A DNA stretch of 64,000 bases from a virus. Shown here one piece after another: positions 1-64,000 of the stretch. Position 1 is the stretch's first letter. Each line of letters opens with the position of its first letter. The stretch is taken from positions 1 to 64,000 of IMG/VR virus record IMGVR_UViG_3300028197_001024; one strand, written 5' to 3'. The translations under genes and the position numbers were made by a program. The notes beneath the pieces were generated by a model. That model did no database searches. It was not told where the DNA came from and saw nothing but the letters and a program-made list of their open reading frames with translations.

Positions 1-988
1 AGGTAAACAAGGTGGTCAAGGTACAACGGGTACAGCTACCCAAGGTATTCAAGGTAAACAAGGTGGTCAAGGTACAACTGGTACAGCTACCCAAGGTATT
101 CAAGGTAAACAAGGAGCTCAAGGTACAACTGGTACAGCTACCCAAGGTATTCAAGGTAAACAAGGTGGTCAAGGTACAACTGGTACAGCTACCCAAGGTA
201 TTCAAGGTAAACAAGGTGGTCAAGGTACAACTGGTACAGCTACTCAAGGTATTCAAGGTAAACAAGGTAGTCAAGGAACAACGGGTACAGCTACACAAGG
301 TATTCAAGGTAAGACTGGTGCAAACGGTTTATCTATACAAGGTATTCAAGGTATAAAAGGAGCTCAAGGTTTAATCGGTATAGGTCAACAAGGTGCTACA
401 GGTGCACAAGGTGCTACTGGTGGAGGTGGCTCAGGTGGTGGTAGATTACCTATAATGGCTAATCAATTTGTCATTAGAGAAATTTCAGAAGGTAAATATT
501 ATTGGGGTAGTAAACAACCAACAGCCGGTGGTTCTGGTGGATGGGCTGGAATGGATTGGGTTTCATCAAGCACTACTGCAGGAACAAGCTTAGATGCAGC
601 TACATTAGCAGCACACGGTGTTAAAGTTCCAATAGACGGAGTGGCTAGAGAAGAAAAGGGTGATGCAATAGAATTATGTATAACAATGGCAACCGACCCA
701 ACAAAAGGTGTGGATAGTGATTTAGCTGTGAGGTTTTACTTGCTTGTTTATCAATGCTATGTAAGAACATCAGTTACTTCTCATATTGCTAGTGGATCAG
801 TAGATTTATCTTTTAATACTAAAGTTGAGGATAGTATAGGAGATTGTGATAAACTAAGTGTAGTACCAGAAAGATGGGACAGCCCTTGTGATCTTTATTT
901 TGTTTTAGTTGCTCAACCAGGAACACCAACAAATGTCGAATACCTTTATGTTACTTATTCTGCTGCATATATAAATAATGCGGAATAA
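1..988 (+). CDS. Collagen-like tail fibre/adhesin protein, 5'-truncated
   Basis: The reading frame enters from the left edge (first complete codon at base 2) and stays open to the stop at 988, giving about 328 visible residues. The first ~150 are Gly-X-Y collagen-like sequence, mostly a 17-residue unit (GIQGKQGGQGTTGTATQ) with a two-residue break at each unit end, then a Gly/Ser hinge. Residues ~152-328 form a non-repetitive domain with several Cys, beginning at an ATG at 455 that is in frame and probably internal. Collagen-like stalks with a globular tip are common in phage fibres, so a trimeric receptor-binding fibre is likely; the tip is not a family I recognise. The same DNA has another open frame (12-356), which is a shadow. 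Confidence 0.75.
   Translation, partial: GKQGGQGTTGTATQGIQGKQGGQGTTGTATQGIQGKQGAQGTTGTATQGIQGKQGGQGTTGTATQGIQGKQGGQGTTGTATQGIQGKQGSQGTTGTATQGIQGKTGANGLSIQGIQGIKGAQGLIGIGQQGATGAQGATGGGGSGGGRLPIMANQFVIREISEGKYYWGSKQPTAGGSGGWAGMDWVSSSTTAGTSLDAATLAAHGVKVPIDGVAREEKGDAIELCITMATDPTKGVDSDLAVRFYLLVYQCYVRTSVTSHIASGSVDLSFNTKVEDSIGDCDKLSVVPERWDSPCDLYFVLVAQPGTPTNVEYLYVTYSAAYINNAE
2..298 (+). repeat. 51-bp tandem repeat encoding collagen-like units
   Basis: Five complete 51-bp units start at 44, 95, 146, 197 and 248, preceded by a partial unit. Copies differ at a few bases; the seventh and eighth codons read GG, GA or GS. The period is a multiple of three, so copy-number changes keep the frame and only alter stalk length. 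Confidence 0.9.
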
Positions 989-1002
989 TTAATAATAGCA
1001 TA

Positions 1003-1203
1003 ATGAGAATATTTAGATTTATAAAAGCTTTAATAAAGTATATCTTTATAGGTAGTCAAGTAGAGCAGAGAGAATATGATTTAAGATTAGAAATATGTTC
1101 TAATTGTAAAGATAGATGTGGTAGGAAATGTTGTTTGTGTGGATGTTATTTAAGTAAAAAGGCACAATGGTCAACAGAAAGTTGCCCTAAAAATAAATGG
1201 TAA
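1003..1203 (+). CDS. Small cysteine-rich phage protein (CxxC, C-terminal CPxxKW)
   Basis: A 66-aa protein with a basic, hydrophobic N-terminus and six to seven Cys between residues 32 and 61, in a CSNCKDRCGRKCCLCGC arrangement, ending CPKNKW. The spacing and the CPxxKW end recall small zinc-ribbon-like proteins common in T4-like marine phages (DUF6171-like, from memory). It probably binds a metal; the function is unknown. It lies 14 bases after the fibre gene and probably shares its transcript. Confidence 0.6.
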   Translation: MRIFRFIKALIKYIFIGSQVEQREYDLRLEICSNCKDRCGRKCCLCGCYLSKKAQWSTESCPKNKW

Positions 1204-1205
1204 TC

Positions 1206-1340
1206 ATGGGATGTGGATGTAATAAAAAGGTAACTAAAGAAAAACCAGTTTCAAAAACCAAAGAAGTATTAAGAAAAATGTGGAAAAAAAGCCAAACGGT
1301 TGTAAAACCTTTAAATGTTAAGGAAATAAATAAACCATAA
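1206..1340 (+). CDS. Small protein MGCGCNKK (44 aa), hypothetical
   Basis: A 44-aa basic protein beginning MGCGC, two bases after the previous stop. Its TAA shares its last A with the ATG of the next gene, a coupled arrangement that supports translation. Short MGCGC-type proteins occur in many marine phages. No function can be assigned; the paired Cys could bind metal. Confidence 0.55.
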   Translation: MGCGCNKKVTKEKPVSKTKEVLRKMWKKSQTVVKPLNVKEINKP

Positions 1341-1555
1341 TGAAACTAAAAGCATTAGAAAATAAAAAATCGTGTATCTTTAGCGAAAAGCCATCATGCA
1401 TAAATGAATTAAAAGAATTGGCAGATTCTTTAGCTGATCGTGATGTATTAATTAAAAAGGATTATAAATTAGTTAAAACTATTATTCACGATAAATTACT
1501 TAATAATGCGCAAAAGATAAAGAAAATTAAATCATTAATCGATGGCATCAAATGA
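1340..1555 (+). CDS. Hypothetical 71-aa Lys-rich protein
   Basis: A 71-aa mostly helical, lysine-rich protein with two Cys near residues 12 and 20. The start overlaps the previous stop by one base and the end overlaps the next gene by 14 bases, so it belongs to a small translationally coupled operon. I do not recognise the family. Confidence 0.5.
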   Translation: MKLKALENKKSCIFSEKPSCINELKELADSLADRDVLIKKDYKLVKTIIHDKLLNNAQKIKKIKSLIDGIK

Positions 1556-1874
1556 ATCCCAGAATGGATGGAATGAATATTCTAAACTTGTTATAGCAGA
1601 GTTAGAAAGATTGAATGGAGGGATTGAAAATCTTAACATGGAAATACAAGATCTTAAACGAGAAATTGCTGAAATGAAAGTCAAAGAAGATTTTGCAAAA
1701 GAACTTTGGAGATGGAAACAAAATATTGACGAGGTAGCTTCACCATCCCAATTAGACCAAACAGTAAAAGATGTTACTGATTTAAAAACATTTAAGACAC
1801 AAGCTATAACAGTATGGATTGTAGTACAGACATTATTTGGTATGGCTTTAGCTTTACTTAAATTCTGGAAATAG
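1542..1874 (+). CDS. Coiled-coil protein with C-terminal membrane segment
   Basis: A 110-aa protein with a heptad-like helix at residues ~18-50 and a hydrophobic segment at ~88-107 near the C-terminus. Helix-plus-tail-anchor proteins of this size recur in phages next to fibre or lysis genes, but nothing here proves a lysis role. It is the last gene before a strong terminator. Confidence 0.55.
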   Translation: MASNESQNGWNEYSKLVIAELERLNGGIENLNMEIQDLKREIAEMKVKEDFAKELWRWKQNIDEVASPSQLDQTVKDVTDLKTFKTQAITVWIVVQTLFGMALALLKFWK

Positions 1875-1891
1875 TAAAATTTAAATTATAC

Positions 1892-1925
1892 AAAAAAGAT
1901 TTGAATTAACTTTCAGATCTTTTTT
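1892..1925 (+). terminator. Intrinsic terminator after the fibre operon
   Basis: A 14-bp A/T-flanked stem (one G-U pair) around the six-base loop TTAACT, ending in a T-run. The symmetric A-run and T-run mean it could work in both directions. Confidence 0.75.
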
Positions 1926-1933
1926 AGTTTTGT

Positions 1934-1941
1934 TATATTTA
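1934..1941 (+). promoter_or_regulatory. TATATTTA box, candidate host-type promoter
   Basis: TATATTTA, 30 bases before the ATG at 1964 and directly behind the terminator, resembles the Bacteroidota -7 element TAnnTTTG except for its last base. The same box recurs before 3014 and 63982. Confidence 0.4.
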
Positions 1942-1963
1942 AATAAATAATAAAATAACAAAT

Positions 1964-2302
1964 ATGATAAACGATTGGAATGATTCAGATCCTGATGATG
2001 GTTTTAACCCACAAGATCATGATATTGAAATAGATGAGATCGCCAAAATGTATGCAATGGCAGATATGGAAGAAGAACAAAAAATATGGGCAAAGAAACA
2101 AGCTGAAAAGTTTTATGCTGACTTTGACAATTTAAGTATAGAAGAATCTGTACTAGCAGTAAAGTCTTTAGTAAAAACTAAAAACGTTACTTTATCAGAA
2201 GCAAATACATTATTAGATAATATGATCCAGGTATTTCAAGAAGATGAAGAATTTGAAAGATGTCATATTTGCCTACAAATTAAAAATGGTATCAATGATT
2301 GA
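1964..2302 (+). CDS. Hypothetical acidic 112-aa protein
   Basis: The first gene after a terminator and TATATTTA box. The N-terminal 35 residues are very acidic; the rest looks helical. Its C-terminus has an EEFERC stretch also seen as EEFELC near the end of the next protein, hinting at a shared small domain. No known family recognised. Confidence 0.5.
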   Translation: MINDWNDSDPDDGFNPQDHDIEIDEIAKMYAMADMEEEQKIWAKKQAEKFYADFDNLSIEESVLAVKSLVKTKNVTLSEANTLLDNMIQVFQEDEEFERCHICLQIKNGIND

Positions 2303-2585
2303 ATTTAATTCACAAAATCTAGAAGACCTTGAAGAAGAAGCAAGGCACCGAGCAACTGAAGTATCTATTGCTATAGTACAAGGTATATGTAATGGTTTAG
2401 ATCAAGGCGCTGATGTAGTAGCGTTAGGATTTATGAAATCACAGAATTTAGATATAAATATAGATAAAGACAATTACTTAAATGCTCTTACTTTAAACTT
2501 ACCTAGAGTAGAAGAAGCTGAAGAATTTGAATTATGCCAACGAGCAGTTAAGTGGATAAGCCACCTTAACTCAGAAGAAGTATAA
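2286..2585 (+). CDS. Hypothetical 99-aa protein
   Basis: The frame is open from 2244, but ATGs at 2286 and 2295 next to the upstream stop are more likely starts than one buried 59 bases inside the previous gene; I used 2286. The protein is acidic and helical and ends with an EEFELC motif similar to its neighbour. Function unknown. Confidence 0.45.
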   Translation: MVSMIEFNSQNLEDLEEEARHRATEVSIAIVQGICNGLDQGADVVALGFMKSQNLDINIDKDNYLNALTLNLPRVEEAEEFELCQRAVKWISHLNSEEV

Positions 2586-2654
2586 GTGAGATAGATGCAC
2601 TTTATTGCTATCACCTATTATTTTATAATTACTTTAAACAACTCTTTATATAAT

Positions 2655-2670
2655 CAATATAATAATAAAT
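2655..2670 (+). promoter_or_regulatory. CAATATAATAATAAAT leader motif
   Basis: Lies 21 bases before the ATG at 2676. The longer string TAATCAATATAATAATAAA is repeated exactly before the sliding-clamp gene (22411-22429). Confidence 0.4.
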
Positions 2671-2675
2671 AAGTT

Positions 2676-2903
2676 ATGAGTTTAAGAGATGATATGAAAA
2701 TTAATTGGGAGTATAATGATACAGAATTTATACCTCCTAAAAATCCTTTATTAAGCAAAAGGTTGGTTATTGAGAATCTGAATCAGATTTTAGATCTTTT
2801 GGAAAAAGGTAATGATGGAGAATCACCTTATCTAGCGGCAGAGAGAATTTCATCTCTTATATCCAATATTAAAGACGACAAATTAAAACCTGGTAACCTT
2901 TAG
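2676..2903 (+). CDS. Hypothetical 75-aa protein
   Basis: A 75-aa soluble protein, predicted mainly helical in its second half, with its own A/T-rich leader motif. No motifs recognised. It ends just before the conserved regulatory block upstream of the sigma gene. Confidence 0.45.
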   Translation: MSLRDDMKINWEYNDTEFIPPKNPLLSKRLVIENLNQILDLLEKGNDGESPYLAAERISSLISNIKDDKLKPGNL

Positions 2904-2904
2904 C

Positions 2905-2989
2905 AAATTGTTAATAACTTTTTTCATTTTTAGAGAAAAAAGTCTACGAAAAATTTTTATTTCCCAATTTTTTTTATTATATTTATATA
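2905..2989 (+). promoter_or_regulatory. Composite upstream block, copy 1 (before the sigma gene)
   Basis: Contains AAATTGTTAATAACTTTT (2905-2922), TTCCCAATT (2961-2969) and, three bases on, TTTATTATATTTATA (2973-2987). The same three boxes in the same order and with near-identical spacing precede the gene at 63982. The last box includes TATATTTA 36 bases from the ATG at 3014, so this is probably an early promoter with an upstream element. Confidence 0.55.
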
Positions 2990-3013
2990 TAACAAATTTA
3001 TAAAAACGGAAAC

Positions 3014-3586
3014 ATGGATAACACATTCTACAAACAAATCGGAGACTACAAAACATCAAAAGACCCAGTATTAGGTAACCTAAGATTGGTCGTTCACCTT
3101 GCAAAAAAATATCAAGGTATGGGACTATCATTAGAAGATCTAATCCACGAAGGTACAATTGGATTATGCCAAGCAAGAGACAAATGGAACCCTTCAAAAT
3201 CAAACGGTGCAAAATTCTCCACTCACGCATCATGGTGGATCAAGGCAACAATTCGCCAAGCACTAAACAACAAAAGCCGTACCATCCGCGTACCTGCTCA
3301 TAAGACTCATATCCCTGATGCTGCACCTAAAGTATCTGTATTAGATGCTACTTATCAAGGTTCTTATCAACCACACATAGAAAAATCACATGATGAATCA
3401 CATCTGAATCATACTATTGCCGGTTTACTTACTAAACTAAAACCTAAGCAACAAGAAATCATTAAAATGAAATTCGGTATTGGTTGCCATGAAATGAAAA
3501 CTTCTGAAATCGCAAAAGAACTCGGCTTAACTGTACAAGCAGTAAATGGAAATATCCGAAATGCTATTAAAACCATGAAAGGATAA
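3014..3586 (+). CDS. Sigma-70 family factor (regions 2 and 4)
   Basis: A 190-aa mini sigma. Residues ~20-85 match region 2 (NLRLVVHLAKKYQGMGLSLE onward, then FSTHASWWIKATIRQAL) and run into a region 3.0-like SRTIRVP. Residues ~138-190 match region 4, with FGIGCHEM followed by the EIAKELGLT helix. FGIGxxEM is what I recall from Bacteroidota RpoD, suggesting capture from a host. The recognition helix differs (VQAVNGN where RpoD has RERVRQI), so promoter preference may be changed. Region 1 is absent. It is distinct from the gp55-like factor at 36114 and probably redirects host RNA polymerase for a subset of phage genes. Confidence 0.85.
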   Translation: MDNTFYKQIGDYKTSKDPVLGNLRLVVHLAKKYQGMGLSLEDLIHEGTIGLCQARDKWNPSKSNGAKFSTHASWWIKATIRQALNNKSRTIRVPAHKTHIPDAAPKVSVLDATYQGSYQPHIEKSHDESHLNHTIAGLLTKLKPKQQEIIKMKFGIGCHEMKTSEIAKELGLTVQAVNGNIRNAIKTMKG

Positions 3587-3587
3587 T

Positions 3588-4097
3588 ATGATACCAAGAA
3601 TAAAATTATATGCCGAAACATTATACCCTTTACTTAAATGGTATTCCGAAAACCCAGAGGATACAGATACTAAATATGCAATATCTAGAATTATAAGGTT
3701 TTCATCAGATAATCCTAAACAACACGGTATTCCATATATGTATTCTTTAGGTGCATTGAAAGAAGCTAAGAAACTAGAAATACCTAATGCGGAAGAAAGA
3801 TTACAATGGGTAAGATGGAAAGAACAAAATCATAAAAGTGGACTAAGAGATGTTGGGCGACAAAATGGAACATTTCACCAAGAACATATTGTACCAGTTT
3901 CTCAGATAGCAAAAAAGCTTTATGCTTTAGAAAAAATAACAGTTAGCAAAATTCATAAAATCTTAGTTGAAAATCTTAAGATTGCTTGGATACTTAAAAC
4001 TGAACAGAAAACATTAGATGCCGTTTGTAGAAGCGGAGTAAGAACCCCAGAATTATTAACCTCCTTAAATATTCACATTAAAGGATTTAACATTTAA
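3588..4097 (+). CDS. Possible HNH-type nuclease-related protein
   Basis: A 169-aa protein one base after the sigma stop. Residues ~97-108 read FHQEHIVPVSQI, resembling the first HNH strand (EHxxPxS), followed by helices and a KIAWILKTEQ segment found in some HNH-like proteins. The other HNH residues are not obvious, so this may be inactive or only related. The N-terminal 90 residues are unassigned. It is packed between sigma and glycosylase genes, so it is not an evident free-standing mobile insertion. Confidence 0.4.
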   Translation: MIPRIKLYAETLYPLLKWYSENPEDTDTKYAISRIIRFSSDNPKQHGIPYMYSLGALKEAKKLEIPNAEERLQWVRWKEQNHKSGLRDVGRQNGTFHQEHIVPVSQIAKKLYALEKITVSKIHKILVENLKIAWILKTEQKTLDAVCRSGVRTPELLTSLNIHIKGFNI

Positions 4098-4099
4098 AT

Positions 4100-4936
4100 A
4101 TGCCAGAACTAGCAGAACTTAGATTAACCTCTGATTTTATTAATAAATCAGCAAACGGTTTAAAATTTGTAAACATTAAAAAGAACCCGATACATAAAGG
4201 TAAAGATATAGATGTACCTTTTAAGTTCTTTAGTATTTCATCGGAGAGTAGAGGAAAGGAACTTATGCTTACTATTTCAGACAATGATTCTAATGAAAAA
4301 ATGAATCTCTTAATGACTATGGGAATGAGCGGTCATTTTGCTCATACAAATACAGGTAATGAAAAAAAGCATTCTCATTTAATGTTTATTGAAAAAGACG
4401 GTACTACATTATCATTTGTAGATGTTCGAAGATTCGGTAAATGGAAATGGGTTGATGATTGGTCTCCTAATAGAGGACCAGATCCTACTAAAGAGTATGA
4501 TGCTTTTACTGATAATATTATACACAATTTACATAAAGCTGCATTTAACCATCCTATACATACTGTACTGATGAATCAATCATACTTTAATGGAATAGGA
4601 AACTATCTCAGGGCAGAAATACTTTATCGCTTATCTTGGATTAATCCGTTTGCATCAGCAAGAGAAATTTTAAAAAGAGAACCTGATCTTTTTGTATTAT
4701 GTAGAGACATTCCTTTACAAGCATATAAATTAGGTGGAGGGCAACTTAAAGATTGGGAAAATCCATTTAGCACAGATCCTGAGCCTCTTAGAAAATTTAT
4801 GAGGTGCTATGGAAATCCAGAGATGTCTAAGAGAAAGGATAAAAATGGAAGAATGTTTTGGTATGATTCTAAGTGGAATGATGACGCATTATGGGATCAT
4901 TATAGCGGACTCCCAAATCCTTCTGCTTACGCCTAA
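4100..4936 (+). CDS. Fpg/Nei-family DNA glycosylase
   Basis: Base-excision repair glycosylase/AP lyase of the MutM/Nei superfamily, 278 aa, near full family length. It starts MPELAE, giving the catalytic Pro2 and Glu3, and has the conserved Lys in SRGKELML. The helix-two-turn-helix is clear (MNQSYFNGIGNYLRAEILYR, residues ~158-177). The usual C-terminal zinc finger is lost: GRMFWYDSK replaces the Cys-rich hairpin, as in zincless-finger members. It starts two bases after the previous gene. It may remove oxidised or modified bases from host or phage DNA. Confidence 0.85.
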   Translation: MPELAELRLTSDFINKSANGLKFVNIKKNPIHKGKDIDVPFKFFSISSESRGKELMLTISDNDSNEKMNLLMTMGMSGHFAHTNTGNEKKHSHLMFIEKDGTTLSFVDVRRFGKWKWVDDWSPNRGPDPTKEYDAFTDNIIHNLHKAAFNHPIHTVLMNQSYFNGIGNYLRAEILYRLSWINPFASAREILKREPDLFVLCRDIPLQAYKLGGGQLKDWENPFSTDPEPLRKFMRCYGNPEMSKRKDKNGRMFWYDSKWNDDALWDHYSGLPNPSAYA

Positions 4937-4953
4937 ACTAATGCACACTAATG

Positions 4954-4969
4954 CTATATAAAAATAAAT
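4954..4969 (+). promoter_or_regulatory. CTATATAAAAATAAAT leader motif
   Basis: Lies 27 bases before the chosen dUTPase start at 4981 and covers the beginning of the frame that opens at 4951, which argues against that earlier ATG. Confidence 0.4.
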
Positions 4970-4980
4970 CAAATATTTAT

Positions 4981-5475
4981 ATGGCAAACGTTGATAACAA
5001 GTGTAAGGATCTCACTGTAAGAGATTACTTTTCGGAAAACGGTTATACTGATTCTAAAAATTCATTAGAAGATCTTTATTCATTACAAGCAAAAACACAA
5101 TCTATGTATTTTGAAAAACAAGGTAAGAAACCTTTTTCAGAATATAATATAGGTGATGTGATAGATTTTTTAATGGTCACTAATCATGCAATCATTGATG
5201 AGTTACATGAAATGGTAGATGCAGTTGGAGGAATTGAAGATGGTGAAGGGAATGCAGCATGGAAACCGTGGAAATCTAAGAATCCTGAAATAAGAAAACA
5301 AAAACTATCTGATTTAACCCCAGGTGATTTAAAAGAATTAAAAATGGAATGGATTGATGTAATGCATTTTGTATTTAATGCAGGGTTGGCAATCGGTGTT
5401 ACTCCTAACGAATTCTATAATCTTTACTTAAGTAAGAACGAGGAAAATTGGAATCGTCAAAAAAACAATTATTAA
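4981..5475 (+). CDS. dUTPase (all-alpha, MazG-related type)
   Basis: A dUTP diphosphatase of the dimeric all-alpha family, hydrolysing dUTP to dUMP to keep uracil out of DNA and feed dTMP synthesis. Visible signature elements are IIDELHEM, the WKPWKSKN segment, MEWIDVMHFVFNAGLAIG with metal-binding acidic residues, and a C-terminal YLSKNEENWNRQ typical of phage members. The frame opens at 4951, but I place the start at 4981 (MANVDN), 27 bases behind a leader motif. It lies with polymerase and ribonucleotide reductase in a nucleotide-metabolism block. Confidence 0.8.
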   Translation: MANVDNKCKDLTVRDYFSENGYTDSKNSLEDLYSLQAKTQSMYFEKQGKKPFSEYNIGDVIDFLMVTNHAIIDELHEMVDAVGGIEDGEGNAAWKPWKSKNPEIRKQKLSDLTPGDLKELKMEWIDVMHFVFNAGLAIGVTPNEFYNLYLSKNEENWNRQKNNY

Positions 5476-5480
5476 TAAAT

Positions 5481-5496
5481 CTATATAAAAATAAAA
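5481..5496 (+). promoter_or_regulatory. CTATATAAAAATAAAA leader motif
   Basis: Lies between the dUTPase stop and the polymerase ATG at 5498, only 17 bases before the start. An alternative reading is an A-rich translation leader. Confidence 0.35.
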
Positions 5497-5497
5497 T

Positions 5498-6904
5498 ATG
5501 CTTTTAGATATTACACAAGAAGATAAACAATTATTTGTTTCTTATTTTAATCTTGATGGAAAAACGAGATTTAAGACTTATGATCTTAAGACAGAAGATA
5601 TGTTTAATTGGGAAGTTTGTGATGATGCAGATCCAAAGGCAGATTCAAAAATAAAAAACTGGGATGGCCGATCTGTTAAAAAAGTAAGGTCACGATGGTT
5701 AAATAAGTATAGGATTATTGAATACATGGATCAGTTATCTTTTTCTGATAGAGAATTAATTTTTGGTTATCATTTTCCAAGAACTTATTTTGTAGATATT
5801 GAAGTTGAGGTAACTGACTCTTTTCCTGAGCCAAGTAAAGCACCTAACCCAGTTACTACAATCTGTATTGTTACTCCAGAAAAACAATGTATTGTTTTAG
5901 CAACAAAAGATCTAGATAATAAAACTCAAACTAAAATTCAAAATCAAATAGATGAACATTTTAAAAATATAGATGATGATTTTACTTTTACTTTTAAATG
6001 TTTTAAATCTGAGTATGATATGATGTCAACCTTTATGATGTCATTTGTACAAAAATTTCCAATGATGACAGGTTGGAATTATATTAAATTTGATTGGCAA
6101 TACATAATTAACCGATGTAAGAAATTAGGTGTTGATATTGGATCTGCATCACCTATAGGTAGAAATTTTGGTAGAGATGAATTTCCATGCCATGTAGGAG
6201 TAATGGATTATTTAGATATTTATGCAAAGTGGGATAGGACTGTTGATATTAAAGAAGATTTTAAATTAGATACGGTAGGAGAAGCAGTAGTAGGAATTAA
6301 GAAAGTTAAATATGAAGGTACTATTCAAGATATGTATGAAAAAGATTATCCTAAATATGTTTTCTATAATGTAATTGATACAGCATTAGTTTATCTTATT
6401 CATCAAAAGATTAAGACAATGGATATTGCATTAACTATTGCCCATATGACTCAAATTAGTATATTTAAAGCAGCCTCACCAGTAGCAATTACTGAAGCGC
6501 TATTGGCAAGAGAATTTTTAACTAGGAATTTAGTAATGGCAAAAGATCCTAAAGCTCCACCTGCGAAAAGAGAACAGTTTGAAGGCGCATTTGTAAAAGA
6601 ACCAATTACTGGTATGCATAATGCTGTTGCTGCATTTGATTTTGCTTCTCTATATCCTTCTATTATGAGGCAATTAAATGTATCACCTGAAAGTTTTAAG
6701 AAAAAGGTATCACCAGAAAAAAGAAATGATGAAAGAGGAGAGAATAATATTGTATCAGTTACAGGTGCTGTGTACGATACCGAGAGATCTATATTAAAAG
6801 ATGTTCTTACTAGGTTATATGATCAAAGAAAAGAATATAAGAAAGAATCTTTTAGACTACAGCAAAAAGCATATGATTTAGAACAAGAACAGAAAAGGTC
6901 TTAA
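5498..6904 (+). CDS. gp43: DNA polymerase family B, N-terminal half (exonuclease and palm motif A)
   Basis: A 468-aa protein with the 3'-5' exonuclease of a T4-like polymerase: ExoI DIE (D100/E102), ExoII NYIKFDWQYI (D199), ExoIII YNVIDTALV (D294). Polymerase motif A follows as DFASLYPSI from D381. It stops at residue 468 in the helical fingers, before motifs B and C. Those are in a separate gene at 23273. Together the halves total 840 aa, close to T4 gp43 (898), so little is lost. The stop is followed by a perfect hairpin. No intein splice residues are evident at the end. It should proofread and bind primer-template only with its partner half. Confidence 0.9.
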   Translation: MLLDITQEDKQLFVSYFNLDGKTRFKTYDLKTEDMFNWEVCDDADPKADSKIKNWDGRSVKKVRSRWLNKYRIIEYMDQLSFSDRELIFGYHFPRTYFVDIEVEVTDSFPEPSKAPNPVTTICIVTPEKQCIVLATKDLDNKTQTKIQNQIDEHFKNIDDDFTFTFKCFKSEYDMMSTFMMSFVQKFPMMTGWNYIKFDWQYIINRCKKLGVDIGSASPIGRNFGRDEFPCHVGVMDYLDIYAKWDRTVDIKEDFKLDTVGEAVVGIKKVKYEGTIQDMYEKDYPKYVFYNVIDTALVYLIHQKIKTMDIALTIAHMTQISIFKAASPVAITEALLAREFLTRNLVMAKDPKAPPAKREQFEGAFVKEPITGMHNAVAAFDFASLYPSIMRQLNVSPESFKKKVSPEKRNDERGENNIVSVTGAVYDTERSILKDVLTRLYDQRKEYKKESFRLQQKAYDLEQEQKRS

Positions 6905-6933
6905 ATAAATAAACAACACTAAACTAAACTACT

Positions 6934-6953
6934 TATGCAACTTCTGTTGCATA
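6934..6953 (+). terminator. Perfect hairpin after the polymerase N-half
   Basis: An 8-bp stem TATGCAAC/GTTGCATA with a TTCT loop, without a T-run. It may act as an RNA-stabilising structure or weak terminator between the polymerase half and nrdB. Confidence 0.5.
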
Positions 6954-6976
6954 TTTAGTCAAAAAGAAAAATAACA

Positions 6977-7972
6977 ATGAGCAAACTTTTTACTGAACGC
7001 GTCGAATATAAACCTTTTGAATTTCCAGAATATTATTTAGATGGATGGTTACCACAAGCACAAGCATTTTGGTTACATACTGAAATATCAATGCAAGGAG
7101 ATTTAAAAGATTGGAATGAAAATATTAAGCCCCATGAGAAGAATTTAGTTGGAAATATTCTTTTAGGATTTGCTCAAACTGAATGCGCAGTATCTGATTA
7201 TTGGACAGGAATGGTTACAAAATGGTTTCCTAAACATGAGATAAGACAAATGGCAATGATGTTTGGATCTCAAGAAACAATCCATGCAGTTGCTTATAGT
7301 TACTTAAATGAAACTTTAGGACTTGAAGATTATACTGCATTTTTACATGAACCTTCGATGGCTGATAAATTTGACTTCTTAATGTCCACTAATGCTGATT
7401 ATACAGATAAAGATTTATTAGAAAGCAAAGATGCAAGAAAAGAAGTTGCTAGAAGTCTTGCAATATTCTCTGCATTTGCGGAAGGTGTAAGCTTATATAG
7501 TTCTTTTGCTGTTCTTTATTCTTTTCAGATGAGAAACTTATTAAAAGGTATCGGTCAGCAAATGAAATGGTCTGTAAGAGATGAATCATTACATTCTAAA
7601 ATGGGTTGTAGATTATTTAATCACATGTGTTCCGAAGATAAAACATTAAGAGAAGATGTTAAGGAATCGGTTTATGAAGCTGCAAAATTAATTGTAGATA
7701 TGGAACATAATTATATTGATAAGATTTTTGAAATGGGTGATATTGAAAATTTAAAAGCATATGATTTAAAGAATTTTATTTACAGAAGAACAAACGAAAA
7801 ATTACAAGAATTAGGATTAGATCCAATATTTGAATATGATGAAAAATCTGCTGATGCGCTAGATTGGTTTTATCATTTAACAGGTGGGCATACGCATACT
7901 GACTTTTTTGCAATCAGACCAACTGATTATGCTAAAGCAGGTGAAGGTGATGATTGGGACGATATTTGGTAA
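6977..7972 (+). CDS. nrdB: Ribonucleotide reductase class I beta subunit
   Basis: Makes the radical for dNDP synthesis in a complex with the next gene's product. At 331 aa it is a usual length. By alignment in mind with mouse R2, the metal ligands are D42, E100, H103, E169, E203 and H206 (in ETIH, FAEG and RDESLH), with radical Tyr at Y107. The acidic, Trp-containing C-terminal tail (GEGDDWDDIW) fits the peptide that docks on the alpha subunit. A 19-base spacer separates it from nrdA. All key residues are present, so it should be active. Confidence 0.93.
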   Translation: MSKLFTERVEYKPFEFPEYYLDGWLPQAQAFWLHTEISMQGDLKDWNENIKPHEKNLVGNILLGFAQTECAVSDYWTGMVTKWFPKHEIRQMAMMFGSQETIHAVAYSYLNETLGLEDYTAFLHEPSMADKFDFLMSTNADYTDKDLLESKDARKEVARSLAIFSAFAEGVSLYSSFAVLYSFQMRNLLKGIGQQMKWSVRDESLHSKMGCRLFNHMCSEDKTLREDVKESVYEAAKLIVDMEHNYIDKIFEMGDIENLKAYDLKNFIYRRTNEKLQELGLDPIFEYDEKSADALDWFYHLTGGHTHTDFFAIRPTDYAKAGEGDDWDDIW

Positions 7973-7991
7973 TAATTAAAAACAAAAAGAA

Positions 7992-9767
7992 ATGACAGCA
8001 GATCAAATAGAAAAAGAATTAGGTTGGGAACGTGGTGTTGATTATCCAGAATGGGGGCATACCGATGTTTATTTAAATACAATATCAAGGGGATATTGTT
8101 TACCAGGAGAAACTCCAAAGGATGCTTATTGGAGAGTTGCAACAACCGTAGCAAACAGACTTAAGAAACCAGAAATGGCAGATAAGTTTATGAAGTACAT
8201 TTGGAAAGGTTGGTTAAATTTAGCATCACCTGTATTAAGCAATACTGGAACCGAAAGGGGTTTACCTATAAGTTGTTTTGGTATAGATGTAGCAGATTCA
8301 ATAAATGACATAGGGCAAAAGAACCTAGAGTTAATGTTATTGGCTAAGCACGGCGGCGGCGTCGGTATAGGACATAATCAAATTAGACCTGCCGGTACAG
8401 ATATAACTGATAATGGAACAAGTGATGGTGTAGTACCTTTTATTAAAATTAATGATTCTACTATTCTTGCTACTAATCAAGGCGCAGTAAGAAGAGGTGC
8501 TGCAAGTACTAACTTAAGTATTGATCATGGTGATTTTTGGGAATGGTTAGAAATTAGAGAACCTAAAGGCGATATTAATAGACAATGTTTAAATACAAAC
8601 CAATGTGTGGTTATTGGTGATAAGTTTATGAGAAATGTTTTAGAAGGAGATTCAGAATCTAGAAAAAGGTTTGCAGCAGTACAAAGAAAACGTAGACAAA
8701 CTGGGCAGCCTTATATAATGTATAGAGGAAATGTTAATAAGCAAAATCCTGAAGCATATAAGAGAAACGGTTTAAAAGTTTTTATGACAAACATTTGTTC
8801 TGAGATTGTTTTACATACAGATGAAAATCATTCTTTTGTTTGTTGCTTAAGTTCTCTTAATCTTTCTAAGTATGATGAATGGAAAAATACAAATCTTATT
8901 TATGATGCTACATGGTTTTTAGATGGTGTACTTGAAGAATTTATCCAAAAGGCTAAATATAGAAAAGGCTTTGAAAATTCTGTAAGAACTGCAGAAAAAG
9001 GTAGGGCATTAGGTTTAGGTGTTTTAGGATGGCATACTTATTTACAACAAAGAGGTATCGCATTTGAAGGGTTAGAAGCTCAATATGAAACTCGTAATAT
9101 ATTTTCTCAAATAAAAATAGAAAGTGAAAAGGCAAGCCGAGATCTTGCCGAAGAATACGGAGAACCTCTATGGTGTAGAGATACTGGTTTTAGAAATACT
9201 CACTTAAGAGCAGTCGCACCAACGGTTTCTAATTCAAAATTGGCAGGTGGAATATCTGCAGGAATTGAACCTGTGCCTGCAAATATATGGACTGATCAAT
9301 CTGCTAAAGGAACTTTCATTAGAAAGAATAAACAGTTAGAAGGTTACCTTGATAAAATTGGCCATGATAATAAAAAAGTATGGGATAAAATTATGGCTGA
9401 TGGCGGATCTGTACAAGGTCTTAAATTTTTAGATGATTGGTGTTTCTTAAAGGGGATATTAATGAAATGTAAAGATGTGCCACAATATCAAGAAGGTGTT
9501 CCGTTTAAAGAAGTGTTTAAAACTTTTAAAGAAATTAATCAATTAGAATTAGTAAAACAAGCAGGTGTTAGACAACAATATGTAGACCAGGCAGTATCTT
9601 TAAATCTTGCATTTCCAAAAGAAGCTACTCCAAAATGGATTAACCAAGTTCATTTAGAAGCATGGAAGCAAGGTATTAAAACTTTATACTATATGAGAAC
9701 TGAATCTGTGTTAAGAGGTGATATTGCACAAAAGGCAATGGAAGACTGTGTTAGTTGTGATGGTTAA
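7992..9767 (+). CDS. nrdA: Ribonucleotide reductase class I alpha subunit, no ATP cone
   Basis: Catalytic subunit reducing ribonucleoside diphosphates. Active-site residues are visible: C95 (PISCFG), N267/C269/E271 (NICSE), C284 or C285 (CCLSSLNL), the Tyr-Tyr radical relay Y566-Y567, and C-terminal C586/C589 for thiol exchange. At 591 aa it is well short of E. coli NrdA (761). It begins close to the catalytic barrel, so the N-terminal ATP-cone that mediates dATP shut-off is missing. That fits a phage enzyme freed from feedback inhibition. The start ATG follows nrdB closely. Confidence 0.93.
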   Translation: MTADQIEKELGWERGVDYPEWGHTDVYLNTISRGYCLPGETPKDAYWRVATTVANRLKKPEMADKFMKYIWKGWLNLASPVLSNTGTERGLPISCFGIDVADSINDIGQKNLELMLLAKHGGGVGIGHNQIRPAGTDITDNGTSDGVVPFIKINDSTILATNQGAVRRGAASTNLSIDHGDFWEWLEIREPKGDINRQCLNTNQCVVIGDKFMRNVLEGDSESRKRFAAVQRKRRQTGQPYIMYRGNVNKQNPEAYKRNGLKVFMTNICSEIVLHTDENHSFVCCLSSLNLSKYDEWKNTNLIYDATWFLDGVLEEFIQKAKYRKGFENSVRTAEKGRALGLGVLGWHTYLQQRGIAFEGLEAQYETRNIFSQIKIESEKASRDLAEEYGEPLWCRDTGFRNTHLRAVAPTVSNSKLAGGISAGIEPVPANIWTDQSAKGTFIRKNKQLEGYLDKIGHDNKKVWDKIMADGGSVQGLKFLDDWCFLKGILMKCKDVPQYQEGVPFKEVFKTFKEINQLELVKQAGVRQQYVDQAVSLNLAFPKEATPKWINQVHLEAWKQGIKTLYYMRTESVLRGDIAQKAMEDCVSCDG

Positions 9768-9776
9768 AAATAAATT

Positions 9777-10523
9777 ATGAAAGATTATACTTATATACTC
9801 GGTCCTTGTAGTATTGAAAACGAGGATACTTTTTTAGAAGTGGCCAAAACATTAGATGGCTATATGGGAGATAAAGATTGGTACTTAAAAGGATCTTTTG
9901 ATAAGGCGAATAGAACTTCTATACATTCTGATAGAGGCCCTGGTTTAGAAGAAGGAATGGAGATTATGAGAACTGTTAAGCATCATTACCCTAACATTAG
10001 AATTGTAACAGATATTCATGAACCTAATCAAGCATTACCTTTATCCGAAGTAGTTGATGTTATCCAAATACCTGCATTCTTATGTCGCCAAACTGACCTT
10101 TTAGTAGAGTGTGCAAAAAACTTTAATGTCATTAATATCAAAAAAGGTCAATGGTTATCTGCTGAGGCAATGGAACATGCAGTTACAAAGATAAAAGAAG
10201 TAGATCCTAATTGTGAAGTATGGGTAACTGAAAGAGGATCTAATTTTGGTTATGACAGACTTATTGTAGATTTTAGAGGAGTGGATGTAATGAAAAAATT
10301 TGCAGATAAAGTTATTTTAGATTGTACTCATTCAACTCAAATGGCTGGAGAAGGTATAACTGGAGGAAGTCGTAAGTTAGCAAAGCAATACGCGTTAGCT
10401 GCAAAGATTTTTGAGTATGATGGTTCATTTATTGAAACCCACCCAGATCCAGATAATGCAATATCTGACTCTGGTAGTCAAGTAGAATTAGATTGGTTAG
10501 TGACTCAAATAAATAATATATGA
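9777..10523 (+). CDS. kdsA: 3-deoxy-D-manno-octulosonate 8-phosphate synthase (KdsA)
   Basis: Condenses arabinose 5-phosphate with phosphoenolpyruvate to Kdo-8-phosphate, the first committed step to Kdo of lipopolysaccharide. Family motifs occur in order: GPCSIE, KGSFDKANRTS, RGPGLEEGM, TDIHE, IQIPAFLCRQTDL, NIKKGQ, FGYDRLIVDFRG and DCTHSTQ. At 248 aa it is slightly shorter than bacterial KdsA (~270-285). It sits nine bases after nrdA, and its stop overlaps the next ATG (ATGA), so it opens the glycan cassette. A related PEP-condensing synthase such as NeuB is less likely given the KANRTS and PAFLCRQTD motifs. Confidence 0.88.
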   Translation: MKDYTYILGPCSIENEDTFLEVAKTLDGYMGDKDWYLKGSFDKANRTSIHSDRGPGLEEGMEIMRTVKHHYPNIRIVTDIHEPNQALPLSEVVDVIQIPAFLCRQTDLLVECAKNFNVINIKKGQWLSAEAMEHAVTKIKEVDPNCEVWVTERGSNFGYDRLIVDFRGVDVMKKFADKVILDCTHSTQMAGEGITGGSRKLAKQYALAAKIFEYDGSFIETHPDPDNAISDSGSQVELDWLVTQINNI

Positions 10524-11569
10524 ATCTAGACTATACTAAGTTACTTAATCGTAATCCTATTTCTACCGATCTTGATAAAATCCAAGAATACATAAAAGGA
10601 AAAAGAATACTTGTTACAGGTGGTGCTGGCTCAATAGGTAGTGAAATTGTACATCAACTTGTAAAATTTGGTGCTTCTACTGTTACTGTTTATGATAATG
10701 CCGAGGCTTCTGTTTTTCATTTAGAACAAGAGATAAGCAAATTATATCCTAAGTCTCATATTAAATATGTAATAGGTGATGTAAGAGATAAGTATAGATT
10801 AGAAGAAGTTTTTGATTCCTTTAAGCCTAGTATAGTTTTTCATGCAGCTGCTTATAAACATGTGCCAATGATGGAGGCTAATCCAGTTGAAGCAATAAAG
10901 ACTAATGTATTAGGTACTATGAATGTCTCAAATATCTCATATATGAATGAGGTAGAAAAATTTGTAATGGTATCAACTGATAAAGCAGTTAATCCAACAA
11001 ACATAATGGGTGCAACTAAAAGAATTGCAGAATTATATACTCAGTTTTTAGAAACAAAATCAGCAACTAAATTTATTGTTACAAGATTTGGTAATGTATT
11101 AGGATCTATAGGCTCTGTAATTCCAACATTTATAAAACAGATTGAAGGAGGAGGACCGGTTAGTGTTACTCATAGAGAAGTTATTAGATATTTTATGACT
11201 ATACCTGAAGCATGCCAATTAGTATTACAGGCAAGTGTACTAGGAGAAGGTGGTGAAATATTATTATTTGATATGGGAGAACCTGTAAGTATTACAGATT
11301 TAGCAAAAAATTTAATAAAACATTTTAATAGTGATGCTAAAATAGAATATGTAGGATTAAGACCAGGTGAAAAATTATATGAAGAACTGTTATGTGATGG
11401 TGAAAATATGGTACCTACCGATGATCATAATATTATGAAGTTAAACCACGAGGCTTATGATTTTAAAACTTTAATACCTAAAATAGAAAAGCTATCAAAA
11501 ATAAGATCAAATGATTTTTATAAAATACTCTTGTTAATGAAAAGTATTGTACCAGAATTTAAAAGATAA
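10520..11569 (+). CDS. NDP-sugar 4,6-dehydratase (WbpM/PglF/CapD type, soluble)
   Basis: An extended short-chain dehydrogenase of 349 aa. It has the Rossmann motif TGGAGSIGSE (residues ~33-42), an AAAYKHVPMME substrate loop, and STDKAVNPTNIMGATKR with S152, M163 and K167. Met replacing the usual catalytic Tyr is the Ser-Met-Lys triad of WbpM-type UDP-GlcNAc 4,6-dehydratases. RPGEKLYEELL near residue 290 is also typical. The membrane domain of full-length WbpM/PglF is missing. With the PglE-like aminotransferase downstream it should supply a UDP-4-keto-6-deoxy-HexNAc for amination. Confidence 0.85.
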   Translation: MNLDYTKLLNRNPISTDLDKIQEYIKGKRILVTGGAGSIGSEIVHQLVKFGASTVTVYDNAEASVFHLEQEISKLYPKSHIKYVIGDVRDKYRLEEVFDSFKPSIVFHAAAYKHVPMMEANPVEAIKTNVLGTMNVSNISYMNEVEKFVMVSTDKAVNPTNIMGATKRIAELYTQFLETKSATKFIVTRFGNVLGSIGSVIPTFIKQIEGGGPVSVTHREVIRYFMTIPEACQLVLQASVLGEGGEILLFDMGEPVSITDLAKNLIKHFNSDAKIEYVGLRPGEKLYEELLCDGENMVPTDDHNIMKLNHEAYDFKTLIPKIEKLSKIRSNDFYKILLLMKSIVPEFKR

Positions 11570-11571
11570 AT

Positions 11572-12642
11572 ATGATAAAAGAATTATTAGTTAATACGTT
11601 ATCACCTGAAAATGGTACTTATTTTCATATAGAAAATTTAAATCAGTGGGCATCTAAAGTAGAACTTAATGGTAAATTAGAAACTATTGAAGTAAATGGT
11701 AAAATAGCTTCTTATGTTGCATACTATGTTAATGATGAGAGGTATTTTATTACAATGGTATGGACGGATCCTATCCATCGAGGAAAGGGTCTTTCAAAAA
11801 AGATAATTAAAAAATTAGTATCATCAACAGATCTTCCAATTGATTTAAGAGTTCATAAAGATAACCCTGCATATTGGTTATATAGGAATCTTAAATTTGA
11901 AGACGTTTCAGTCCATGGTGAAGAAATAGAATTAAGAAGAGTTAAAAAGATAGGAGTTATGCAACCTTATCTTTTTCCTTATGCCGGTTATTTTGGTTTA
12001 ATAAATTCATGCGATAAGATTTTGTTTTATGATGATGTTAATTTTATTATGAGAGGTTTTATTAATAGGCAAAAAATATTGGTAAATGGATCTTCTCATA
12101 CATTTAATATTTGTTTAAGTAAAGCAAGCCACAATAAATTTATTAACGAAATTGATCTTTTAAATGATAAAAGAAAAAATTTAAAGGTACTAAAGACAAT
12201 AGAATCTTCTTATAAAAAGGCTCCTTATTTTAATGATGTTTATCCTATAATTGAAAAGGTCATTAATAGCGATTATAAAAAGTTAGATGAATTGGTAATA
12301 TCTTCTATAGTAAGTGTATGTGATTATTTAGGAATGGATATAAATTGGGAAAGATCCTCGGTTGCAGAAGGTGATACTTGTGGAATGGAAAGAGGTAAGC
12401 GCCTTACTCAAATAGCAAAAAACCAAGGTTTTAATAATTACATAAATGTTGGCCCATCAGAACTTTACACAAAAGAACAATTTAAAAGAGATGGTATAAA
12501 TTTATTTTTTAATAAACATAATGTTAAAGAATATGATCAATTTGAAAAGCCATTTTTATCTCACTTATCATGTATAGATTTTCTCATGTTTAATTCAAAA
12601 AGAAAATGCAAAGAATTAATTTTAAGTTATAATGTAATATGA
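11572..12642 (+). CDS. GNAT acetyltransferase-WbqC fusion protein
   Basis: A 356-aa two-domain protein. Residues ~1-122 look like a GNAT N-acetyltransferase: the HRGKGLSKKIIKKL acetyl-CoA loop (~66-79) is followed by NPAYWLYRNLKFE. Residues ~124-356 match the WbqC-like family (GVMQPYLFPYAGYFGLINSC, later FNNYINVGPSELY), found in O-antigen and nonulosonate loci and of poorly defined activity. Lying between the dehydratase and the aminotransferase, the GNAT part is well placed to acetylate the new amino group. The stop overlaps the next start. Confidence 0.75.
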   Translation: MIKELLVNTLSPENGTYFHIENLNQWASKVELNGKLETIEVNGKIASYVAYYVNDERYFITMVWTDPIHRGKGLSKKIIKKLVSSTDLPIDLRVHKDNPAYWLYRNLKFEDVSVHGEEIELRRVKKIGVMQPYLFPYAGYFGLINSCDKILFYDDVNFIMRGFINRQKILVNGSSHTFNICLSKASHNKFINEIDLLNDKRKNLKVLKTIESSYKKAPYFNDVYPIIEKVINSDYKKLDELVISSIVSVCDYLGMDINWERSSVAEGDTCGMERGKRLTQIAKNQGFNNYINVGPSELYTKEQFKRDGINLFFNKHNVKEYDQFEKPFLSHLSCIDFLMFNSKRKCKELILSYNVI

Positions 12643-13754
12643 AAAGAATTTACTTATCACCACCTCATATGTCAGGTAAAGAACTTGACTACATAAAAGA
12701 AGCCTTTGATCAAAATTGGATTGCACCGATAGGACCTCATCTTAATTTATTTGAAGAAAAGGTAAAAGAATATACTGGTGCTAAGCACGCAGTAGCTGTT
12801 ACTTCAGGTACTGCCGGTATTCATTTAGGATTAAATGTATTAGGAGTAGGAGAAGGTGACTATGTAATATGTTCTTCTTTAACATTTATAGGAACTGTAA
12901 ATCCAATATTATATTGTGGAGCTGAGCCTATTTTTATAGATTCGGAAGAAGGGTCATGGAATATGGATCCTCTTTTATTAGAAAAGGCAATACTTAATTC
13001 TTCTGCTATAGGTAAAAAACCTAAAGCTATTATACCTGTTCATATTTTTGGTATACCTTGTAATATGGACGCAATAAAAAAATTATCAAATGAATATGAC
13101 ATACCTATTCTTGAAGATGCAGCAGAAAGTCTGGGATCTAAATTTAATAATCAACATACTGGAACCTTTGGCACTATTGGGGTTTATTCTTTTAATGGAA
13201 ATAAATTATTATCTACCTCTGGTGGTGGAGTAATAATAACAGATAATAAAGAAAAGGCTAACAAGATGAGGTTCTTGTCTACACAGGCAAAAGATCCTAT
13301 GCCATATTATCATCACACTGAAATAGGATATAATTATAGAATGAGTAATGTACTTGCTGCTATTGGGGTTGGTCAAATGGAAGTAATAGAAGATAGAATC
13401 AAAAGGACTAGAGAAATGAATGAAACTTATAGAAAGGAATTAGGAAAATATTTTTATTCATTTCAAGAAGAGTTAGAAACAGATAGGTCTAACATGTGGT
13501 TAACATGTGCTATCTTAAATGCTGAAAATAAACCAGATGATTTAATTGCTCATTTAGAAAAAGATAACATTGAAGCAAGAAGAATTTGGAAGCCTATGCA
13601 TGAACAGCCAATTCTAACTAAGTATTTGAAATATATAAATGGAAATAGTTCTTTATTATTTTTACAAGGTATATGTTTACCATCTGGGTCTAATATGACT
13701 GATGTAGATTTAAAAAGAGTAATAAGGTCAATAAAAACATTTTTTAACAAATGA
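12639..13754 (+). CDS. DegT/DnrJ-type sugar aminotransferase (PglE-like)
   Basis: A PLP-dependent aminotransferase, 371 aa, full length. The N-terminus LSPPHMSGKELDYI strongly recalls Campylobacter PglE (from memory). Other features are VTSGTAGIHLGL for phosphate binding, ILEDAAESLGS with D160, and SFNGNKLLSTSGGG with the Schiff-base K189. PglE makes UDP-4-amino-4,6-dideoxy-GlcNAc on the way to bacillosamine. The neighbours supply the 4-keto substrate and an acetyltransferase, so the same chemistry is likely here. Four-base overlaps at both ends indicate translational coupling. Confidence 0.87.
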   Translation: MKRIYLSPPHMSGKELDYIKEAFDQNWIAPIGPHLNLFEEKVKEYTGAKHAVAVTSGTAGIHLGLNVLGVGEGDYVICSSLTFIGTVNPILYCGAEPIFIDSEEGSWNMDPLLLEKAILNSSAIGKKPKAIIPVHIFGIPCNMDAIKKLSNEYDIPILEDAAESLGSKFNNQHTGTFGTIGVYSFNGNKLLSTSGGGVIITDNKEKANKMRFLSTQAKDPMPYYHHTEIGYNYRMSNVLAAIGVGQMEVIEDRIKRTREMNETYRKELGKYFYSFQEELETDRSNMWLTCAILNAENKPDDLIAHLEKDNIEARRIWKPMHEQPILTKYLKYINGNSSLLFLQGICLPSGSNMTDVDLKRVIRSIKTFFNK

Positions 13755-14647
13755 TAAATTTTGAAGATTTCAAATTATTAGAGTCTTATATAGGAGAAGA
13801 AAACTTTGAAATTTTACTAGAAAAAAATCTTACTAGTGAAATTAACAAAAAGATTAAATTTGGTGTTGTGATGGCAACTCATAAGATAGCAGATGGTAGC
13901 GCTCAGACAGGCAGACAGAAGTACATGGATACACCTGCTATATTAAAAGATTCTTTAGGTTCAATCAAAAACCAAAAGTATGATAATTATGTAGTTTATT
14001 TAATTGGGGATAAATATGACGGTGACGAAGAAATTAAGACTGTAATGGATAGCGTAATTCCTAAAGGTAAACTTAAATATCACAATCTATCTACACCCGG
14101 TGAAAGAAATAAAGGTTTTACTAAAAAACAATTTAGATATACTGCAGGCTGTGGTGCAGTAAATAAAGGTCTACAAATGGCAAAGAATGATGGTTGTGAT
14201 TATATTGTTAGACTTGATCATGATGATAAATGGACACCTAATCATTTAGAACTTTTAGCAAAAGCATACACACAGTACCCTGAATTAGCATATGTATTTA
14301 CTAGAAGCCGTAAAAAGGTAGATGCAACAAATAGTTCAAAAAAGTTTATGTACCAACCTAGAGATGAAAGACATACTAATTTAATAGAGCCTAATAATCT
14401 AGGATACACTCACGGTGATGTTAGTCATTCTGCAGTTTCATGGAGACCTTCTATGTGTGGAGATCTAAGGTATCGTGATGCTGATGCTCAATGTAATACC
14501 GAACCTAAAATATCTAAAGAAAAAACTAATCCTGCTGACGTTGATATGTTTAATAGAATGATGAAAGCTATAAAGGATAAAGGTCACAAATACATGTACA
14601 TACCAAAACTTACCAGTTTCTATAGAAACAGAAAAGGTAAATTCTAA
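13751..14647 (+). CDS. Glycosyltransferase, GT-A fold (GT2-like)
   Basis: A 298-aa protein. From residue ~35 (KFGVVMATHKI) it reads as a nucleotide-diphospho-sugar transferase. VVYLIGD forms a core strand and CDYIVRLDHDDKWTPNHLE carries a DxD-type metal motif at ~155-160. A C-terminal helix-strand part ends with SFYRNRKGKF. The sugar and acceptor are unknown. It closes the coupled kdsA-dehydratase-WbqC-aminotransferase run and would be the natural user of that activated sugar. Confidence 0.7.
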   Translation: MINFEDFKLLESYIGEENFEILLEKNLTSEINKKIKFGVVMATHKIADGSAQTGRQKYMDTPAILKDSLGSIKNQKYDNYVVYLIGDKYDGDEEIKTVMDSVIPKGKLKYHNLSTPGERNKGFTKKQFRYTAGCGAVNKGLQMAKNDGCDYIVRLDHDDKWTPNHLELLAKAYTQYPELAYVFTRSRKKVDATNSSKKFMYQPRDERHTNLIEPNNLGYTHGDVSHSAVSWRPSMCGDLRYRDADAQCNTEPKISKEKTNPADVDMFNRMMKAIKDKGHKYMYIPKLTSFYRNRKGKF

Positions 14648-14648
14648 T

Positions 14649-14660
14649 GAATATATAAAA
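14649..14660 (+). promoter_or_regulatory. Late-type motif GAATATATAAAA
   Basis: Lies immediately after the glycosyltransferase stop, 33 bases before the ATG of the histone-like gene. It is the only copy of this virion-gene motif inside the glycan cassette. Confidence 0.45.
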
Positions 14661-14681
14661 AAACAATAAAAATTAACTATT

Positions 14682-14858
14682 ATGGAAAAATTTGAAGAAA
14701 TTAAAGCACTTATCGAATCAGTAGGTGAAGACGTAGATAAGTTCTATGCTAAAGGTAACAAAGCAGCTGCTGTGAGAATTAGAAAATCAATGCAAGAAGT
14801 TAAGAATCTTGCACAAGAATTAAGATTACACGTCCAAGAGACTAAGAACAATATGTAA
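14682..14858 (+). CDS. Histone H1-like protein (Hc1 type)
   Basis: A 58-aa protein beginning MEKFEEIKALIESVGEDVDK, continuing FYAKGNKAAAVRIRKSMQEV and KNLAQELRLHVQ. The pattern (acidic helix, KGNKAAAxRxRK, then KxLAQxxR) closely resembles small Bacteroidota Hc1-like proteins. They are thought to bind and compact DNA. It has its own late-type motif upstream and a strong terminator downstream, so it is an independent unit inside the glycan cassette. A virion DNA-packing protein or a host-nucleoid mimic are both possible. Confidence 0.75.
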   Translation: MEKFEEIKALIESVGEDVDKFYAKGNKAAAVRIRKSMQEVKNLAQELRLHVQETKNNM

Positions 14859-14876
14859 CCTTACATAACCACCTTT

Positions 14877-14910
14877 AAAAGGGCTATCTTTAATTAGATA
14901 GTCCTTTTTT
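14877..14910 (+). terminator. Intrinsic terminator after the histone-like gene
   Basis: A 13-bp stem AAAAGGGCTATCT/AGATAGTCCTTTT with one G-U pair, six-base loop TTAATT and a following T-run. Its GGGC core is strong for this AT-rich DNA. Confidence 0.85.
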
Positions 14911-14953
14911 AGTTTTTATTATCCTATTATACTTGAAACTTTTTTTAAAACTT

Positions 14954-14969
14954 CTATATAATAATAAAT
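14954..14969 (+). promoter_or_regulatory. CTATATAATAATAAAT leader motif
   Basis: Lies 28 bases before the HAD phosphatase ATG at 14982 and 44 bases after the terminator, as expected for a promoter of the second half of the glycan cassette. Confidence 0.45.
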
Positions 14970-14981
14970 CAGTTAATTTAT

Positions 14982-15533
14982 ATGGAAAGGTGCTTAATAT
15001 TAGATTTTGACGATACTTTAGTTTCAACTATAGATACTCATGCAAATTCTTGGAAACTTGCAATAGAAAGAGTTCTAAATAGAGATATTCCTATAGAAAC
15101 AATAATGTCAGATATTAATTATGGCATGGACGTTCTATTAAAGAAATATCAACTAACCGAAAAGGAATCTAAATTAGCACAAGATTATAAAAGAAAAATA
15201 TTTTCAAAGAATCTCCATAAAACCAAAATAAATCAATTACTTTTATGGGTAATTAAAAATTCTAAATTTGAAAAAGTTATTATAGCTTCTAATTCATCTA
15301 GAGAAAATGTAGATAGAATTATGGCTTACCATAATATAAGCCCTGATTTATTCGATCTTATTGTAACTAGAGATGATGTTAAAAATAAAAAGCCACACTC
15401 AGAAATGGCAGATTTAATTTTTTCAGTATTTCATGGTTATGAACCTAATGATTTTCTTATGGTTGGTGATTCAGAAGTAGATTCAACATTCGCACTTAAA
15501 AACAAAATGAAATGCATACTGGTAAAGTTTTAG
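14982..15533 (+). CDS. HAD-superfamily phosphatase
   Basis: A 183-aa HAD hydrolase. Motif I is DFDDT (nucleophile D8, acid D10), motif II IIASNSS, motif III Lys in KNKKPHSEM and motif IV VGDSEVD. A helical cap lies at ~18-95. The closest style is the phosphoglycolate/sugar-phosphatase group. It overlaps the next gene (kinase-like) by 22 bases and a nucleotidyltransferase follows. Such a trio suggests assembly of an activated sugar or polyol, but the substrate cannot be read from sequence. Confidence 0.8.
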   Translation: MERCLILDFDDTLVSTIDTHANSWKLAIERVLNRDIPIETIMSDINYGMDVLLKKYQLTEKESKLAQDYKRKIFSKNLHKTKINQLLLWVIKNSKFEKVIIASNSSRENVDRIMAYHNISPDLFDLIVTRDDVKNKKPHSEMADLIFSVFHGYEPNDFLMVGDSEVDSTFALKNKMKCILVKF

Positions 15534-16258
15534 TAGGAAATAGTGGAGATAGAGTATATCTTCAAGATGACAAAGTTATTAAAGAAGCAGGTGTTTATCC
15601 TATAAAGTTTAAACAACAAATGGATTGGTTAGCAAACTGTACCCATCCTAATTTTATAAAAATTAAACCTATTTCAGATACTTCATTTGAAATGAAAAAG
15701 TACCCTACATGGTATGACAAGATTTGTGAACAGCCTTTAATTAAATCAATTGATCAATTGGATGATCTTATTCATATTGCTAATGATTTTGATGGATATG
15801 GTGCTGATGTAGATACAAGATCATATTTAGATAAATTAGAAGGTAGAACCGGGTATAAGTATGAAGGTAATTTAGATGCGGCATCTTCATGGGGTTTTGT
15901 ACACGGAGACTTAACAGTAAGCAATATTCTTTATGATAAAGATTTTATATTTATAGATCCAAGAGGCACAGAAGAACAGAATTATTATGATTATGGAAAA
16001 CTGATGCAATCATTTGTAATGAAATATGAGGCCCATATATACAATGAAAGGAATTCTAAATATCTTAAGTTCTGTAGAGAAGCTGAAAATATAATGTATG
16101 AATGGTATGACGAATATCAATTAAAATTCTTTTTAGCAGTTCACCTATTAGGGGCCGTGCCTTTCTTTGAGCTAAATGAAAGATATGAATTGGCTGGTAT
16201 GTTCCTTAAAAAAGGTCATGAATTATTTGATGAATTAGAAATAAAATATAGTAAATGA
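15512..16258 (+). CDS. Aminoglycoside/choline kinase-like phosphotransferase
   Basis: A 248-aa kinase-fold protein. The catalytic loop is HGDLTVSNIL (H131, D133, N138) and the metal-binding motif is IDPRG (D149). The N-lobe is short and starts with a glycine-rich VGNSGDRVYL. APH-fold kinases next to HAD phosphatases and nucleotidyltransferases occur in capsule and LPS loci, where they phosphorylate small sugars or alcohols. It could also modify a glycan directly. It overlaps both neighbours and is therefore co-translated. Confidence 0.72.
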   Translation: MHTGKVLVGNSGDRVYLQDDKVIKEAGVYPIKFKQQMDWLANCTHPNFIKIKPISDTSFEMKKYPTWYDKICEQPLIKSIDQLDDLIHIANDFDGYGADVDTRSYLDKLEGRTGYKYEGNLDAASSWGFVHGDLTVSNILYDKDFIFIDPRGTEEQNYYDYGKLMQSFVMKYEAHIYNERNSKYLKFCREAENIMYEWYDEYQLKFFLAVHLLGAVPFFELNERYELAGMFLKKGHELFDELEIKYSK

Positions 16259-16959
16259 AAAGAGTAAGTAAAGCAATTATATTAGCAGCAGGTCGTTCAA
16301 CAAGATATGGCAAAAACAAATTAGTAGATCCTATCTTAGGTAAATCAACTGTTGAATATTGTATTGAATTTTGTATTGAGAATGGAATAGAAGATTGCTA
16401 TATTACAATCAGTAAAGCAGATTTCTTTTTTAAAGATAACGTAAAACTTTCTCATCCTATTATTGAAAAACTAAACAAATACAAAAAGGATATTAATATC
16501 TTTTATGAATTTCAAAAGGATGATGAATATGGACCAGGCGCCGCTATAAAGGTTTGGTCTGGTAAATTTAATGAAGCTTTCTTATGTTTATTTGGAGATA
16601 ATTACTACCAAGGAAATATAGGATTAGAATATCATGATCCAAACAGTACAGTTGTTACTTATAAAGATTATGAAACAAGAGCTAGGAATTTACAATTAGC
16701 ATCTATATTAGAAAATGTTGTTATTGAAAAACCGCATGGAATTGTTTCAGGAAGGTACTTCTGTGGTTATATGATATTTTCAAAAGAAGCATTTAATAAT
16801 CTTGACAGTATTAAAATGTCAAATAGAAATGAATATGAAATTACCCATTTGATTAACTCAATGGATAATTTAAAATTTGAAGAATTAGATATATGTTGGT
16901 ATGACTTAACATATGAAAATGATAAAGAAGTAATAGAAGAATTAATAAAAACATGTTAA
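16255..16959 (+). CDS. Sugar nucleotidyltransferase (GlmU/RmlA-type)
   Basis: A 234-aa NTP-transferase domain protein. Residues ~8-22 read IILAAGRSTRYGKNKL, the signature nucleotide-binding loop. LCLFGDNYYQ gives the catalytic Asp, and IEKPHGIVSG follows the usual EKP motif. It lacks a left-handed helix domain, so it is a single-activity pyrophosphorylase. It couples to the kinase by a four-base overlap and abuts the next gene. Together they would activate a sugar-1-phosphate. Confidence 0.82.
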   Translation: MKRVSKAIILAAGRSTRYGKNKLVDPILGKSTVEYCIEFCIENGIEDCYITISKADFFFKDNVKLSHPIIEKLNKYKKDINIFYEFQKDDEYGPGAAIKVWSGKFNEAFLCLFGDNYYQGNIGLEYHDPNSTVVTYKDYETRARNLQLASILENVVIEKPHGIVSGRYFCGYMIFSKEAFNNLDSIKMSNRNEYEITHLINSMDNLKFEELDICWYDLTYENDKEVIEELIKTC

Positions 16960-18222
16960 ATGGAAAATGTTAAAAAAATAGGTTTCTTTAAACTAGGTAA
17001 AGCGATTAAGTTTAATGAAAACAGTTGGAGTGCAATCGGTGGTGATTGTGAACCTAAACAATTAATCTGTTCAATTGCAAAAAGAAACCCTAATATTGAA
17101 TATTGGTTATTAAGCCCAAATGATTTAGGTAAGTTTAGAGCTAAACAAAAACCTAAAGTAAATTCTTTATTTGGCCCTCCTCCTACAGATGAACCCGTAG
17201 TTCCTAATAATATTAAGGAATTTCATTCAACTATGAAGGAGAGAAAATCTACTGATGAAACTGTTGAAATTATTCAAGGTTTAGATTTAGATTTTATTTT
17301 CTTTTATACTGGTCCAACAAGTACCGTTAATATTCCAGAGTATATTAATAAGAAAGATGGTACTGGTCAAGTTAAGTCATTAGACTTCTTTAAGTATTAT
17401 GCTGCTCCTATTATTAAATCAATGAATGAGTTGGAAAAGAAAGTTCCTATTGTTGGTTTACTTGTTGATAACCGTTATATTCTTGCATGTAAAGACTGGG
17501 GAATTAATAATAGACCAACTTATTACTTAGCACAAAATACATTTACTAAAGAAGAACAATATTTCTGTAACCCACCACTAAGAGATGTTAAAACTATTAC
17601 ATCTACTTATGAATATTCAGGCATTGAAACGGTATTCTTATTAGATAAGAAAAGATATGATACTGATGAATTATTTAAAATGAAAAAGACTGATTCATTT
17701 ATGATGTTACAGAATCAAGGTAAAGGTTCAGGTGGAATGGATCGTTGGGATCCAGTAAAAGAATATATTGTTGATCAAGAAATAGAGACTGATATTTACG
17801 GAAAATGGGATGATGAGATTAAGGAAATGTATCCTAAATGGTTTAAAGGAGAAACGAGAATTGAAACAATGACCGATGAATTACTTGGTACTAAATATAC
17901 ATTCTGTGTACCTATTAAAGAAGGTATGGTAACCTCTAAGTATGCCGAAATGCTACACTATGGTATTATACCATTCTTACACCCGTCTTACGACACCGAC
18001 TTTAATGTCTTTCCAGAAGGTCATTTTATTAGATGTAAATCAGCAGAGGATTTAAAAAAGAAAATTGAATTCTTAAATGCAAACCCAGAGCATTATAAGA
18101 AATTATTTTATAACCTACAAGAAAAGTATCTTAAGGATTCTTATTATACCGGAGAACATGTAGACAACAAGATCTGGGAATCTTATGAACGAGTAACTAA
18201 AACTGAAACTATAAATGTATAA
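16960..18222 (+). CDS. GT-B-like glycosyltransferase (tentative)
   Basis: A 420-aa protein of no family I recognise with certainty. The N-terminal ~200 residues alternate strands and helices. The C-terminal part has KYTFCVPIKEGMVTSKYAEM, then HYGIIPFLHPSYDTDF and a final helix with KYLKDSYY. That resembles the nucleotide-sugar half of GT-B enzymes, where a conserved acidic residue follows the 'SKYxEML..G.IP' turn. Placement between a nucleotidyltransferase and an epimerase supports a glycan role. A DNA-base glucosyltransferase is an alternative because a cytosine methyltransferase lies two genes on. Confidence 0.5.
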   Translation: MENVKKIGFFKLGKAIKFNENSWSAIGGDCEPKQLICSIAKRNPNIEYWLLSPNDLGKFRAKQKPKVNSLFGPPPTDEPVVPNNIKEFHSTMKERKSTDETVEIIQGLDLDFIFFYTGPTSTVNIPEYINKKDGTGQVKSLDFFKYYAAPIIKSMNELEKKVPIVGLLVDNRYILACKDWGINNRPTYYLAQNTFTKEEQYFCNPPLRDVKTITSTYEYSGIETVFLLDKKRYDTDELFKMKKTDSFMMLQNQGKGSGGMDRWDPVKEYIVDQEIETDIYGKWDDEIKEMYPKWFKGETRIETMTDELLGTKYTFCVPIKEGMVTSKYAEMLHYGIIPFLHPSYDTDFNVFPEGHFIRCKSAEDLKKKIEFLNANPEHYKKLFYNLQEKYLKDSYYTGEHVDNKIWESYERVTKTETINV

Positions 18223-19237
18223 TTCCGAAACAAAAATCCTAGTCACTGGTGGTGCTGGGTTCGTTGGTACAAATTTTATTAACGATTTATTAAATAGAGG
18301 TCATAATCCAAAATGCATTGCGGTTATTGATAACATGGAGCACGGTACTTATATTGCAAAGGTACATGACCAAATTGAAAATTTTCATAAAGTAGATATT
18401 AGAAATCAATATGTAGAAAACATTATCCAAGAGTTTTCACCCGATTATGTTTACCACTTTGCTGGTTTAGTTTCTATTTATGACTGCCATGAAGATCCGT
18501 ATGAAGCCGTAGATAATAATATCTTAGGAAGTATTAATGTAATGAATGGTTGTGTAAAGGCAGATGTAAAAAGAATTATCTTTAGTGAAACTTCTGCAGT
18601 ATATGAAAATTGTGAAATGCCTAAAGAAGGATTTAACGAAAAGCAATCTGATCCTACTACAATTTATTCTACTACTAAAGCATGCCTTGCTCTATTGGCA
18701 GAATCATATCAGAGAACTAAAGGTTTAAATTATACTGCATTAAGATACTTTAATGTTGCAGGGCCTCTACAAGATTATAATAGAACCATCCCACCTGTAT
18801 TTGCTGGGTTTATTTTAAGAATTAAAGGTAATCATAATCCTATAGTGTTTGGTGATTATATGAAAGCAAGAGATTATATTGATGTATCTGATGTTAATGC
18901 ATTTCATATTCTTTGTATGGAAAATGAAAACACTGCAAACCAAACATTTAATTTAGGTACTGGTAAAATGACAAACTTAATGGATCTTAAAAATATGATT
19001 GGTGAGATTATGGGAGTTGGTGAACCTACATTTGATCACTATGATCCTATTGCAGGTGAAGCTCTAAATATTAGAGGAGATATTTCTAAAGCTAAGTCAA
19101 TGGGATGGGAACCTAAAAAAGATATCAGAGATACGATAAAAGAAACGATAGTTTATCTTGAAGAAGAAATTAACCAAGGGACTATTGATCCACTAACATT
19201 TATGGAAAATTTAGAAATCGAAAAAGTAAAAATTTAA
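18215..19237 (+). CDS. NAD-dependent sugar epimerase/dehydratase (GalE-like)
   Basis: An extended SDR of 340 aa. The NAD motif is TGGAGFVGTNF, the active site has SETSAVYEN and YSTTKA (Tyr and Lys), and ALRYFNVAGP is typical of UDP-glucose 4-epimerase relatives. Substrate specificity cannot be fixed; UDP-hexose 4-epimerase or a related dehydratase are the main options. The start overlaps the upstream gene by eight bases and the next start follows by two, so it belongs to the same operon. Confidence 0.82.
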   Translation: MYNSETKILVTGGAGFVGTNFINDLLNRGHNPKCIAVIDNMEHGTYIAKVHDQIENFHKVDIRNQYVENIIQEFSPDYVYHFAGLVSIYDCHEDPYEAVDNNILGSINVMNGCVKADVKRIIFSETSAVYENCEMPKEGFNEKQSDPTTIYSTTKACLALLAESYQRTKGLNYTALRYFNVAGPLQDYNRTIPPVFAGFILRIKGNHNPIVFGDYMKARDYIDVSDVNAFHILCMENENTANQTFNLGTGKMTNLMDLKNMIGEIMGVGEPTFDHYDPIAGEALNIRGDISKAKSMGWEPKKDIRDTIKETIVYLEEEINQGTIDPLTFMENLEIEKVKI

Positions 19238-19238
19238 T

Positions 19239-20501
19239 ATGGAAAAAGAATTAAAATGGGGTACTATGATTCCGTTAATCGGTGGGAGTGCAATAGGTTG
19301 TAAAAAATCTGCAGGTAATGAGCCAGCATTTCATTTAAGCTATGAAGCAATGGCTGCTAATGAAAGTCATATCGAAAAATATTGGCCAGAAGTACCTATG
19401 TACAGATTAGATCATGAAGATTTAGATATACCTGAGAAAACATTTCAAGAAGTAGATTATGTAAATTCTGTTTGCCCGTGTGCAGGTTTGTCACAGTTAA
19501 ATTCTGCGAAAGGTAGTGCATCATCTAGAGGATCCGATGCGGTTCAAAATCAATGGATGTATAATTCAGCAGAGTATGTTTTGGAGAATGTTAAACCTAA
19601 AGTACTTTGGGGAGAAAATGCACCAGGGCTTTTTACTAAAATGGGAGAAGGTGTTGTTGACAATCTTAAAGCCATCGGTGAGAAATATGGATATAGCTTT
19701 TCATTAATTAAAACTAACACTGAGTTGCATGGAATTCCACAAAGAAGAATAAGAACATTTTATTTCTTTTGGAATACACCAACAGTTCCTATGTTAAGTT
19801 GGAAGTTTAGAGAAAAGAAAAATCTTATTGATTATCTTAATGAAATACCAGAAGATGCTACACAACAGGATATGTTTATGGTTGAAGGCAAAGTCAGTGA
19901 TCATTTTAAACCTTACGAATATGTTTTAGAAAAAGAAGGTTTAACGCATTCTGAATTTGCTGCCAAATTTAAAAAGGGTACTATCGCTCAATATCTAGAA
20001 AAGAATGAATTAATACCTGATTGTATTAAATGGTTAGAAAAACATTATCCTAAAAGAGGGTTTTCAAATAAAAAATCTACAAAGACTTTTATTGATATGC
20101 TAGAACACCAAGAATACAAAACGAGCCAAGGTTTAGGTTACTGGGATGCATCACCGCATTTCTTCCATGATTCTTTTTCTGCCCTTATAGGTAGAAACAT
20201 GTTTAATGGTGTTCATCCTATAGAAAACAGATATCTTAATGTAAGAGAAATGCTTCACTTAATGGGGCTACCTTTAGATTTTGGTATTGAAAGTTCAAGG
20301 CAAGTAAATCATATTGCACAAAATGTACCAGTTACTACTGCAATGGATATGGCAGATGAAGTAAAGAAATTTTGTAATGGAGAAGCTAAGATGACAAATT
20401 ACACCTTCTTAAAACAAGATAATACTAGTCACAAAATAATTGACTCTACTGAAATTGGAGCAGAACCAAAAAAGAAGTATAAAGTAAAAAGTATAATTTA
20501 A
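19239..20501 (+). CDS. DNA cytosine-C5 methyltransferase (divergent)
   Basis: A 420-aa Dcm-type enzyme. The catalytic Pro-Cys (P80-C81 in SVCPCAGLS), ENAPG (E126, motif VI), IPQRRIRTF (motif VIII), RYLNVREMLHLMGLP (motif IX) and QNVPVTTAMDMADE (motif X) are present in order. Motif I is unusual, with PLIGGSAIG instead of FxGxGG. A region of ~150 residues between motifs VIII and IX probably holds target recognition. It likely makes 5-methylcytosine, either against host restriction or as a base for further modification. It sits inside the sugar cassette rather than with replication genes. Confidence 0.85.
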   Translation: MEKELKWGTMIPLIGGSAIGCKKSAGNEPAFHLSYEAMAANESHIEKYWPEVPMYRLDHEDLDIPEKTFQEVDYVNSVCPCAGLSQLNSAKGSASSRGSDAVQNQWMYNSAEYVLENVKPKVLWGENAPGLFTKMGEGVVDNLKAIGEKYGYSFSLIKTNTELHGIPQRRIRTFYFFWNTPTVPMLSWKFREKKNLIDYLNEIPEDATQQDMFMVEGKVSDHFKPYEYVLEKEGLTHSEFAAKFKKGTIAQYLEKNELIPDCIKWLEKHYPKRGFSNKKSTKTFIDMLEHQEYKTSQGLGYWDASPHFFHDSFSALIGRNMFNGVHPIENRYLNVREMLHLMGLPLDFGIESSRQVNHIAQNVPVTTAMDMADEVKKFCNGEAKMTNYTFLKQDNTSHKIIDSTEIGAEPKKKYKVKSII

Positions 20502-20508
20502 ATTAATT

Positions 20509-21525
20509 ATGAAAGATAAAGGATTAGCCATAGGTATATCAAGCCTAGAGTTTACTAATATCTTATGTAGTTATTATCCTAAAGGGATCAAAGAAAAATT
20601 TGATATCTATTTATTTGTGGATGATACTAAAATAGATTTAGAAAAGCTTCAGTGTATTTTTGAAGAGCATGATTTAGATATTTTTAAAAATGCAAAGATT
20701 ATAATTTTAAATGACCTTTATAACCATTACATAGAAAAACATGGTTACGAAGGAAGATCAAAAGAATTTCTATTAAGTCATGGCTGCCTCTTTAAAATAT
20801 TAATGCCTATATACTTAAAGGAAAAATTTGGAGTAAAAAGAACATTAGTATCAGATGATGATGTATTTATTTTAAACGATCTTAGTTATATGTGGGATGA
20901 ATATGAAGAGTTTGGCATAAAAAAGGAAAACTTATTTTACATTAGAAATAAAGATAAGTATGAAGTCATGGATTGTTTTAACGGTATTTTTGAATCTAAT
21001 TTTAGCTTAGATGAAATGAATGCCCTTTCCATAAATGCAGGCAATATAATATATGGAGAAGATCCTAAATTAGAATATTACTTTGAGAGATTTATGAAAC
21101 ACCCATTTATACATCATCAGTATTTTAATTTTACTGGGTATACAAGTTGGACTGTAGAACAAAGATTCCATCACTTTAATGTTCATAGGTATTTAGCAGA
21201 AGGAAGAAAGGTTAAATTTACTGAAAGTAAAGACTTAAGATTAATGCAGAATAGAGACAAGATGATGAAAGCAGGTACACCACCAGACAAATATCTTAAA
21301 GTAGTTGTACCTTCTATAATTCATTATGCAATAGGTGTAAAGAAGCCTCTATGGTTAAATGATTTTTTACCAGGATTAGAATGGAGATACGGTTTTAAGT
21401 ATGAAGCAAAATACGAACTTAAAAATATCTTATACGATAAAAATTGGTCACCGCCTTCGTTTAAAAGTATACAAAAGAATGGATTTATATTAAAAAAGGA
21501 ATTAAAAACAAAATCAATATTTTAA
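20509..21525 (+). CDS. Probable glycosyltransferase, GT-A/GT8-like
   Basis: A 338-aa protein seven bases after the methyltransferase. VKRTLVSDDDVFILND (~114-128) carries a DxD metal/nucleotide-sugar motif preceded by a long strand-helix region, as in GT8- or GT32-like enzymes. A later INAGNIIYGEDP fits the acceptor side. The basic C-terminus has no membrane segment. The sugar donor and acceptor are unknown. Confidence 0.6.
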   Translation: MKDKGLAIGISSLEFTNILCSYYPKGIKEKFDIYLFVDDTKIDLEKLQCIFEEHDLDIFKNAKIIILNDLYNHYIEKHGYEGRSKEFLLSHGCLFKILMPIYLKEKFGVKRTLVSDDDVFILNDLSYMWDEYEEFGIKKENLFYIRNKDKYEVMDCFNGIFESNFSLDEMNALSINAGNIIYGEDPKLEYYFERFMKHPFIHHQYFNFTGYTSWTVEQRFHHFNVHRYLAEGRKVKFTESKDLRLMQNRDKMMKAGTPPDKYLKVVVPSIIHYAIGVKKPLWLNDFLPGLEWRYGFKYEAKYELKNILYDKNWSPPSFKSIQKNGFILKKELKTKSIF

Positions 21526-21551
21526 AAGATAAAATTACAAAAAGAAAATAG

Positions 21552-22349
21552 ATGAAAGATAGAAAAAGTATACCTGTTATTGGAGTTCCTGTAGTAAATG
21601 GAGTTCATTGGGTAAAAAGATTAATGCTATCAGTTGATTACCCTGTAGATAATTTATTTATAATTAATAATAATGGAAGAGGAGAAATTAATGAAGAATT
21701 AGATAAGTTAAAAAATATATCTAATAAATTTATTAAGAATATACACATTACACATTTACCTAGTAATTTAGGAGTCCCGGCAGCTTGGAATTTAATTATT
21801 AAATCATTTTTAATGGAGCCTTATTGGATAATTTCTAACCATGATGTTGCCTTTTCACCTGGTTTATTAGAAGAATTTTCAAATATGGCTCAGGATAAAC
21901 AAATAAGTATGATTCATCCTAGAGCAGGTGTATTTGGTGTAGGTACATATGATTTATTTGCTATAACTGAAATAGGGGTAAAAACGATAGGATTATTTGA
22001 TGAAAATTTATATCCTGCTTATGGAGAAGATACTGATTATATAATGAGAGTTCTAAATTTAAATCCAAAGGTTTGTAGAGGATTGACTTATACTTATTTA
22101 CATGGAAAAGAAATAGCCGATTGTGTCAATTATGAAAATAATGGTCGACAAACGTCTAAAGAAGAACCTCAAATGCAAGAAAAATTAAATAATGTTAATT
22201 ATAAAAATTACAAATATTTAGATGAAAAATGGGGAGAGCATTGGAGAGGTTTAACTCCTTATAAATTTCCTTTTAATAATAAAGAATATTCTAATTCTTA
22301 CACTTCATGGGATATAGATTATATAAGAGAAAAATATTTAGACTTTTAA
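21552..22349 (+). CDS. Glycosyltransferase family 2-like
   Basis: A 265-aa GT-A protein. PVIGVPVVNG begins the fold; IINNNGRGEI and LPSNLGVPAAWNLI are typical of rhamnosyltransferase-type GT2 enzymes. SNHDVAFSPG holds the metal site and AYGEDTDYIMRV the catalytic acidic pair. It is the last cassette gene before the replication block. Its low GC resembles its neighbours, so no recent transfer is evident. Confidence 0.75.
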   Translation: MKDRKSIPVIGVPVVNGVHWVKRLMLSVDYPVDNLFIINNNGRGEINEELDKLKNISNKFIKNIHITHLPSNLGVPAAWNLIIKSFLMEPYWIISNHDVAFSPGLLEEFSNMAQDKQISMIHPRAGVFGVGTYDLFAITEIGVKTIGLFDENLYPAYGEDTDYIMRVLNLNPKVCRGLTYTYLHGKEIADCVNYENNGRQTSKEEPQMQEKLNNVNYKNYKYLDEKWGEHWRGLTPYKFPFNNKEYSNSYTSWDIDYIREKYLDF

Positions 22350-22414
22350 AAATAAGGTATTAAGTATTTACTAATAATAATTTTGTACAAATAAGTAAAC
22401 TAAGTAACAATAAT

Positions 22415-22430
22415 CAATATAATAATAAAC
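22415..22430 (+). promoter_or_regulatory. CAATATAATAATAAAC leader motif
   Basis: Lies 30 bases before the clamp ATG at 22445. It is embedded in a 95-base A/T-rich gap that otherwise holds nothing recognisable. Confidence 0.45.
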
Positions 22431-22444
22431 AAATAATATTTTAA

Positions 22445-23194
22445 ATGGAAACAAAAATTAACAAAATTGACGGTTATGAATTAAGTTCATTCGTTCGCAA
22501 ATTACTTCCAATTGACAAATTCATCTTTATGAAAATCGCAAAAGAGGGTACTGTATCTTCTGTGTATTTCCCTGAGAGGGATGCCGTAAAATTGGTTAAC
22601 ACACCTACCTCAGATATATTTGAGGCTGATATTGAAAACCCAGTAAAGGTAAGCTTTTACAATGGTACTAAAGTTATTGATGCATTAAGCCATTTTAATG
22701 GTGATGTAAAAGGTCGCATTAAATATACTGAATATGATGGAGAATTAATGGCAAGTGATTTTATTTTAGAAAATGAAGATCTTCAGATTAATTTAGCCTG
22801 TACAGATCCTTCGTTATCTTTTATGGAAATGAGTAAAGAAGAAACTGACCGAGCGTTTGATGTGGATTCTAAAATGTTTAGTTTTGATTTACTTACTACT
22901 CATGTAGATAAAATGAAATCATTATTTAATTTAGATAAAGATGAGGATATCTTTACTCTCTATATTGGAGAAAAAGGAATTAACATTAAAGGTACTTCTT
23001 ATGACGCTACGCTATGTCACTCTTATGATTCTGATGTAGAGAAAGGTTCAAAGGTTGTCATATACAAAAAATATGTTAATCTTCTAGATAAAGAAAATTA
23101 TAAGGTAAGTGTATGTGAAAACAAGGTTGTTTTCAAATCATTAGATACAAATACACACCTTACTGTGGCTGTGGCCATTACTGATGAGGATTAA
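22445..23194 (+). CDS. gp45: DNA polymerase sliding clamp (gp45-like)
   Basis: A 249-aa protein (T4 gp45 is 228). The composition and repeated strand-helix pattern fit a two-domain trimeric clamp: SSFVRKLLPIDKFIFMKIAK, later SMFSFDLLTTHVDKMKSLF and the final VVIYKKYVNLL strand. There is no short diagnostic motif, so the call relies on shape and position. It lies directly before the polymerase C-half, with uvsX and gp41 following, an order reminiscent of T4's 45...43...uvsX-41. Own leader motif before, terminator after. Confidence 0.65.
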   Translation: METKINKIDGYELSSFVRKLLPIDKFIFMKIAKEGTVSSVYFPERDAVKLVNTPTSDIFEADIENPVKVSFYNGTKVIDALSHFNGDVKGRIKYTEYDGELMASDFILENEDLQINLACTDPSLSFMEMSKEETDRAFDVDSKMFSFDLLTTHVDKMKSLFNLDKDEDIFTLYIGEKGINIKGTSYDATLCHSYDSDVEKGSKVVIYKKYVNLLDKENYKVSVCENKVVFKSLDTNTHLTVAVAITDED

Positions 23195-23210
23195 TAATAC
23201 CTCAAATATA

Positions 23211-23238
23211 AAAAGGGCATCATAATCGGTGCCCTTTT
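23211..23238 (+). terminator. Intrinsic terminator after the clamp gene
   Basis: A 9-bp perfect stem AAAAGGGCA/TGCCCTTTT with a 10-base loop. It separates the clamp from the polymerase C-half, which therefore needs its own promoter or readthrough. Confidence 0.8.
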
Positions 23239-23258
23239 AAACTTTCTTTAATCTTACC

Positions 23259-23272
23259 GTATAAAAATAAAA
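23259..23272 (+). promoter_or_regulatory. GTATAAAAATAAAA leader motif
   Basis: Touches the ATG at 23273, which is close for a promoter, and follows the clamp terminator by 20 bases. It may be a translation leader. Confidence 0.3.
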
Positions 23273-24391
23273 ATGACAGAGGAATTACAAAAAATCAACG
23301 AAGAAGCATCAAAATTCTATAATTACGAACAGGCTGTTAAATTAATGCTTAACTCTATTTACGGTGCATTTGGTAATCCTTATTTTTATTTCTTTAATGT
23401 TGATATTGCAGAAACTATTACACTCCAAGGTAAAGATGCAATTCTATATACTGAACAATTAGTTAATAAGTATTTTAAGGAATTCTGGCATAAGGATTTA
23501 CCAGCTCATGCTGCTATGGGTATTACTGTAACTGGTAAAATTGAAAAACCTGTAGGTATTTATATTGATACAGATTCAGTGTATGTTAAATTTGATGAAG
23601 TAATTCAAAAATCAGAAGGCTGGGTTGGTGATGAAAAAGAATTTATACTTAAGCTTTATAAGGTTAGGTTAAATGGTTACATAGAAAAGATTCTACAAAA
23701 ATATGCAGATGATAATAATGCAGAAAACTTTTTATCTTTTGAATTAGAAAGTATTGCTAAAAATGCAATATGGTTGGCAAAGAAAAAGTATATGCAGAAT
23801 ATAGTTTGGAAGGATCCTGATATTCATTACGATGATCTCTCTAAGATTAGTTCAAAAGGATTTGAAATCATTCAGTCATCTACCCCTATTTTTGCAAGAG
23901 AAAAACTAAAAGAACTATTAACTTATATCTTTTCTGTTAGTGAATTAGATATGGGAGCCTTTGCTTCTTTACTTAAAGATGTTAAAAGGCAATTTAGATT
24001 AGCCAATGTTGATCAAATTAGTTTTTCAAGAAAAGTAAATAATTATCAAAAGTATATTGTAAATGATTATGAGCAATTTGAAATTGCATCAAAATGTCCA
24101 ATTGGTGTAAGATCTGCAGGCTATCATAATTACTTACTAAATAATTCAGGCAAGAAAGGTAAATATCAACCACTAGGAAATGGTGAAAAATGTAAAATGT
24201 ATTTTTCTGAAGATAAGTCATGTGATGTGTTTGCTTATGCACCAGGTGATTTTCCTTATGAGTTCGCGCCTAAAATAGATTATGATAGGCAATTTGAAAA
24301 AACAATATTGGATCCTATAAACAGAGTTGTTACTGCTATGGGTTTTAAAGGATTTAACAGAAATCTTATTTACACAACCAGCCTATTTTAA
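23273..24391 (+). CDS. gp43: DNA polymerase family B, C-terminal half (motifs B and C, thumb)
   Basis: A 372-aa protein starting in the fingers, just before motif B (KLMLNSIYGAFGNP, ~23-36), then motif C YIDTDSVYV (D99/D101). A long thumb region ends with FNRNLIYTTSLF, where clamp-binding tails of T4-like polymerases lie. It has no exonuclease and no motif A; those are on the 5498-6904 gene. It has an ATG, its own leader and a terminator ahead, so it should be made as a separate polypeptide that joins its partner. Position beside gp45 and uvsX suggests this half kept the ancestral locus. Confidence 0.9.
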   Translation: MTEELQKINEEASKFYNYEQAVKLMLNSIYGAFGNPYFYFFNVDIAETITLQGKDAILYTEQLVNKYFKEFWHKDLPAHAAMGITVTGKIEKPVGIYIDTDSVYVKFDEVIQKSEGWVGDEKEFILKLYKVRLNGYIEKILQKYADDNNAENFLSFELESIAKNAIWLAKKKYMQNIVWKDPDIHYDDLSKISSKGFEIIQSSTPIFAREKLKELLTYIFSVSELDMGAFASLLKDVKRQFRLANVDQISFSRKVNNYQKYIVNDYEQFEIASKCPIGVRSAGYHNYLLNNSGKKGKYQPLGNGEKCKMYFSEDKSCDVFAYAPGDFPYEFAPKIDYDRQFEKTILDPINRVVTAMGFKGFNRNLIYTTSLF

Positions 24392-24407
24392 TAAAAATAA
24401 AATAAAG

Positions 24408-26114
24408 ATGAAAAAAGATTATGAATTTGTTAAAAGAATAGTTATGAATAATAAAATAAATAGCCCAGATAAGACAAACACAAAAGATTTTCATAACCTA
24501 TGTAAACTAGCATTAGATCATGGTGGTGATATATCAAAATTATTATTACCATCAAGTGAAACCATCGGTGATGGAATAACTAATGGTTCAATTTTATATC
24601 ATGAAGGTAAATGGTTATTAAATTTACGAAGAGTCGGTTATTTATTTTATCATAGCGAAAATGAACAAAAGTTTCCTTCTCCGTGGGGGCCTTTAGTTTA
24701 TCTAAACCCAGAAGACGATGTCGTATTAAGAACTAAAAATTATGTTTGTGAATTAGACGATAATTTTGAAGTATCAGATTGGAAAAAAACAAATACCGGT
24801 GGGCTAGATAAAAAACCTAAATGGTCTTTTATTGGTTTAGAAGACGCAAGACTTCAGTTTTGGAATAACACATTATACCAAACAGGAGTGAGGCGAGATA
24901 CTACTACAAACGGTGAAGGTAGAATGGAACTATCAACTGTAAAAAAATTAGATACAGAATATTTAGAAACAGATAGAGTTAGAATAACTCCACCAGATCC
25001 TAGGACTCATGCAAATGGAGGTTCTTACTGTGAAAAGAATTGGATGCCAATTAATGATATGCCTAATCATTACATTAAATGGACATTACCAACTGAAGTA
25101 GTAAAAGTTGATCCTGAAAGAGGCACATCAGAAGTAGTACATTTAGTAGACCAACCACATCTAAAGAATATAGTAAGAGACCCAAGAGGATCATCCAATA
25201 TTATTAAATACAAAGATTACTGGGTAGGTATAATACATGAAGTTGATTTATGGTTTAATGTAGAAAAGGAAAAAGATTCTATTTATTATCATAGATTTAT
25301 TGTATGGGATAAGGATTGGAATATTAAATATACTAGTGATACTTTTGATTTTATGACAGCCCGAGTTGAATTCACATGCGGTTTAGGTTTTGATGGTAAA
25401 GATTTTTTAATCCCATTTGGATTCCAGGATAGTACTTCATATTTATTAAAATTACCGACGGCTGTGTTTGAAAATATTACAAGTATGTCAAACAAAAAGC
25501 TTAAACCAAAAAAGACATATGATGAAACTAATAAAAAAAATAAAAATTTATACAATTTCATAAATGATCCTTATAATTCAATTAATGCATTTAATTTAGC
25601 AGATGAATATTTTAAAGATGGTCATTGGGCGTCAGCCTTAAGTTTTTATTTAAGGTCTGTTGAATTTACAGATGATCCTATATTGGAATATGACTCGCAT
25701 TTTATGGTATGCAGATCTATGGCAAATAGACAAAGCAGACCGATTTGCGAATTAAAGATGTGGTATCAATTAATAGAACATAGCCCAAATAGACCAGAAG
25801 GATACCAGGCAATTTCAAATTATCATTCATGGAGAGGCAATTTTCAAGAAGCTTATTTATGGTCTGATATAGGTTTAAGAAATAGTACAGTTGAACCTAA
25901 GCAGATAAGTATTAATCAAGGGCCTATAGGATATAAAAAACACTTTGAAATTCAGAAAAATTTATATGGTGGTAATGCTTATACTAAAACAGAAGACAAA
26001 TTAAATCAGCTTAAACATTATCTATCACTTGATGATAAATCTTCTTATCCACCAGATCTTCATACTTGGATTAAGGAAGAAGCTGAAAAATATAATTTAA
26101 TAAACAAATCATAA
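24408..26114 (+). CDS. Beta-propeller glycoside hydrolase-like protein with TPR tail
   Basis: A 568-aa protein. The frame opens at 24327 inside the polymerase gene, but the ATG at 24408, after the polymerase stop, is the better start. Residues ~40-360 show a five-bladed propeller pattern (FIGLEDARLQFW, YCEKNWMPI, RGSSNIIKYKDYWVGIIHE) resembling GH130/GH43-like proteins. Residues ~385-540 are TPR-like (NLADEYFKDGHWASALSFYL; PEGYQAISNYHSWRGNFQEA). Such propeller-TPR proteins occur with phage and capsule glycosyltransferases. It could trim or bind a glycan. It sits between polymerase and UvsX, away from the main cassette. Confidence 0.55.
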   Translation: MKKDYEFVKRIVMNNKINSPDKTNTKDFHNLCKLALDHGGDISKLLLPSSETIGDGITNGSILYHEGKWLLNLRRVGYLFYHSENEQKFPSPWGPLVYLNPEDDVVLRTKNYVCELDDNFEVSDWKKTNTGGLDKKPKWSFIGLEDARLQFWNNTLYQTGVRRDTTTNGEGRMELSTVKKLDTEYLETDRVRITPPDPRTHANGGSYCEKNWMPINDMPNHYIKWTLPTEVVKVDPERGTSEVVHLVDQPHLKNIVRDPRGSSNIIKYKDYWVGIIHEVDLWFNVEKEKDSIYYHRFIVWDKDWNIKYTSDTFDFMTARVEFTCGLGFDGKDFLIPFGFQDSTSYLLKLPTAVFENITSMSNKKLKPKKTYDETNKKNKNLYNFINDPYNSINAFNLADEYFKDGHWASALSFYLRSVEFTDDPILEYDSHFMVCRSMANRQSRPICELKMWYQLIEHSPNRPEGYQAISNYHSWRGNFQEAYLWSDIGLRNSTVEPKQISINQGPIGYKKHFEIQKNLYGGNAYTKTEDKLNQLKHYLSLDDKSSYPPDLHTWIKEEAEKYNLINKS

Positions 26115-26119
26115 TTTTT

Positions 26120-26135
26120 CTATATAATAATAAAA
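26120..26135 (+). promoter_or_regulatory. CTATATAATAATAAAA leader motif
   Basis: Lies 26 bases before the uvsX ATG and preceded by a T-run. It matches the motif before the HAD gene at 14954 almost exactly. Confidence 0.45.
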
Positions 26136-26145
26136 TAAAACAAAT

Positions 26146-27342
26146 ATGGCAAAAGAATTCTCATTCGCAGATTTAAATAAAGAAATGTCAAAACACTCCA
26201 CATACGGAGAGACATTAGATAAATCAACTATTTCAGAAATAGATCATTATATACCAACAGGAAATTGGCATCTTAATGCATGTTTAACTGGCTCTCTGTT
26301 TGGAGGATATCCTAATAATAGAGCAGTTGCATTAGCCGGGCCTTCCGGTACTGGTAAAACTTATCTTATTTTAAATGCAATTAAACAAGCACAAGCACAG
26401 GGTTATAGCATTGTATTTTATGATTCTGAAAATGCTGTAGATAAAACATTAGTAGAGAAGTTTGGTATTGATCCAACAAAATTCCGTTATGAGCCATGTA
26501 ATACTGTTCAAGAATTTAGAACCTCGGTAACTGCTATTACTGATGTATTAATTGAACAAAAGGCAAAAGGTATTGCTTTACCTAAAATCATGGTGGTATT
26601 AGATTCTGCAGGTAACTTGGCAACGCAAAAAGAAATTGATGATGCTAAAACCGGAAGTAGTAAAGCTGATATGACAAGAGCTAAACTTTTAAAATCTACA
26701 TTCCGAATCATTATGACGCAATTCGGTATATGTAAAATTCCATTCTTATTTACAAATCATACTTACCAAACACAAGATTTATTTTCAAGGCAAGTAGGTG
26801 GTGGTGGAACTGGTCCTGAGTATGCTGCTTCTATTATTTTATTTTTAGGTAAAGCTAAACTAAAAGAAGGCATAGAACAAACCGGTATTATTGTTACTGC
26901 TAAACCAAATAAGAATAGATTTGCAAAACCAACAAACATTAAATTCCATATATCTTTTAATAAAGGTATGAATCCTTATATTGGATTAGAAGAATATATT
27001 AGCTGGGATACTTGTGGAGTTGAAAGAGGAAGGTTTATAAATGAAAACGCATTTAAGAAATTAACTGATATAGGCAAGGCTGAGTGTAGAGAACATACTT
27101 ATGAAAAAGACGGTAAAGATGTTACTATTTATTTTCAACCTGCTGCAACTGCACGTAAGATTTGTGTTAAACATTTAAATGATACCGTTGACCTTAATCA
27201 ATTATTTACACCACAAGTAATGACCGATGATGTATTAAAAGCATTAGAACCAATCGTTGCCGCTAAATTTAAATATGGTGAAGAACTTGATGTTGAAAAT
27301 TTAACCGAAATGCTAGAAGCCGATGTTACCGAAAAATCTTAA
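26146..27342 (+). CDS. uvsX: UvsX-type RecA recombinase
   Basis: A 398-aa strand-exchange ATPase (T4 UvsX is 391). Walker A is GPSGTGKT at residues 65-72, Walker B is KIMVVLDSAGN, and QTQDLFSRQVGGGGTGPEYA matches the DNA-binding L2 loop. It drives recombination-dependent replication and repair with gp46/47 and gp41 encoded downstream. It overlaps the next small gene by 20 bases. Confidence 0.92.
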   Translation: MAKEFSFADLNKEMSKHSTYGETLDKSTISEIDHYIPTGNWHLNACLTGSLFGGYPNNRAVALAGPSGTGKTYLILNAIKQAQAQGYSIVFYDSENAVDKTLVEKFGIDPTKFRYEPCNTVQEFRTSVTAITDVLIEQKAKGIALPKIMVVLDSAGNLATQKEIDDAKTGSSKADMTRAKLLKSTFRIIMTQFGICKIPFLFTNHTYQTQDLFSRQVGGGGTGPEYAASIILFLGKAKLKEGIEQTGIIVTAKPNKNRFAKPTNIKFHISFNKGMNPYIGLEEYISWDTCGVERGRFINENAFKKLTDIGKAECREHTYEKDGKDVTIYFQPAATARKICVKHLNDTVDLNQLFTPQVMTDDVLKALEPIVAAKFKYGEELDVENLTEMLEADVTEKS

Positions 27343-27622
27343 TACTGCAAAACTTAAAGTAAAGCACGTATTAGGAAATCATACAACATTGCCTAACTAT
27401 CCAGATGCTGAGGATATTATATATGAACTAATACGAGATTATTGTGGAAAGGTTGCAAAGGAGATTAAATTTACTAATGTATCCTTAAAGAAAAAGTATA
27501 GCCTAGATGACAAAAAGGCTAATGCTATAATTATGCAACTTAGAAACGATAAGATAATTAAAGTATCATTATCTAATTCTGCTTATACAACGTATGAAGT
27601 AATAAAAAATCCATATAAATGA
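27323..27622 (+). CDS. Hypothetical 99-aa protein, winged-helix-like C-terminus
   Basis: Starts inside the end of uvsX (the only ATG available) and overlaps the next start by four bases. Residues ~50-95 (KKYSLDDKKANAIIMQLRND, then KIIKVSLSN and a strand) suggest a winged-helix fold. Its place after uvsX invites comparison with UvsY, but I see no sequence support. Function unknown. Confidence 0.45.
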   Translation: MLPKNLNTAKLKVKHVLGNHTTLPNYPDAEDIIYELIRDYCGKVAKEIKFTNVSLKKKYSLDDKKANAIIMQLRNDKIIKVSLSNSAYTTYEVIKNPYK

Positions 27623-28344
27623 TATATTTAAACCCTACCGCTACATGGCATGAACCTTTGCCTTTTACACAAAATGATTATGAAAATTTTAAATTTAAGT
27701 TTAATGGCTTAAAGGGTGTAAGTAAAAATTATTCACAGTGTTATCAAGATTTATTTGTTTTGGCAGCTCATAATGGCAAAAGAAACGGAACATTTTTAGA
27801 AATAGGTGGTGGTGCTCCATTTTACGGAAATAACACTGCTCTTTTATCAGAATTTGGATGGTCAGGGATATCATTAGAGTGGGATGAATCTCTATGTAAC
27901 GACTGGAAGGCATTTAGACCTGACAGTAATATTCTTCATGCCAATGCGCTTGAGTTTGATTATTATACTGAATGTAAAAAAATATCTAAAGATAATCATA
28001 TTGATTATTTACAATTAGATATTGACCCTGCGGTTAATACTTATAATCTACTAGAGTTAATACCTTTTGATAAAATTACTTTTGGTGTAATAACCTATGA
28101 ACATGATTGGTACATAGAGACTAGCGAATACCGAGATTTATCCAGAAAGTTTTTAATTGATAAAGGCTATATTTTAATTGTTGCAAATATATCACCAGAT
28201 GATGATAGCCCATATGAAGATTGGTGGATACATAAAGATTGTATTAATTCTTTAAATGAAAACATAAAAATTGATACTAATAAGCATGTATTATTCGCAA
28301 AAGATTATATGATAGAAAAACCTAATTTATCTACACTTAAGTAA
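27619..28344 (+). CDS. FkbM-like SAM methyltransferase
   Basis: A 241-aa Rossmann methyltransferase. GTFLEIGGGAPFYGNNTALL holds the SAM-binding glycine loop, WSGISLEWDE the acidic strand-2 residue, and IDYLQLDIDPAVNTYNLL the catalytic-region strand typical of FkbM proteins. This family methylates sugars or small metabolites, so it is probably another glycan-modifying gene outside the main cassette. DNA or protein methylation is less likely, as no NPPY or target domain is present. Confidence 0.65.
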   Translation: MIYLNPTATWHEPLPFTQNDYENFKFKFNGLKGVSKNYSQCYQDLFVLAAHNGKRNGTFLEIGGGAPFYGNNTALLSEFGWSGISLEWDESLCNDWKAFRPDSNILHANALEFDYYTECKKISKDNHIDYLQLDIDPAVNTYNLLELIPFDKITFGVITYEHDWYIETSEYRDLSRKFLIDKGYILIVANISPDDDSPYEDWWIHKDCINSLNENIKIDTNKHVLFAKDYMIEKPNLSTLK

Positions 28345-28348
28345 GATT

Positions 28349-28366
28349 AAACTAAATATAGTTTTT
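28349..28366 (+). terminator. Weak hairpin before gp41
   Basis: A 6-bp AAACTA/TAGTTT stem with an AATA loop followed by a short T-run. It could attenuate transcription before the helicase gene; weak support. Confidence 0.35.
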
Positions 28367-28367
28367 G

Positions 28368-28383
28368 CTATATAAAAATAAAC
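28368..28383 (+). promoter_or_regulatory. CTATATAAAAATAAAC leader motif
   Basis: Lies 20 bases before the gp41 ATG at 28388, right after a weak hairpin. Confidence 0.4.
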
Positions 28384-28387
28384 AAAG

Positions 28388-29671
28388 ATGAACTCCAGTA
28401 CAGATCACGAAAAAATATTTTTTAATTACTTTCTTAAAAAGCCTCACTATCTAAAAAGTACTGGTCCTGGTTTCTTTTCCAACAATGATTTAGATCATAT
28501 AGCAAAATTATCAAAAAAGTTTTATACTGATTTTGGTGAAAGTCCATCAAGAGAACAAATGAAGGCTCTTATTAAAGATGACCCTAATGAAATTCCCGAT
28601 AGCATAGTATCCAGTATTTATGATATTAATATTAATGAATATGATCAAGATTGGTTAAAAAGAACTGGAGAGTCCTGGGTTAAATGGAAACATTTTGATA
28701 AGCAGTTAGTAAGAACAATTGAATATGTAAAAACTCAAGATGTATCTCCAGAGAATGTTGAAGATGTAGTAACTCGTGCAATTGGTATGATTTCAACAGA
28801 AGGATCATTAAACTTTGATACTGATATTGGATTAGACTTTTTTAAACCAGAAGATCATGTTCAGAGAACATCAAAGAAAATAGAGACAGGTTGGACTTTC
28901 GTAGATAATGTATCAGGTGGTGGGTATGATACAAAATCATTAATTGTTTATGCAGGAGAACAAAATATCGGTAAATCTATATGGTTAGCAAATGATGCTG
29001 CAAATTTTGTTAGGATGGGTCATAACGTAGTTTTTATTACTGCTGAAATGTCAGCACAAAAAGTATTAAAAAGAATAGGTTCTAATCTACTAAGTATTCC
29101 GATGCCACAGTATGATGAAAAAACTGGTAATAGAGATTATATGAAAAGGCGTTTAGAAAAAATATCTCGAGGTTTATTACCACCAGGTAAACTTTTTGTA
29201 AAAGAAATGCCAACATCACAAGGTACTGTTTTAGATATAGAAGCATACCTAAAAGATTTAGAGGAAGCACAAGATCATAAAGTAAATGTATTAGTTGTAG
29301 ATTATATTAACATTCTTGCAAATTATAGAAATCCTAATACTGAAAATACTTATATGAAGATTAAACAAATTGCAGAAGATCTTAGAGCATTAGCGGTTAA
29401 GAGAGATATGTTAGTTATATCAGCAACTCAAATTAATCGTGGCGCATGGGATGCAACAGAAGTAAGAATGGAAAATATAGCAGAATCTGCAGGTCTTGCG
29501 CATACTGCTGATGTAATGTATGCTTTGATACAGGATTCTATGATGCATGCAAATAGAGAATATTGGTTAAAGGTTTTAAAAATTAGAGATGGGCAAGGTA
29601 AAGGAACTCGTTGTAGATTCAATATAGATTATGATCACATGAGGTTAACAGAAACAGATGATATAAATTAA
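28388..29671 (+). CDS. gp41: Replicative DnaB-like helicase (gp41)
   Basis: A 427-aa hexameric 5'-3' helicase (T4 gp41 is 475). The N-terminal ~150 residues are helical; the RecA core starts at ~165 (KKIETGWTFVDNVSGGGYDT). Walker A is GEQNIGKS, Walker B is VNVLVVDYINI, and ISATQINRGAWDA is a DnaB-type motif. A primase (gp61) is not in this window. It would unwind the fork for the split polymerase. Confidence 0.9.
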   Translation: MNSSTDHEKIFFNYFLKKPHYLKSTGPGFFSNNDLDHIAKLSKKFYTDFGESPSREQMKALIKDDPNEIPDSIVSSIYDININEYDQDWLKRTGESWVKWKHFDKQLVRTIEYVKTQDVSPENVEDVVTRAIGMISTEGSLNFDTDIGLDFFKPEDHVQRTSKKIETGWTFVDNVSGGGYDTKSLIVYAGEQNIGKSIWLANDAANFVRMGHNVVFITAEMSAQKVLKRIGSNLLSIPMPQYDEKTGNRDYMKRRLEKISRGLLPPGKLFVKEMPTSQGTVLDIEAYLKDLEEAQDHKVNVLVVDYINILANYRNPNTENTYMKIKQIAEDLRALAVKRDMLVISATQINRGAWDATEVRMENIAESAGLAHTADVMYALIQDSMMHANREYWLKVLKIRDGQGKGTRCRFNIDYDHMRLTETDDIN

Positions 29672-29681
29672 ATAAAAATAT

Positions 29682-30179
29682 ATGTGGGGTAAAAAGAAAA
29701 AGCCTAAATTAGATGAGAATGGAAAACCTATTCCACCTAAATTAGCAGATAAAGATAAAATCTTTAATAATACATACGGTGATCAAGATGTAACCGAAAA
29801 CAAAGTAAACTTCACTGTTGCTGCTACTTATGGTGATAGTATGGATCCGGATGATAGGATGCATTATGAATTATTAATAAAGAAAATTGATAAGATTATA
29901 AAAGGTAGTGAATACGAGCATTTAAATGAAGCAACACCAGAAGGTGTTATTAAAAAATTAAATAAGGTACAAATTAATCGAGTATATTCTCATATTATTG
30001 AACATTTAGGTGATGGATATACAAGAGTAGATTTATTTAGTGTCATATCAGATTACTTTGATGTATTCCCTAATAAATTTTATAACTCACTTTCTAATAA
30101 ATTTAAGGATGAACTTATTAAAGAATTAGATGACAAATATAATATCCTAGAAAAAAGAAAAATCAGAAAATTATTTTAA
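29682..30179 (+). CDS. Hypothetical 165-aa protein between gp41 and gp47
   Basis: A Lys/Pro-rich N-terminus (first 25 residues) is followed by a helical domain with VYSHIIEHLGDGYTRVDLFS. It ends one base before gp47 and ten bases after gp41, so it is co-expressed with replication and recombination genes. I do not recognise it. Confidence 0.45.
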   Translation: MWGKKKKPKLDENGKPIPPKLADKDKIFNNTYGDQDVTENKVNFTVAATYGDSMDPDDRMHYELLIKKIDKIIKGSEYEHLNEATPEGVIKKLNKVQINRVYSHIIEHLGDGYTRVDLFSVISDYFDVFPNKFYNSLSNKFKDELIKELDDKYNILEKRKIRKLF

Positions 30180-30180
30180 T

Positions 30181-31266
30181 ATGGCAAAAGTTTGGATGGT
30201 AAGTGATTCGCATTTAGGCTGCAGGTCAAATTCTGTATTATGGTTAAGCATTATTGAGGATTACTTTTTTGAATTTTTTATACCTTTAGTTAAAAAGGAA
30301 TATAAAGAAGGTGATGTTCTTTATCATTTAGGAGATGTGTTTGATAATCGTCAGAGCGTTAATTTAGCTGCACAGGATTTAGCGATAAGAGTATTTGAAG
30401 AACTCGGTAAAATATTTCCAGATATACATATCATAGTTGGCAATCATGATATTATGAGAAAGAACTCCAATGATATAGCATCTGTAGATTGTTTAAAATA
30501 TTTACCTAATGTTACTGTTCATAAGCAACCTAAGATTTTAAAGTATGGGAATACTAAATGTTTACTTATGCCGTGGCGTAGAGACCACGCACATGAAAAA
30601 GAAACTTTAGATTCTATTAAAGAAAATATTGATTATATGTTTTGTCATACTGAAACAAGAGGTGTACAAACTTCTCCTAGTACAAAACATTTACATGAAG
30701 GTGGTAATGATGTAGGTATATTTAAAAGATTTAAAAGAGTTTACTCTGGACATATTCATTATAGACAAGATAAACAAAACTTTGTGCTTGTAGGTAACCC
30801 TTACCAAATGACAAGATCTGATAGAGGCAATCAAAAAGGTATCTATGTATTGGATTTAGATACTGGTAAGCATGAATTCTTTATGAATAAGAGGAGTCCA
30901 GAATTTATAAGGTATTATATTAATGATATCTTGGAGATGCGTATGGATGATATAAAGAAAGAAATAAAGGATAATTTTGTGGATGTTTTTATACCATCAA
31001 ATGTACTAGGTAAATATAACATTAATATGTTTATGGATTATTTAGATGGTGTTGCCAGAAAATTAGAACCTAGAATATATGATGAAGAAAATCCGTATGA
31101 TAGAGAAGATGGGGAACTTTCTGATTTTAACGGAGAACTTAATTTAATGAATATAGCAGCCGAGTATATTAATTCTTTAGAATATGAAGATGATTTAAAA
31201 GAAAGATTAAAAACATCAGTACAGGATTTATATAAAAGAACATTATCACCTAACTATGAAGATTAA
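30181..31266 (+). CDS. gp47: Recombination endonuclease subunit gp47 (Mre11/SbcD-like)
   Basis: The nuclease half of the gp46/47 complex that resects DNA ends. Calcineurin-type phosphoesterase motifs appear in order: DSHLG (near residue 8), LGDVFD, GNHD, CHTE and SGHIHYR. At 361 aa it is close to T4 gp47 (339). It overlaps gp46 by 11 bases, ensuring balanced production. Confidence 0.92.
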   Translation: MAKVWMVSDSHLGCRSNSVLWLSIIEDYFFEFFIPLVKKEYKEGDVLYHLGDVFDNRQSVNLAAQDLAIRVFEELGKIFPDIHIIVGNHDIMRKNSNDIASVDCLKYLPNVTVHKQPKILKYGNTKCLLMPWRRDHAHEKETLDSIKENIDYMFCHTETRGVQTSPSTKHLHEGGNDVGIFKRFKRVYSGHIHYRQDKQNFVLVGNPYQMTRSDRGNQKGIYVLDLDTGKHEFFMNKRSPEFIRYYINDILEMRMDDIKKEIKDNFVDVFIPSNVLGKYNINMFMDYLDGVARKLEPRIYDEENPYDREDGELSDFNGELNLMNIAAEYINSLEYEDDLKERLKTSVQDLYKRTLSPNYED

Positions 31267-32926
31267 AAAGGTAGAATTTAAAAACTTTGCAAGCTATGGT
31301 AACCGAACACAGGTAATAGAATTTGATAAAGATAAAAGTGATCTTTATTTAGTTCTTGGTGGAAACGGTGCTGGTAAAAGTACTCTTGCAAAAGTTATAA
31401 CTTATTTATGCTATGGTAAGGTGGAAGGATCCACTTTAAAGGACTTACCTAACAGGGTAAATGGCGCTCTTTGGGGTAAGATACATTTAGAATCTAAAAA
31501 TAATACCGTTGAGATAGAAAGAGGAATTAATCCTGGTATATTTAATGTTAAAATAAATGGATCTGAATATGATGTTGCAGGTAAAGTAAACTTGCAAGAT
31601 TTTTTAGAAACAGAAATTTATGAAATCCCTTATCATGTTTTTAAGAATGTAATTATTTTATCTGTAAATGATTTTAAGTCTTTTATTACAATGTCACCTT
31701 ATGATAAGAAAAGGATTATTGATAAAATATTTGGATTTTCTATTATTAATGAAATGGCTGAAGCTGTTAAAGAAAAGCGGAGATCTATTATTGAAGAGAT
31801 AAGAACGTATGATGATGAAATAAGAACCCTTAATGAATCTATAGAATCTGTAATTGATAAGATAAAGCATTTTGAAAAAGTTAGTAAAAACAAAGATGCT
31901 GAAAAGATTAAAATTCTTAAAGAAAAATTGTTACAGTTAAATGAAAATAGAAAAAAATTAAAAGATCTTACTTCTGCTACAAAAATCAATCTAGAAAAAT
32001 TAGATGAAAATTCAAGAAAGCAAAATAATAAAAAGTCAACATTAAATTCTAAGATTAATACAGTTAAGAAAGAACTTAAGCTATATGAAAACAATGCATG
32101 CCCTACATGTACTGCCCCTCTTAATTCTGATTTTCATTTAGATATTAAAAAGGAAAAACAAGATTCTTTAGATTTATTATTTATTGAATGGAATCAAATA
32201 AAGGACGATGCAGAAAAAGCAGAAGCTGAATTAACTGATCTTAGGCAAAAAGGTAGAAAGATACATGTTAAGGTTGGGCAGTTAGAAACTCAGATGGAAG
32301 CCATTAAAGATAAGTTAATTGAAATGGCTGATAAAGATGAATCTGAATCAGGTTCCCATCTTAAGCAATTAGTAAAAGATTTTAAAATTAGGAAAGACGA
32401 TAAATCAACCGGTAAGTTAAAGAGTGAAGGGGAGGATTATTATTTAACTATCCTAGAAAATATTATGGGTGAAAATGGAATTAAGAACTTAGCAGTAAGA
32501 TCTATTCTCCCTTCGTTTAATAATCATATTCTTTTAATGGGCCGGGAGATGGGCATACCTTTTGGTATTAGATTTAATGAAAAGTTTTATTGTTCATTAC
32601 ATCATCTAGGTACAGAGATTAGCCCTAAGACGTTAAGTACTGGTGAAAAGAAAAAGGTTGATTTTGTAATTATTATGGCATTAATGAAAATGATTAAAGT
32701 TAGATTCCCATCTCTTAATATTTTATTCTTGGATGAAATATTTTCTTCTATTGATTCAGATGGTGTTCATCACATAATTAATATACTTCATAACACTATT
32801 CAAGATATAGGACTTAATACCTTTGTTATCAATCATACAGTTTTACCAAGTGAGTATTTTGATAAAAAGATTGAAATAACTAAAGATGGTGGCTTCAGTG
32901 AATTTAACATTGAATCTATTGGATAA
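31256..32926 (+). CDS. gp46: Recombination endonuclease subunit gp46 (Rad50/SbcC-like)
   Basis: The SMC-like ATPase partner of gp47, 556 aa (T4 gp46 is 560). Walker A is LGGNGAGKST (~33-42). Long coiled coils flank a zinc hook CPTC near residue 281. The ABC signature LSTGEKKKVDF and Walker B ILFLDEIFSSID are near the C-terminus. With UvsX and gp41 it supports recombination-dependent replication. Confidence 0.93.
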   Translation: MKIKKVEFKNFASYGNRTQVIEFDKDKSDLYLVLGGNGAGKSTLAKVITYLCYGKVEGSTLKDLPNRVNGALWGKIHLESKNNTVEIERGINPGIFNVKINGSEYDVAGKVNLQDFLETEIYEIPYHVFKNVIILSVNDFKSFITMSPYDKKRIIDKIFGFSIINEMAEAVKEKRRSIIEEIRTYDDEIRTLNESIESVIDKIKHFEKVSKNKDAEKIKILKEKLLQLNENRKKLKDLTSATKINLEKLDENSRKQNNKKSTLNSKINTVKKELKLYENNACPTCTAPLNSDFHLDIKKEKQDSLDLLFIEWNQIKDDAEKAEAELTDLRQKGRKIHVKVGQLETQMEAIKDKLIEMADKDESESGSHLKQLVKDFKIRKDDKSTGKLKSEGEDYYLTILENIMGENGIKNLAVRSILPSFNNHILLMGREMGIPFGIRFNEKFYCSLHHLGTEISPKTLSTGEKKKVDFVIIMALMKMIKVRFPSLNILFLDEIFSSIDSDGVHHIINILHNTIQDIGLNTFVINHTVLPSEYFDKKIEITKDGGFSEFNIESIG

Positions 32927-32929
32927 ATA

Positions 32930-32941
32930 GAATATAAACAA
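32930..32941 (+). promoter_or_regulatory. Variant late-type motif GAATATAAACAA
   Basis: Lies 22 bases before the ATG at 32952, one AT step shorter than the usual motif. It marks the switch from replication to virion genes. Confidence 0.3.
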
Positions 32942-32951
32942 AGTCTAATAG

Positions 32952-33908
32952 ATGTCAGCATATAATCAAGAATTTAATAAAGATAACACCATACTTCGGT
33001 ATCTAACCGTAGGCATGTTAGCCGAGCTTAGTAAAAAGGTATATTATTATAATCAAATAGATGAAGATACTTTAAAGAAAATTGAAGTACCTTTCTTTTA
33101 TTCTATTTCTGGTAATGAGAGATTTCTTTTAGATAATTTTATGTTTGATGCTGAAGCAGCAGGAAAGGCAATTGGAGATTATGAAGTTGTACCTCGTGGT
33201 ATTATACAGATGAATTCAATGTCCATTAATGCAGATGAACAAACTAATAAATTTACAAGAGCTGAGTTTGTAAGAGAATGGGATGGTGTTCTAAAAACAT
33301 TTTCTTTAATGACCAACTTTTTACCTATAACTATAGGATTTGGTGTAACTATAATATGTTCTAATAATTTAGAAATGTTAAAAGTTACTGATTCTATTAT
33401 GAGTAAATTATATAAAGGTACGTTATTTAATGTAGATTTAGGCATGTTCAGGGTTAATGCTTCAATGTCAGTACCAGAAGATTATTCACAAGATAGATTA
33501 TTTGAATGGGGTCTTAATGATAAAAAGGAATTTCAAGTTACTTTTGATATGGAATTAAAATCATTTATGCCAGTATTTGAAAGTGGTATTTTATTGCCTG
33601 AAATTGATTTTATTACTAGGGAAGCTATAAAATCAAATCCTAGCTCAAGTGGAGTAGGCCAATTAAGATGTGATAGCAACGGCAATATGGGAATTTATTT
33701 TGGAGGGGTATTTCAAACGTTCGATTTTAATAGCGATGATATAAAAGTTGCACCAATTAAAACAATGGATAGTAATAGTGGATTTAATAGTACTACGAGC
33801 AAAGAAGCTGGTGGACCGTTTGATGAAAGACAAATAGATTCTTCACCACCACAGACAGAAACATCTGCTAGTAAGACTTATCGTAATGCTAGTAATGATG
33901 AAGGATAA
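32952..33908 (+). CDS. gp15: Tail terminator/sheath stabiliser-like protein (gp15-like)
   Basis: A 318-aa protein. The pattern of an N-terminal ILRYLTVGMLAEL, a VPRGIIQMNSMSI strand, FLPITIGFGVTIICSNN, an alternating interior and a final FDMELKSFMPV follows T4 gp15 (272 aa) as I remember it. The C-terminal ~80 residues are a Ser/Pro-rich tail. gp15 caps the finished tail and binds the neck. No short motif proves this; another tail-end protein of the same fold is possible. Confidence 0.5.
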   Translation: MSAYNQEFNKDNTILRYLTVGMLAELSKKVYYYNQIDEDTLKKIEVPFFYSISGNERFLLDNFMFDAEAAGKAIGDYEVVPRGIIQMNSMSINADEQTNKFTRAEFVREWDGVLKTFSLMTNFLPITIGFGVTIICSNNLEMLKVTDSIMSKLYKGTLFNVDLGMFRVNASMSVPEDYSQDRLFEWGLNDKKEFQVTFDMELKSFMPVFESGILLPEIDFITREAIKSNPSSSGVGQLRCDSNGNMGIYFGGVFQTFDFNSDDIKVAPIKTMDSNSGFNSTTSKEAGGPFDERQIDSSPPQTETSASKTYRNASNDEG

Positions 33909-33925
33909 TTAACTCTAAGTTCTTA

Positions 33926-33937
33926 GAATATATAAAA
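33926..33937 (+). promoter_or_regulatory. Late-type motif GAATATATAAAA
   Basis: Lies 30 bases before the ATG at 33956; an exact match to the virion-gene motif. Confidence 0.5.
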
Positions 33938-33955
33938 CAAATCAAATTCTATAAT

Positions 33956-36028
33956 ATGGAAAAAGTTATTAAAGAAGGACAAACTCAAGTTTATGCAGAT
34001 GGTGCTATTGACCGTCAATTTGGTATTAATACTGATGCTCCTTACCTTAATATGCCACCACAGCAATTAATTGATATTGTTGGGGTTTTATTTGCACAGA
34101 GTGGCAAAACTAAACTAGATGGTAAAAACGGTAAAGTAGTTGAAAGTGGACCAATGTCGGATTCACAAGTACTTGCAATTCTTGTAGGTATGGGAACTCC
34201 TCAACAATTAGCAATGAGTGCTATTAATGCCTTCAAAGGAAATCAAACAGAAATTACAGAAAATAATAATAAACAAAAAAATCATAACGAAATGAAATTT
34301 ACAATTGCTGAACTGCACGAAAATGTTATGAAGAGCATCGAAGCTTTAAAGGTAATGAATTCGGATAACTCCAGAGTTTCTTATTCTGCTAAGAATGCCC
34401 TCAACATTTTAGAAGAATCTCTTAAGGTATTCCCTATGAGATTTAAAAACGAAGAAACTGAAGTTATCAGTGAAGAGATAGAAAATAGTGTTAACCCTAT
34501 GTTAAAGTTTAACATTGCAAAATCCCTTCATTCAAAATTAGCTTCTTCTGATTGGTTAAATCCAATTAAAGAATTAAGATCTTATATTACAGGAGCTTAT
34601 GAAGATACTAAATGGTCATTCAGAGTAACTGAGGCTATCACTCGTACACAATCACAAAAAGGTAAAATGTATGAAGGATTAGTAAATGACCTAGAAGGTT
34701 TATTAAATGAGTCTTCGGATACTATTAAATCTAAATTTTCTACTATAGCTGCTAAGAATCCATGGTCAATGGATTGTAAAGCCATTCTTAATGAAATGAA
34801 AGCTGAAGATAATAAAGCTACTGCGAATGGAGGTGGAACTATTTCTACTATTCTTTCACCAGTTTTAGAATCAGAAAACGGATTAACATTCCACTTACAT
34901 GGAAAGAATTATAACTTTGACGGAAAAACAATTACTGAAGCTGAAGTTAAAGATCCAAGATTCTTTGATATATTAGAAGGCTTAGGTATGTTTAAGAATA
35001 TGAATAATACTTTAGTTACTTTTGGTGAAGGTAATGACAGAACGTTAGAATACAATTTAACTGAAGGTACTATTAAATTAGGAAGTAATGATTTAACAAA
35101 TGCTAGTATAATTGAATTAAAAGAATCTTTAATGGCTCTAAACTTTTTCGGTTATAGAAATCAATGGAAAATTGATAAAGTATGTAAATTCTTTGAATCT
35201 GTAGATCTTCTTGCTGAAATGGATAATTTTACTAACATTACATCAAACGAATACAAAAATCTTAGTTTAACTATGATTAATGTAAATGAAGGTATTTATG
35301 TAAATAAAGTTAATTCAGCAATGCACGTAAATGAAATGGTATTTGTATCATCTGCAACAGAGACAGTTAAATTGGTTAAAGAATTTATTAATTATGATGC
35401 TTCTCCAATTTTATCAGAACAACTAATTGCTGAAAATAATGAAGTTGCTAAGGTTGAAAAATCAAGATCTGATATTTCAGATAAGATTTCATTTTTAGAA
35501 GAAAAGAAAGCAAAGGTAAAAGAAGCTATTAATAAACTCGGCGAAACTGAAGAACTTACAGAAGCAATGAATCTTTTAGAAGAAGAAATTTCTAAGTTTG
35601 AAAAATCTTTACAAGAAACTTATGATAGAGTTGTTTTAGGTGGTAATAAAGGCGATAAGTCTAAAACCAAAAAAGGTGATGAGGATTATGAAGATGAAGA
35701 AAAGAAAGATGAAGCATATGATAAAGTTGTCTTAGGTGGTAATAAAGGCGATAAGTCTAAAACACACGACGGCGAAGATTATGAAGATGAAGATGAAAAG
35801 AAAGATGAAGCAGTAACAGAAAAAAAAAGTCGTAACGATTATTTAAACGACGGTTTTGTTGAAGCTGAAATTAATAAAAACGGAAATGGTCTTAAAAGAG
35901 GCCAGGAAGTTATGGTAAGTGCTGAAGATTATACTTCTTTAGGAGATGATGATTCTTTAGAATGTATTGATCCTAAAAGTGGAAAATCTACAATCTGCCC
36001 AAAAGGTCAACTGAATGTTAAGATTTAA
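33956..36028 (+). CDS. Large virion or prohead-core protein, function unknown
   Basis: A 690-aa protein. Residues 1-~95 form a compact domain, followed by an Asn/Lys-rich junction (~98-112) and an in-frame ATG at 34292 (Met113, MKFTIAELHENV). A large helical region follows, with coiled coil at ~505-560. An acidic stretch holds two 32-residue repeats (35621-35812), and a short C-terminal domain closes the protein. The late-type motif, size and neighbours point to a structural or internal head protein. The A-rich junction suggests two once-separate genes or two products. Not a family I recognise. Confidence 0.6.
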   Translation: MEKVIKEGQTQVYADGAIDRQFGINTDAPYLNMPPQQLIDIVGVLFAQSGKTKLDGKNGKVVESGPMSDSQVLAILVGMGTPQQLAMSAINAFKGNQTEITENNNKQKNHNEMKFTIAELHENVMKSIEALKVMNSDNSRVSYSAKNALNILEESLKVFPMRFKNEETEVISEEIENSVNPMLKFNIAKSLHSKLASSDWLNPIKELRSYITGAYEDTKWSFRVTEAITRTQSQKGKMYEGLVNDLEGLLNESSDTIKSKFSTIAAKNPWSMDCKAILNEMKAEDNKATANGGGTISTILSPVLESENGLTFHLHGKNYNFDGKTITEAEVKDPRFFDILEGLGMFKNMNNTLVTFGEGNDRTLEYNLTEGTIKLGSNDLTNASIIELKESLMALNFFGYRNQWKIDKVCKFFESVDLLAEMDNFTNITSNEYKNLSLTMINVNEGIYVNKVNSAMHVNEMVFVSSATETVKLVKEFINYDASPILSEQLIAENNEVAKVEKSRSDISDKISFLEEKKAKVKEAINKLGETEELTEAMNLLEEEISKFEKSLQETYDRVVLGGNKGDKSKTKKGDEDYEDEEKKDEAYDKVVLGGNKGDKSKTHDGEDYEDEDEKKDEAVTEKKSRNDYLNDGFVEAEINKNGNGLKRGQEVMVSAEDYTSLGDDDSLECIDPKSGKSTICPKGQLNVKI
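35621..35812 (+). repeat. 96-bp direct duplication, acidic VVLGGNKGDKSK unit
   Basis: Two adjacent 96-bp units, 35621-35716 and 35717-35812, each encode YD(R/K)VVLGGNKGDKSK followed by an acidic Lys/Glu/Asp tail. The first halves are nearly identical at DNA level. Confidence 0.85.
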
Positions 36029-36047
36029 TATTCTTTACTAAAATAAT

Positions 36048-36083
36048 AAAGCCGGTAGTAATAATAAACTATCGGCTTTTTTT
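36048..36083 (+). terminator. Intrinsic terminator
   Basis: A 12-bp stem AAAGCCGGTAGT/ACTATCGGCTTT (one G-U pair), eight-base loop AATAATAA and T-run. Ends the transcript of the 690-aa protein. Confidence 0.85.
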
Positions 36084-36099
36084 GTATATAATAATAAAT
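36084..36099 (+). promoter_or_regulatory. GTATATAATAATAAAT leader motif
   Basis: Follows directly from the terminator T-run, 30 bases before the late-sigma ATG at 36114. The gp55-like gene therefore carries the replication-gene type of motif rather than the late type, as expected if it is made before late genes. Confidence 0.45.
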
Positions 36100-36113
36100 A
36101 AAACATTTACAAA

Positions 36114-36479
36114 ATGGCAAGAAAAAGAAATTACTTAAATAATAGGGATCTTCTTGAAGAAATAGTTAAATCTAAAGAATTAGATGAATTAACCCCAAAG
36201 GCATTGGAATTTCTAATGTTATTGGCAGACAAATGTTCTAGAAAATTATCATATGCAAATCCTGATGATAGACAAGACTGTATAGCATCTGCTTATATGG
36301 ACTTATTTAAATATTGGAGAAACTTTAACCCTGAAAAATCTACTAATGCATTTGCTTATTTTACTGAAATATGTAAAAGGGGGTTTGCAAAAGGTTGGAA
36401 TAAATTACATCCTAGGAAATATGCTGGTACTGTATCAATTAATGGTAGTGCTGACAGTGATGGGATTTATACAATATAA
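36114..36479 (+). CDS. gp55: Late-transcription sigma factor (gp55-like)
   Basis: A 121-aa protein (T4 gp55 is 185). The central part KYWRNFNPEKSTNAFAYFTE, followed by ICKRGFAKGWNKLHP, matches the region-2-like core of T4-type late sigma factors. Preceding it are a CSRKLSY/DRQDCIASAYMDL helix pair. It would bind host RNA polymerase and recognise the short -10-like late motif found before the virion genes. Its own upstream motif belongs to the other class. Confidence 0.8.
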   Translation: MARKRNYLNNRDLLEEIVKSKELDELTPKALEFLMLLADKCSRKLSYANPDDRQDCIASAYMDLFKYWRNFNPEKSTNAFAYFTEICKRGFAKGWNKLHPRKYAGTVSINGSADSDGIYTI

Positions 36480-36486
36480 TTTTTAA

Positions 36487-36963
36487 ATGAGCATCAAAAA
36501 GGTAAAGCCTACTTCTAAGTCCGGATTTAAGCAAGGGTATTATAATCCTATAAATCCTCAAAAGTATATAGGACCTCATCCTATCATATATAGAAGTAGT
36601 TGGGAAAGAAAATTTTGCCATTGGTGCGACCACAATGAAGATGTAATAAAATGGGCATCTGAACCTTTTTCTATAAAATATTTTAATATGCTAGATAAAA
36701 AGTTTCATAATTATTATCCTGATTTTTATATTAAAATGGATAAGGACGGAATAACAGAAGAATATGTAGTTGAAATAAAACCAAAGGCACAATTACAAAA
36801 ACCAAAGGCACCAAAAAGAAAAACAGCAAAGGCATTAAAAAACTTTCAACATGGTTATGAAACTTATGTTAGAAACCTTTGTAAAACTGAAGCATTAAAT
36901 AAAATGGCTAAACAAAGAAATTTTAAAGTAATGCTTTTAACAGAAGACTCAAAATTATTCTAA
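36487..36963 (+). CDS. gp4: Head completion nuclease (gp4-like)
   Basis: A 158-aa protein. IIYRSSWERKFCHWCDHNED followed by VIKWASEPFSIKY, then YYPDFYIKMD and VVEIKPKAQ, match T4 gp4/gp50 head-completion proteins. That family has an endonuclease-like E-x(n)-PD-x(n)-E-x-K arrangement. It would trim or seal filled heads before tail joining. It starts seven bases after gp55 and overlaps the next gene by one base. Confidence 0.85.
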   Translation: MSIKKVKPTSKSGFKQGYYNPINPQKYIGPHPIIYRSSWERKFCHWCDHNEDVIKWASEPFSIKYFNMLDKKFHNYYPDFYIKMDKDGITEEYVVEIKPKAQLQKPKAPKRKTAKALKNFQHGYETYVRNLCKTEALNKMAKQRNFKVMLLTEDSKLF

Positions 36964-37538
36964 TGGCAATAATAGGATCCTTTCAAGAAGATTTAGATAT
37001 TTACCTCGCAGATTATAAAGGGAGGTCTGGAGCATCCAAACAATCTGAAAAAGACCTCAGTGGTATTGGGAGTATCGCAAAAGGATTATTAGATAACGGT
37101 AAGATGTATTCTTTTGAATATTTTACTCCAGACGAAACTTTCTATGATACTTATCCTTTAGTATTAGGTTTAGGCAAAAGTGACAATGATCATCAATTAG
37201 GTGTAAACATCCACTACATTCCTTATGATGCTAGAATACCTTTTCTTTCTGATGTTTTTAAATCATTTAAAAGTACGATCACTTCTGCAATAAATAAGGC
37301 ACCAGGTAATCCTATGGCTCAACCTAGGTTAAATGAATTTACATATGATAATTTAAAAAAATCACTAGGTAGAAAATATAATCTTACTTATGCAGTTAGA
37401 CAGTATAGATTAGATAGAATGAGAAAACCTAGAATGTTAGGTTATGAAGATTGGTATATAGGTGCTGTAAACAATCAAAATCATTTCTTTGGTGGAAATA
37501 TTAATGAAGCACAAGCATTATATTACAAGAATATATAA
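36963..37538 (+). CDS. Possible baseplate wedge protein (gp53-like)
   Basis: A 191-aa protein. MYSFEYFTPDETFYDTYPLV, then LGLG and LGVNIHYIPYDARIPFL form a pattern I associate with a conserved T4-like virion protein encoded next to gp4. In T4 the gene after gp4 is gp53 (baseplate wedge), so synteny supports that role. Sequence alone does not prove it. Its stop codon overlaps the late motif of the portal gene. Confidence 0.45.
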   Translation: MAIIGSFQEDLDIYLADYKGRSGASKQSEKDLSGIGSIAKGLLDNGKMYSFEYFTPDETFYDTYPLVLGLGKSDNDHQLGVNIHYIPYDARIPFLSDVFKSFKSTITSAINKAPGNPMAQPRLNEFTYDNLKKSLGRKYNLTYAVRQYRLDRMRKPRMLGYEDWYIGAVNNQNHFFGGNINEAQALYYKNI

Positions 37539-37540
37539 AC
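37529..37540 (+). promoter_or_regulatory. Late-type motif GAATATATAAAC
   Basis: Lies 30 bases before the portal ATG and overlaps the stop codon of the previous gene, showing the motif tolerates coding context. Confidence 0.5.
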
Positions 37541-37558
37541 AATAAAAGATAAAACAAT

Positions 37559-39205
37559 ATGGCAGGTTTTACTGACAGAAGAGGACCCTTAAGTACAGGT
37601 AATCCAGTAAGGAAGATTTTAAAGGATCTTTCTAATTTAGGCATGGCTTATGATGATATGATCATTCGTAATTCACGTGCAGTAGGGTTTACTGAAAACC
37701 AAATGGGTTATACGTTTAATCCAATGGGCTCAGACGCTGATGATATGTATAGTGCATTTGCTGCTCTATCATTAACGGATACTACAATGAAAAAGAATAT
37801 CTCTATTTTTGATAGAGATTATGAAAGAAAGAGAGATGAGCTTAGACAATATGCGGTACAAGATGAGATAGAAGATATCCTAGATGTAATTACAGATGAA
37901 GCAATTGTATTTGATGAATCTAATTTTATGGCATACTCTGATTTTCATGGACATATTGCAAGTTCTATTGAAGATGAAATTGGTGATGTATATAATAACC
38001 TTTATAATTATTTTGGTTTTAACGATTCAGTTCAGCCTTGGAATTATTTTAGGAAATGGTTAGTAGACGGATTCCTTGCCTTTGAGATAGTATATAATGA
38101 TAAACAGACGGAGATTATAGGATTTAAGGAATTAGACCCTATTTCATTAATGCCTGGTATTGATACTGACACTGGAAAGAAGCAATGGGTACAATATAAA
38201 GGACAGGGTGCAAAAGAAAGAAAGTTATGGGATTCACAAATTATATACCTTTCATATTCTCAGGTTAATTCACCAATGAGAATATCTTATGTTGAAAGAT
38301 TAATAAGATCATTTAACCTTTTAAGAATTATGGAAACTACTAGAATTATCTGGGCTGTTTCTAATGCTTCATTTAAAACCCAATTTATTATACCGGTAGG
38401 TGGTAAATCTAAAACAAGAGCAAAACAATCTCTAGCTTCATTAATGAATTCGTATAGAGAGGTTGTTGATTTTAATCAAGAGAGTGGTGAAATTGTAACT
38501 AACGGTAAACCAATGATGCCATTCAATAAAGAATACTGGTTACCTTCTAAAGATGGCGAATCTCCAGAGATTAGTACAATTGGTGGTGATGGACCAGATC
38601 TTGGTGATACAGAATCTCTTAAGTATTTTGCAGATAGATTAAAATTAGCTTCTAAAATACCTTTTTCTAGGTTTGATAAAGAAGGTGGTAATACTTATGA
38701 TATGGATGCTAGTGGAATGCTAAGAGATGAAATTAAATTTTCTAAATTTGTTGATAGGTTAAGATCTATATTCCAGGAAGTACTTGTTAAACCTATGTAT
38801 CTTCAAATGTGTCTTAATCACCCTGAATTAAAAAATGATGTTTCTTTTAAATCTGGTTTAGGTCTTAATTTCGTTAAGGATAATGTTTTTGAAGAAATGA
38901 AAGAAATGGAATTACAAACAAAAAGAGTTGATTTTATTGGTAATCTAAAAACTCAATTAAGTACCATGACTGCTGAAATGGAGGAAATTCCATACTTCGA
39001 TTTAGGATTCTTGGTTAAGAGGTATGGTGGATTTACTCGTGAAGATTTAAAGGCTAATGCTAGAGCAAAAGAAAGGGCTGATTTAGAGAAGGAAAATTAT
39101 TCAGATGAAGATATTGAAAAGATCCTTTTAGGTGCTGATAAGGCAGATTTTAAACCTGAGAAGAAAGAGGGAGCAGCAGATGAAGATCCATTAGCAGACC
39201 TCTAA
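37559..39205 (+). CDS. gp20: Portal protein (gp20)
   Basis: A 548-aa protein (T4 gp20 is 524). Conserved portal stretches include RDELRQYAVQDEIEDILDVI, FDESNF, FRKWLVDGFLAFEIVYNDKQ, GFKELDPISLMPGI and KIPFSRFD. It forms the dodecameric ring through which gp17 pumps DNA. The C-terminal tail is acidic/Lys-rich. It lies immediately before the protease-scaffold gene as in T4 (20...21-22-23). Confidence 0.92.
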   Translation: MAGFTDRRGPLSTGNPVRKILKDLSNLGMAYDDMIIRNSRAVGFTENQMGYTFNPMGSDADDMYSAFAALSLTDTTMKKNISIFDRDYERKRDELRQYAVQDEIEDILDVITDEAIVFDESNFMAYSDFHGHIASSIEDEIGDVYNNLYNYFGFNDSVQPWNYFRKWLVDGFLAFEIVYNDKQTEIIGFKELDPISLMPGIDTDTGKKQWVQYKGQGAKERKLWDSQIIYLSYSQVNSPMRISYVERLIRSFNLLRIMETTRIIWAVSNASFKTQFIIPVGGKSKTRAKQSLASLMNSYREVVDFNQESGEIVTNGKPMMPFNKEYWLPSKDGESPEISTIGGDGPDLGDTESLKYFADRLKLASKIPFSRFDKEGGNTYDMDASGMLRDEIKFSKFVDRLRSIFQEVLVKPMYLQMCLNHPELKNDVSFKSGLGLNFVKDNVFEEMKEMELQTKRVDFIGNLKTQLSTMTAEMEEIPYFDLGFLVKRYGGFTREDLKANARAKERADLEKENYSDEDIEKILLGADKADFKPEKKEGAADEDPLADL

Positions 39206-39225
39206 TAAAAACTTTACAGAACTTA

Positions 39226-39237
39226 TAATATATAAAT
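39226..39237 (+). promoter_or_regulatory. Late-type motif TAATATATAAAT
   Basis: Lies 28 bases before the prohead protease ATG; first base T instead of G. Confidence 0.45.
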
Positions 39238-39253
39238 CAAATAACTAGAGAAA

Positions 39254-41059
39254 ATGTCAGGAAAAAAATTATTAATTCTTGAAAGACAGAAATCAAATTT
39301 AGATATAACCACCGGTGAAGACGGTTCAGTTGTATTAGAAGGTGTATTTACTGAGTTTGATGTCAAGAACAAGAATAACCGAATTTATGAGGAGAAAGAA
39401 GTAATGCCTCACATTAATGAATTACAGGAAAAGGTTAAGACCAATAAGCTTTTAGGAGAATTAGACCATCCTAAGGATTTTGATGTTAGTTTGGCTAACG
39501 TCTCTCATGTTGTAGAATCTTTAGATTATGATAAAGATAAAAAACAAGTTATTGGTAAAATAAGATTATTAAATACTTCTAAAGGTAAAGAAGCGCAAGC
39601 TCTTATTAAAGATGGTATTCCTTTACATATTTCAAGTAGAGCTGCTGGTACAGTAGATGAAAATGGTAAAGTTAAAATTAAAAAGTTTTTTACTTATGAC
39701 TTGGTCGCAGATCCTGGTTTTGAAAATGCTGAACTGTCTAGAGTAAATGAATCTTTTGGCCTAAGCAATGACGATGGCATATTAATTTACGAAATGGAAG
39801 AAACTGAAAATAACAACAATAATAAAAAAGATCTAACAATGGAAAATAAAAACTATGTATCCGTCGAAGATTTTCAAAAGTATACTGAATATGTATCTGG
39901 AGTTCTAAGTAATGTTAAAGAATCTACTAATTCTAATAATGATGAGGTAATGGAAAAACTTATTAAGTACACTGAGCATATTGCAGATAAAGTAAATCAG
40001 GTTACTGATTATGCTGAGTACTTATCAGAAAACTTAGACAAAAATATTTCTTACTCTGACTACTTAGCAGAGAATGTAAATTCAATTAAAGATTATGCTA
40101 CATATTTAGCTGAAGAGCTTGATGGTAGTATTCAATACGCAGAGCATGTTGCTGAGATGGCTGACAAAGGAATTCAATATTCTAACTATGTTGCTGAAAA
40201 CGTAGAAAAGAGTATTGATTATTCAGAATATGTTGCTGAAAAGGTTGATCAGAATATTGCTTATTCTGAATATCTTGGAGAAAATGTAGATAAGAGTATT
40301 AAGTATTCTGAATACATTGCTGAAAACATTAATACACCAAAGGCTGATTCAATTAACGAAGGTACTGTTAATGAATACGGTAAAATGGAAGGTGCAACTC
40401 CAACAATGGAAGAAGTTTCAAAATGTATGGGAGAAGGTATGACTTACGAACAAGTTTGTGAAAAGTATCCTGACGCAGATAAAGCAAAATTAAAAGAAAT
40501 GTGTGAATCATGTGGTAAAACTCATGAGACTGTAGATTATAAAAATTCTATTGAAGAAAAATTAGAAAAGTTAATTGCAGCTGCTGAAGTTAAGAATGTA
40601 TCTGAAATGCACTTTATGAATTTCTTAGGAGAATCTAAAAAGAATGAATTTAATTCTTTATCTACAGAGAAGCAAGCTATGATTGTAGAATCAATGAATT
40701 CTAAACCAATTATGTCAACTATACAAGCTGAAAATATTTGGGAATCTAATTTTATTGAAAAGAAAAATGAATTAGATGTAGTTACTGATATGCCAGAAAA
40801 ATTTAAAGAAAAGTGGAATAACCTTTCTGAGGCAAGACAAGGTCAAATTATTTCAGAATCAAGGTTTCACCCAGTTGGCAATCAATATGGAATTAATAAT
40901 TTCTGGGCAACGAGAGATTTAAGAAGTTCTCAAATAGTAACAGAATCTATTAATGAAAGTAAAACTGCTGCTGAGTCTGCAAACAAAAAAGAACCATTAG
41001 TAAATGAATCTTTTGCAACTGACTTAGTAAACAAAATGAAATTCAGATTAAATAGATAA
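39254..41059 (+). CDS. gp21: Prohead protease-scaffold fusion (gp21-gp22-like)
   Basis: A 601-aa protein. Residues 1-~190 are a T4-type prohead protease with catalytic His in GELDHPKD and Ser in HISSRAAG, then DLVADPGFENAEL. An Asn-rich linker (TENNNNNKKDLTM) leads to an in-frame ATG at 39839 (Met196). The remaining 406 residues are helical and scaffold-like, with about nine 14-residue YxxYVAExVDxxI repeats (40,000-40,340). Separate genes 21 and 22 do this in T4. Internal initiation at 39839 could make free scaffold from the same gene. A CMGEGMTYEQVCEKYPDADK segment near 390 is unassigned. Confidence 0.85.
   Translation: MSGKKLLILERQKSNLDITTGEDGSVVLEGVFTEFDVKNKNNRIYEEKEVMPHINELQEKVKTNKLLGELDHPKDFDVSLANVSHVVESLDYDKDKKQVIGKIRLLNTSKGKEAQALIKDGIPLHISSRAAGTVDENGKVKIKKFFTYDLVADPGFENAELSRVNESFGLSNDDGILIYEMEETENNNNNKKDLTMENKNYVSVEDFQKYTEYVSGVLSNVKESTNSNNDEVMEKLIKYTEHIADKVNQVTDYAEYLSENLDKNISYSDYLAENVNSIKDYATYLAEELDGSIQYAEHVAEMADKGIQYSNYVAENVEKSIDYSEYVAEKVDQNIAYSEYLGENVDKSIKYSEYIAENINTPKADSINEGTVNEYGKMEGATPTMEEVSKCMGEGMTYEQVCEKYPDADKAKLKEMCESCGKTHETVDYKNSIEEKLEKLIAAAEVKNVSEMHFMNFLGESKKNEFNSLSTEKQAMIVESMNSKPIMSTIQAENIWESNFIEKKNELDVVTDMPEKFKEKWNNLSEARQGQIISESRFHPVGNQYGINNFWATRDLRSSQIVTESINESKTAAESANKKEPLVNESFATDLVNKMKFRLNR
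39965..40337 (+). repeat. 42-bp (14-residue) repeats in the scaffold region
   Basis: About nine tandem units of the form Y-(S/A/T)-E-(Y/H)-(V/L/I)-A-E-x-V-D-x-x-I-x. Two heptads per unit suit a long coiled coil. The DNA copies have diverged, so the period is mainly visible in protein. Confidence 0.8.
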
Positions 41060-41123
41060 TCATTTAATCTAAAAGATATTAATCGAATGGTCAAGAAGAA
41101 AAGGACCGAGGCGATTAAAAACC

Positions 41124-41139
41124 GGAATTGAAAAATTCC
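41124..41139 (+). promoter_or_regulatory. Leader hairpin upstream of the major capsid gene
   Basis: GGAATT/AATTCC stem with a GAAA loop, 25 bases before the capsid ATG in a 104-base leader. No late-type motif is visible here, so capsid expression may depend on readthrough plus leader structure. Confidence 0.35.
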
Positions 41140-41163
41140 AAAATGCGAAAATAAAATTTAAAA

Positions 41164-42939
41164 ATGTACGCAAATCAATTAATCAATGAGGCCGAGGTTC
41201 AAAAGACTTGGGGCCCAATCATTGAGGAGGCTACTGGAATTACTGAAAAGTCTAAGTTATCTTGGATGTCTAAGTACTGCCATTACCATAACCTTAATGA
41301 AAGTGTATATAATACTGTACACTTAAATCCAAACATGAATGTTCAAGGTATGAACGCTACGTCTTTTCCTAGTGATCCTACTACAATGAACAACTTCAAC
41401 AACGGTATGACTCCAGGTTCTGGAGATAGACCATTTTCTTTGTTACCACTTGCTATGCAAGTTGCTGCTCAGACTGTAGGTTTAGACTTAGTACCAGTTG
41501 TACCAATGCAAGGTCCTATGGGAGTATTAACTTACCTAGACTTCGTATATGGTGGAGGTAGAATACAAGATGCAGGTGGTAAAGCTACTGATTCTGCACC
41601 TTTATTAATTAAATGTGGAATTACTGCCGTAGGTGGTGCTGCTTTAGCACTTGCTGTCGATGATGTAATTTTTGCTCAAGCTGCTGTAACTGCTGCTGCT
41701 GGAACTTCTGTTGCTCCTTATGAATTAACTTTTGTTGGTTTATCAAGAATCGATGGAAAGTCAATCTTCAGAGTAAGAGGTAACGATAACGCTGCTGCGG
41801 TATTCGCTAACACTCCTGCTCCTTACCAACAAGGTGAAGTAGGATATGAGCCAATTTATACTTCTATTGCTGATAATGTAGATTTCTATAATCTTTCTTC
41901 TTGTTTAGCTGCTGATGTAGCTGGAGAATGGGATGGTGCTGCTGAATTAGTAAAAGCTTTAGAAGACCATATTTCTGGTTTCTCAGGTAATGCTTTTGAA
42001 TCATCTAACGTTGCTAACGCTGCTCCTAGCTTTACTGCTGAGAGTATTGACGGAACTGATCCATACCAAAGAGGTGTTGGGGAATCAACTCCAGATAACA
42101 TTATGGGACTAAGCTTATTCAATAAGTCTATTGCTGCAAAAACTTTCCAAGTTGCTGCCGCTGTAACTAGAGAACAAGTTCAGGATCTTAAGCAATTCGG
42201 AATTGATGCTGTTGCTCAAGTAGAAGCTGTATTGGTAAATGAGTTAACTCAATCTATCAACAAATACATCTTGGACAGAATCTTCAGAAATGGAGCTACT
42301 AACGCTGCTAACACGTTTGCTGTTGATACTTTAAACCTATCTGCTAATTTCCAAACTGCTGCTGGTGGTGGTGCCGCTGTTAACATTGACTTAGGACCAG
42401 GTTCTGGATCTAACGCTGCAGTGCAAATAGCTACAGCTGTAACTGTTATTGGAACAGGTGGAGAAACACAAGGATCATTACAACGTAGGTTGTATACTAA
42501 GATTCTTGCTGCATCTAATCTAATTGCTACAAGAGGAAGAAGAGGACCTGCTACGTTCGCAGTAACTTCTGGAGAAATTGCTACGGCACTTCAGGATGTT
42601 GCAGGATTTATTGCATATCCTTTATCTAACACAATCAACCAAGCTGGTGGATCTTTATATCCAATTGGCGCGTTGGCTGGTGTAACTATTTATGTTGATC
42701 CAAACATGGCTTGGACTGACTATAGAGTTGCTGTAGGTAGAAAAGGTGATGGTAATTCTCCTGGTTTAGTATTCATGCCTTACTTAATGGCTGAATCTGT
42801 TGAAACAATCGCAGAAGGAACTATGGCTCCTAAAATCGCGGTTAAATCTAGATTCGCTTTAGTAGACGCTGGATTCCACCCAGAAACTATGTATTACACA
42901 ATTGGATTCAGCTTCGGTGCTGGAGTTAATATCCTGTAA
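41164..42939 (+). CDS. gp23: Major capsid protein (gp23)
   Basis: A 591-aa HK97-fold T4-type capsid protein (T4 gp23 is 521). It has an N-terminal proregion (INEAEVQKTWGPIIEEATGI), RPFSLLPLAMQVAAQTVGLD, LVPVVPMQGPMGVLTYLDF, AAVTREQVQDLKQFGIDAVA and a C-terminal AVKSRFALVDAGFHPETMYY. A Ser/Gly/Ala-rich stretch around 395-440 looks like an insertion or decoration loop. It is more GC-rich and richer in GCT alanine codons than its neighbours, as expected for very high expression. A terminator follows. Confidence 0.95.
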   Translation: MYANQLINEAEVQKTWGPIIEEATGITEKSKLSWMSKYCHYHNLNESVYNTVHLNPNMNVQGMNATSFPSDPTTMNNFNNGMTPGSGDRPFSLLPLAMQVAAQTVGLDLVPVVPMQGPMGVLTYLDFVYGGGRIQDAGGKATDSAPLLIKCGITAVGGAALALAVDDVIFAQAAVTAAAGTSVAPYELTFVGLSRIDGKSIFRVRGNDNAAAVFANTPAPYQQGEVGYEPIYTSIADNVDFYNLSSCLAADVAGEWDGAAELVKALEDHISGFSGNAFESSNVANAAPSFTAESIDGTDPYQRGVGESTPDNIMGLSLFNKSIAAKTFQVAAAVTREQVQDLKQFGIDAVAQVEAVLVNELTQSINKYILDRIFRNGATNAANTFAVDTLNLSANFQTAAGGGAAVNIDLGPGSGSNAAVQIATAVTVIGTGGETQGSLQRRLYTKILAASNLIATRGRRGPATFAVTSGEIATALQDVAGFIAYPLSNTINQAGGSLYPIGALAGVTIYVDPNMAWTDYRVAVGRKGDGNSPGLVFMPYLMAESVETIAEGTMAPKIAVKSRFALVDAGFHPETMYYTIGFSFGAGVNIL

Positions 42940-42965
42940 TTAACAATAGTTAATATTACTTTAAG

Positions 42966-42994
42966 AAAGGTTCGCTTAACGGCGGACCTTTTTT
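42966..42994 (+). terminator. Intrinsic terminator after the major capsid gene
   Basis: AAAGGTTCGC/GCGGACCTTT stem (one G-U pair), loop TTAACG, then a T-run. It insulates the capsid transcript. Confidence 0.85.
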
Positions 42995-43008
42995 GTCTTA
43001 TATAAGTT

Positions 43009-43020
43009 GAATATATAAAA
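43009..43020 (+). promoter_or_regulatory. Late-type motif GAATATATAAAA
   Basis: Lies 27 bases before the ATG at 43036 and just after the capsid terminator, so it most likely starts a new transcript. Confidence 0.55.
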
Positions 43021-43035
43021 AAATTAAATCTAACT

Positions 43036-44214
43036 ATGAAAAGAGTAAAATCATATAATGAGTTTATAGCAGAATCTAACACTAAGAATGTAGATGAAGG
43101 TATTACCGATATTAAAGGTATTATGAGTAATCCTATTAAATATAAGAAGATTAAAAATAATGCTAAGAAGTATCAACAGACTAAAGTTCAAGTAGCTTTA
43201 AATAATGTTGATTATGAAAAGAAGAAACAAGCATCCAAAGGAGAATTAGATAAAAAGACTAGTGATACATTAAAAGCTGCAAACGCTGCTAAGAATCAAG
43301 CTCTAAAAGATAAAGCATCTGCAATTAGCCAAAGAATGAAAGATCTGGCTACAACAGATCCACTTAAAGCAGTGGTAACTATTGCAACTACAAAATCAAA
43401 CCTAGCAGCAGCAGAAACCGCGCTGAAGGCAGCAGATGGTGAAGAATCAAAACAGCTTAAGATAAGAATTAAAAAATTAGCAGGTAAAGCAGCTGATGCT
43501 AAAAAAGATCTTCAAGATTATGAATCTGATAGTGGAGATAAAGAACAGGTTGAATTACCAGGTGAAAAGGAAAAGGCTGCTAAAGCAGAAAAGGAAAAGT
43601 TAGATAAAGAAAAAGCTGATAAGGCTAAAGAAGCGGCCGAGGCTGAGATTACTAAAGCTAAAACTGCATATGATGCTGTAAAAGATGGTGATGATGAAAA
43701 AGCCAAATTACAAGCAGAGATTAAATTTAAACAAGCTCAACAGAAAAAAGCTAAGTTAGATGCTAATGATGAATTATTTCAAGGACTAGGGGATGACATT
43801 GGAGAAATAATGAAAAAGGTAAAGGCACTTGATCCAGATGCTAATACTGAAACGGAGACTGAAACTGACACAAACGATGATACGGAAGTTGATGATAATA
43901 CTCCTGATGATCCAGGCGCAAAATTAGAAGCTGATATTAAAGCATTTAATGATAACATAGAAACTGAAAGAACTACAATGAATAAAGCTACTAAAGATTT
44001 AGAACAGGCTAAAAGAGATCTAAAAACTGGTAGAGGTTCTGATGAAAAAGTTCAAAAGTTACAAAAGGCAATTGAAGATAGTAAAGAAGATATTGCTGGA
44101 CTTAAGAGAAAGGAAGCAGATGCTAAAAAGAAATTAGCTGCATTACCAGAATCTTTTAATCCACTAGAAGAAACTGTTTCTGAAAAGTTTAGAAGGTTAA
44201 TGAATAATGTATAA
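43036..44214 (+). CDS. Lys/Glu/Ala-rich coiled-coil protein, likely internal head protein
   Basis: A 392-aa, very charged protein with long coiled-coil stretches (~45-130, ~180-240, ~300-370) and an acidic Thr/Asp-rich break (~273-295). The N-terminus MKRVKSYNEFIAES resembles targeting peptides of T4-like core proteins, and LESFNPLEETVSE-type sites could be cut by the gp21 protease (L/I-x-E). Late motif and position after gp23 support a core or internal protein. Function not proven. Confidence 0.55.
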   Translation: MKRVKSYNEFIAESNTKNVDEGITDIKGIMSNPIKYKKIKNNAKKYQQTKVQVALNNVDYEKKKQASKGELDKKTSDTLKAANAAKNQALKDKASAISQRMKDLATTDPLKAVVTIATTKSNLAAAETALKAADGEESKQLKIRIKKLAGKAADAKKDLQDYESDSGDKEQVELPGEKEKAAKAEKEKLDKEKADKAKEAAEAEITKAKTAYDAVKDGDDEKAKLQAEIKFKQAQQKKAKLDANDELFQGLGDDIGEIMKKVKALDPDANTETETETDTNDDTEVDDNTPDDPGAKLEADIKAFNDNIETERTTMNKATKDLEQAKRDLKTGRGSDEKVQKLQKAIEDSKEDIAGLKRKEADAKKKLAALPESFNPLEETVSEKFRRLMNNV

Positions 44215-44698
44215 AGTCCGTAAGATAAACTTTGGATGGTATAAAAGGAGGCATGGTATTCTATTAGAGAATCTGCCTCCTTTAAAGCAAAAACTTTTAT
44301 TAGAAAATAATCATATGAAATGGTTAGATTCTGATGTGAATGCTTTTGAGATTATATTTAAGGTTGAGGATATGAATGAACATGAAAAGAATCCTAACCG
44401 TATACTTTGGAATCCTTTTAGAGAAACTTTTACAAATATTAAAGAATTAGAAAAAGATTCGGATTTAGTAGATTGGAATTGTGGTATCTGTAAAGTTGAG
44501 ATAAAATCTAGAATGGATTCTAAAAAAGTTGAAAACTTTGTATGTAGTAAATGTTCAGAAGCTCATAACTCACGGAATAACAGAGTTGATCAAAGAATAA
44601 TAGATTCATCTGTTAGATTTTTGAAACACTGTAAATCTTTATTAAAAGGCGAACAGAGGGAGTTTATGACTTATGTCCGTAGGTCATCAAAAGGCTAA
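44207..44698 (+). CDS. Hypothetical zinc-ribbon protein
   Basis: A 163-aa protein. Residues ~92-122 contain CGICKVEIKS and CSKCSEAHNS, a CxxC...CxxC zinc ribbon. The rest is basic and helical. The start overlaps the previous gene by eight bases; the end overlaps the convergent minus-strand gene by 12 bases. DNA or RNA binding is possible. No family recognised. Confidence 0.5.
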   Translation: MYKVRKINFGWYKRRHGILLENLPPLKQKLLLENNHMKWLDSDVNAFEIIFKVEDMNEHEKNPNRILWNPFRETFTNIKELEKDSDLVDWNCGICKVEIKSRMDSKKVENFVCSKCSEAHNSRNNRVDQRIIDSSVRFLKHCKSLLKGEQREFMTYVRRSSKG

Positions 44699-45472
44699 TG
44701 ATTCTTCTATTGTTATTTTTCTAAACACGCCTAATTTACTTGTAGGGCATGCATTAAAAATTTGTATACCTTTCCCTTTAATATCTTTGCTAATAGCATC
44801 AAACGCAGGTAAAAATTGATTTTTATAAATATTATCTGCAGTTACCTTAGTAGGATAGCCTTCATGAAAATGACTTTCTTTATTATGTCTTCCCATATCA
44901 TATCCTAAAAGTATTATTCTTTTTGCACCAAGATGAATTGCTAAATTAATTGCAGCAGCTCCACTATTATTACCATGAGCTATAGAATCAGCTGACCATT
45001 CTATGCCAAGTTTTTTCCCTCTCTTTAATAATGTTACTTCGCATGGATAAGATCTTGGTGCTAGAGTAAATCTTTTGCCTTTAAATTTTATTATATCATT
45101 TTTAAGCCATGACCAAACTCTACCATCAGTCCAATAAACTGCATTGGCTTCTGGCCAAAATTGTATAGCTTTATTTAATGCAATAGTTTTTTTACCTCTA
45201 AGTTTATTCCACTCAAATCCTTTTAGTGATGGTCCACCACCAATAATATAAACAGTCTCACCTTTCCATAATGGAATTACTTTACTATAATGCTTATGAG
45301 CATTTTTAGGAATGTTATGCGATGACCGTCTTTCTACTTGTGTAGGGGAATTTACCTTTATGATATTATTCTTTCGTGTATTACCTCTAGATATTCTACT
45401 CTGTGAATTTGCAGATTGGCTAGCTGGCACAGTAACCTTAACAATCTTTCTTATTTTTCTCGTTCTTCTCAT
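44687..45472 (-). CDS. DUF115/MptE-like Rossmann protein, only minus-strand gene
   Basis: A 261-aa protein. The basic, Ser/Arg-rich N-terminus (~1-60) is followed by VYIIGGGPSLKGFEW, TIALNKAIQFWP, YWTDGRVW and GNNSGAAAINLAIHLGAKRI then ILLGYDMG. This is the pattern of DUF115/MAF-like proteins that act in surface-glycan or flagellin glycosylation. It is transcribed against every other gene here, converges on the zinc-ribbon gene and diverges from gp44 across 73 A/T-rich bases. It looks like an accessory gene with separate control. Confidence 0.7.
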   Translation of the reverse strand: MRRTRKIRKIVKVTVPASQSANSQSRISRGNTRKNNIIKVNSPTQVERRSSHNIPKNAHKHYSKVIPLWKGETVYIIGGGPSLKGFEWNKLRGKKTIALNKAIQFWPEANAVYWTDGRVWSWLKNDIIKFKGKRFTLAPRSYPCEVTLLKRGKKLGIEWSADSIAHGNNSGAAAINLAIHLGAKRIILLGYDMGRHNKESHFHEGYPTKVTADNIYKNQFLPAFDAISKDIKGKGIQIFNACPTSKLGVFRKITIEESLAF

Positions 45473-45519
45473 TGGTGTATTTTTTTATTTATTTACATTA
45501 AAACAAATGCTATTTTTTC

Positions 45520-45534
45520 CATATAAAAATAAAT
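45520..45534 (+). promoter_or_regulatory. CATATAAAAATAAAT leader motif
   Basis: Lies 26 bases before the gp44 ATG within the divergent 73-base spacer, preceded by a T-run. Confidence 0.4.
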
Positions 45535-45545
45535 CTAACTCATAT

Positions 45546-46508
45546 ATGAAGAATATCCAAAACGTGCTATTAACAGAGAAGTACAGGCCGCAATCCTTAG
45601 ATGATTTAATTACACCACAGAGAGTTGGTGAAAAATTAAGCAAAGGGGTTTATCAACATTTATTACTACACGGTAGTCCAGGTACCGGCAAAACATCTGC
45701 TGCAAAGGCATTAGTAAAACATTTTAAGCATCCTTATTTATACATTAATGCGTCAACTGATACATCTGTTGATATTGTAAGAAATAGAATAACTGATTTT
45801 TGTGCTAATCGTTCTATAATGGATGAACCAGGAAAAATGAAGGTTATTATTCTTGATGAGATTGACGGTGTATCTGATCAATTCTTTAAAGCATTAAGAG
45901 CTACTATGGATCAATTTGCTGTAAATGCAAGATTCGTTGCAACATGTAATTATATTAATAAAGTACCAGATCCAATTCAGTCAAGATTTGAAATGATTGA
46001 TTTTGATTTTAGTAAAGAAGAAGAAACTGAAATAATGAAAAGTTACATTATGAGGATTTTTCAAATATGTAAAGAAGAAGGTATTGGGATTGATAAACAT
46101 GCAGCGGTTGAATTAGTAAAAAGAAAGTTTCCTGATTTAAGAAATATGTTAAATCAGTTACAGGGATTCAAATCACAAGGTGTAGAAACAATAACAGTTG
46201 AAAATATAAAACAATTTAGTTCAGTATATAAAGACATTTATGATTTGGTTATAGATGGAGAAGATCCTGTAAAAAATTATCAATATATGTTATCAAATTA
46301 TGCAAATAGATCTGATGATGTTTTATCTTCTTTAGGTGCTGAGTTTATCGAGTTTATAAAACAAGATAGGCAATCATATATTCAATTTATTCCGCAGATA
46401 ATTATAACTGTGGCAAAGTACCAAGCACAAAGACAACAAGTAATTGATCCTGCAGTATCAATGCTTGCTTGTATTTATGAACTGCAATCAATATTAAATG
46501 GAGTATGA
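45546..46508 (+). CDS. gp44: Clamp loader large subunit (gp44)
   Basis: A 320-aa AAA+ ATPase (T4 gp44 is 319). LLTEKYRPQSLDDLI opens it; Walker A is GSPGTGKTSA, Walker B IILDEIDG, sensor 1 ATCNYINK and the SRF arginine-finger region IQSRFEMIDF. The frame extends back to 45312 opposite the minus-strand gene, but the ATG at 45546 gives the family length. It loads the clamp encoded at 22445. The gene is displaced 22 kb from gp45, into the late region. Confidence 0.93.
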   Translation: MKNIQNVLLTEKYRPQSLDDLITPQRVGEKLSKGVYQHLLLHGSPGTGKTSAAKALVKHFKHPYLYINASTDTSVDIVRNRITDFCANRSIMDEPGKMKVIILDEIDGVSDQFFKALRATMDQFAVNARFVATCNYINKVPDPIQSRFEMIDFDFSKEEETEIMKSYIMRIFQICKEEGIGIDKHAAVELVKRKFPDLRNMLNQLQGFKSQGVETITVENIKQFSSVYKDIYDLVIDGEDPVKNYQYMLSNYANRSDDVLSSLGAEFIEFIKQDRQSYIQFIPQIIITVAKYQAQRQQVIDPAVSMLACIYELQSILNGV

Positions 46509-46660
46509 GATCACAATTCTTAAAAGCACTAATAGAAAAGTTTCCTAATTGGATGGAGTTAGGTGGAGCAGTTAAAAGATATCATGATTTAAGGCAATCA
46601 AAATTAAGTAAAGAAGAATGCGAGAAAATTGTATTAGGTTCCTCTTTCAGTATTAATTAA
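46505..46660 (+). CDS. Small hypothetical protein (51 aa)
   Basis: Begins at an ATGA overlap with the gp44 stop: MRSQFLKALIEKFPNWMELG, then a helical Lys-rich part ending SSFSIN. The overlap and uninterrupted frame support translation. It is too short to be gp62. Function unknown. Confidence 0.5.
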   Translation: MRSQFLKALIEKFPNWMELGGAVKRYHDLRQSKLSKEECEKIVLGSSFSIN

Positions 46661-46693
46661 AACTTGTTATAATTAAATTAAATAACACATAAT

Positions 46694-47917
46694 ATGAAAA
46701 AAACAGGCAGACATACATTTGTTATAGATGGAAATTATTTTCTATTTAGGACCTTATATGTAATTCCTAGCAGATCTAAAAAAGCAGGTCTATTAGGTAC
46801 AGATGAAGACGTACAAACTTTTGTCAAAAAATTGGCAACTGACTTTGCATATCAAATCAGATTATTTGAAGGTCTTATCGATAAGGTTGTTTGGACGGTA
46901 GATTCAAGATCATGGAGAAAGGACTTTTACCCAGAGGCAGAATATAAAGGTAATCGTAAACAAAATGATGCTCTTAACTGGGAGAACTTTTCAAAAGCAA
47001 CAGCAGACTTTATTTCTATCCTATCTAAGCAAGGTGTTATTATTTCTAAAATTGACGGTGCTGAAGGAGATGATCTAATGTATGCATGGAATACTGAATG
47101 TCTTGCAAATGACAAATCAGTTATTATGTTTACTGGTGATAGAGACTTAGTTCAATTAGTAGATAAGAGTACAAATAATAATACTCATACTATTCTATTT
47201 TCCCCAGCTCATAAAAAATTATATACTTACCAAGGTTTTTCTGAATGGATGGATTCTCAAACTGAAGAAGAACAATCTGATGATATATTTGATGTACTAA
47301 AAACTTCTGTATCACCAGAGAATCAGGCTAAGAAATTACTTAAAGCATTGGTCGCAAAGAAAAAGGTTTCTATTATAGAAGTTGACCCTGAAGACTTTCG
47401 TTTCCGTAAAGTACTCACAGGAGATGCTGGTGATAATGTACCACCTGCTTACTATTATAAAAAAGGTAATAGGAGATACGGAATCAGCGAAAATAAGGCA
47501 ACTGCTATCATCGCTGAGTTCAAAGAAAAGCATGGTCACTTATCTCATATGTATCTTTACAATGATGAGTATATTACTGACCTTGCAAATATGACTGTAA
47601 GAGTTATGAATGCAAAACATATGAGTAGAGAACAGATTATTACTAATCTAAAATCCAACGTCAATCTTATGGTACTTGCTGCTGAATCAATACCAGAAGG
47701 TATCTTAGATGAAATGTTTAAATCAGTAGAATCAAAAATGAATGTAAAAGGTTTGCAATTAAAAACGATATCTACAATGAAATCTATTTTAGAGAATACT
47801 GAATACTCAAAAGAAACTGATAGTTCTTTTAAGGCTTCGTTCTTTAAAGATGATGATAGTGATTCTGATGATATGTCTTTTATAAAAGGTGGTAAAAAAC
47901 AAGATAAGATTTTTTAA
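46694..47917 (+). CDS. rnh: 5'-3' exonuclease/RNase H of FEN family
   Basis: A 407-aa protein (T4 RNase H is 305). HTFVIDGNYFLFR starts the nuclease, then DGAEGDDLMYAW, FTGDRDLVQLV and VLTGDAGDNVPPAY supply the metal-binding acids, with a helix-hairpin-helix-like region after ~255. It removes RNA primers from lagging strands. An acidic Ser/Asp tail (~385-400) precedes a basic end. Extra residues lie around 180-225. Its placement beside gp44 keeps replication genes together within the late region. Confidence 0.88.
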   Translation: MKKTGRHTFVIDGNYFLFRTLYVIPSRSKKAGLLGTDEDVQTFVKKLATDFAYQIRLFEGLIDKVVWTVDSRSWRKDFYPEAEYKGNRKQNDALNWENFSKATADFISILSKQGVIISKIDGAEGDDLMYAWNTECLANDKSVIMFTGDRDLVQLVDKSTNNNTHTILFSPAHKKLYTYQGFSEWMDSQTEEEQSDDIFDVLKTSVSPENQAKKLLKALVAKKKVSIIEVDPEDFRFRKVLTGDAGDNVPPAYYYKKGNRRYGISENKATAIIAEFKEKHGHLSHMYLYNDEYITDLANMTVRVMNAKHMSREQIITNLKSNVNLMVLAAESIPEGILDEMFKSVESKMNVKGLQLKTISTMKSILENTEYSKETDSSFKASFFKDDDSDSDDMSFIKGGKKQDKIF

Positions 47918-47934
47918 ACTTTTTACAATTTCTT

Positions 47935-47950
47935 CATATAATAAATATAA
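47935..47950 (+). promoter_or_regulatory. CATATAATAAATATAA leader motif
   Basis: Lies 25 bases before the ATG at 47960; a looser match to the replication-gene motif. Confidence 0.35.
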
Positions 47951-47959
47951 AATAACTCA

Positions 47960-48376
47960 ATGAAATTATTTGATTATATAAAAGTTCTTTTCGGTAAGGA
48001 TGAACACTGGGACAAAGTTACAAATTATGATAAATCTAAAAATTCATTTATGACTAATAGATTTATGAGTATTAAATTTCCTGTTCAGGCAAATCTTTTT
48101 AATACTCTTAAAATAGATCCCGTAGGCCAAGCAGAAGCATGGCGTTTAGTTTCGTCTAAATTTAATAGAGTACCAGGCTTTATTTATACTAAAGTAAAAA
48201 AGTCTGCAAAACAAAAGGCAAAGGAATGGAATCCTAACCCAAAGGCATTAGAACTTTATATGAAATTTAACGAAATAGGAGAAAGAGAATACAAAGAAGC
48301 TCTAAAACACGACCCATTACTAGTTCAGACATCGATAGATATACTAGAAAAACAAATGGGTAATGATGTTAATTGA
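47960..48376 (+). CDS. gp62: Probable clamp loader small subunit (gp62-like)
   Basis: A 138-aa protein. MKLFDYIKVLFGKDEHWDKV, an NRFMSIKFPVQAN segment and RVPGFIYTKVKKS recall small gp62 proteins of marine T4-like phages ("LFD.IK...NRxLS"). Proximity to gp44 and RNase H supports this. T4 gp62 is longer (187 aa). The match is from memory of a weak pattern. It overlaps the next gene by 14 bases. Confidence 0.55.
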   Translation: MKLFDYIKVLFGKDEHWDKVTNYDKSKNSFMTNRFMSIKFPVQANLFNTLKIDPVGQAEAWRLVSSKFNRVPGFIYTKVKKSAKQKAKEWNPNPKALELYMKFNEIGEREYKEALKHDPLLVQTSIDILEKQMGNDVN

Positions 48377-49031
48377 TAATACTTTTGAATTAGGAATACC
48401 AACTCACATTTCATTTACTTTATTTAAGTATGATTATTTTGATAGCATACTTATAAGTAGAGTAAAAAAAGAATGTAAAAATATCTCCAAGGTAGATGGA
48501 GAGTATATTGTTAAAAAGGAATCTTTTTTAACTGCAATCAAAACAAGCAAAAGGGTACTTAATATAATTAAAAAGGCTGAAGACTTTGGTTACATACCTA
48601 ATCCAGCAGTAAAACCTAATTCTGTCTATTTCTTATGTTCTATATTTAATAGGTTACCTAACCTTGAATTTTTAACTATCAAAGTTAACGATGATAAAAA
48701 ATACTCTAGGCTAATAAAAAATGAAGCCGGGTTTAATGTAGTAAGTTTTCATTTTAGCATACTTGAAGGTATTTTTGATTTAACAAAATTATTAGATAGG
48801 AAAGAATTAGATCTTTTTAATAAAACTCTTATAGATTTTAAAATTCTTAAAAATAAATATCTTGAAAGAAAGCCATACTTTTATATGAAAGCCACGGCTA
48901 TTATAGATATTTTAACTTCTATGGAAATAGAAGGTAAGCTAACCACATTTCACATGATTGATCATATTGATTCTAAATTAGAAGAAGATGATCCTATCTT
49001 AGTTGTAAAAACCGACTATACACCTTATTGA
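48363..49031 (+). CDS. Hypothetical 222-aa protein
   Basis: A Lys/Ile/Phe-rich protein with no motif I recognise. The start is either ATG at 48363 or the next codon. It is coupled to the gp62-like gene by a 14-base overlap, so it may take part in replication. Its very AT-rich coding is similar to the surrounding DNA. Confidence 0.4.
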   Translation: MMLIDNTFELGIPTHISFTLFKYDYFDSILISRVKKECKNISKVDGEYIVKKESFLTAIKTSKRVLNIIKKAEDFGYIPNPAVKPNSVYFLCSIFNRLPNLEFLTIKVNDDKKYSRLIKNEAGFNVVSFHFSILEGIFDLTKLLDRKELDLFNKTLIDFKILKNKYLERKPYFYMKATAIIDILTSMEIEGKLTTFHMIDHIDSKLEEDDPILVVKTDYTPY

Positions 49032-49033
49032 TG

Positions 49034-49045
49034 GAATATATAAAC
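49034..49045 (+). promoter_or_regulatory. Late-type motif GAATATATAAAC
   Basis: Starts three bases after the previous stop and 27 bases before the holin-like ATG at 49061. Confidence 0.5.
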
Positions 49046-49060
49046 AAATAATGTTTGTAT

Positions 49061-49318
49061 ATGAAAAAGATAATTAGTTGGCTTAGTGGATTGTTAAGAG
49101 ATGAAAAAGGTACACCTTCATCTAAAAGATTTATTGGAATAGTCGCAGGTCTTTCTTTGTGTACAGCACTTTTTATTAATCTTTATACTGAGCATCCAGT
49201 AGAACCATCATTAGTCAATGCGGTAGCTGCTATATGTGTTGGTGGCTTAGGGTTGGCATCTGCTGATAAAATCTGGGCAAAGAAGATTGACAAAAAAGAC
49301 CAACAAATAAATTCATAA
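49061..49318 (+). CDS. Holin-like small membrane protein
   Basis: An 85-aa protein. The frame can begin at a TTG at 49055, but ATG 49061 fits the 27-base spacing to the late motif. Two hydrophobic segments (FIGIVAGLSLCTALFINLY and LVNAVAAICVGGLGLASA) are separated by a short turn, with charged ends. The pattern DEKGTPSSKRFIGI and a C-terminal ADKIWAKK are typical of holin-like proteins in Bacteroidota phages. No endolysin lies next to it in this window. Confidence 0.6.
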   Translation: MKKIISWLSGLLRDEKGTPSSKRFIGIVAGLSLCTALFINLYTEHPVEPSLVNAVAAICVGGLGLASADKIWAKKIDKKDQQINS

Positions 49319-49321
49319 TTA

Positions 49322-51283
49322 ATGGCAGTTAATGGAAGAACAACAGACGCCAACGGCGATGCTATATTAATTAGTTTACAAGAACCTTATAAAAACGTAG
49401 TAGAAGTAATAGGATATACTGATATTACTAAAGGTGAAACTACAAGCACCTTTTATAATAAACAATTTAGGTGGGGAACTGATGGTGTAACATATTCGGA
49501 TTATATAACACTTTCTAATGCGAATCTAGAAGCTTTATTGCTAAATCCAAATAAACCATTTTGGGTACAATATAGATATGAACAAGTAGGCGATGGAACT
49601 TTAGAATTCGAATCTATTGCATTAGAGTTAGTAACAGATGGTGGTGTAATTTGTAGAGTACCTCAAGTTGAGTGTGGATCTGAGGGGTGTATAGGTACTC
49701 CTAATTTAGTTGTTGACTGTTGTGGGCAAGCTTGGAATCCTTATGACTTATCTAGAGCCTCATCAATGTATAATCAATTATCAGCTATAACATCAAACAT
49801 GTTTGGTTTTTGTGTTGACTATTTTAAAACAAAAGCAGACCAAAGAAGCCGTGATGTTATCCTAAAAGAATATTCTTTATTTGATGTTATTAAAGAAGCT
49901 GAGGTTAAAATTTTAATTCCTGACAACGAACTCCCAACTAGAGAGATTCAATTTAATCCTATGATGATGGATTTTCCGGTTCAGTTTGAAATACATATTG
50001 TTAAATCTGCATTTGAGGCTGTCTTTGGTTTAGGATCTAAACCTGAAATGAGAGACTATTTATATTTTAAAGATTATATGAATAGAATGTATGAGGTTGA
50101 TGCAATCGCAGAAGCTGATGATTTTATGTATGCAGGATCTTATTGGAGGGTAAGCTTAGTACCTTATCAAAAAAGAACTGCTGTGATGTTTGAAAATACG
50201 GCAGATAGCAAAAAGGCCGAGGCTGATACTGATGCACTAATTTCAAATGTAGAAGATAAGTTTAGAGTAGAAAGAGAAAATGAATTTAGAGACGTAATAA
50301 AAGATAATCAATATAAGACTATAGGTACACAATGTAATGATTATGTTAGAAGATCATTAGATAAGAGATTAGTTATAAAGGAAGAAAATGTTTATAATGA
50401 ATGGACAATTATTTCAAAATATCATTACAAATTATCTTCAATTAAAAATGGAAATGTTTCTATGAAATATCAATATGAAGGAGGTTGGAAGAAAGAAGAA
50501 GACAGGGCCTTTACATTTTGGGTGAGACCTCAGTTTATAAAACCCATAGGAAACAATGTACTTATTTTATCAATTGTAAATAAAAATGGGAAGACCCAAT
50601 TTAATAGTGCAAAATTACCTACATTCGGTAATGCTATATCAGTTGGCGATTGGGTAAACATAAGAGGAACAGAATCATACAATGGAATTTCTAAAGTAAT
50701 TGAAGTTATAGGTGATTCAATTGTTATTGATGAAAAATACATTAATGATACCTTAACAACAAGTTCACCTAGTTTTAATAAAGAAGCAAGCAATAATTTT
50801 ATGATTTATGAAAATGATTTATTACCTCCTACTCAATATGTGTCATTTACATATACATCTAATTGGTTTATTATGAAAGTTAATGAAACCTATTATAAAT
50901 GGAAAATTACAAAACCTTTTATCAATAATAAATGGTATGCTATAGTAATTAATTTAAACGCAACCGCAAGACAGTTAGGATTATTTTTATACAACACTAT
51001 AGAAAATTCAACTCAGCCTAATCCAGAGATGACTGCAAATTTAAATCTAATTTATAATAACACACAAGTATATACACCAGCTGAGGTAATAGATAACAAC
51101 AGTTGGAAGGTATTAGGATGTGAAACAGATTTAACTAATATAAGAATTTGGAAAAAACCAATAGAGGAAGAATTACAAGAATTAATATTAAGTCAGTATG
51201 TAGTTAAAGATACTCATCTTACTTTACTTTTAGATAATGCATCACCTGAATTAATGCTTCAAGATGTAACGGATGCCAGATAA
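49322..51283 (+). CDS. Virion structural protein with C-terminal LamG-like region
   Basis: A 653-aa protein four bases after the holin-like gene. It has a beta-rich N-terminal domain, a Cys-rich stretch (~135-160), a middle part (~200-300) with IKEAEVKILIPDNELPTREI, and a C-terminal beta-sandwich (~380-650). The last ends DLTNIRIWKKPIEEELQEL, as in concanavalin/LamG-type folds. Likely a tail or baseplate-associated protein that may bind glycans; I cannot map it to a T4 gene number. Confidence 0.55.
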   Translation: MAVNGRTTDANGDAILISLQEPYKNVVEVIGYTDITKGETTSTFYNKQFRWGTDGVTYSDYITLSNANLEALLLNPNKPFWVQYRYEQVGDGTLEFESIALELVTDGGVICRVPQVECGSEGCIGTPNLVVDCCGQAWNPYDLSRASSMYNQLSAITSNMFGFCVDYFKTKADQRSRDVILKEYSLFDVIKEAEVKILIPDNELPTREIQFNPMMMDFPVQFEIHIVKSAFEAVFGLGSKPEMRDYLYFKDYMNRMYEVDAIAEADDFMYAGSYWRVSLVPYQKRTAVMFENTADSKKAEADTDALISNVEDKFRVERENEFRDVIKDNQYKTIGTQCNDYVRRSLDKRLVIKEENVYNEWTIISKYHYKLSSIKNGNVSMKYQYEGGWKKEEDRAFTFWVRPQFIKPIGNNVLILSIVNKNGKTQFNSAKLPTFGNAISVGDWVNIRGTESYNGISKVIEVIGDSIVIDEKYINDTLTTSSPSFNKEASNNFMIYENDLLPPTQYVSFTYTSNWFIMKVNETYYKWKITKPFINNKWYAIVINLNATARQLGLFLYNTIENSTQPNPEMTANLNLIYNNTQVYTPAEVIDNNSWKVLGCETDLTNIRIWKKPIEEELQELILSQYVVKDTHLTLLLDNASPELMLQDVTDAR

Positions 51284-51287
51284 CCTG

Positions 51288-51299
51288 GAATATATATTA
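51288..51299 (+). promoter_or_regulatory. Late-type motif GAATATATATTA
   Basis: Lies 26 bases before the gp16-like ATG at 51314; the last bases deviate from consensus. Confidence 0.4.
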
Positions 51300-51313
51300 C
51301 AAATAACTTATTA

Positions 51314-51922
51314 ATGGAAGATAACTCAAAAGATAAATTTAGAGACAGTATAGGTGATTTACTTAGTGAATTACCAGATGAAGTACCAGGTTTAGATGAA
51401 ACTCCAGAATTACCTAAAGTTAGGTTAGAAAGTACACAAGCAGTTGCATTAACTAAGGCAAAAGGCAAAGCTAAAAAAGTAATGTCAAGTTTACTTAAGT
51501 TTTATTTAAGTGAAGAGATTATTGCAGAGCATGAATATATTCAAGCAAAATCTAATTTAGATGAATATGCTTTAGGAATGCTTATAAGACAAATGGAAAA
51601 TAGTGAGATTGCAATTTCATCATTAATGGATATTATTAATGAAGGTGATGTTTCACCAAGAATGTTTGAGGTACTTAGTGATTTGCAAAGAACTTTATTA
51701 GATATTATTAAAAGTCAAACTATGTACATGGTGGCTATTGAAGAAAACGCCAAAAAGACTTCTAGGGATATTGATGTTTATCATGGAAATTCAGAGAGCA
51801 GTAGCAATAAAAAACAAAGCGGTGTTAAGTCAAGAGGTACTAAAGATTTAATGAGAGCATTACAAGAAACAATTAACGAAGAAGATATACAAGATGTCGA
51901 TAGTGATGAAAATGAAGAATGA
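51314..51922 (+). CDS. gp16: Terminase small subunit-like (gp16)
   Basis: A 202-aa helical protein with an acidic N-terminus, a central coiled-coil hairpin (~60-150) and an acidic tail. T4 gp16 is 164 aa with a similar central hairpin. There is no signature motif, so position decides: late motif before it, GroES-like and gp17 genes after it. It would assemble as a ring regulating gp17 packaging. Confidence 0.6.
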   Translation: MEDNSKDKFRDSIGDLLSELPDEVPGLDETPELPKVRLESTQAVALTKAKGKAKKVMSSLLKFYLSEEIIAEHEYIQAKSNLDEYALGMLIRQMENSEIAISSLMDIINEGDVSPRMFEVLSDLQRTLLDIIKSQTMYMVAIEENAKKTSRDIDVYHGNSESSSNKKQSGVKSRGTKDLMRALQETINEEDIQDVDSDENEE

Positions 51923-52181
51923 TTACATTCTTACACAGGAAATAGAGCAAGGAGAAAGAATAACTGATAGTGGATTAATTATTCCTGAAGAAAAATATAA
52001 TAGGATAGCTTTAGTAATTGAGGCATCCAATAACCTTGAGGTAAAGAAAGGTGATAAAATAGTAAAAACAATAGGCAAGGGTACTGAATACACGTTTGAT
52101 GGAAATAAGTTTGAAATCCTTCATATAAATCATATTCTTGCTGTAATAGAAGAAGATGGCACAGAAACCACAAGCACCTAG
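51912..52181 (+). CDS. GroES-like co-chaperonin
   Basis: About 90 aa; start candidates at 51894, 51906 and 51912, all inside the end of gp16. YILTQEIEQGERITDSGLII, then PEEKYN, VIEASNNLEVKKGDKIV, a GKGTEYTFDGNKFEIL strand and ILAVIEEDG follow GroES strand order including the TxSGLIIP mobile-loop flank and the final dI-AV strand. T4 gp31 replaces GroES to fold gp23, so an analogous role is plausible. It overlaps gp17 by 26 bases. Confidence 0.75.
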   Translation: MKNDYILTQEIEQGERITDSGLIIPEEKYNRIALVIEASNNLEVKKGDKIVKTIGKGTEYTFDGNKFEILHINHILAVIEEDGTETTST

Positions 52182-53973
52182 CGCAGGATTTGATTTTAAT
52201 GTTGGTAAAGCTAAACAAGCATTTTCATGGTCAAGTGAAAGTGTGGAACAGTTAATGTTTGCAATAGAAGAAGGCTATAAACCTGCTTCTACTCCATTCT
52301 ATGAAGGTAATCCTAATTTAAGAAAAGGTAATATTGTATTTAATTATTCTTCTGAAGAAATAAAAGAAATTAAAAAGTGTGCAAAAGATATTGTATACTT
52401 TGCAAATACATATTGTACTGTAATGACCGATCATGGTTTACAGACAATTAATTTAAGACCTTATCAGGAAGATATGTTAAGGCAATTTCAAGCAGAAAGA
52501 TTTAATGTATGTTTAGCAAGTAGACAAGTAGGTAAAACAATTTGCTCATCTATTTTTATTGCTTGGTATTCATTATTTAATTTTGATAAGAATTCTTTAA
52601 TACTTTCAAACAAAGGCGCAACTACAAGAGAAATTATTGATAAAGGTAAAACTATATTAGAGCATCTACCTTTCTTTTTAAAACCTGGTACACTTAAATG
52701 GGATGTATTTAATTCTAAGTTTGATAACGGTTGTAGAATAATTGGTCAGACAACTACAAAGAAAGCAGCAATCGGTTTTACTATTCATTTATTATTTATG
52801 GATGAGTTTGCGCATATACCTGCAAACTTTGTTGATACTTTTTATGAAAACGTGTATCCAACGGTATCCGCATCAACAAACTCAAAAGTAATAATAACAA
52901 GTACACCTAATGGCTTTAATAAATTCTATGACATATATACTGCTGCTGATAAAGGATTAAGTGAATATACACCATTCCGAGTTGATTGGTGGGATGTACC
53001 TGGAAGAGATGACGCATGGATGAAGCAAGAAGTTGCTAACTTAGGTAGTGATGAAGCATTCAATAGACAATATGGAAATCAGTTTATAGCAGGATCATCA
53101 TTACTATTAGGTGCTGATAGCCTTAAAAAATTAACAACAAATCAAATAGATTTTGTACATAGAGAAGTAATTGAGTTTGAAGATGAGCAAGTAGATTATT
53201 CTGGTTTACTATGGGATCCTAGTTTTAATTTAGATGATGCTGAAGAAGATGAAAATTACTGGTGTTTTTCTGTTGATATTGCTGAAGGTACTGGTGGTGA
53301 TTATTCTATTATAAATATCTTTAAGATAGAACTTATGGATGAAGCAGATTGGAAAAAGGTTACATCCCCAGGTAGCTTTATTGATTTTTATAGAATTAGA
53401 CAGGTTGGAAGATTTAGAAGCAATGACCATACTATTGAAGAATTTGCAAAAGCTCTTTATATTTTAGCTTATGATGTTTTTTACTCTGAAAATGTAAAAC
53501 TAATTATTGAGTGGAATTTATTTGGGGGTGAATTAATAAAAAGAATGGAAACCGTATTTCCGCAGAGAAATGATTTTGATGAAGAATCTGTTGTAAAGTT
53601 TAAGCACCGAATAGATGCTAAAACAAAACAATTTGGTTTAAAGGTTAAAAAAGATAACAAACCTATATTTTGTCAAAACTTTAAAAAATATATTACACAA
53701 AATAGAATTATATTAAAAGATAAGCAAACCGTTTATGAAGCAGCAACATTTGGTAAGTTACCGAATGGCACATATGCTGGGCAATTAGGTCATGATGATC
53801 TAATAATGACATGCATAAATAGTTCTGAATTCTTTTTTACATTAGACTTTTCCGATTTTGCTGAAGAGATTCATGATGTGGCTGAGCAGAATGTTCAAGA
53901 TAAAATTGATACTATCTTAGAGCAAGATGCAAAAGGAGGCCAGCTGAATTTTGATATCTATGACTTAGTATAA
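52156..53973 (+). CDS. gp17: Terminase large subunit (gp17)
   Basis: A 605-aa packaging ATPase-nuclease (T4 gp17 is 610). Walker A is ASRQVGKTI (~120), Walker B LLFMDEFAHIP, coupling motif ITSTPNG. The RNase H-fold nuclease has DIAEGTGGDYSII, EWNLFGGELI and a late GQLGHDDLIM with its catalytic Asp. It starts inside the GroES-like gene, so expression of gp16, chaperonin and gp17 is coupled. Confidence 0.95.
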   Translation: MAQKPQAPSAGFDFNVGKAKQAFSWSSESVEQLMFAIEEGYKPASTPFYEGNPNLRKGNIVFNYSSEEIKEIKKCAKDIVYFANTYCTVMTDHGLQTINLRPYQEDMLRQFQAERFNVCLASRQVGKTICSSIFIAWYSLFNFDKNSLILSNKGATTREIIDKGKTILEHLPFFLKPGTLKWDVFNSKFDNGCRIIGQTTTKKAAIGFTIHLLFMDEFAHIPANFVDTFYENVYPTVSASTNSKVIITSTPNGFNKFYDIYTAADKGLSEYTPFRVDWWDVPGRDDAWMKQEVANLGSDEAFNRQYGNQFIAGSSLLLGADSLKKLTTNQIDFVHREVIEFEDEQVDYSGLLWDPSFNLDDAEEDENYWCFSVDIAEGTGGDYSIINIFKIELMDEADWKKVTSPGSFIDFYRIRQVGRFRSNDHTIEEFAKALYILAYDVFYSENVKLIIEWNLFGGELIKRMETVFPQRNDFDEESVVKFKHRIDAKTKQFGLKVKKDNKPIFCQNFKKYITQNRIILKDKQTVYEAATFGKLPNGTYAGQLGHDDLIMTCINSSEFFFTLDFSDFAEEIHDVAEQNVQDKIDTILEQDAKGGQLNFDIYDLV

Positions 53974-53989
53974 AAAGTTACAGGTAGTT

Positions 53990-54001
53990 GGATATATAAA
54001 A
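53990..54001 (+). promoter_or_regulatory. Late-type motif GGATATATAAAA
   Basis: Lies 38 bases before the sheath ATG, the longest spacing of the set; second base G. Confidence 0.45.
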
Positions 54002-54027
54002 AAAGCAAATAAAAAAAATAATATAAG

Positions 54028-57000
54028 ATGGCACTAGATCCGAAAATCGCTTCGATTAAAGCAGCAGGTACTTACAGATTTGAATTTGATAAATCTCAAG
54101 TAGTTAGTATTCCTGCTAATCAGACAAGATTAATTGTCGGTTTCTCTAAAACAGGTCCTTTTAATACTCCGGTATTTGTACCTGACACCTCATTCTTTAA
54201 ACAAGTATATGGTGATATTGACAGAAACTTAGAAAGAAAGGACTCATTTTTCCACAGAAGCTGTTTAGCTGCATTGGAAAGAGGACCAATTCTTGCACTT
54301 AATCTATTAAACTTAACAGCTGCCGATAAGGTAGAGTATATTAAATTTGGTACAGCAGCAACGCCTGAAGTTCAGGATAATGCTGGAGCCTTAGGAGAAT
54401 ATCAAAAAATGTACAACAGAGATAAATTCTTTTATCCTGATTCAGATTCATTCTTAGACAATGTAGGTGCAAATAAATTACAATTTAGTTCTTCAACTAC
54501 TAATGATTTATTGGACTTTACTAATTTAGGACAAAATCCCGTTTCAGTTATTGTAAGAAAAGCATCAGCTGCAAACTCTACCGGTTTTAATGTAACCGCA
54601 GAACAATGGTATGGTGCTGCAAATGTACCAGGTTATTTAAATAAAGATAGTTTAGTATCTGACTTCTTAGTAGATGTATTTTTAATAGACGGAAACTTTG
54701 GTGGAGATTTTTCTTCGGCAACTCCTTATGAAAGGTTTGTAGCAGATCCAATATTCCAAACATATTTTGATAAGACACAAGGATTAAAAAGAAAATTCTT
54801 TGATGCTGATTCAACTGATACTAAAATTGCTGAATTCTTTAATGAATCAGAAGTTAATGTAATTGCAACTTATACTGCATCATTGCTTCCTAACTTTACA
54901 GATTTATTAGGTAATAACCTTTTCGTGGAAAAAGTTATTAATGCTGATACGGCAAGTACAGGTATATTCGTCGCAGTAAATGAAGATTTATTTGATGGTG
55001 ATACATTAATTGATGGTGTTGCAGGTGGAATTGATTTAATAGGTCATAACCTTGAATATACTCAAGCTACTTCAATCCAAGATGATGTTAGATTCTTATC
55101 TTATGGTGGATCTATTGTATCTGACTTAAGTTATGCAGGTACTGGGGTAACTCCTAATACTACAACACAAACTACAGAGCTTATTTCATCAACAACAGTA
55201 ACAAGCGGAGAAATCCAAATACAAGTTCAGGGTACTGCAGGTGATGCGTTATTTGATGCATTCTCTACCTTTACCCCAAATTCTGCCACAGCGGTAGGAA
55301 CTTATATACTTGTAGCAGGTAAAGGATATGTTCCAGTAACATCTGTTCAAATTATAGGTAATACTGTTACCTTATTATTATCGGATGCAGGTGGTGTAAT
55401 AGATACAGACTTTCCAACTGCGGCTGCAACTTATACTTATATAAATGAAGCTGACTTTGGTTTTGTAACTGATCAAGTACCAGTTGCTGACTCTGCCAGT
55501 TCAAATATTATAGGTGGATATGGTTCAGCATTATATAGTCAATTTGCAAACGGTACTTTAACCGATGGTGATGAAGCTGTATTTGTAGATTCATTTGGAA
55601 CTCAATATTCTTCATGGTTAGTATTTAATGCTATAAACTATGGATTCGTTCATACTGCTAATCCAACAACATTAGGAACTACAATTGCTATAACAGATCC
55701 AGATTACTATTTACCATCTGTTGCTGTTACTCCTTATGAGGAAGATGCATTTAATAATGTAACACCACATAGTGAATTTAATTTAGGTCCAAATGGAACA
55801 TTTTTAAATTCTGATGCCGTTGCATATGCTAATGGAATATTTGGAATTCAAACACTAAAAGGTGCAAATAATGTTTCTATAGATATTATTTCAGATTCAT
55901 TAACTGAAACTGGATTAAAACCTAACCAAGTATTAATAGCATCTGATAATCCTGATGCTGCTGATGTTAAGGTTGGAAATTATTTAGTACATTTTGAAGG
56001 TGATGTTAATACCCCACACTCAAGGTTAACAAGAATTAATGTTGTACAAGGTGGATTAACAAATGCTGAATATAGTACTATTCCTGGAAACAAAACTGCA
56101 CTGTTAGTAACATGTCAAAGTGAAATATCAACAACAACTGCTGCAGGTATTGTTAAAGTAGAATTATACTACCCAATAGATGCATGGGTTGATTACTTAA
56201 ATGTATTTACATTAGATGGTTTTAAATTAACTGCTAATCATGTACCTAATGGAACTAATGATAGACAAGTTGAAATCTTAAATGGTACTTTAAATGGAAC
56301 TAATTTATTTAAAGCATTAACTGATAGAGATGTAATTAACTTTAGATATATTGTAGATACATTCGGAAACGGTATTGAAAGTGGATCTAAAAACATCTAT
56401 ACAGTATTAGCTTCTACTAGAAAGAATGCATTCGCAATACTGAATGCTCCATCTGCTAAAGACTTTAAGAGTAATTTAGATCCAACGTTTAAAGATCTAA
56501 CTGGAAGTTTATCATCTAAGTTTATATCTGAAGGTGGTGATCTTGCAAAGAATCCAACAATAAGATACTCATTACCTTCACCAACACAAGGTGCAAGTTT
56601 CGGAGCATTCTATTATCCGTTTATTACTGTTAGGGATTTAGGAAGAAATATAAATGTTGTACCAGCTGCATACGTTTCAAATAACTTTATTGCAAAATAT
56701 GAAAACGCTTTACCGTGGTCATTAGTTGCAGGAGTTCGTAGAGGTGTTGTAGGTGGAACAGGAGTTGTAGGATTAGAGATTAATCTTGGAAAAGAGGACA
56801 GAGAATTCTTAGAACCATTTGGATTAAATCCAATTGTATTCCAAAGTGGAACTGGTCCAACAATCTTTGCAAATAAAACTGCACAGCAGGTTACAAAATC
56901 TGCTTTAAGTTCTATTAACTGTAGAGAGGTTGTAATTTACATCCAAGATGGTATTGAAGCAATTCTTAAAAACTATCTATTCGAATTTAATACAGCACAA

Positions 57001-57234
57001 ACTAGATTAGAAATTAAAACACTTGCTGACAATTTCTTAGCAACGGTTCAAAATGATGATGGTGTTTATGATTATAAAAACGTAATGGATGAAACTAATA
57101 ATACACCAGAAGTTATTGATCAAAATGTAGGTATCTTAGATACATATATTGAACCAGTAAGAGGAATGGAAATTCTCGTACAGAGAACTACAATTCTTAA
57201 GACAGGTGCTATTAGTGCAGGAAATTTTGAATAA
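54028..57234 (+). CDS. gp18: Contractile tail sheath protein (gp18), enlarged
   Basis: A 1068-aa protein, while T4 gp18 is 659. The N-terminal sheath part (RFEFDKSQVVSIPANQTRLI, FSKTGPFNTPVFV) and C-terminal part (SFGAFYYPFITVRDLGRNIN, LPWSLVAGVRRGV, PVRGMEILVQRTTI) are clear. In between, ~200-800, there are several extra beta-rich stretches, probably surface domains on the sheath. The extra domains could bind receptors or stabilise the tail. Adjacent tube gene as in T4. Confidence 0.93.
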   Translation: MALDPKIASIKAAGTYRFEFDKSQVVSIPANQTRLIVGFSKTGPFNTPVFVPDTSFFKQVYGDIDRNLERKDSFFHRSCLAALERGPILALNLLNLTAADKVEYIKFGTAATPEVQDNAGALGEYQKMYNRDKFFYPDSDSFLDNVGANKLQFSSSTTNDLLDFTNLGQNPVSVIVRKASAANSTGFNVTAEQWYGAANVPGYLNKDSLVSDFLVDVFLIDGNFGGDFSSATPYERFVADPIFQTYFDKTQGLKRKFFDADSTDTKIAEFFNESEVNVIATYTASLLPNFTDLLGNNLFVEKVINADTASTGIFVAVNEDLFDGDTLIDGVAGGIDLIGHNLEYTQATSIQDDVRFLSYGGSIVSDLSYAGTGVTPNTTTQTTELISSTTVTSGEIQIQVQGTAGDALFDAFSTFTPNSATAVGTYILVAGKGYVPVTSVQIIGNTVTLLLSDAGGVIDTDFPTAAATYTYINEADFGFVTDQVPVADSASSNIIGGYGSALYSQFANGTLTDGDEAVFVDSFGTQYSSWLVFNAINYGFVHTANPTTLGTTIAITDPDYYLPSVAVTPYEEDAFNNVTPHSEFNLGPNGTFLNSDAVAYANGIFGIQTLKGANNVSIDIISDSLTETGLKPNQVLIASDNPDAADVKVGNYLVHFEGDVNTPHSRLTRINVVQGGLTNAEYSTIPGNKTALLVTCQSEISTTTAAGIVKVELYYPIDAWVDYLNVFTLDGFKLTANHVPNGTNDRQVEILNGTLNGTNLFKALTDRDVINFRYIVDTFGNGIESGSKNIYTVLASTRKNAFAILNAPSAKDFKSNLDPTFKDLTGSLSSKFISEGGDLAKNPTIRYSLPSPTQGASFGAFYYPFITVRDLGRNINVVPAAYVSNNFIAKYENALPWSLVAGVRRGVVGGTGVVGLEINLGKEDREFLEPFGLNPIVFQSGTGPTIFANKTAQQVTKSALSSINCREVVIYIQDGIEAILKNYLFEFNTAQTRLEIKTLADNFLATVQNDDGVYDYKNVMDETNNTPEVIDQNVGILDTYIEPVRGMEILVQRTTILKTGAISAGNFE

Positions 57235-57249
57235 GAGAAAACTAAAAGA

Positions 57250-57261
57250 GAATATATAAAA
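57250..57261 (+). promoter_or_regulatory. Late-type motif GAATATATAAAA
   Basis: Lies 25 bases before the tail-tube ATG, 13 bases after the sheath stop TAAG. Confidence 0.5.
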
Positions 57262-57274
57262 AAAATAAAATAAT

Positions 57275-57829
57275 ATGCCACTACCACATTATACCCAATC
57301 AAGGGCCAGTAGCCAAAGGTACGAACCTGTTCAGCCTAACCTATTCGAGGTGACTGTATTTTCACCATTAGGAGATGATACGGGTTTAATCTTGGAGCAA
57401 GTTAAAACTATCGGGGGTTTAAATAACTTAAATCCTGCTGTAGATGCAATAGGACAGAAATATAAATTTGCTGACCGTTCATTTGCAAGTATGCCAGCTT
57501 CCACAGTTATGGATCTGACTGTTAACTTTAGTCTTAACTTAAATGAAGCTAACGAAAATTACATTTACAATACATTCCGTAATTGGTATAAATTAATCTA
57601 TGATCCATTGACTGGTGAAATGGGATTAAAGAAAGACTATGTTGGAAGTATGATCATTGTACAATATAACAGAGCAGGTGATGTTTTCAGAAAGATCACA
57701 TGTAAAGATGTATTCCCTACAGGTCAACCTGATTTTGTAGATGAATTAAGTTATGAAACTCCAGACGCAGTTGATTTAACAATGACTTATCGTTGTGATC
57801 ACTGGGTTGAAGAAAATGTAGGAGCATAA
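57275..57829 (+). CDS. gp19: Tail tube protein (gp19)
   Basis: A 184-aa protein (T4 gp19 is 163). NLFEVTVFSP, MPASTVMDLTVNFSLNLNEA, NYIYNTFRNWYKLIYDPLTG and FRKITCKDVFPTG are tube-family features. It polymerises into the inner tail tube inside gp18. A strong terminator follows, which would uncouple it from the GIY-YIG gene. Confidence 0.92.
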   Translation: MPLPHYTQSRASSQRYEPVQPNLFEVTVFSPLGDDTGLILEQVKTIGGLNNLNPAVDAIGQKYKFADRSFASMPASTVMDLTVNFSLNLNEANENYIYNTFRNWYKLIYDPLTGEMGLKKDYVGSMIIVQYNRAGDVFRKITCKDVFPTGQPDFVDELSYETPDAVDLTMTYRCDHWVEENVGA

Positions 57830-57850
57830 TAAACTCTTAAATATTTTTAT

Positions 57851-57878
57851 AAAAACTGGCTTTAGGGCCAGTTTTTTT
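57851..57878 (+). terminator. Intrinsic terminator after the tube gene
   Basis: Perfect 10-bp stem AAAAACTGGC/GCCAGTTTTT, loop TTTAGG, with extra T residues. Ends the sheath-tube transcript. Confidence 0.9.
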
Positions 57879-57888
57879 GTCTTCACTC

Positions 57889-57900
57889 TAATATATATTA
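57889..57900 (+). promoter_or_regulatory. Late-like motif TAATATATATTA
   Basis: Lies 33 bases before the GIY-YIG ATG. It is palindromic and a poor match to the late consensus. Confidence 0.3.
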
Positions 57901-57921
57901 TAAATTATATAATCTAAACAT

Positions 57922-58392
57922 ATGACAATCTTTAAAGTAATTAATGAAACAGATGGAAAGGTTTATGTAGGTTATTCGATTAATGATAATCCTAATAATT
58001 TAGGGGCAGGTAAATATATTAAAAGAGCAGTTAAAGATTTTGGAACAAGATCTTTTCAAAAAACTATTCTTGAAGAATTTGAATCTGAAGAATCATTAAG
58101 CCATATAATGGAAAGGCTAGAATTTTGGATAAAAAATTATAAAGCTGATAATCCTAAATATGGATATAACGAAAGCGTACAGGAATTAATTCCACAAAAA
58201 AAGAGACTTACAAAAAAATTACAAGTACTCTTAACACCAGAAGATGAAGATAATTTAAATGCAATTATCATTGAAAAATCAATGGAAAATAAATCAAAAC
58301 CGTTGCCTGTATCCAGGTATGTAAGACAATTAATTGTCGAGCATATAGTAGAGGAAACAGCACCTGAAAAACAATTAATAAAAACTAAATAA
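57922..58392 (+). CDS. GIY-YIG endonuclease with C-terminal DNA-binding region
   Basis: A 156-aa protein. The GIY-YIG domain covers ~1-85: TIFKVINETDGKVYVGYS gives the first two strands, LGAGKYIKRAVKDFG the helix, ILEEFESEESL and MERLEFWIKNY the region with catalytic Glu, and YGYNES the end, as in I-TevI-type enzymes. The first GIY Tyr is replaced by Phe. Residues ~95-150 (LLTPEDEDNLNAIIIEKS; SRYVRQLIVEHIV) resemble a ribbon-helix-helix or similar binding module. It sits between tail genes with its own flanks, as expected for a free-standing mobile nuclease. Confidence 0.7.
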   Translation: MTIFKVINETDGKVYVGYSINDNPNNLGAGKYIKRAVKDFGTRSFQKTILEEFESEESLSHIMERLEFWIKNYKADNPKYGYNESVQELIPQKKRLTKKLQVLLTPEDEDNLNAIIIEKSMENKSKPLPVSRYVRQLIVEHIVEETAPEKQLIKTK

Positions 58393-58394
58393 TT

Positions 58395-59402
58395 ATGAGT
58401 AGTCACGAAGACAACATTAAGAAAGAATTTGAGGCGGCTGAAGGTATAGTAGATACTAAGGCTGAAGTAAAAACAACAAATGCCGATGGTAAAATTACCG
58501 ACTTAGGCAAGGTAGATACTAGTAGAGGTTCTGGTGTAACATCAATAGATGATCCAGAAATACAAAGAATACAATCTTTGACTGGTTATGTTAAATTAGA
58601 TTTATCAATTTTTCCATCAGGTGGACAATTTTATAGAGAAGATTTTGAAATTCATATCAGAGCCGCAAGAGTTGGTGAGATTAGAGAATTTTCTACATTA
58701 GATGAAGAAAACATTTTAGATGTGGATGAAAAGCTAAACTCACTTCTAGTGAACTGTACAAAAATTATGTATGGTAACCAAAGAGGATCGTATAGAGATG
58801 TATTAGAAGAAGATAGAATATATCTAATCCTATCTATTAGGGAACTAACCTTTAAGGATGGTGAAAATAAACTGATGATGCCAGTTGGAAAAAAGAATTG
58901 TAAAACAGGAACTTGTAAATCACAAGAATCCGTCGAACTTAGAACAGGTAATCTTCAATTTAATGATAAAGATGATTTATTAGAAAAGTATTATGATTAT
59001 GAAAATAAATGTTTTACTATTCCAACTAAAAGTCATGGATCATTAACTATTGCACCACCAACAATTGGTGTAATGAGAGCTATTACAGATTGGATACGAA
59101 AAAGAGAAGAAGAAAATAAACCTTGGGATAAATCATCACTAGGTATTTTACCTTACATTCAAAGAGAATGGCGAGGATTTAATGATAAAGAAATATTTTC
59201 AGCCATTACAAATTTTCAAGGTTGGGATGCTAGCAAATTTTCAGTTATTTATAGATTAGTTGAAAAAGCAAAAATAGGAGTAAAGCCGGAATTTGCATTT
59301 CCGTGTGAAAGCTGTGGTGAGGAGGTCGCAGTCCCGCTCACGTTTCCCGGCGGGATCAAAGCTCTCTTTATTATTCAAGATATCTCTTCTGAACTTTTAT
59401 AA
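58395..59402 (+). CDS. Baseplate hub assembly-type protein (gp26-like)
   Basis: A 335-aa protein beginning two bases after the GIY-YIG stop. FPSGGQFYREDFEIHIRAAR, ILSIRELTFKDGENKLMMPV, IAPPTIGVMRAITDWIRKRE and a C-terminal CESCGEEVAVPLTFPGGIKA region look like the T4 baseplate protein family (gp26; PF12322-like, from memory). The last 35 codons are abnormally GC-rich. The stop lies in an overlap with a second open frame (+1) that continues the helical tail, so a frameshifted longer product is possible. Confidence 0.55.
   Translation: MSSHEDNIKKEFEAAEGIVDTKAEVKTTNADGKITDLGKVDTSRGSGVTSIDDPEIQRIQSLTGYVKLDLSIFPSGGQFYREDFEIHIRAARVGEIREFSTLDEENILDVDEKLNSLLVNCTKIMYGNQRGSYRDVLEEDRIYLILSIRELTFKDGENKLMMPVGKKNCKTGTCKSQESVELRTGNLQFNDKDDLLEKYYDYENKCFTIPTKSHGSLTIAPPTIGVMRAITDWIRKREEENKPWDKSSLGILPYIQREWRGFNDKEIFSAITNFQGWDASKFSVIYRLVEKAKIGVKPEFAFPCESCGEEVAVPLTFPGGIKALFIIQDISSELL
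59332..59355 (+). other. GC-rich RNA stem-loop near the hub-gene end
   Basis: TCCCGC/GCGGGA stem with loop TCACGTTTCCCG. It lies in a run of codons rare in this phage (CCG, CTC, ACG, CCC, GGC, GGG) and about 40 bases before the possible slip site. An AGGAGGT occurs just upstream (59320-59326). Confidence 0.55.
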
Positions 59403-59427
59403 AGTACGAGTACTATTATTAGAAAAG

Positions 59428-59652
59428 TTGCATCTCCAGCCTTCAGAGCTGGATTTGCTTCCTTTCTATGAGTATGAATATACTTTAGAAATGTTTAATG
59501 AGATTCTCAAGGATCGTAACGACGAGGATAAACAGAATACTCAATCCTATTCGGATAAATATAATACGGACAGCATGTCTAAGTCTATGAATAAACAGAT
59601 GAGCTCATTTAAAACTCCATCTATGCCAAAGATTAGTATGCCGAAGTTCTGA
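59428..59652 (+). CDS. Hub protein extension or gp51-like small protein (start unclear)
   Basis: The frame is open back to 59293 but has no ATG before 59491. The sequence LEKLHLQPSELDLLPFYEYE, then YTLEMFNEILKDRNDEDK, looks conserved upstream of that ATG. Options are a TTG start at 59428, a late ATG at 59491 giving 53 aa, or +1 frameshifting from the upstream hub gene at CTT-TTA-TAA (59394-59402). The tail is rich in Ser, Lys, Met and Pro (KTPSMPKISMPKF). I favour frameshifting, but it is unproven. Confidence 0.5.
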   Translation: MHLQPSELDLLPFYEYEYTLEMFNEILKDRNDEDKQNTQSYSDKYNTDSMSKSMNKQMSSFKTPSMPKISMPKF

Positions 59653-59668
59653 TAAATAAATAGATTGA

Positions 59669-62600
59669 ATGGCTGCTGTAACTCTTAAAGATTTAATGGA
59701 TCCTCTATCAAAAATAGAGGCTGCTGCAAAAGAGACTAATGAAAAATTAGATGCTCTTATTGCAGTTTCTGGTAGTAGTAACTCTGGTGGTGGATTAGAT
59801 GCCGCTATTGTAGCTCAATTAACAGCACAAACAGATTTATTAACTGCTATTGAAGCAAACACATCCAGAAATCCTTTAGGCGGAATGTTTAGTAAAAAAG
59901 GTGGTGGTGCTAAGAAAAGTAATGCTGGTGCTACATTAGAAGATTTAGGTCTTGGTGCAAAAATAACAGCCAAAGCAATGATGCTATGGTTATTAGTACC
60001 AAAGAAAGCTTTAGGTAAATTTAAAGGTTTTGTAGTAGATACACTTGAGGCCTTTGAAGGTATAAAACCTAAAAAAGTAAAAGCAGGTGCTGATGCTCTT
60101 GCTGTTGCTTCTGGTGCTGCAATGATATCTGCAAAGGCATTAATGATTTGGGCTTTTGTACCTGAATCAGCTATTGATAAATTTACAGCTTATATAACAA
60201 AATTAGATAAAGCTTTATCTAAGACTACACCTAAAAAGGCTAAGAAAGGTGCAGAGACTTTAGGTATGATGGGGGATGCACTTTTAAAATTTGCAAAAGG
60301 ATTAGCTTTAGCTGCAATATTAGTTCCATTAGGTTTAATAGCAATACCGTTCTTATTATTAGCCGTGACTGCCGTTGGTGGTATTATGGCTCTAATAGGT
60401 GGTAAGAAATTTTCTCAAAGAATAGGTAGAGGAGCAAGGACTTTAGATAAAGTAGGAGATGCATTAAAATCTTTTGCAATAGGAATCGGTTTATTTGCAC
60501 TTTCTACAATGTTTATTATATTAGCTCCACCTATTTTAATAGGAATGGTTGCTTCGTTGGTATTAATACCTGGTGCGATTGCAATCTTAGGTGGTAAGAA
60601 AATGTCTAAAAGAATCAGAAGAGGTGCATTAGGTCTCGCAATTTTAGGTGTAGCATTAATACCTTTTGCTTTAGGTTTAGCAATCTTTTCAATGGCTACA
60701 AAAGGTAATGGTATTGGTGATGTTCTTATTCAAGGTGCTACAATATTAGCAATTGGCGTATCTGCTGCCTTAGTTGGAAAATTTGGAATATCTAATATTT
60801 TACAAGGTGCATTAGCATTAGCAGTTAACGGTTTAGGGTTAATGGTATTTAGTTTAGGATATACCCCATTTGCTGAATCAACAAAAGGGTTAGGATTAAC
60901 TGATATATTAGTACAATCTGGAATATTAATTGCAATAGGTGGAATTATGGCATTAGCAGGATTAGCTGTTGCTGCAACTGCAGGTGCTGCGTTACTAGGT
61001 CCTGCATTATATGCAGCTGCTGGTTTAGCATTACAGGAATTAGCACCTGGTTTAATTGCAATGAAAAAGGTAGACTATAAGAAAAAAGATGCGGAAGACT
61101 TGTCATTTACATTAGGTGCTGTTGCTGCTGCGTTTTCAGGAGTAGATCCTGAGGCTGGTTTCTTATCTAATATAGGTAATGTATTTAGTAGAGTTGTACA
61201 AAGTGGGACTGGTTTAGCTGCAGCTGCTATGTATGGAGCTGCTGGGTTAGCATTACAAGAATTATCAAAAGGTCTAACTAAATTTAAGGCTATAGGATTT
61301 ACTGAAGAAGATTCAAAAGAACTTGCTGTTGCGTTAGGTTCTGTTAGTGGAGCCTTTGCCCAGGCCGGTGGGGAACCTGCAAGCCCTGGTGGATTATTTG
61401 GTGCAGTATTTGGAAATACATTTAGCCCTAATGCTACAGAGAGAGGTATTGATTCTGTAATGGATTCTGGTAAAGCTCTTGCTTCTATAGTTGATGGTCT
61501 TGCTTCATTTTTAGATCTTAAGAAAAAATATAAATTAGATGCAGCTGCATTTCAAGAAGGTGGATTCTTAGCTGTATCAATCGCAGATACATTAGGTTTC
61601 TTAAGTAAAGCTTTTGCTTCTATCGGTGGAATGGAAACCGAGGATTCCTGGGGTCCGTTTAAATGGGATGAGAATAAAGTTGAAAAAGGTATTGATGCAG
61701 TTAAAGGTTCAGGTAAAGCATTAGCTGATATAACTACAGGGTTAAAATCATTCTTGGATTTACAACAAAATTATGGATTAACTTCTGAATCTTTCAAAGA
61801 AGGCGGATTCCTACAAACGGCAGTAGTAGATACTTTAGGATTTGTTAGTAAAGCCTTTGGTACAATTGGCGGAATGGAAGTACAAGACGGTTGGGGTCCA
61901 TTTAGTTGGGATGAGAATGTGGTAGAGAAAGGAGTTGATGCTGTTAAAGGCGCAGGCCAAGAACTTACTAATATTGCAACAGGATTAAAAACATTCCAAG
62001 AGCTGGTAGAAAAAGAAATTGACTTTAAACCTGGTGGTAAACTTGCAAACGCTGTTACTAATTCACTATCATTTGTATCAACTGCATTTAGTGCGATTGG
62101 AGGAATGGAAGAATCAGATGGATGGTTTATATTTTCATGGGATGAAAACTCTGTAGAGAAAGGTATTGATGCTGTAAAAGGAGCTGGTGCAGAACTTAGT
62201 AATATTGCAAACGGATTAAAAACATTCGCGGATATGTCTACAACAGTTGACTTCAGTAAAAAAGGTAAACTTGCTACTGCGGTTAAAAATGCCCTATCAT
62301 TTGTAGGTAGCGCATTTATGAAAATTGGTGGAATGGAAGAGACTGATGGTAATTGGTTATTTTCTTGGGATGAAAACTTAGTACAAAAAGGTATTGAAAA
62401 TGTAGATGGTGCTGGTGCTGCATTAACTGATATTGCTAAAGGTTTACAATCATTTGCAGATTTAGAAAATCCTGGAGCCATAGCACAAGGCATTGAATCT
62501 ATATTTACCTCTATAGGTGATACATTTGCTAAGTATTATAAAGACACCGCATTCCGAACTGACTTAGATCATATGCAAGGATTTATTACAGAATTATCTA

Positions 62601-62995
62601 CTTATGCACAAGATGGGTCATTGGCAAAAGCCGCAACGGATATTCAATCAATCTCTAATGCTGTTAATTCTATTGATTCTATGAAAGCTGAATCATTTGC
62701 AAATCTATTTAAAGGCGCAGGCGAATTAAGTTCTAATAAAAGAGCATATTCTGCATTAGCTGATGCGGTCGAAGAGATAAGAGATATTTTAGGTAGCCAA
62801 GGTTCAAGTATTGGTGATGCCGTTGGTGGTGCTATTAGTAATGCATTCGGTGGAGGTGGAGATGAAAAGAAATCAACAAACAGTAATGGTGGAATAAACA
62901 AATCAATGAATAAAATCAATTCTACATTATCTCAGTTAAATACTACAATGAAATCATTACCTGTATCCATATCTAATTTAATACCTGATGATTAA
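59669..62995 (+). CDS. Tail tape measure protein
   Basis: A 1108-aa protein, far longer than T4 gp29 (590). The N-terminus is helical (SKIEAAAKETNEKLDALIAV). Residues ~95-480 have several hydrophobic helices (LGLIAIPFLLLAVTAVGGIM; FIILAPPILIGMVASLVLI), typical of tape measures that insert in the membrane. Residues ~590-930 carry five ~76-81-residue repeats containing SxAFxxIGGME and FSWDEN. A Gly-rich linker and a helical tail end it. It sets tail length and may form the DNA channel. Position after the hub gene fits. Confidence 0.85.
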   Translation: MAAVTLKDLMDPLSKIEAAAKETNEKLDALIAVSGSSNSGGGLDAAIVAQLTAQTDLLTAIEANTSRNPLGGMFSKKGGGAKKSNAGATLEDLGLGAKITAKAMMLWLLVPKKALGKFKGFVVDTLEAFEGIKPKKVKAGADALAVASGAAMISAKALMIWAFVPESAIDKFTAYITKLDKALSKTTPKKAKKGAETLGMMGDALLKFAKGLALAAILVPLGLIAIPFLLLAVTAVGGIMALIGGKKFSQRIGRGARTLDKVGDALKSFAIGIGLFALSTMFIILAPPILIGMVASLVLIPGAIAILGGKKMSKRIRRGALGLAILGVALIPFALGLAIFSMATKGNGIGDVLIQGATILAIGVSAALVGKFGISNILQGALALAVNGLGLMVFSLGYTPFAESTKGLGLTDILVQSGILIAIGGIMALAGLAVAATAGAALLGPALYAAAGLALQELAPGLIAMKKVDYKKKDAEDLSFTLGAVAAAFSGVDPEAGFLSNIGNVFSRVVQSGTGLAAAAMYGAAGLALQELSKGLTKFKAIGFTEEDSKELAVALGSVSGAFAQAGGEPASPGGLFGAVFGNTFSPNATERGIDSVMDSGKALASIVDGLASFLDLKKKYKLDAAAFQEGGFLAVSIADTLGFLSKAFASIGGMETEDSWGPFKWDENKVEKGIDAVKGSGKALADITTGLKSFLDLQQNYGLTSESFKEGGFLQTAVVDTLGFVSKAFGTIGGMEVQDGWGPFSWDENVVEKGVDAVKGAGQELTNIATGLKTFQELVEKEIDFKPGGKLANAVTNSLSFVSTAFSAIGGMEESDGWFIFSWDENSVEKGIDAVKGAGAELSNIANGLKTFADMSTTVDFSKKGKLATAVKNALSFVGSAFMKIGGMEETDGNWLFSWDENLVQKGIENVDGAGAALTDIAKGLQSFADLENPGAIAQGIESIFTSIGDTFAKYYKDTAFRTDLDHMQGFITELSTYAQDGSLAKAATDIQSISNAVNSIDSMKAESFANLFKGAGELSSNKRAYSALADAVEEIRDILGSQGSSIGDAVGGAISNAFGGGGDEKKSTNSNGGINKSMNKINSTLSQLNTTMKSLPVSISNLIPDD
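61439..62470 (+). repeat. Five protein-level repeats of 76-81 residues in the tape measure
   Basis: Units begin at 61439, 61682, 61925, 62156 and 62384, spaced 243, 243, 231 and 228 bases. Each starts (V)EKGIDAVKGxGxxL and includes TLGF(V/L)SKAF or similar, IGGME and WDEN. The fifth is incomplete. DNA identity is only moderate, so these are old duplications. Confidence 0.85.
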
Positions 62996-63091
62996 TAACA
63001 ATCATTTTATAAAATCTTAAAACCTTTTTACTTTTTAGCTATATAAAATATAACAGAGAGATTCTGAAATAGTATAGTTTAAAAGTATAAT

Positions 63092-63889
63092 ATGGAAAAT
63101 GTAAAAAACATAGTTTGGTTTGACTTAGAAACCACAGGAGTAAACACAAGTAGCGATAGAATTATCGAGATCGCAATGATAAAAACCGATTCTGAAGGAA
63201 ATGAAATAGATTCTTTTCAGTCATTAGTTAATCCCGGCCCAGATGCAGTTATGAGAGAAGAAGCTCAGGACAAGCATGGCATATCACCAGAACAATTAAA
63301 AGATGCACCACAATTTGATTTAATAGCAAAAGAAGTTTTAGACTTTATTGATGATAGTGACTTAGGTGGATATAACGCACTTTACTTTGATGTACCAATG
63401 CTCGTAGAGGAATTTATGAGAAGTGGTATTGCATTCTCGCATCGCCAAAGAGCTGTAGTAGATCCTTTTTTAATTTATTCAAAATATGAACGTAGAGATT
63501 TAAGTACTGCATATAAAAAATATACAGGAAAAGATTTAGAAGGTGCTCATAGAGCCGACGTTGATATCCGTGCAACAATGGAAATATTCCAAAAACAAAA
63601 AGAACTTTATGATATGCCTACAACAGCAAAAGAAATTGATGATGTAGTAAATGAATCAAGAAAAGATCAAGTAGACCTTAGTGGTAAATATAAATTTGCT
63701 GAAATAAACGGTAAACGAGAAATTGTATTTAACTTTGGTAAAAACAAAGGCAAACCGTTTAAAGAAGTTTATGAAACGGATGCAAGGTATATTCAATGGA
63801 TTATTGATAAGGGTGAATTCTCAAAAGAGGTAAAAATTATATCTCGTAAACTCTTAGAGAAAATGAGAGCAGAAAACCCTGTTTTGTAA
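63092..63889 (+). CDS. DnaQ-like 3'-5' exonuclease
   Basis: A 265-aa DEDDh exonuclease. FDLETTG (ExoI), GYNALYFDVPML (ExoII) and HRADVDIRAT (ExoIII) supply the four acids and His. The C-terminal ~80 residues, FNFGKNKGKPFKEV and YIQWIIDKGEFS, match the small domain attached to bacterial Pol III epsilon/ExoX-like proteins. It may trim 3' ends or degrade host DNA, or add proofreading to the phage polymerase, which has its own exonuclease. A 96-base gap with TATATAAAATATAAC precedes it. Confidence 0.85.
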   Translation: MENVKNIVWFDLETTGVNTSSDRIIEIAMIKTDSEGNEIDSFQSLVNPGPDAVMREEAQDKHGISPEQLKDAPQFDLIAKEVLDFIDDSDLGGYNALYFDVPMLVEEFMRSGIAFSHRQRAVVDPFLIYSKYERRDLSTAYKKYTGKDLEGAHRADVDIRATMEIFQKQKELYDMPTTAKEIDDVVNESRKDQVDLSGKYKFAEINGKREIVFNFGKNKGKPFKEVYETDARYIQWIIDKGEFSKEVKIISRKLLEKMRAENPVL

Positions 63890-63959
63890 ATTGTTAATAA
63901 CTTTTAGAAAAAAGATCTCATTTTATTTTCAATTCCCAATTAAATTTATTATATTTATA
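63888..63959 (+). promoter_or_regulatory. Composite upstream block, copy 2
   Basis: AAATTGTTAATAACTTTT (63888-63905), TTCCCAATT (63933-63941) and TTTATTATATTTATA (63945-63959). The last two are separated by exactly three bases, as in the copy at 2905. It begins inside the stop codon of the exonuclease gene. Confidence 0.55.
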
Positions 63960-63981
63960 ATATAATTAAACAATACGGAAT

Positions 63982-64000
63982 ATGTCTAAATATCAAGAAC
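63982..64000 (+). CDS. Start of a gene cut by the window edge
   Basis: ATG followed by codons for SKYQE at the right edge, 32 bases after the start of the TATATTTA box. Both the promoter-like block and the CGGAA-T-ATG leader resemble those of the sigma gene (CGGAAAC-ATG), so the product is probably an early protein. No function can be read. Confidence 0.45.

Follow-up and report, generated by a model that had tools for sequence, protein, structure and literature searches.

The split T4-type family B DNA polymerases that we found in earlier descriptions are scattered cases, mostly with near-adjacent pieces. In the Aeromonas phages 44RR and 25, the polymerase is divided between genes 43A and 43B; the break in 44RR lies at the tip of the fingers, the two coding sequences are 49 nt apart, and their products reportedly form a complex. 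Gene 43 is also reported or annotated as split in the Acinetobacter phages ZZ1 and vB_AbaM_PhT2, and in PhT2 the break is at the finger tip, with six small open reading frames (ORFs) between the pieces. The family B polymerase gene of phage MIJ3 is also fragmented, an endonuclease gene lying between its pieces, and an intein has been proposed to rejoin them, according to PMC6892783. A minimal split PolIII-alpha is described for jumbo phages of group 2.2 in PMC7824862. DNA polymerase genes of the huge Jug phages are described as interrupted by mobile elements, a likeness to the present case by description only.

Here, we analyzed a window of 64,000 nucleotides from the IMG/VR virus record IMGVR_UViG_3300028197_001024, a 74,467-bp genome fragment. 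As in 44RR, 25, and MIJ3, its T4-type family B polymerase is in pieces, and the break is at the finger tip as in 44RR and PhT2. However, the halves are 16.4 kb apart rather than adjacent, no intein like that proposed for MIJ3 was found at the finger break, and 44RR in both of our trees, and PhT2 in the first, group with T4-like phages and not on the window's branch. Sphingomonas phage PAU, Tenacibaculum phages PTm1 and pT24, and Chryseobacterium phage MA9V-1 share its side of the tree, the same break, and a clamp-like gene upstream of the C-terminal half, but their gap is about 1.2 to 2.4 kb against 16 kb in the window, and PTm1, unlike the window, is also interrupted at motif C, where it carries part of an intein. 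The same finger break occurs in LR756501, LR756502, LR756504, LR745206, Lak-A2, Lak-B5, and Lak-C1; the tree included all of these but Lak-C1 and placed them on the window's side. Unlike in the window, the halves lie at least 100 kb apart and on opposite strands in six of these seven, whereas in Lak-B5 they are about 6 kb apart with the C-terminal half first. In all three Lak phages the C-terminal half is itself divided in two, and Lak-A2 shows split-intein signals.

Results

Two ORFs on the plus strand of the window share the parts of a gp43-type enzyme, as a sequence-only reading of this DNA had claimed. The first, 43N (5498 to 6904; 468 amino acids), holds the exonuclease, motif A, and the first finger helix, and the second, 43C (23273 to 24391; 372 amino acids), holds the second finger helix, motif B, motif C, KKY, and the thumb; 16,368 bp lie between them. 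Pfam matched 43N to an exonuclease domain and to positions 16 to 137 of the 453 in DNA_pol_B, and 43C to positions 145 to 388 of the same model. Alignment assigned Exo I, II, and III and motif A to 43N, and motif B, motif C (YIDTDS), and KKY to 43C; the T4-like gp43 motif set (exonuclease I to III; polymerase A, B, and C) is complete and shared out over the two ORFs. The best profile matches to RB69 gp43 (E = 6e-49 over residues 103 to 503 for 43N and E = 7e-26 over residues 556 to 830 for 43C) exclude chance. By sequence, the nearest PDB entries for both halves were RB69/T4 gp43; by fold, the same held for 43N, and weakly for 43C. At the level of sequence, these comparisons confirm 43N and 43C as the two halves of one T4-type family B polymerase. 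The break falls at the finger tip, at about RB69 residues 504 to 538, and each ORF has its own start and stop. The 74,467-bp record gave exactly two DNA_pol_B matches, 43N and 43C. A complete gp43 elsewhere in the genome had been named as the finding that would speak against a split; none was present in this record or in any split-group record searched.

The proposal that each half has its own upstream motif was borne out. The same motif, TATAAAAATAAA, lies at 5484 to 5495 (plus strand), 2 nt ahead of the 43N ATG, and at 23260 to 23271 (plus strand), 1 nt ahead of the 43C ATG. Its count is weak by itself (17 matches, with 17 reached in 2 of 100 shuffles), and its location ahead of ORF starts is the stronger argument. 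A terminator-like hairpin, a consensus match only, lies at 23211 to 23238 (plus strand), after the clamp-like gene described below and before 43C.

The intervening genes, all on the plus strand, are nrdB (6977 to 7972) and nrdA (7992 to 9767), the small and large chains of ribonucleotide reductase by Pfam, a sugar/glycan cassette (9777 to 22349), and a clamp-like gene (22445 to 23194). The nrd genes and the cassette had been recognized from sequence; their order is nrdB then nrdA, and the cassette also includes a C5-cytosine methylase gene (19239 to 20501). A uvsX-like recombinase gene (26146 to 27342; Pfam) and a gp41-like DnaB helicase gene (28388 to 29671; Pfam), both plus strand, lie 3' of 43C; the clamp joins this linkage set by position only. 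A gap of 3.65 to 4.8 kb was found in 41 distinct IMG/VR records (9 contigs and 39 loci from two scans, with 7 contigs common to both). The 13 such loci that were gene mapped (4 and 9) carry nrdB-like, nrdA-like, and clamp-like genes between the halves, some with a small extra ORF, and the sugar cassette was absent from all 13. The order 43N-nrdB-nrdA-(clamp-like)-43C-uvsX-41 is older than the sugar cassette, which is later cargo, in support of the earlier suggestion that cargo built up between the halves. The other suggestion, a move of the N-terminal half relative to the T4 order, fits the data because the clamp-like gene is upstream of 43C wherever it can be identified; such a move would predate the diversification of the group.

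The gene immediately preceding 43C in PAU, MA9V-1, and pT24 is homologous to the clamp-like gene; PTm1 has such a homologue too, one gene farther upstream. Its product had no PDB clamp match, no named PHROG, and no Pfam match above the cutoff, so the name gp45 given to it earlier lacks sequence support and describes position only. In the 14 members compared, Pfam gave only scattered, weak, unrelated matches. Identity with a T4-type clamp was not supported by hhalign either, which reached no more than 1.2% with the clamps of T4, 44RR, and PhT2, against 0.1 to 0.7% in six negative controls. Single-sequence searches of ORFs of at least 100 amino acids, which are weak tests, detected no homologue upstream of 43C in G075, Lak-A2, LR756501, LR756504, LR745206, or LR756502; at that weight, these missing homologues count against a fixed clamp-43C pair. 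The ..LF/VF ending of 43C, which we take for a putative clamp peptide, was kept in 29 of 29 alignment rows and was absent from MA9V-1, PAU, PTm1, pT24, Lak, LR756501, LR745206, and LR756502.

Beyond the window, separate halves were present in another 66 IMG/VR records, with N ahead of C in 65, as well as in LR756500, further huge phages, Lak phages, PAU, PTm1, pT24, and MA9V-1. The framing in the sequence-only reading is not supported here, as the split and separation are not special to this genome but a lineage-wide trait. The search for fused, adjacent, and separated halves that it had called for found separated halves to be widespread, with gaps running from 13 nt (halves reversed) through about 4 kb and 16 kb to more than 100 kb. 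We detected 43N in 32 of 78 C-bearing IMG/VR records, never within the ORF of the C-terminal half. A second scan, which retained 80 of 390 relatives, added 61 N loci (12 on contigs already found), all of them stand-alone ORFs of 466 to 497 amino acids. Recorded hosts of the split lineage are mostly Bacteroidota; a scan of GTDB genomes was uninformative on hosts, its eight confirmed loci all being fused T4-like polymerases with 28 to 32% identity.

In a first tree, 31 main-group split polymerases and the fused polymerase of Flavobacterium phage MaF61 (994 amino acids) formed one side of a fully supported branch; in a second tree without MaF61, 33 main-group split polymerases stood alone on one side of such a branch. 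This arrangement makes a single old split in the lineage likely, although MaF61, on a very long branch, lies at the base of the split branch and is compatible with either an unsplit sister or a refusion. Four other T4-like phages broken at the same place lie outside the main group. A further case, L113 (two ORFs, motif B missing in the alignment, and near-identical fused kin), was left out of these four because it may simply be a broken or interrupted gene. Seven changes were needed in all on the first tree, and its starred branches force five.

The 43N model fits residues 4 to 506 of RB69 gp43 (Z = 29.2; root mean square deviation, 5.2; 409 residues aligned) and ends in a helix (432 to 467). 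The model of 43C alone was poor (pLDDT, 70; pTM, 0.48; Foldseek TM, 0.38 to 0.43; root mean square deviation, 12 to 15), which would fit a protein with an obligate partner and, equally, a shallow alignment.

Discussion

We put at about 0.88 the probability that 43N and 43C are two permanent, noncovalently associated subunits of a phage replicative family B polymerase that was split once, early. The two-polypeptide polymerase predicted from the sequence is supported through conservation; we infer its physical assembly, its activity, and its role as the main replicase. The halves would be translated separately from similar start signals. In the proposed enzyme, the N-terminal and exonuclease domains and the palm segment with motif A would come from 43N, and motifs B and C, the remaining palm, and the thumb from 43C; each chain would contribute one of the two finger helices. 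The chains would associate noncovalently into a single T4/RB69-like enzyme that lacks only the link across an exposed loop at the finger tip. A single origin of the break, early in a jumbo/huge phage lineage, is most likely; the halves would later have drifted apart, with the sugar cassette inserted between them in the window genome.

It is improbable that the halves have separate jobs, 43N being, for example, a free exonuclease, and form no single polymerase. Linkage does not enforce coexpression in most of the huge phages, where the two genes sit at distant sites and on opposite strands. However, palm catalysis requires motifs A and C, and both are kept, the first in 43N and the second in 43C; in the alignment of the window's relatives, the polymerase motifs are retained and split cleanly between the halves. 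Searches of split-group records turned up no complete family B polymerase (23 IMG/VR relatives gave PF00136 pieces only), and none of 16 records matched DNA_pol_A or PolIII-alpha (PF00476, PF07733), although the window genome could encode a polymerase too divergent for Pfam. The N and C distance matrices covary (r = 0.979; 23 genomes), as shared genome history alone can also produce.

Slightly less probable still is a joining of the halves after transcription or translation, by split-intein protein trans-splicing or RNA trans-splicing. Relatives of the same gene do carry split inteins: in LR756500, G068, and Lak-A2, two successive pieces match TIGR01445 and TIGR01443, respectively, and there is, with one piece scanned in each, an N part in G070 and a C part in PTm1; G081 has a contiguous intein. 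These sit at motif C (about residues 101 to 103 of 43C), away from the finger break, and served as positive controls for the window. There, Rfam across the window at the gathering score, NCBIfam with E values up to 1, and Pfam detected no intein or intron at the break, and neither 43N nor 43C matched intein splicing regions. The separate starts and stops are kept in all relatives read, and the opposite-strand halves of LR756501, LR756502, LR756504, LR745206, Lak-A2, and Lak-C1 also argue against joining. The split intein at motif C does imply that in some relatives the polymerase comes from three genes.

Fragmented genes are often a sign of decay, and the polymerase gene is fragmented, but inactive remnants beside a borrowed host enzyme are very improbable. 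Purifying selection acts on both halves (median dN/dS, 0.053 for 43N in 63 pairs and 0.060 for 43C in 90 pairs, restricted to 80 to 99% nucleotide identity), and motifs and frames are intact over dozens of contigs. An assembly error joining distant segments, conceivable for a metagenomic fragment and raised earlier as a possible refutation, is just as improbable given that the halves lie apart in the 66 other IMG/VR records and LR756500, that the cultured PAU, PTm1, pT24, and MA9V-1 are split as well, and that many independent assemblies share the layout.

Beyond the window, we consider it fairly probable that a deep jumbo/huge phage lineage, with mostly Bacteroidota hosts where recorded and genomes of up to about 0.7 Mb, has an obligate two-chain family B polymerase that was split in the fingers once before the radiation and whose genes afterward spread out freely. 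A further break, at motif C, would be sealed by a split intein in several members, giving three genes with one noncovalent and one covalent joint. In this large phage branch, the split seems both ancestral and stable. We found no description of a lineage-wide, dispersed split of this polymerase in the main text of open-licence papers. The core set of a moraphage survey (PMC12619734) includes two VOGs named "DNA-directed DNA polymerase," which may correspond to the two halves, and the word "split" does not occur in its accessible part. Surveys and marker gene trees that treat the polymerase as one gene may capture only half of it. Because the break recurs at a single loop, the finger tip stands out as a natural cut site, useful in engineered split polymerases. 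With the cultured phages, the assembly of the enzyme, its fidelity, and its control through subunit supply can be tested directly, and, if the two-subunit reading is true, the replicase of many of the largest phages would be a heterodimer.

Two genes encode parts of one family B polymerase

The products of 43N (5498-6904; 468 aa) and 43C (23273-24391; 372 aa) each form part of one family B polymerase, and no DNA_pol_B match beyond these two was found in the whole 74,467-base source record, of which the window comprises bases 1-64000. Both products matched PHROG library families nearly end to end, N to phrog_2062 (residues 2-467 on 5-498 of 502) and C to phrog_1918 (residues 4-360 on 24-370 of 382). 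Because these are two separate families, we infer that the PHROG source genomes already contained stand-alone halves.

In order to place the break, both halves were compared by profile with RB69 gp43: N covered residues 103-503 and C covered 556-830 (539-830 in one RB69 mutant entry). The predicted model of N aligned to RB69 4-506 (Z 29.2, rmsd 5.2, 409 residues aligned), and its C-terminal end is a helix (432-467). The piece missing between the halves corresponds to approximately RB69 504-538, the tip of the fingers in the RB69 structure. In the alignment, N contains Exo I (DIEVE), Exo II, Exo III and motif A, while C contains motif B, YIDTDS and KKY. The break fell between RB69 ~498 and 538 in all split rows of the alignment but one (locus L113), four other T4-like split rows included; the finger break recurs at one place among split polymerases. 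T4-type polymerases bind the clamp via a C-terminal peptide. A C-terminal LF or VF was present in 29/29 rows of the C alignment and was not kept in more distant split relatives, e.g., MA9V-1, PAU and Lak.

Inteins occur at a second break, at motif C, in relatives

Intein signals were detected at motif C of relatives, indicating that protein splicing is detectable where present; none was found at the window's own finger break. The C half itself lies in two ORFs in records G068, G070, LR756500 and Lak-A2, and likewise, by layout alone, in Lak-B5 and Lak-C1. In G068, LR756500 and Lak-A2, the first C piece carries an intein N-terminal splicing region and the second the C-terminal region. The sole pieces scanned from G070 (the first) and PTm1 (the second) were also positive, and the PTm1 record is annotated as an intein-containing split polymerase. 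Motif C intein signals, split or contiguous, were found at L070, L072, L179 (LR756500), L228 (Lak-A2) and L336 (G081), the last within one continuous ORF. An ORF lying between the C pieces of LR756500 resembles restriction endonucleases, with a match that falls short of the Pfam cutoff. At L070 (14492-19204) and L072 (14674-16619), uvsX also occupies several ORFs, as does gp41 in L070; inteins or introns are perhaps responsible there too.

The halves are conserved in relatives

We searched for N in all 78 IMG/VR records with a C locus, drawn from the best 80 of 137 candidates, and found it in 14/40 and 18/38 of them (32 contigs); the C-bearing records without N may be fragments. The halves shared one strand in all 32 contigs. 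Nine have a gap of 3.9 to 4.7 kb, one has a gap of 9.3 kb and 21 have gaps of 13.7 to 17.1 kb; in the remaining record, G075, the order is reversed, with C preceding N by 13 nt. A second scan, in which 80 of 390 N relatives were kept, added 61 new N loci; each is a stand-alone ORF of 466 to 497 aa, and 12 are located on previously found contigs. Both halves were present in the fetched stretch at 39 of these loci, on the same strand and 3.65 to 4.80 kb apart; L254 was left out, as its C half is cut by the end of the stretch. Seven of the 39 belong to contigs already counted, so 32 are new. Two further records, G081 and the 429-kb G084, carry N together with a C half that is interrupted at motif C. 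The total is thus 66 records in addition to that of the window, several being near-duplicates. For pairs with 80 to 99% nucleotide identity, the median dN/dS was 0.053 for N (63 pairs) and 0.060 for C (90 pairs). As judged from these sequences, the split polymerase halves are conserved and under selection.

In the largest separations, the halves lie far apart on opposite strands: N at 123 kb (-) and C at 345 kb (+) in Lak-A2, 256 kb (+) and 538 kb (-) in LR756504, 233 kb (+) and 131 kb (-) in LR745206, 254 kb (+) and 121 kb (-) in LR756502, 162 kb (-) and 391 kb (+) in Lak-C1, and 90 kb (-) and 709 kb (+) of 735 kb in LR756501. In Lak-B5, C is ahead of N by ~6 kb on the same strand. No complete PolB was found in any of these seven records.

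A common backbone surrounds the halves

Relatives of the window and the 4-kb-gap clades share the backbone dUTPase/MazG-43N-nrdB-nrdA-clamp-like-43C-uvsX-small ORF-gp41, with some genes not always recognized. It is traceable from 43N onward in the 462-kb LR756500, where it contains inserts and nrdA is matched weakly; in L276, a dUTPase-like gene follows 43N. The nrdB/nrdA pair of L061, L062, L066 and L304 is a different, distant version (24 to 38% identity) at the conserved place, as if swapped in place. The sugar cassette was absent from the mapped 4-kb-gap loci (sets of 4 and 9, with two loci of the second set on contigs also represented in the first). Together with the tree described below, this suggests that the halves separated first and the cassette arrived later. 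Sugar-phosphate genes also directly adjoin gene 43 in RB69 (L239, 1709-4599), a possible parallel.

The sequence-only reading had called the gene at 22445-23194 gp45, a name based on position: profile comparison gave no link to T4 gp45 (~1%), and no clamp family matched. The product was linked by profile to PAU gp109 (93%), MA9V-1 ORF137 (96%), PTm1 ORF237 (91%) and pT24 gp167 (84%), and homologues of the gene lie upstream of the C half in all four phages. It is a candidate for a highly diverged clamp family. This gene and 43C touch or overlap in G057-G060, G064 and G066; in the window, the two are separated by a terminator-like hairpin and a TATAAAAATAAA motif. With up to 1 mismatch, the motif lies ≤15 nt ahead of an ORF start in 11/13 plus-strand matches; by a looser measure, 24% of random plus-strand positions have a start within ~40 nt. 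Motif-like sites (4957, 5484, 22418, 23260, 26123, 28371 and others) stand just before many replication gene starts, including 43N, 43C, the clamp-like gene, uvsX and gp41, suggesting a shared initiation signal. Separately, window positions 1-422 hold a tandem repeat (51-bp unit, ~6 copies) that looks collagen-like (Gly-X-Y) in frame 3.

Origin of the split and a proposed heterodimer

In a careful tree of 58 polymerases, from which six close window relatives had been excluded, 31 split rows and the fused MaF61 formed one side of a 100/100 branch, and five other split rows (henriette, 44RR, PhT2, S-CREM2 and L113) fell among fused polymerases. A quick 50-row tree, which gained eight rows from the 46-48% clade and omitted 12 split and 10 fused rows of the first set, agreed; with MaF61 removed, 33 split rows formed one side of a branch (SH-aLRT 100). 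The tree tool gave a long-branch warning, and the root was not inferred. The PolB of Flavobacterium phage MaF61 (L190), which is fused (994 aa) and falls at the base of the split branch, may be either an unsplit sister or a re-fusion, and a single origin of the split depends on its place. Where a host is recorded on the split side, it is Prevotella, Tenacibaculum or Chryseobacterium, with Sphingomonas (PAU) as the exception; the remaining rows are all from metagenomes. Of 61 IMG/VR N loci at greater distance (L100-L160), 58 were fused in one ORF, 2 had C in another ORF and 1 was cut by the contig end. All 8 GTDB genome polymerase loci were fused.

The 44RR polymerase split is described in PMC2988022. 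No family A or family C polymerase was found in 16 records. In family B polymerases, motifs A and C form one active site; with motif A in N and motif C in C, the two proteins must meet to polymerize. The selection on N and C and their codivergence fit this need. The two products of the likewise split polymerase of Aeromonas phage 44RR reportedly form a noncovalent heterodimer. After that case, the simplest reading of the window's sequence is that 43N and 43C would act as a noncovalent heterodimer.

Follow-up and report, generated by a model that had tools for sequence, protein, structure and literature searches.

A tail assembly chaperone (TAC) gene of a marine phage is very probably expressed via programmed +1 ribosomal frameshifting at a UUU_CCC site. 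The phage is related to the giant phages of Bacteroidota, and the stretch of its DNA that was analysed, referred to here as the window, is 64 kb long. Most ribosomes would read the frame from 58395 to 59402 and stop at 59402, producing a short protein (TAC-N), while a fraction of ribosomes at UUU_CCC would undergo a slip of the peptidyl-tRNA-Phe from UUU to UUC, with the rare CCC codon waiting in the A site. Slipped ribosomes would stay in the +1 frame to 59652, yielding a 418-aa product (TAC-NC) that carries an additional C-terminal domain (TAC-C). Sequence comparison bore out the frame transition, its bounds and two conserved elements, and the +1 frameshift that had been proposed was strongly supported, as the transition was conserved and selection switched from one frame to the other.

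About 190 related loci were gathered. These included a close group (clade A, 66-100% identity), a second group together with LR756501, LR756502 and LR745206 (clade B), and further relatives, among them LR756500, the Lak phages and the isolates PAU, MA9V, pT24, PTm1 and MaF61. A scan of genome contigs found no relative.

Gene order and the two chaperone halves

The order of genes in the window was a tube-like gene (57275-57829; phrog_45, 1.1e-7), a GIY-YIG-like ORF, the TAC gene and a tape-measure-like ORF (59669-62995, plus strand, 1108 aa), which is the position expected of a TAC pair. The last of these started 16 nt past TAC-C. Because it had no family match, we infer its identity from position, length and hydrophobic stretches; the order was the same in clade A relatives. 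The GIY-YIG-like ORF (57922-58392; phrog_314, 9.8e-10) is of the homing-endonuclease type and lay between the tube-like and chaperone genes in 80 of 80 clade A loci, with nearly constant spacing, and therefore looks fixed, not mobile. In one locus (L082) the gap at this position was 1753 nt, which suggests another insertion.

The original prediction had called the upstream frame a baseplate hub gene. TAC-N (58395-59402, plus strand, 335 aa) had no direct match in Pfam and a weak match to phrog_150, "baseplate hub" (E 0.0016). Among 25 aligned homologues, 13 matched Pfam PF12322, T4_baseplate (best 3.4e-8, the window protein itself not being among the matches), and 13 matched phrog_150 (best 6.5e-7). 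The two halves were modelled apart. An AlphaFold model of the TAC-N half (mean pLDDT 79) matched T4-like baseplate hub assembly proteins in BFVD by Foldseek (E 1e-8 to 1e-5), and the TAC-C model alone gave no significant fold match. The gene belongs to the gp26/gp51 tail assembly chaperone family and does not encode a structural hub protein. Near its C-terminus, TAC-N carries a zinc-knuckle-like C-x2-C motif, and the unshifted product ends in ...FPGGIKALFIIQDISSELL.

The +1 frame was open from 59293 to 59652, so that its first 110 nt coincided with the end of the 335-aa frame, and its coding part (TAC-C, 59344-59652, plus strand; FPAGSKLSLLFKISLLNFYK...MPKF) was recognized by diversity at each codon position and by a profile match to the C-terminal domain of cyanophage and T4 gp51 (E 4.1e-6, probability 87). 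By this homology the +1 frame is the counterpart of the gp51 C-terminal domain, so that the locus combines TAC-N homology with a C-terminal domain in a shifted, overlapping frame, as in other TAC pairs. In T4, gp26 and gp51 each matched phrog_150 and gp51 had a further domain, phrog_634, at its C-terminus, so that the two genes appear to encode the short and the long chaperone separately. T4-like TACs are the topic of Vladimirov, Gautam and Davidson (2022, Virology 566:9, as cited in PMC12846349), and this reading accords with it. On the model of lambda G/GT, the short form would coat the tape measure protein and a few long forms would recruit tail tube subunits.

Position of the frame change

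An alignment of relatives had been suggested as the means to tell fused from shifted frames, and it returned the shifted arrangement in about 180 related loci. In clade A the +1 frame was open from at least 62 nt 5' of the frame-0 stop to approximately 250 nt 3' of it (one locus in this count ran off its contig end), and it was also open across the junction in 87 further loci. In clade A, third positions of frame 0 carried a diversity of 0.61 upstream, and past the frame-0 stop third positions of the +1 frame carried 0.72. Counting from the TTT of the proposed slip site, codons +2 to +7 were constrained in frame 0 only and codons +8 to +18 mainly in the +1 frame; from codon +9 to the stop (59367-59399, plus strand), synonymous variability was near zero, marking a dual-coded stretch under constraint in both frames. 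In seven sequences (L092, L001, L006, L117, L119, L121 and L122) the +1 frame was closed by a stop exactly two codons before TTT; past TTT, no +1 stop occurred in any of the 31 closely checked junctions. These stops, together with the switch in frame constraint, place the shift between TTT and approximately codon +7.

The same comparison left practically no room for a sequencing or assembly error or a broken gene. Nothing beyond the frame change itself spoke for this explanation. The relatives refuted it, as about 180 loci, drawn from isolates and from independent metagenomes, show the same transition. It is also very unlikely that the downstream frame is a separate gene translated by reinitiation or translational coupling, for example from a TTG near 59428. 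Coupled genes typically overlap, an ATG that may have a ribosome-binding site stands close to the frame-0 stop in some relatives, PAU among them, and the isolate records examined, those of pT24 and PTm1 included, list the two halves as separate hypothetical proteins (the metagenomic records were without annotation). However, the conserved start of TAC-C (FSLFQI...) precedes any start codon in the window and is under +1 constraint, and no conserved start codon faces the Shine-Dalgarno-like element described below. As had been predicted, the first conserved-looking stretch of the downstream frame lacks a usable ATG: none lies ahead of its conserved start, and the earliest possible starts, both TTG, come 28 and 37 codons past the slip codon. 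In L006-type phages the TAC-C core begins past the frame-0 stop, and neither L006 nor L117 has an ATG, GTG or TTG within the first 40 codons of the +1 frame; independent initiation is therefore unlikely to supply TAC-C there. In the long chaperones of L006, L117, L119 and L116, the slip site and the TAC-C core are separated by approximately 24 additional residues read in the +1 frame.

Two other mechanisms were set aside. A -2 shift was rejected, as neither tRNA-Phe nor tRNA-Pro would re-pair two bases back, and so was transcriptional slippage, as there was no long homopolymer.

The GC-rich patch, proposed slip site and upstream element

GC content rose from approximately 0.30 to 0.47 at the junction (120-nt windows). 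The codons of this patch were confirmed as rare in the window, where the seven counted made up 1.8-8.5% of the codons for their amino acids: CCC 1.8% and CCG 6.5% of Pro, CTC 1.8% of Leu, GTC 3.4% of Val, ACG 4.9% of Thr, and GGG 5.5% and GGC 8.5% of Gly. The AGGAGGT noticed 5' of the patch was present at 59320-59326 and includes most of an intragenic Shine-Dalgarno-like GGAGGTC (59321-59327, plus strand), followed after 15 nt by the proposed slip site TTT-CCC (59343-59348, plus strand); 17 nt separate GGAGG from UUU. The combination GGAGGTC-N15-TTTC occurred once in 64 kb, against 0.01 expected.

Synonymous variability, averaging 0.35 in clade A and 0.38 in clade B, fell to zero or near zero at codons -8 to -6 (GGAGGTC, with none at all in clade A), at codons 0 and +1 (TTT CCC) and in the dual-coded end. 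Among 72 distinct junctions, exact GGAGGT stood at the same position in 65, and the slip site read TTTCCC in 64, TTTCAA in four (L011, of doubtful register, included), TTTCGA in two and TTTCCT in two. TTTCCC was invariant in 38 + 51 distinct sequences although CCC is rare, and the first G of GGAGGTC, a third codon position, was kept while the residue varied among Glu, Ala, Gly and Arg. GGAGGTC and TTTCCC kept a fixed mutual spacing across proteins approximately 30% identical, and across lineages at that level of protein identity TTT-C was followed by CCC, CCT, CAA or CGA. Every lineage with an alignable site had TTT-C except L007, L009 and L011; the assignment in L011 was ambiguous, and L007 and L009 have no TTT-C at the site, so their slip site must differ. 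Since CCC and GTC are rare yet fixed, they indicate a signal at the nucleotide level, and the rare codons mark, as read from conservation, the Shine-Dalgarno-like element and the UUU_C slip site.

The original prediction had attributed these codons to selection on RNA structure, an attribution that the relatives contradicted. As stated, TCCCGC (59332-59337) and GCGGGA (59350-59355) can pair into a hairpin in the window, and the folding z-score reached -2.2 in the tightest 60-nt window, but over 75 nt the folding energy was not unusual (z -0.3) and the pairing was broken in close relatives (GGC-GGC, GGA-GGT). In three windows across 21 lineages, z-scores scattered around zero with no consistent signal, and Rfam gave no match above its cut-off in the junction region; thus no conserved RNA structure of the kind that stimulates frameshifting was found near the slip site. 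The stem would, moreover, enclose the slip site and not sit 3' of it. That a selected hairpin drives the event is highly improbable.

A +1 shift further 3' is rather unlikely, whether at codons +7/+8 (CTC-TTT, which corresponds by homology to the -1 site of cyanophages) or at CTT-TTA-TAA, the slip site first suggested. Codons +2 to +7 being constrained in frame 0, a slip could occur anywhere from TTT to approximately codon +7, and constraint changes frame at about codon +8; frame-0 GIKALF aligns with cyanophage GLQSFF, where -1 shifting takes place, and the alternative site 2 (ALF/SLF) falls on the cyanophage -1 site. Against this, codon +7 takes several forms (CTC, CTG, CTT, ATG, TTA) that have no re-pairing in common, while TTTCCC is invariant, and in L006-type phages TAC-C starts past the frame-0 stop. 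The last codons ahead of the stop vary as well: CTT-TTA-TAA gives way to CTT CTT TAA, CTT CTA TAA or AAA GAA TAA, and the +1 frame is already under selection approximately 10 codons earlier. The suggestion of CTT-TTA-TAA was accordingly abandoned.

For the preferred UUU_CCC site, an in-frame UUU followed by C or U was found at 59343-59348, with TTT-C in most lineages. UUU_Ynn is described as especially prone to +1 shift in bacteria (PMC5009743), and at UUU_C tRNA-Phe can re-pair perfectly on UUC. No tRNA genes were found in the window. The conserved upstream GGAGGTC probably stimulates or tunes the shift. A Shine-Dalgarno-like sequence preceded 2 of 54 window ORFs of at least 120 aa, and ORF leaders in the window were A-rich, as in Bacteroidota. 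The scarcity of Shine-Dalgarno sequences and the affiliation of the relatives point to Bacteroidota as hosts. Ribosomes of Bacteroidia normally sequester the anti-Shine-Dalgarno (PMC9976891). It is conceivable, at rather long odds, that the element represents a new type of +1 stimulator, in which a Shine-Dalgarno element lying approximately 17 nt 5' of the slip codon influences Bacteroidota ribosomes during elongation. Genes for bS21 were present in 7 of 19 relatives searched (L203-L209), these being LR756504 and otherwise phages of clade B type. That phage bS21 plays a part was rejected, as LR756500 and PAU have GGAGGTC without bS21, and pT24, with a shifted GGAGGGT, has no bS21 either.

Relation to known frameshift systems

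In tailed phages, shifts of -1, -2 or +1 serve the tail chaperone role (PMC5009743), and the kind of event proposed here is therefore already known. Lambda G/GT resembles the window in making a short and a frameshift-extended product from one message just before the tape measure gene, but it shifts by -1 and is unrelated in sequence. The N- and C-terminal domains of T4 gp26/gp51 and of cyanophage gp26-gp51 are homologous to the window halves; in T4 they belong to two separate genes, as opposed to one shifted pair in the window, while in cyanophages, too, the long form seems to arise by frameshift. In the four phages checked (P-SSM2, S-PM2, HTVC008M and Cr30), the extension lay in the -1 frame at a T-run, with GGAGG approximately 10 nt 5' of the run in three. 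P-SSM2, S-PM2 and Cr30 (L112, L113 and L115) have GGAGGG approximately 10 nt before T_TTT_TTC or T_TTT_TTT, a dnaX-like arrangement. The window differs from this type in its +1 offset at UUU_C, in a -1 frame closed around the overlap, and in GGAGG lying 17 nt 5'.

Like the window, prfB combines a +1 shift with an internal Shine-Dalgarno-like sequence. Its site is CUU_UGA with a 3-nt spacer, and in dnaX the Shine-Dalgarno spacing is about 10 nt. The window has neither the approximately 3-nt spacing nor the A-site stop of prfB but 17 nt and an A-site CCC, and its GGAGG-UUU distance fits no known Shine-Dalgarno-stimulated frameshift. The UUU_Ynn sites of bacterial reporters and influenza PA-X (UCC_UUU_CGU; PMC5009743) resemble the window in having a UUU in the P site, then a pyrimidine, in a codon that is rare or slow; UUU_CGA occurs in L012 and L202. 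Unlike the window, these sites are not described with a conserved GGAGGTC at a fixed upstream distance. According to PMC5009743, the HSTV-2 tail gene is very likely +1, and +1 shifts also occur in tsh of the Listeria phages PSA, A118 and A500 and, at CCC, in cps of PSA. These cases likewise place +1 shifts in virion-assembly genes, in PSA at CCC, but concern other genes and hosts, with no shared upstream element reported there. In the literature searched, with much subscription literature outside its scope, no +1 site with this signal was found in Bacteroidota phages, and the forward version with its GGAGGTC/TTTCCC signal was apparently undescribed before, as far as could be found.

For the jumbo phages and megaphages of Bacteroidota, including those of the Lak type, +1 frameshifting is a probable route to their tail chaperones. 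One homologous gene pair seems to have used three solutions: two genes in T4, a -1 shift in cyanophages and a +1 shift here. The locus offers a compact, deeply conserved +1 site for study and, within a group in which translation does not start from Shine-Dalgarno elements, a strong internal one. If the element does act as a stimulator, frameshifting could depend on ribosome composition (ribosomes lacking bS21 or carrying phage bS21) and hence on the stage of infection.
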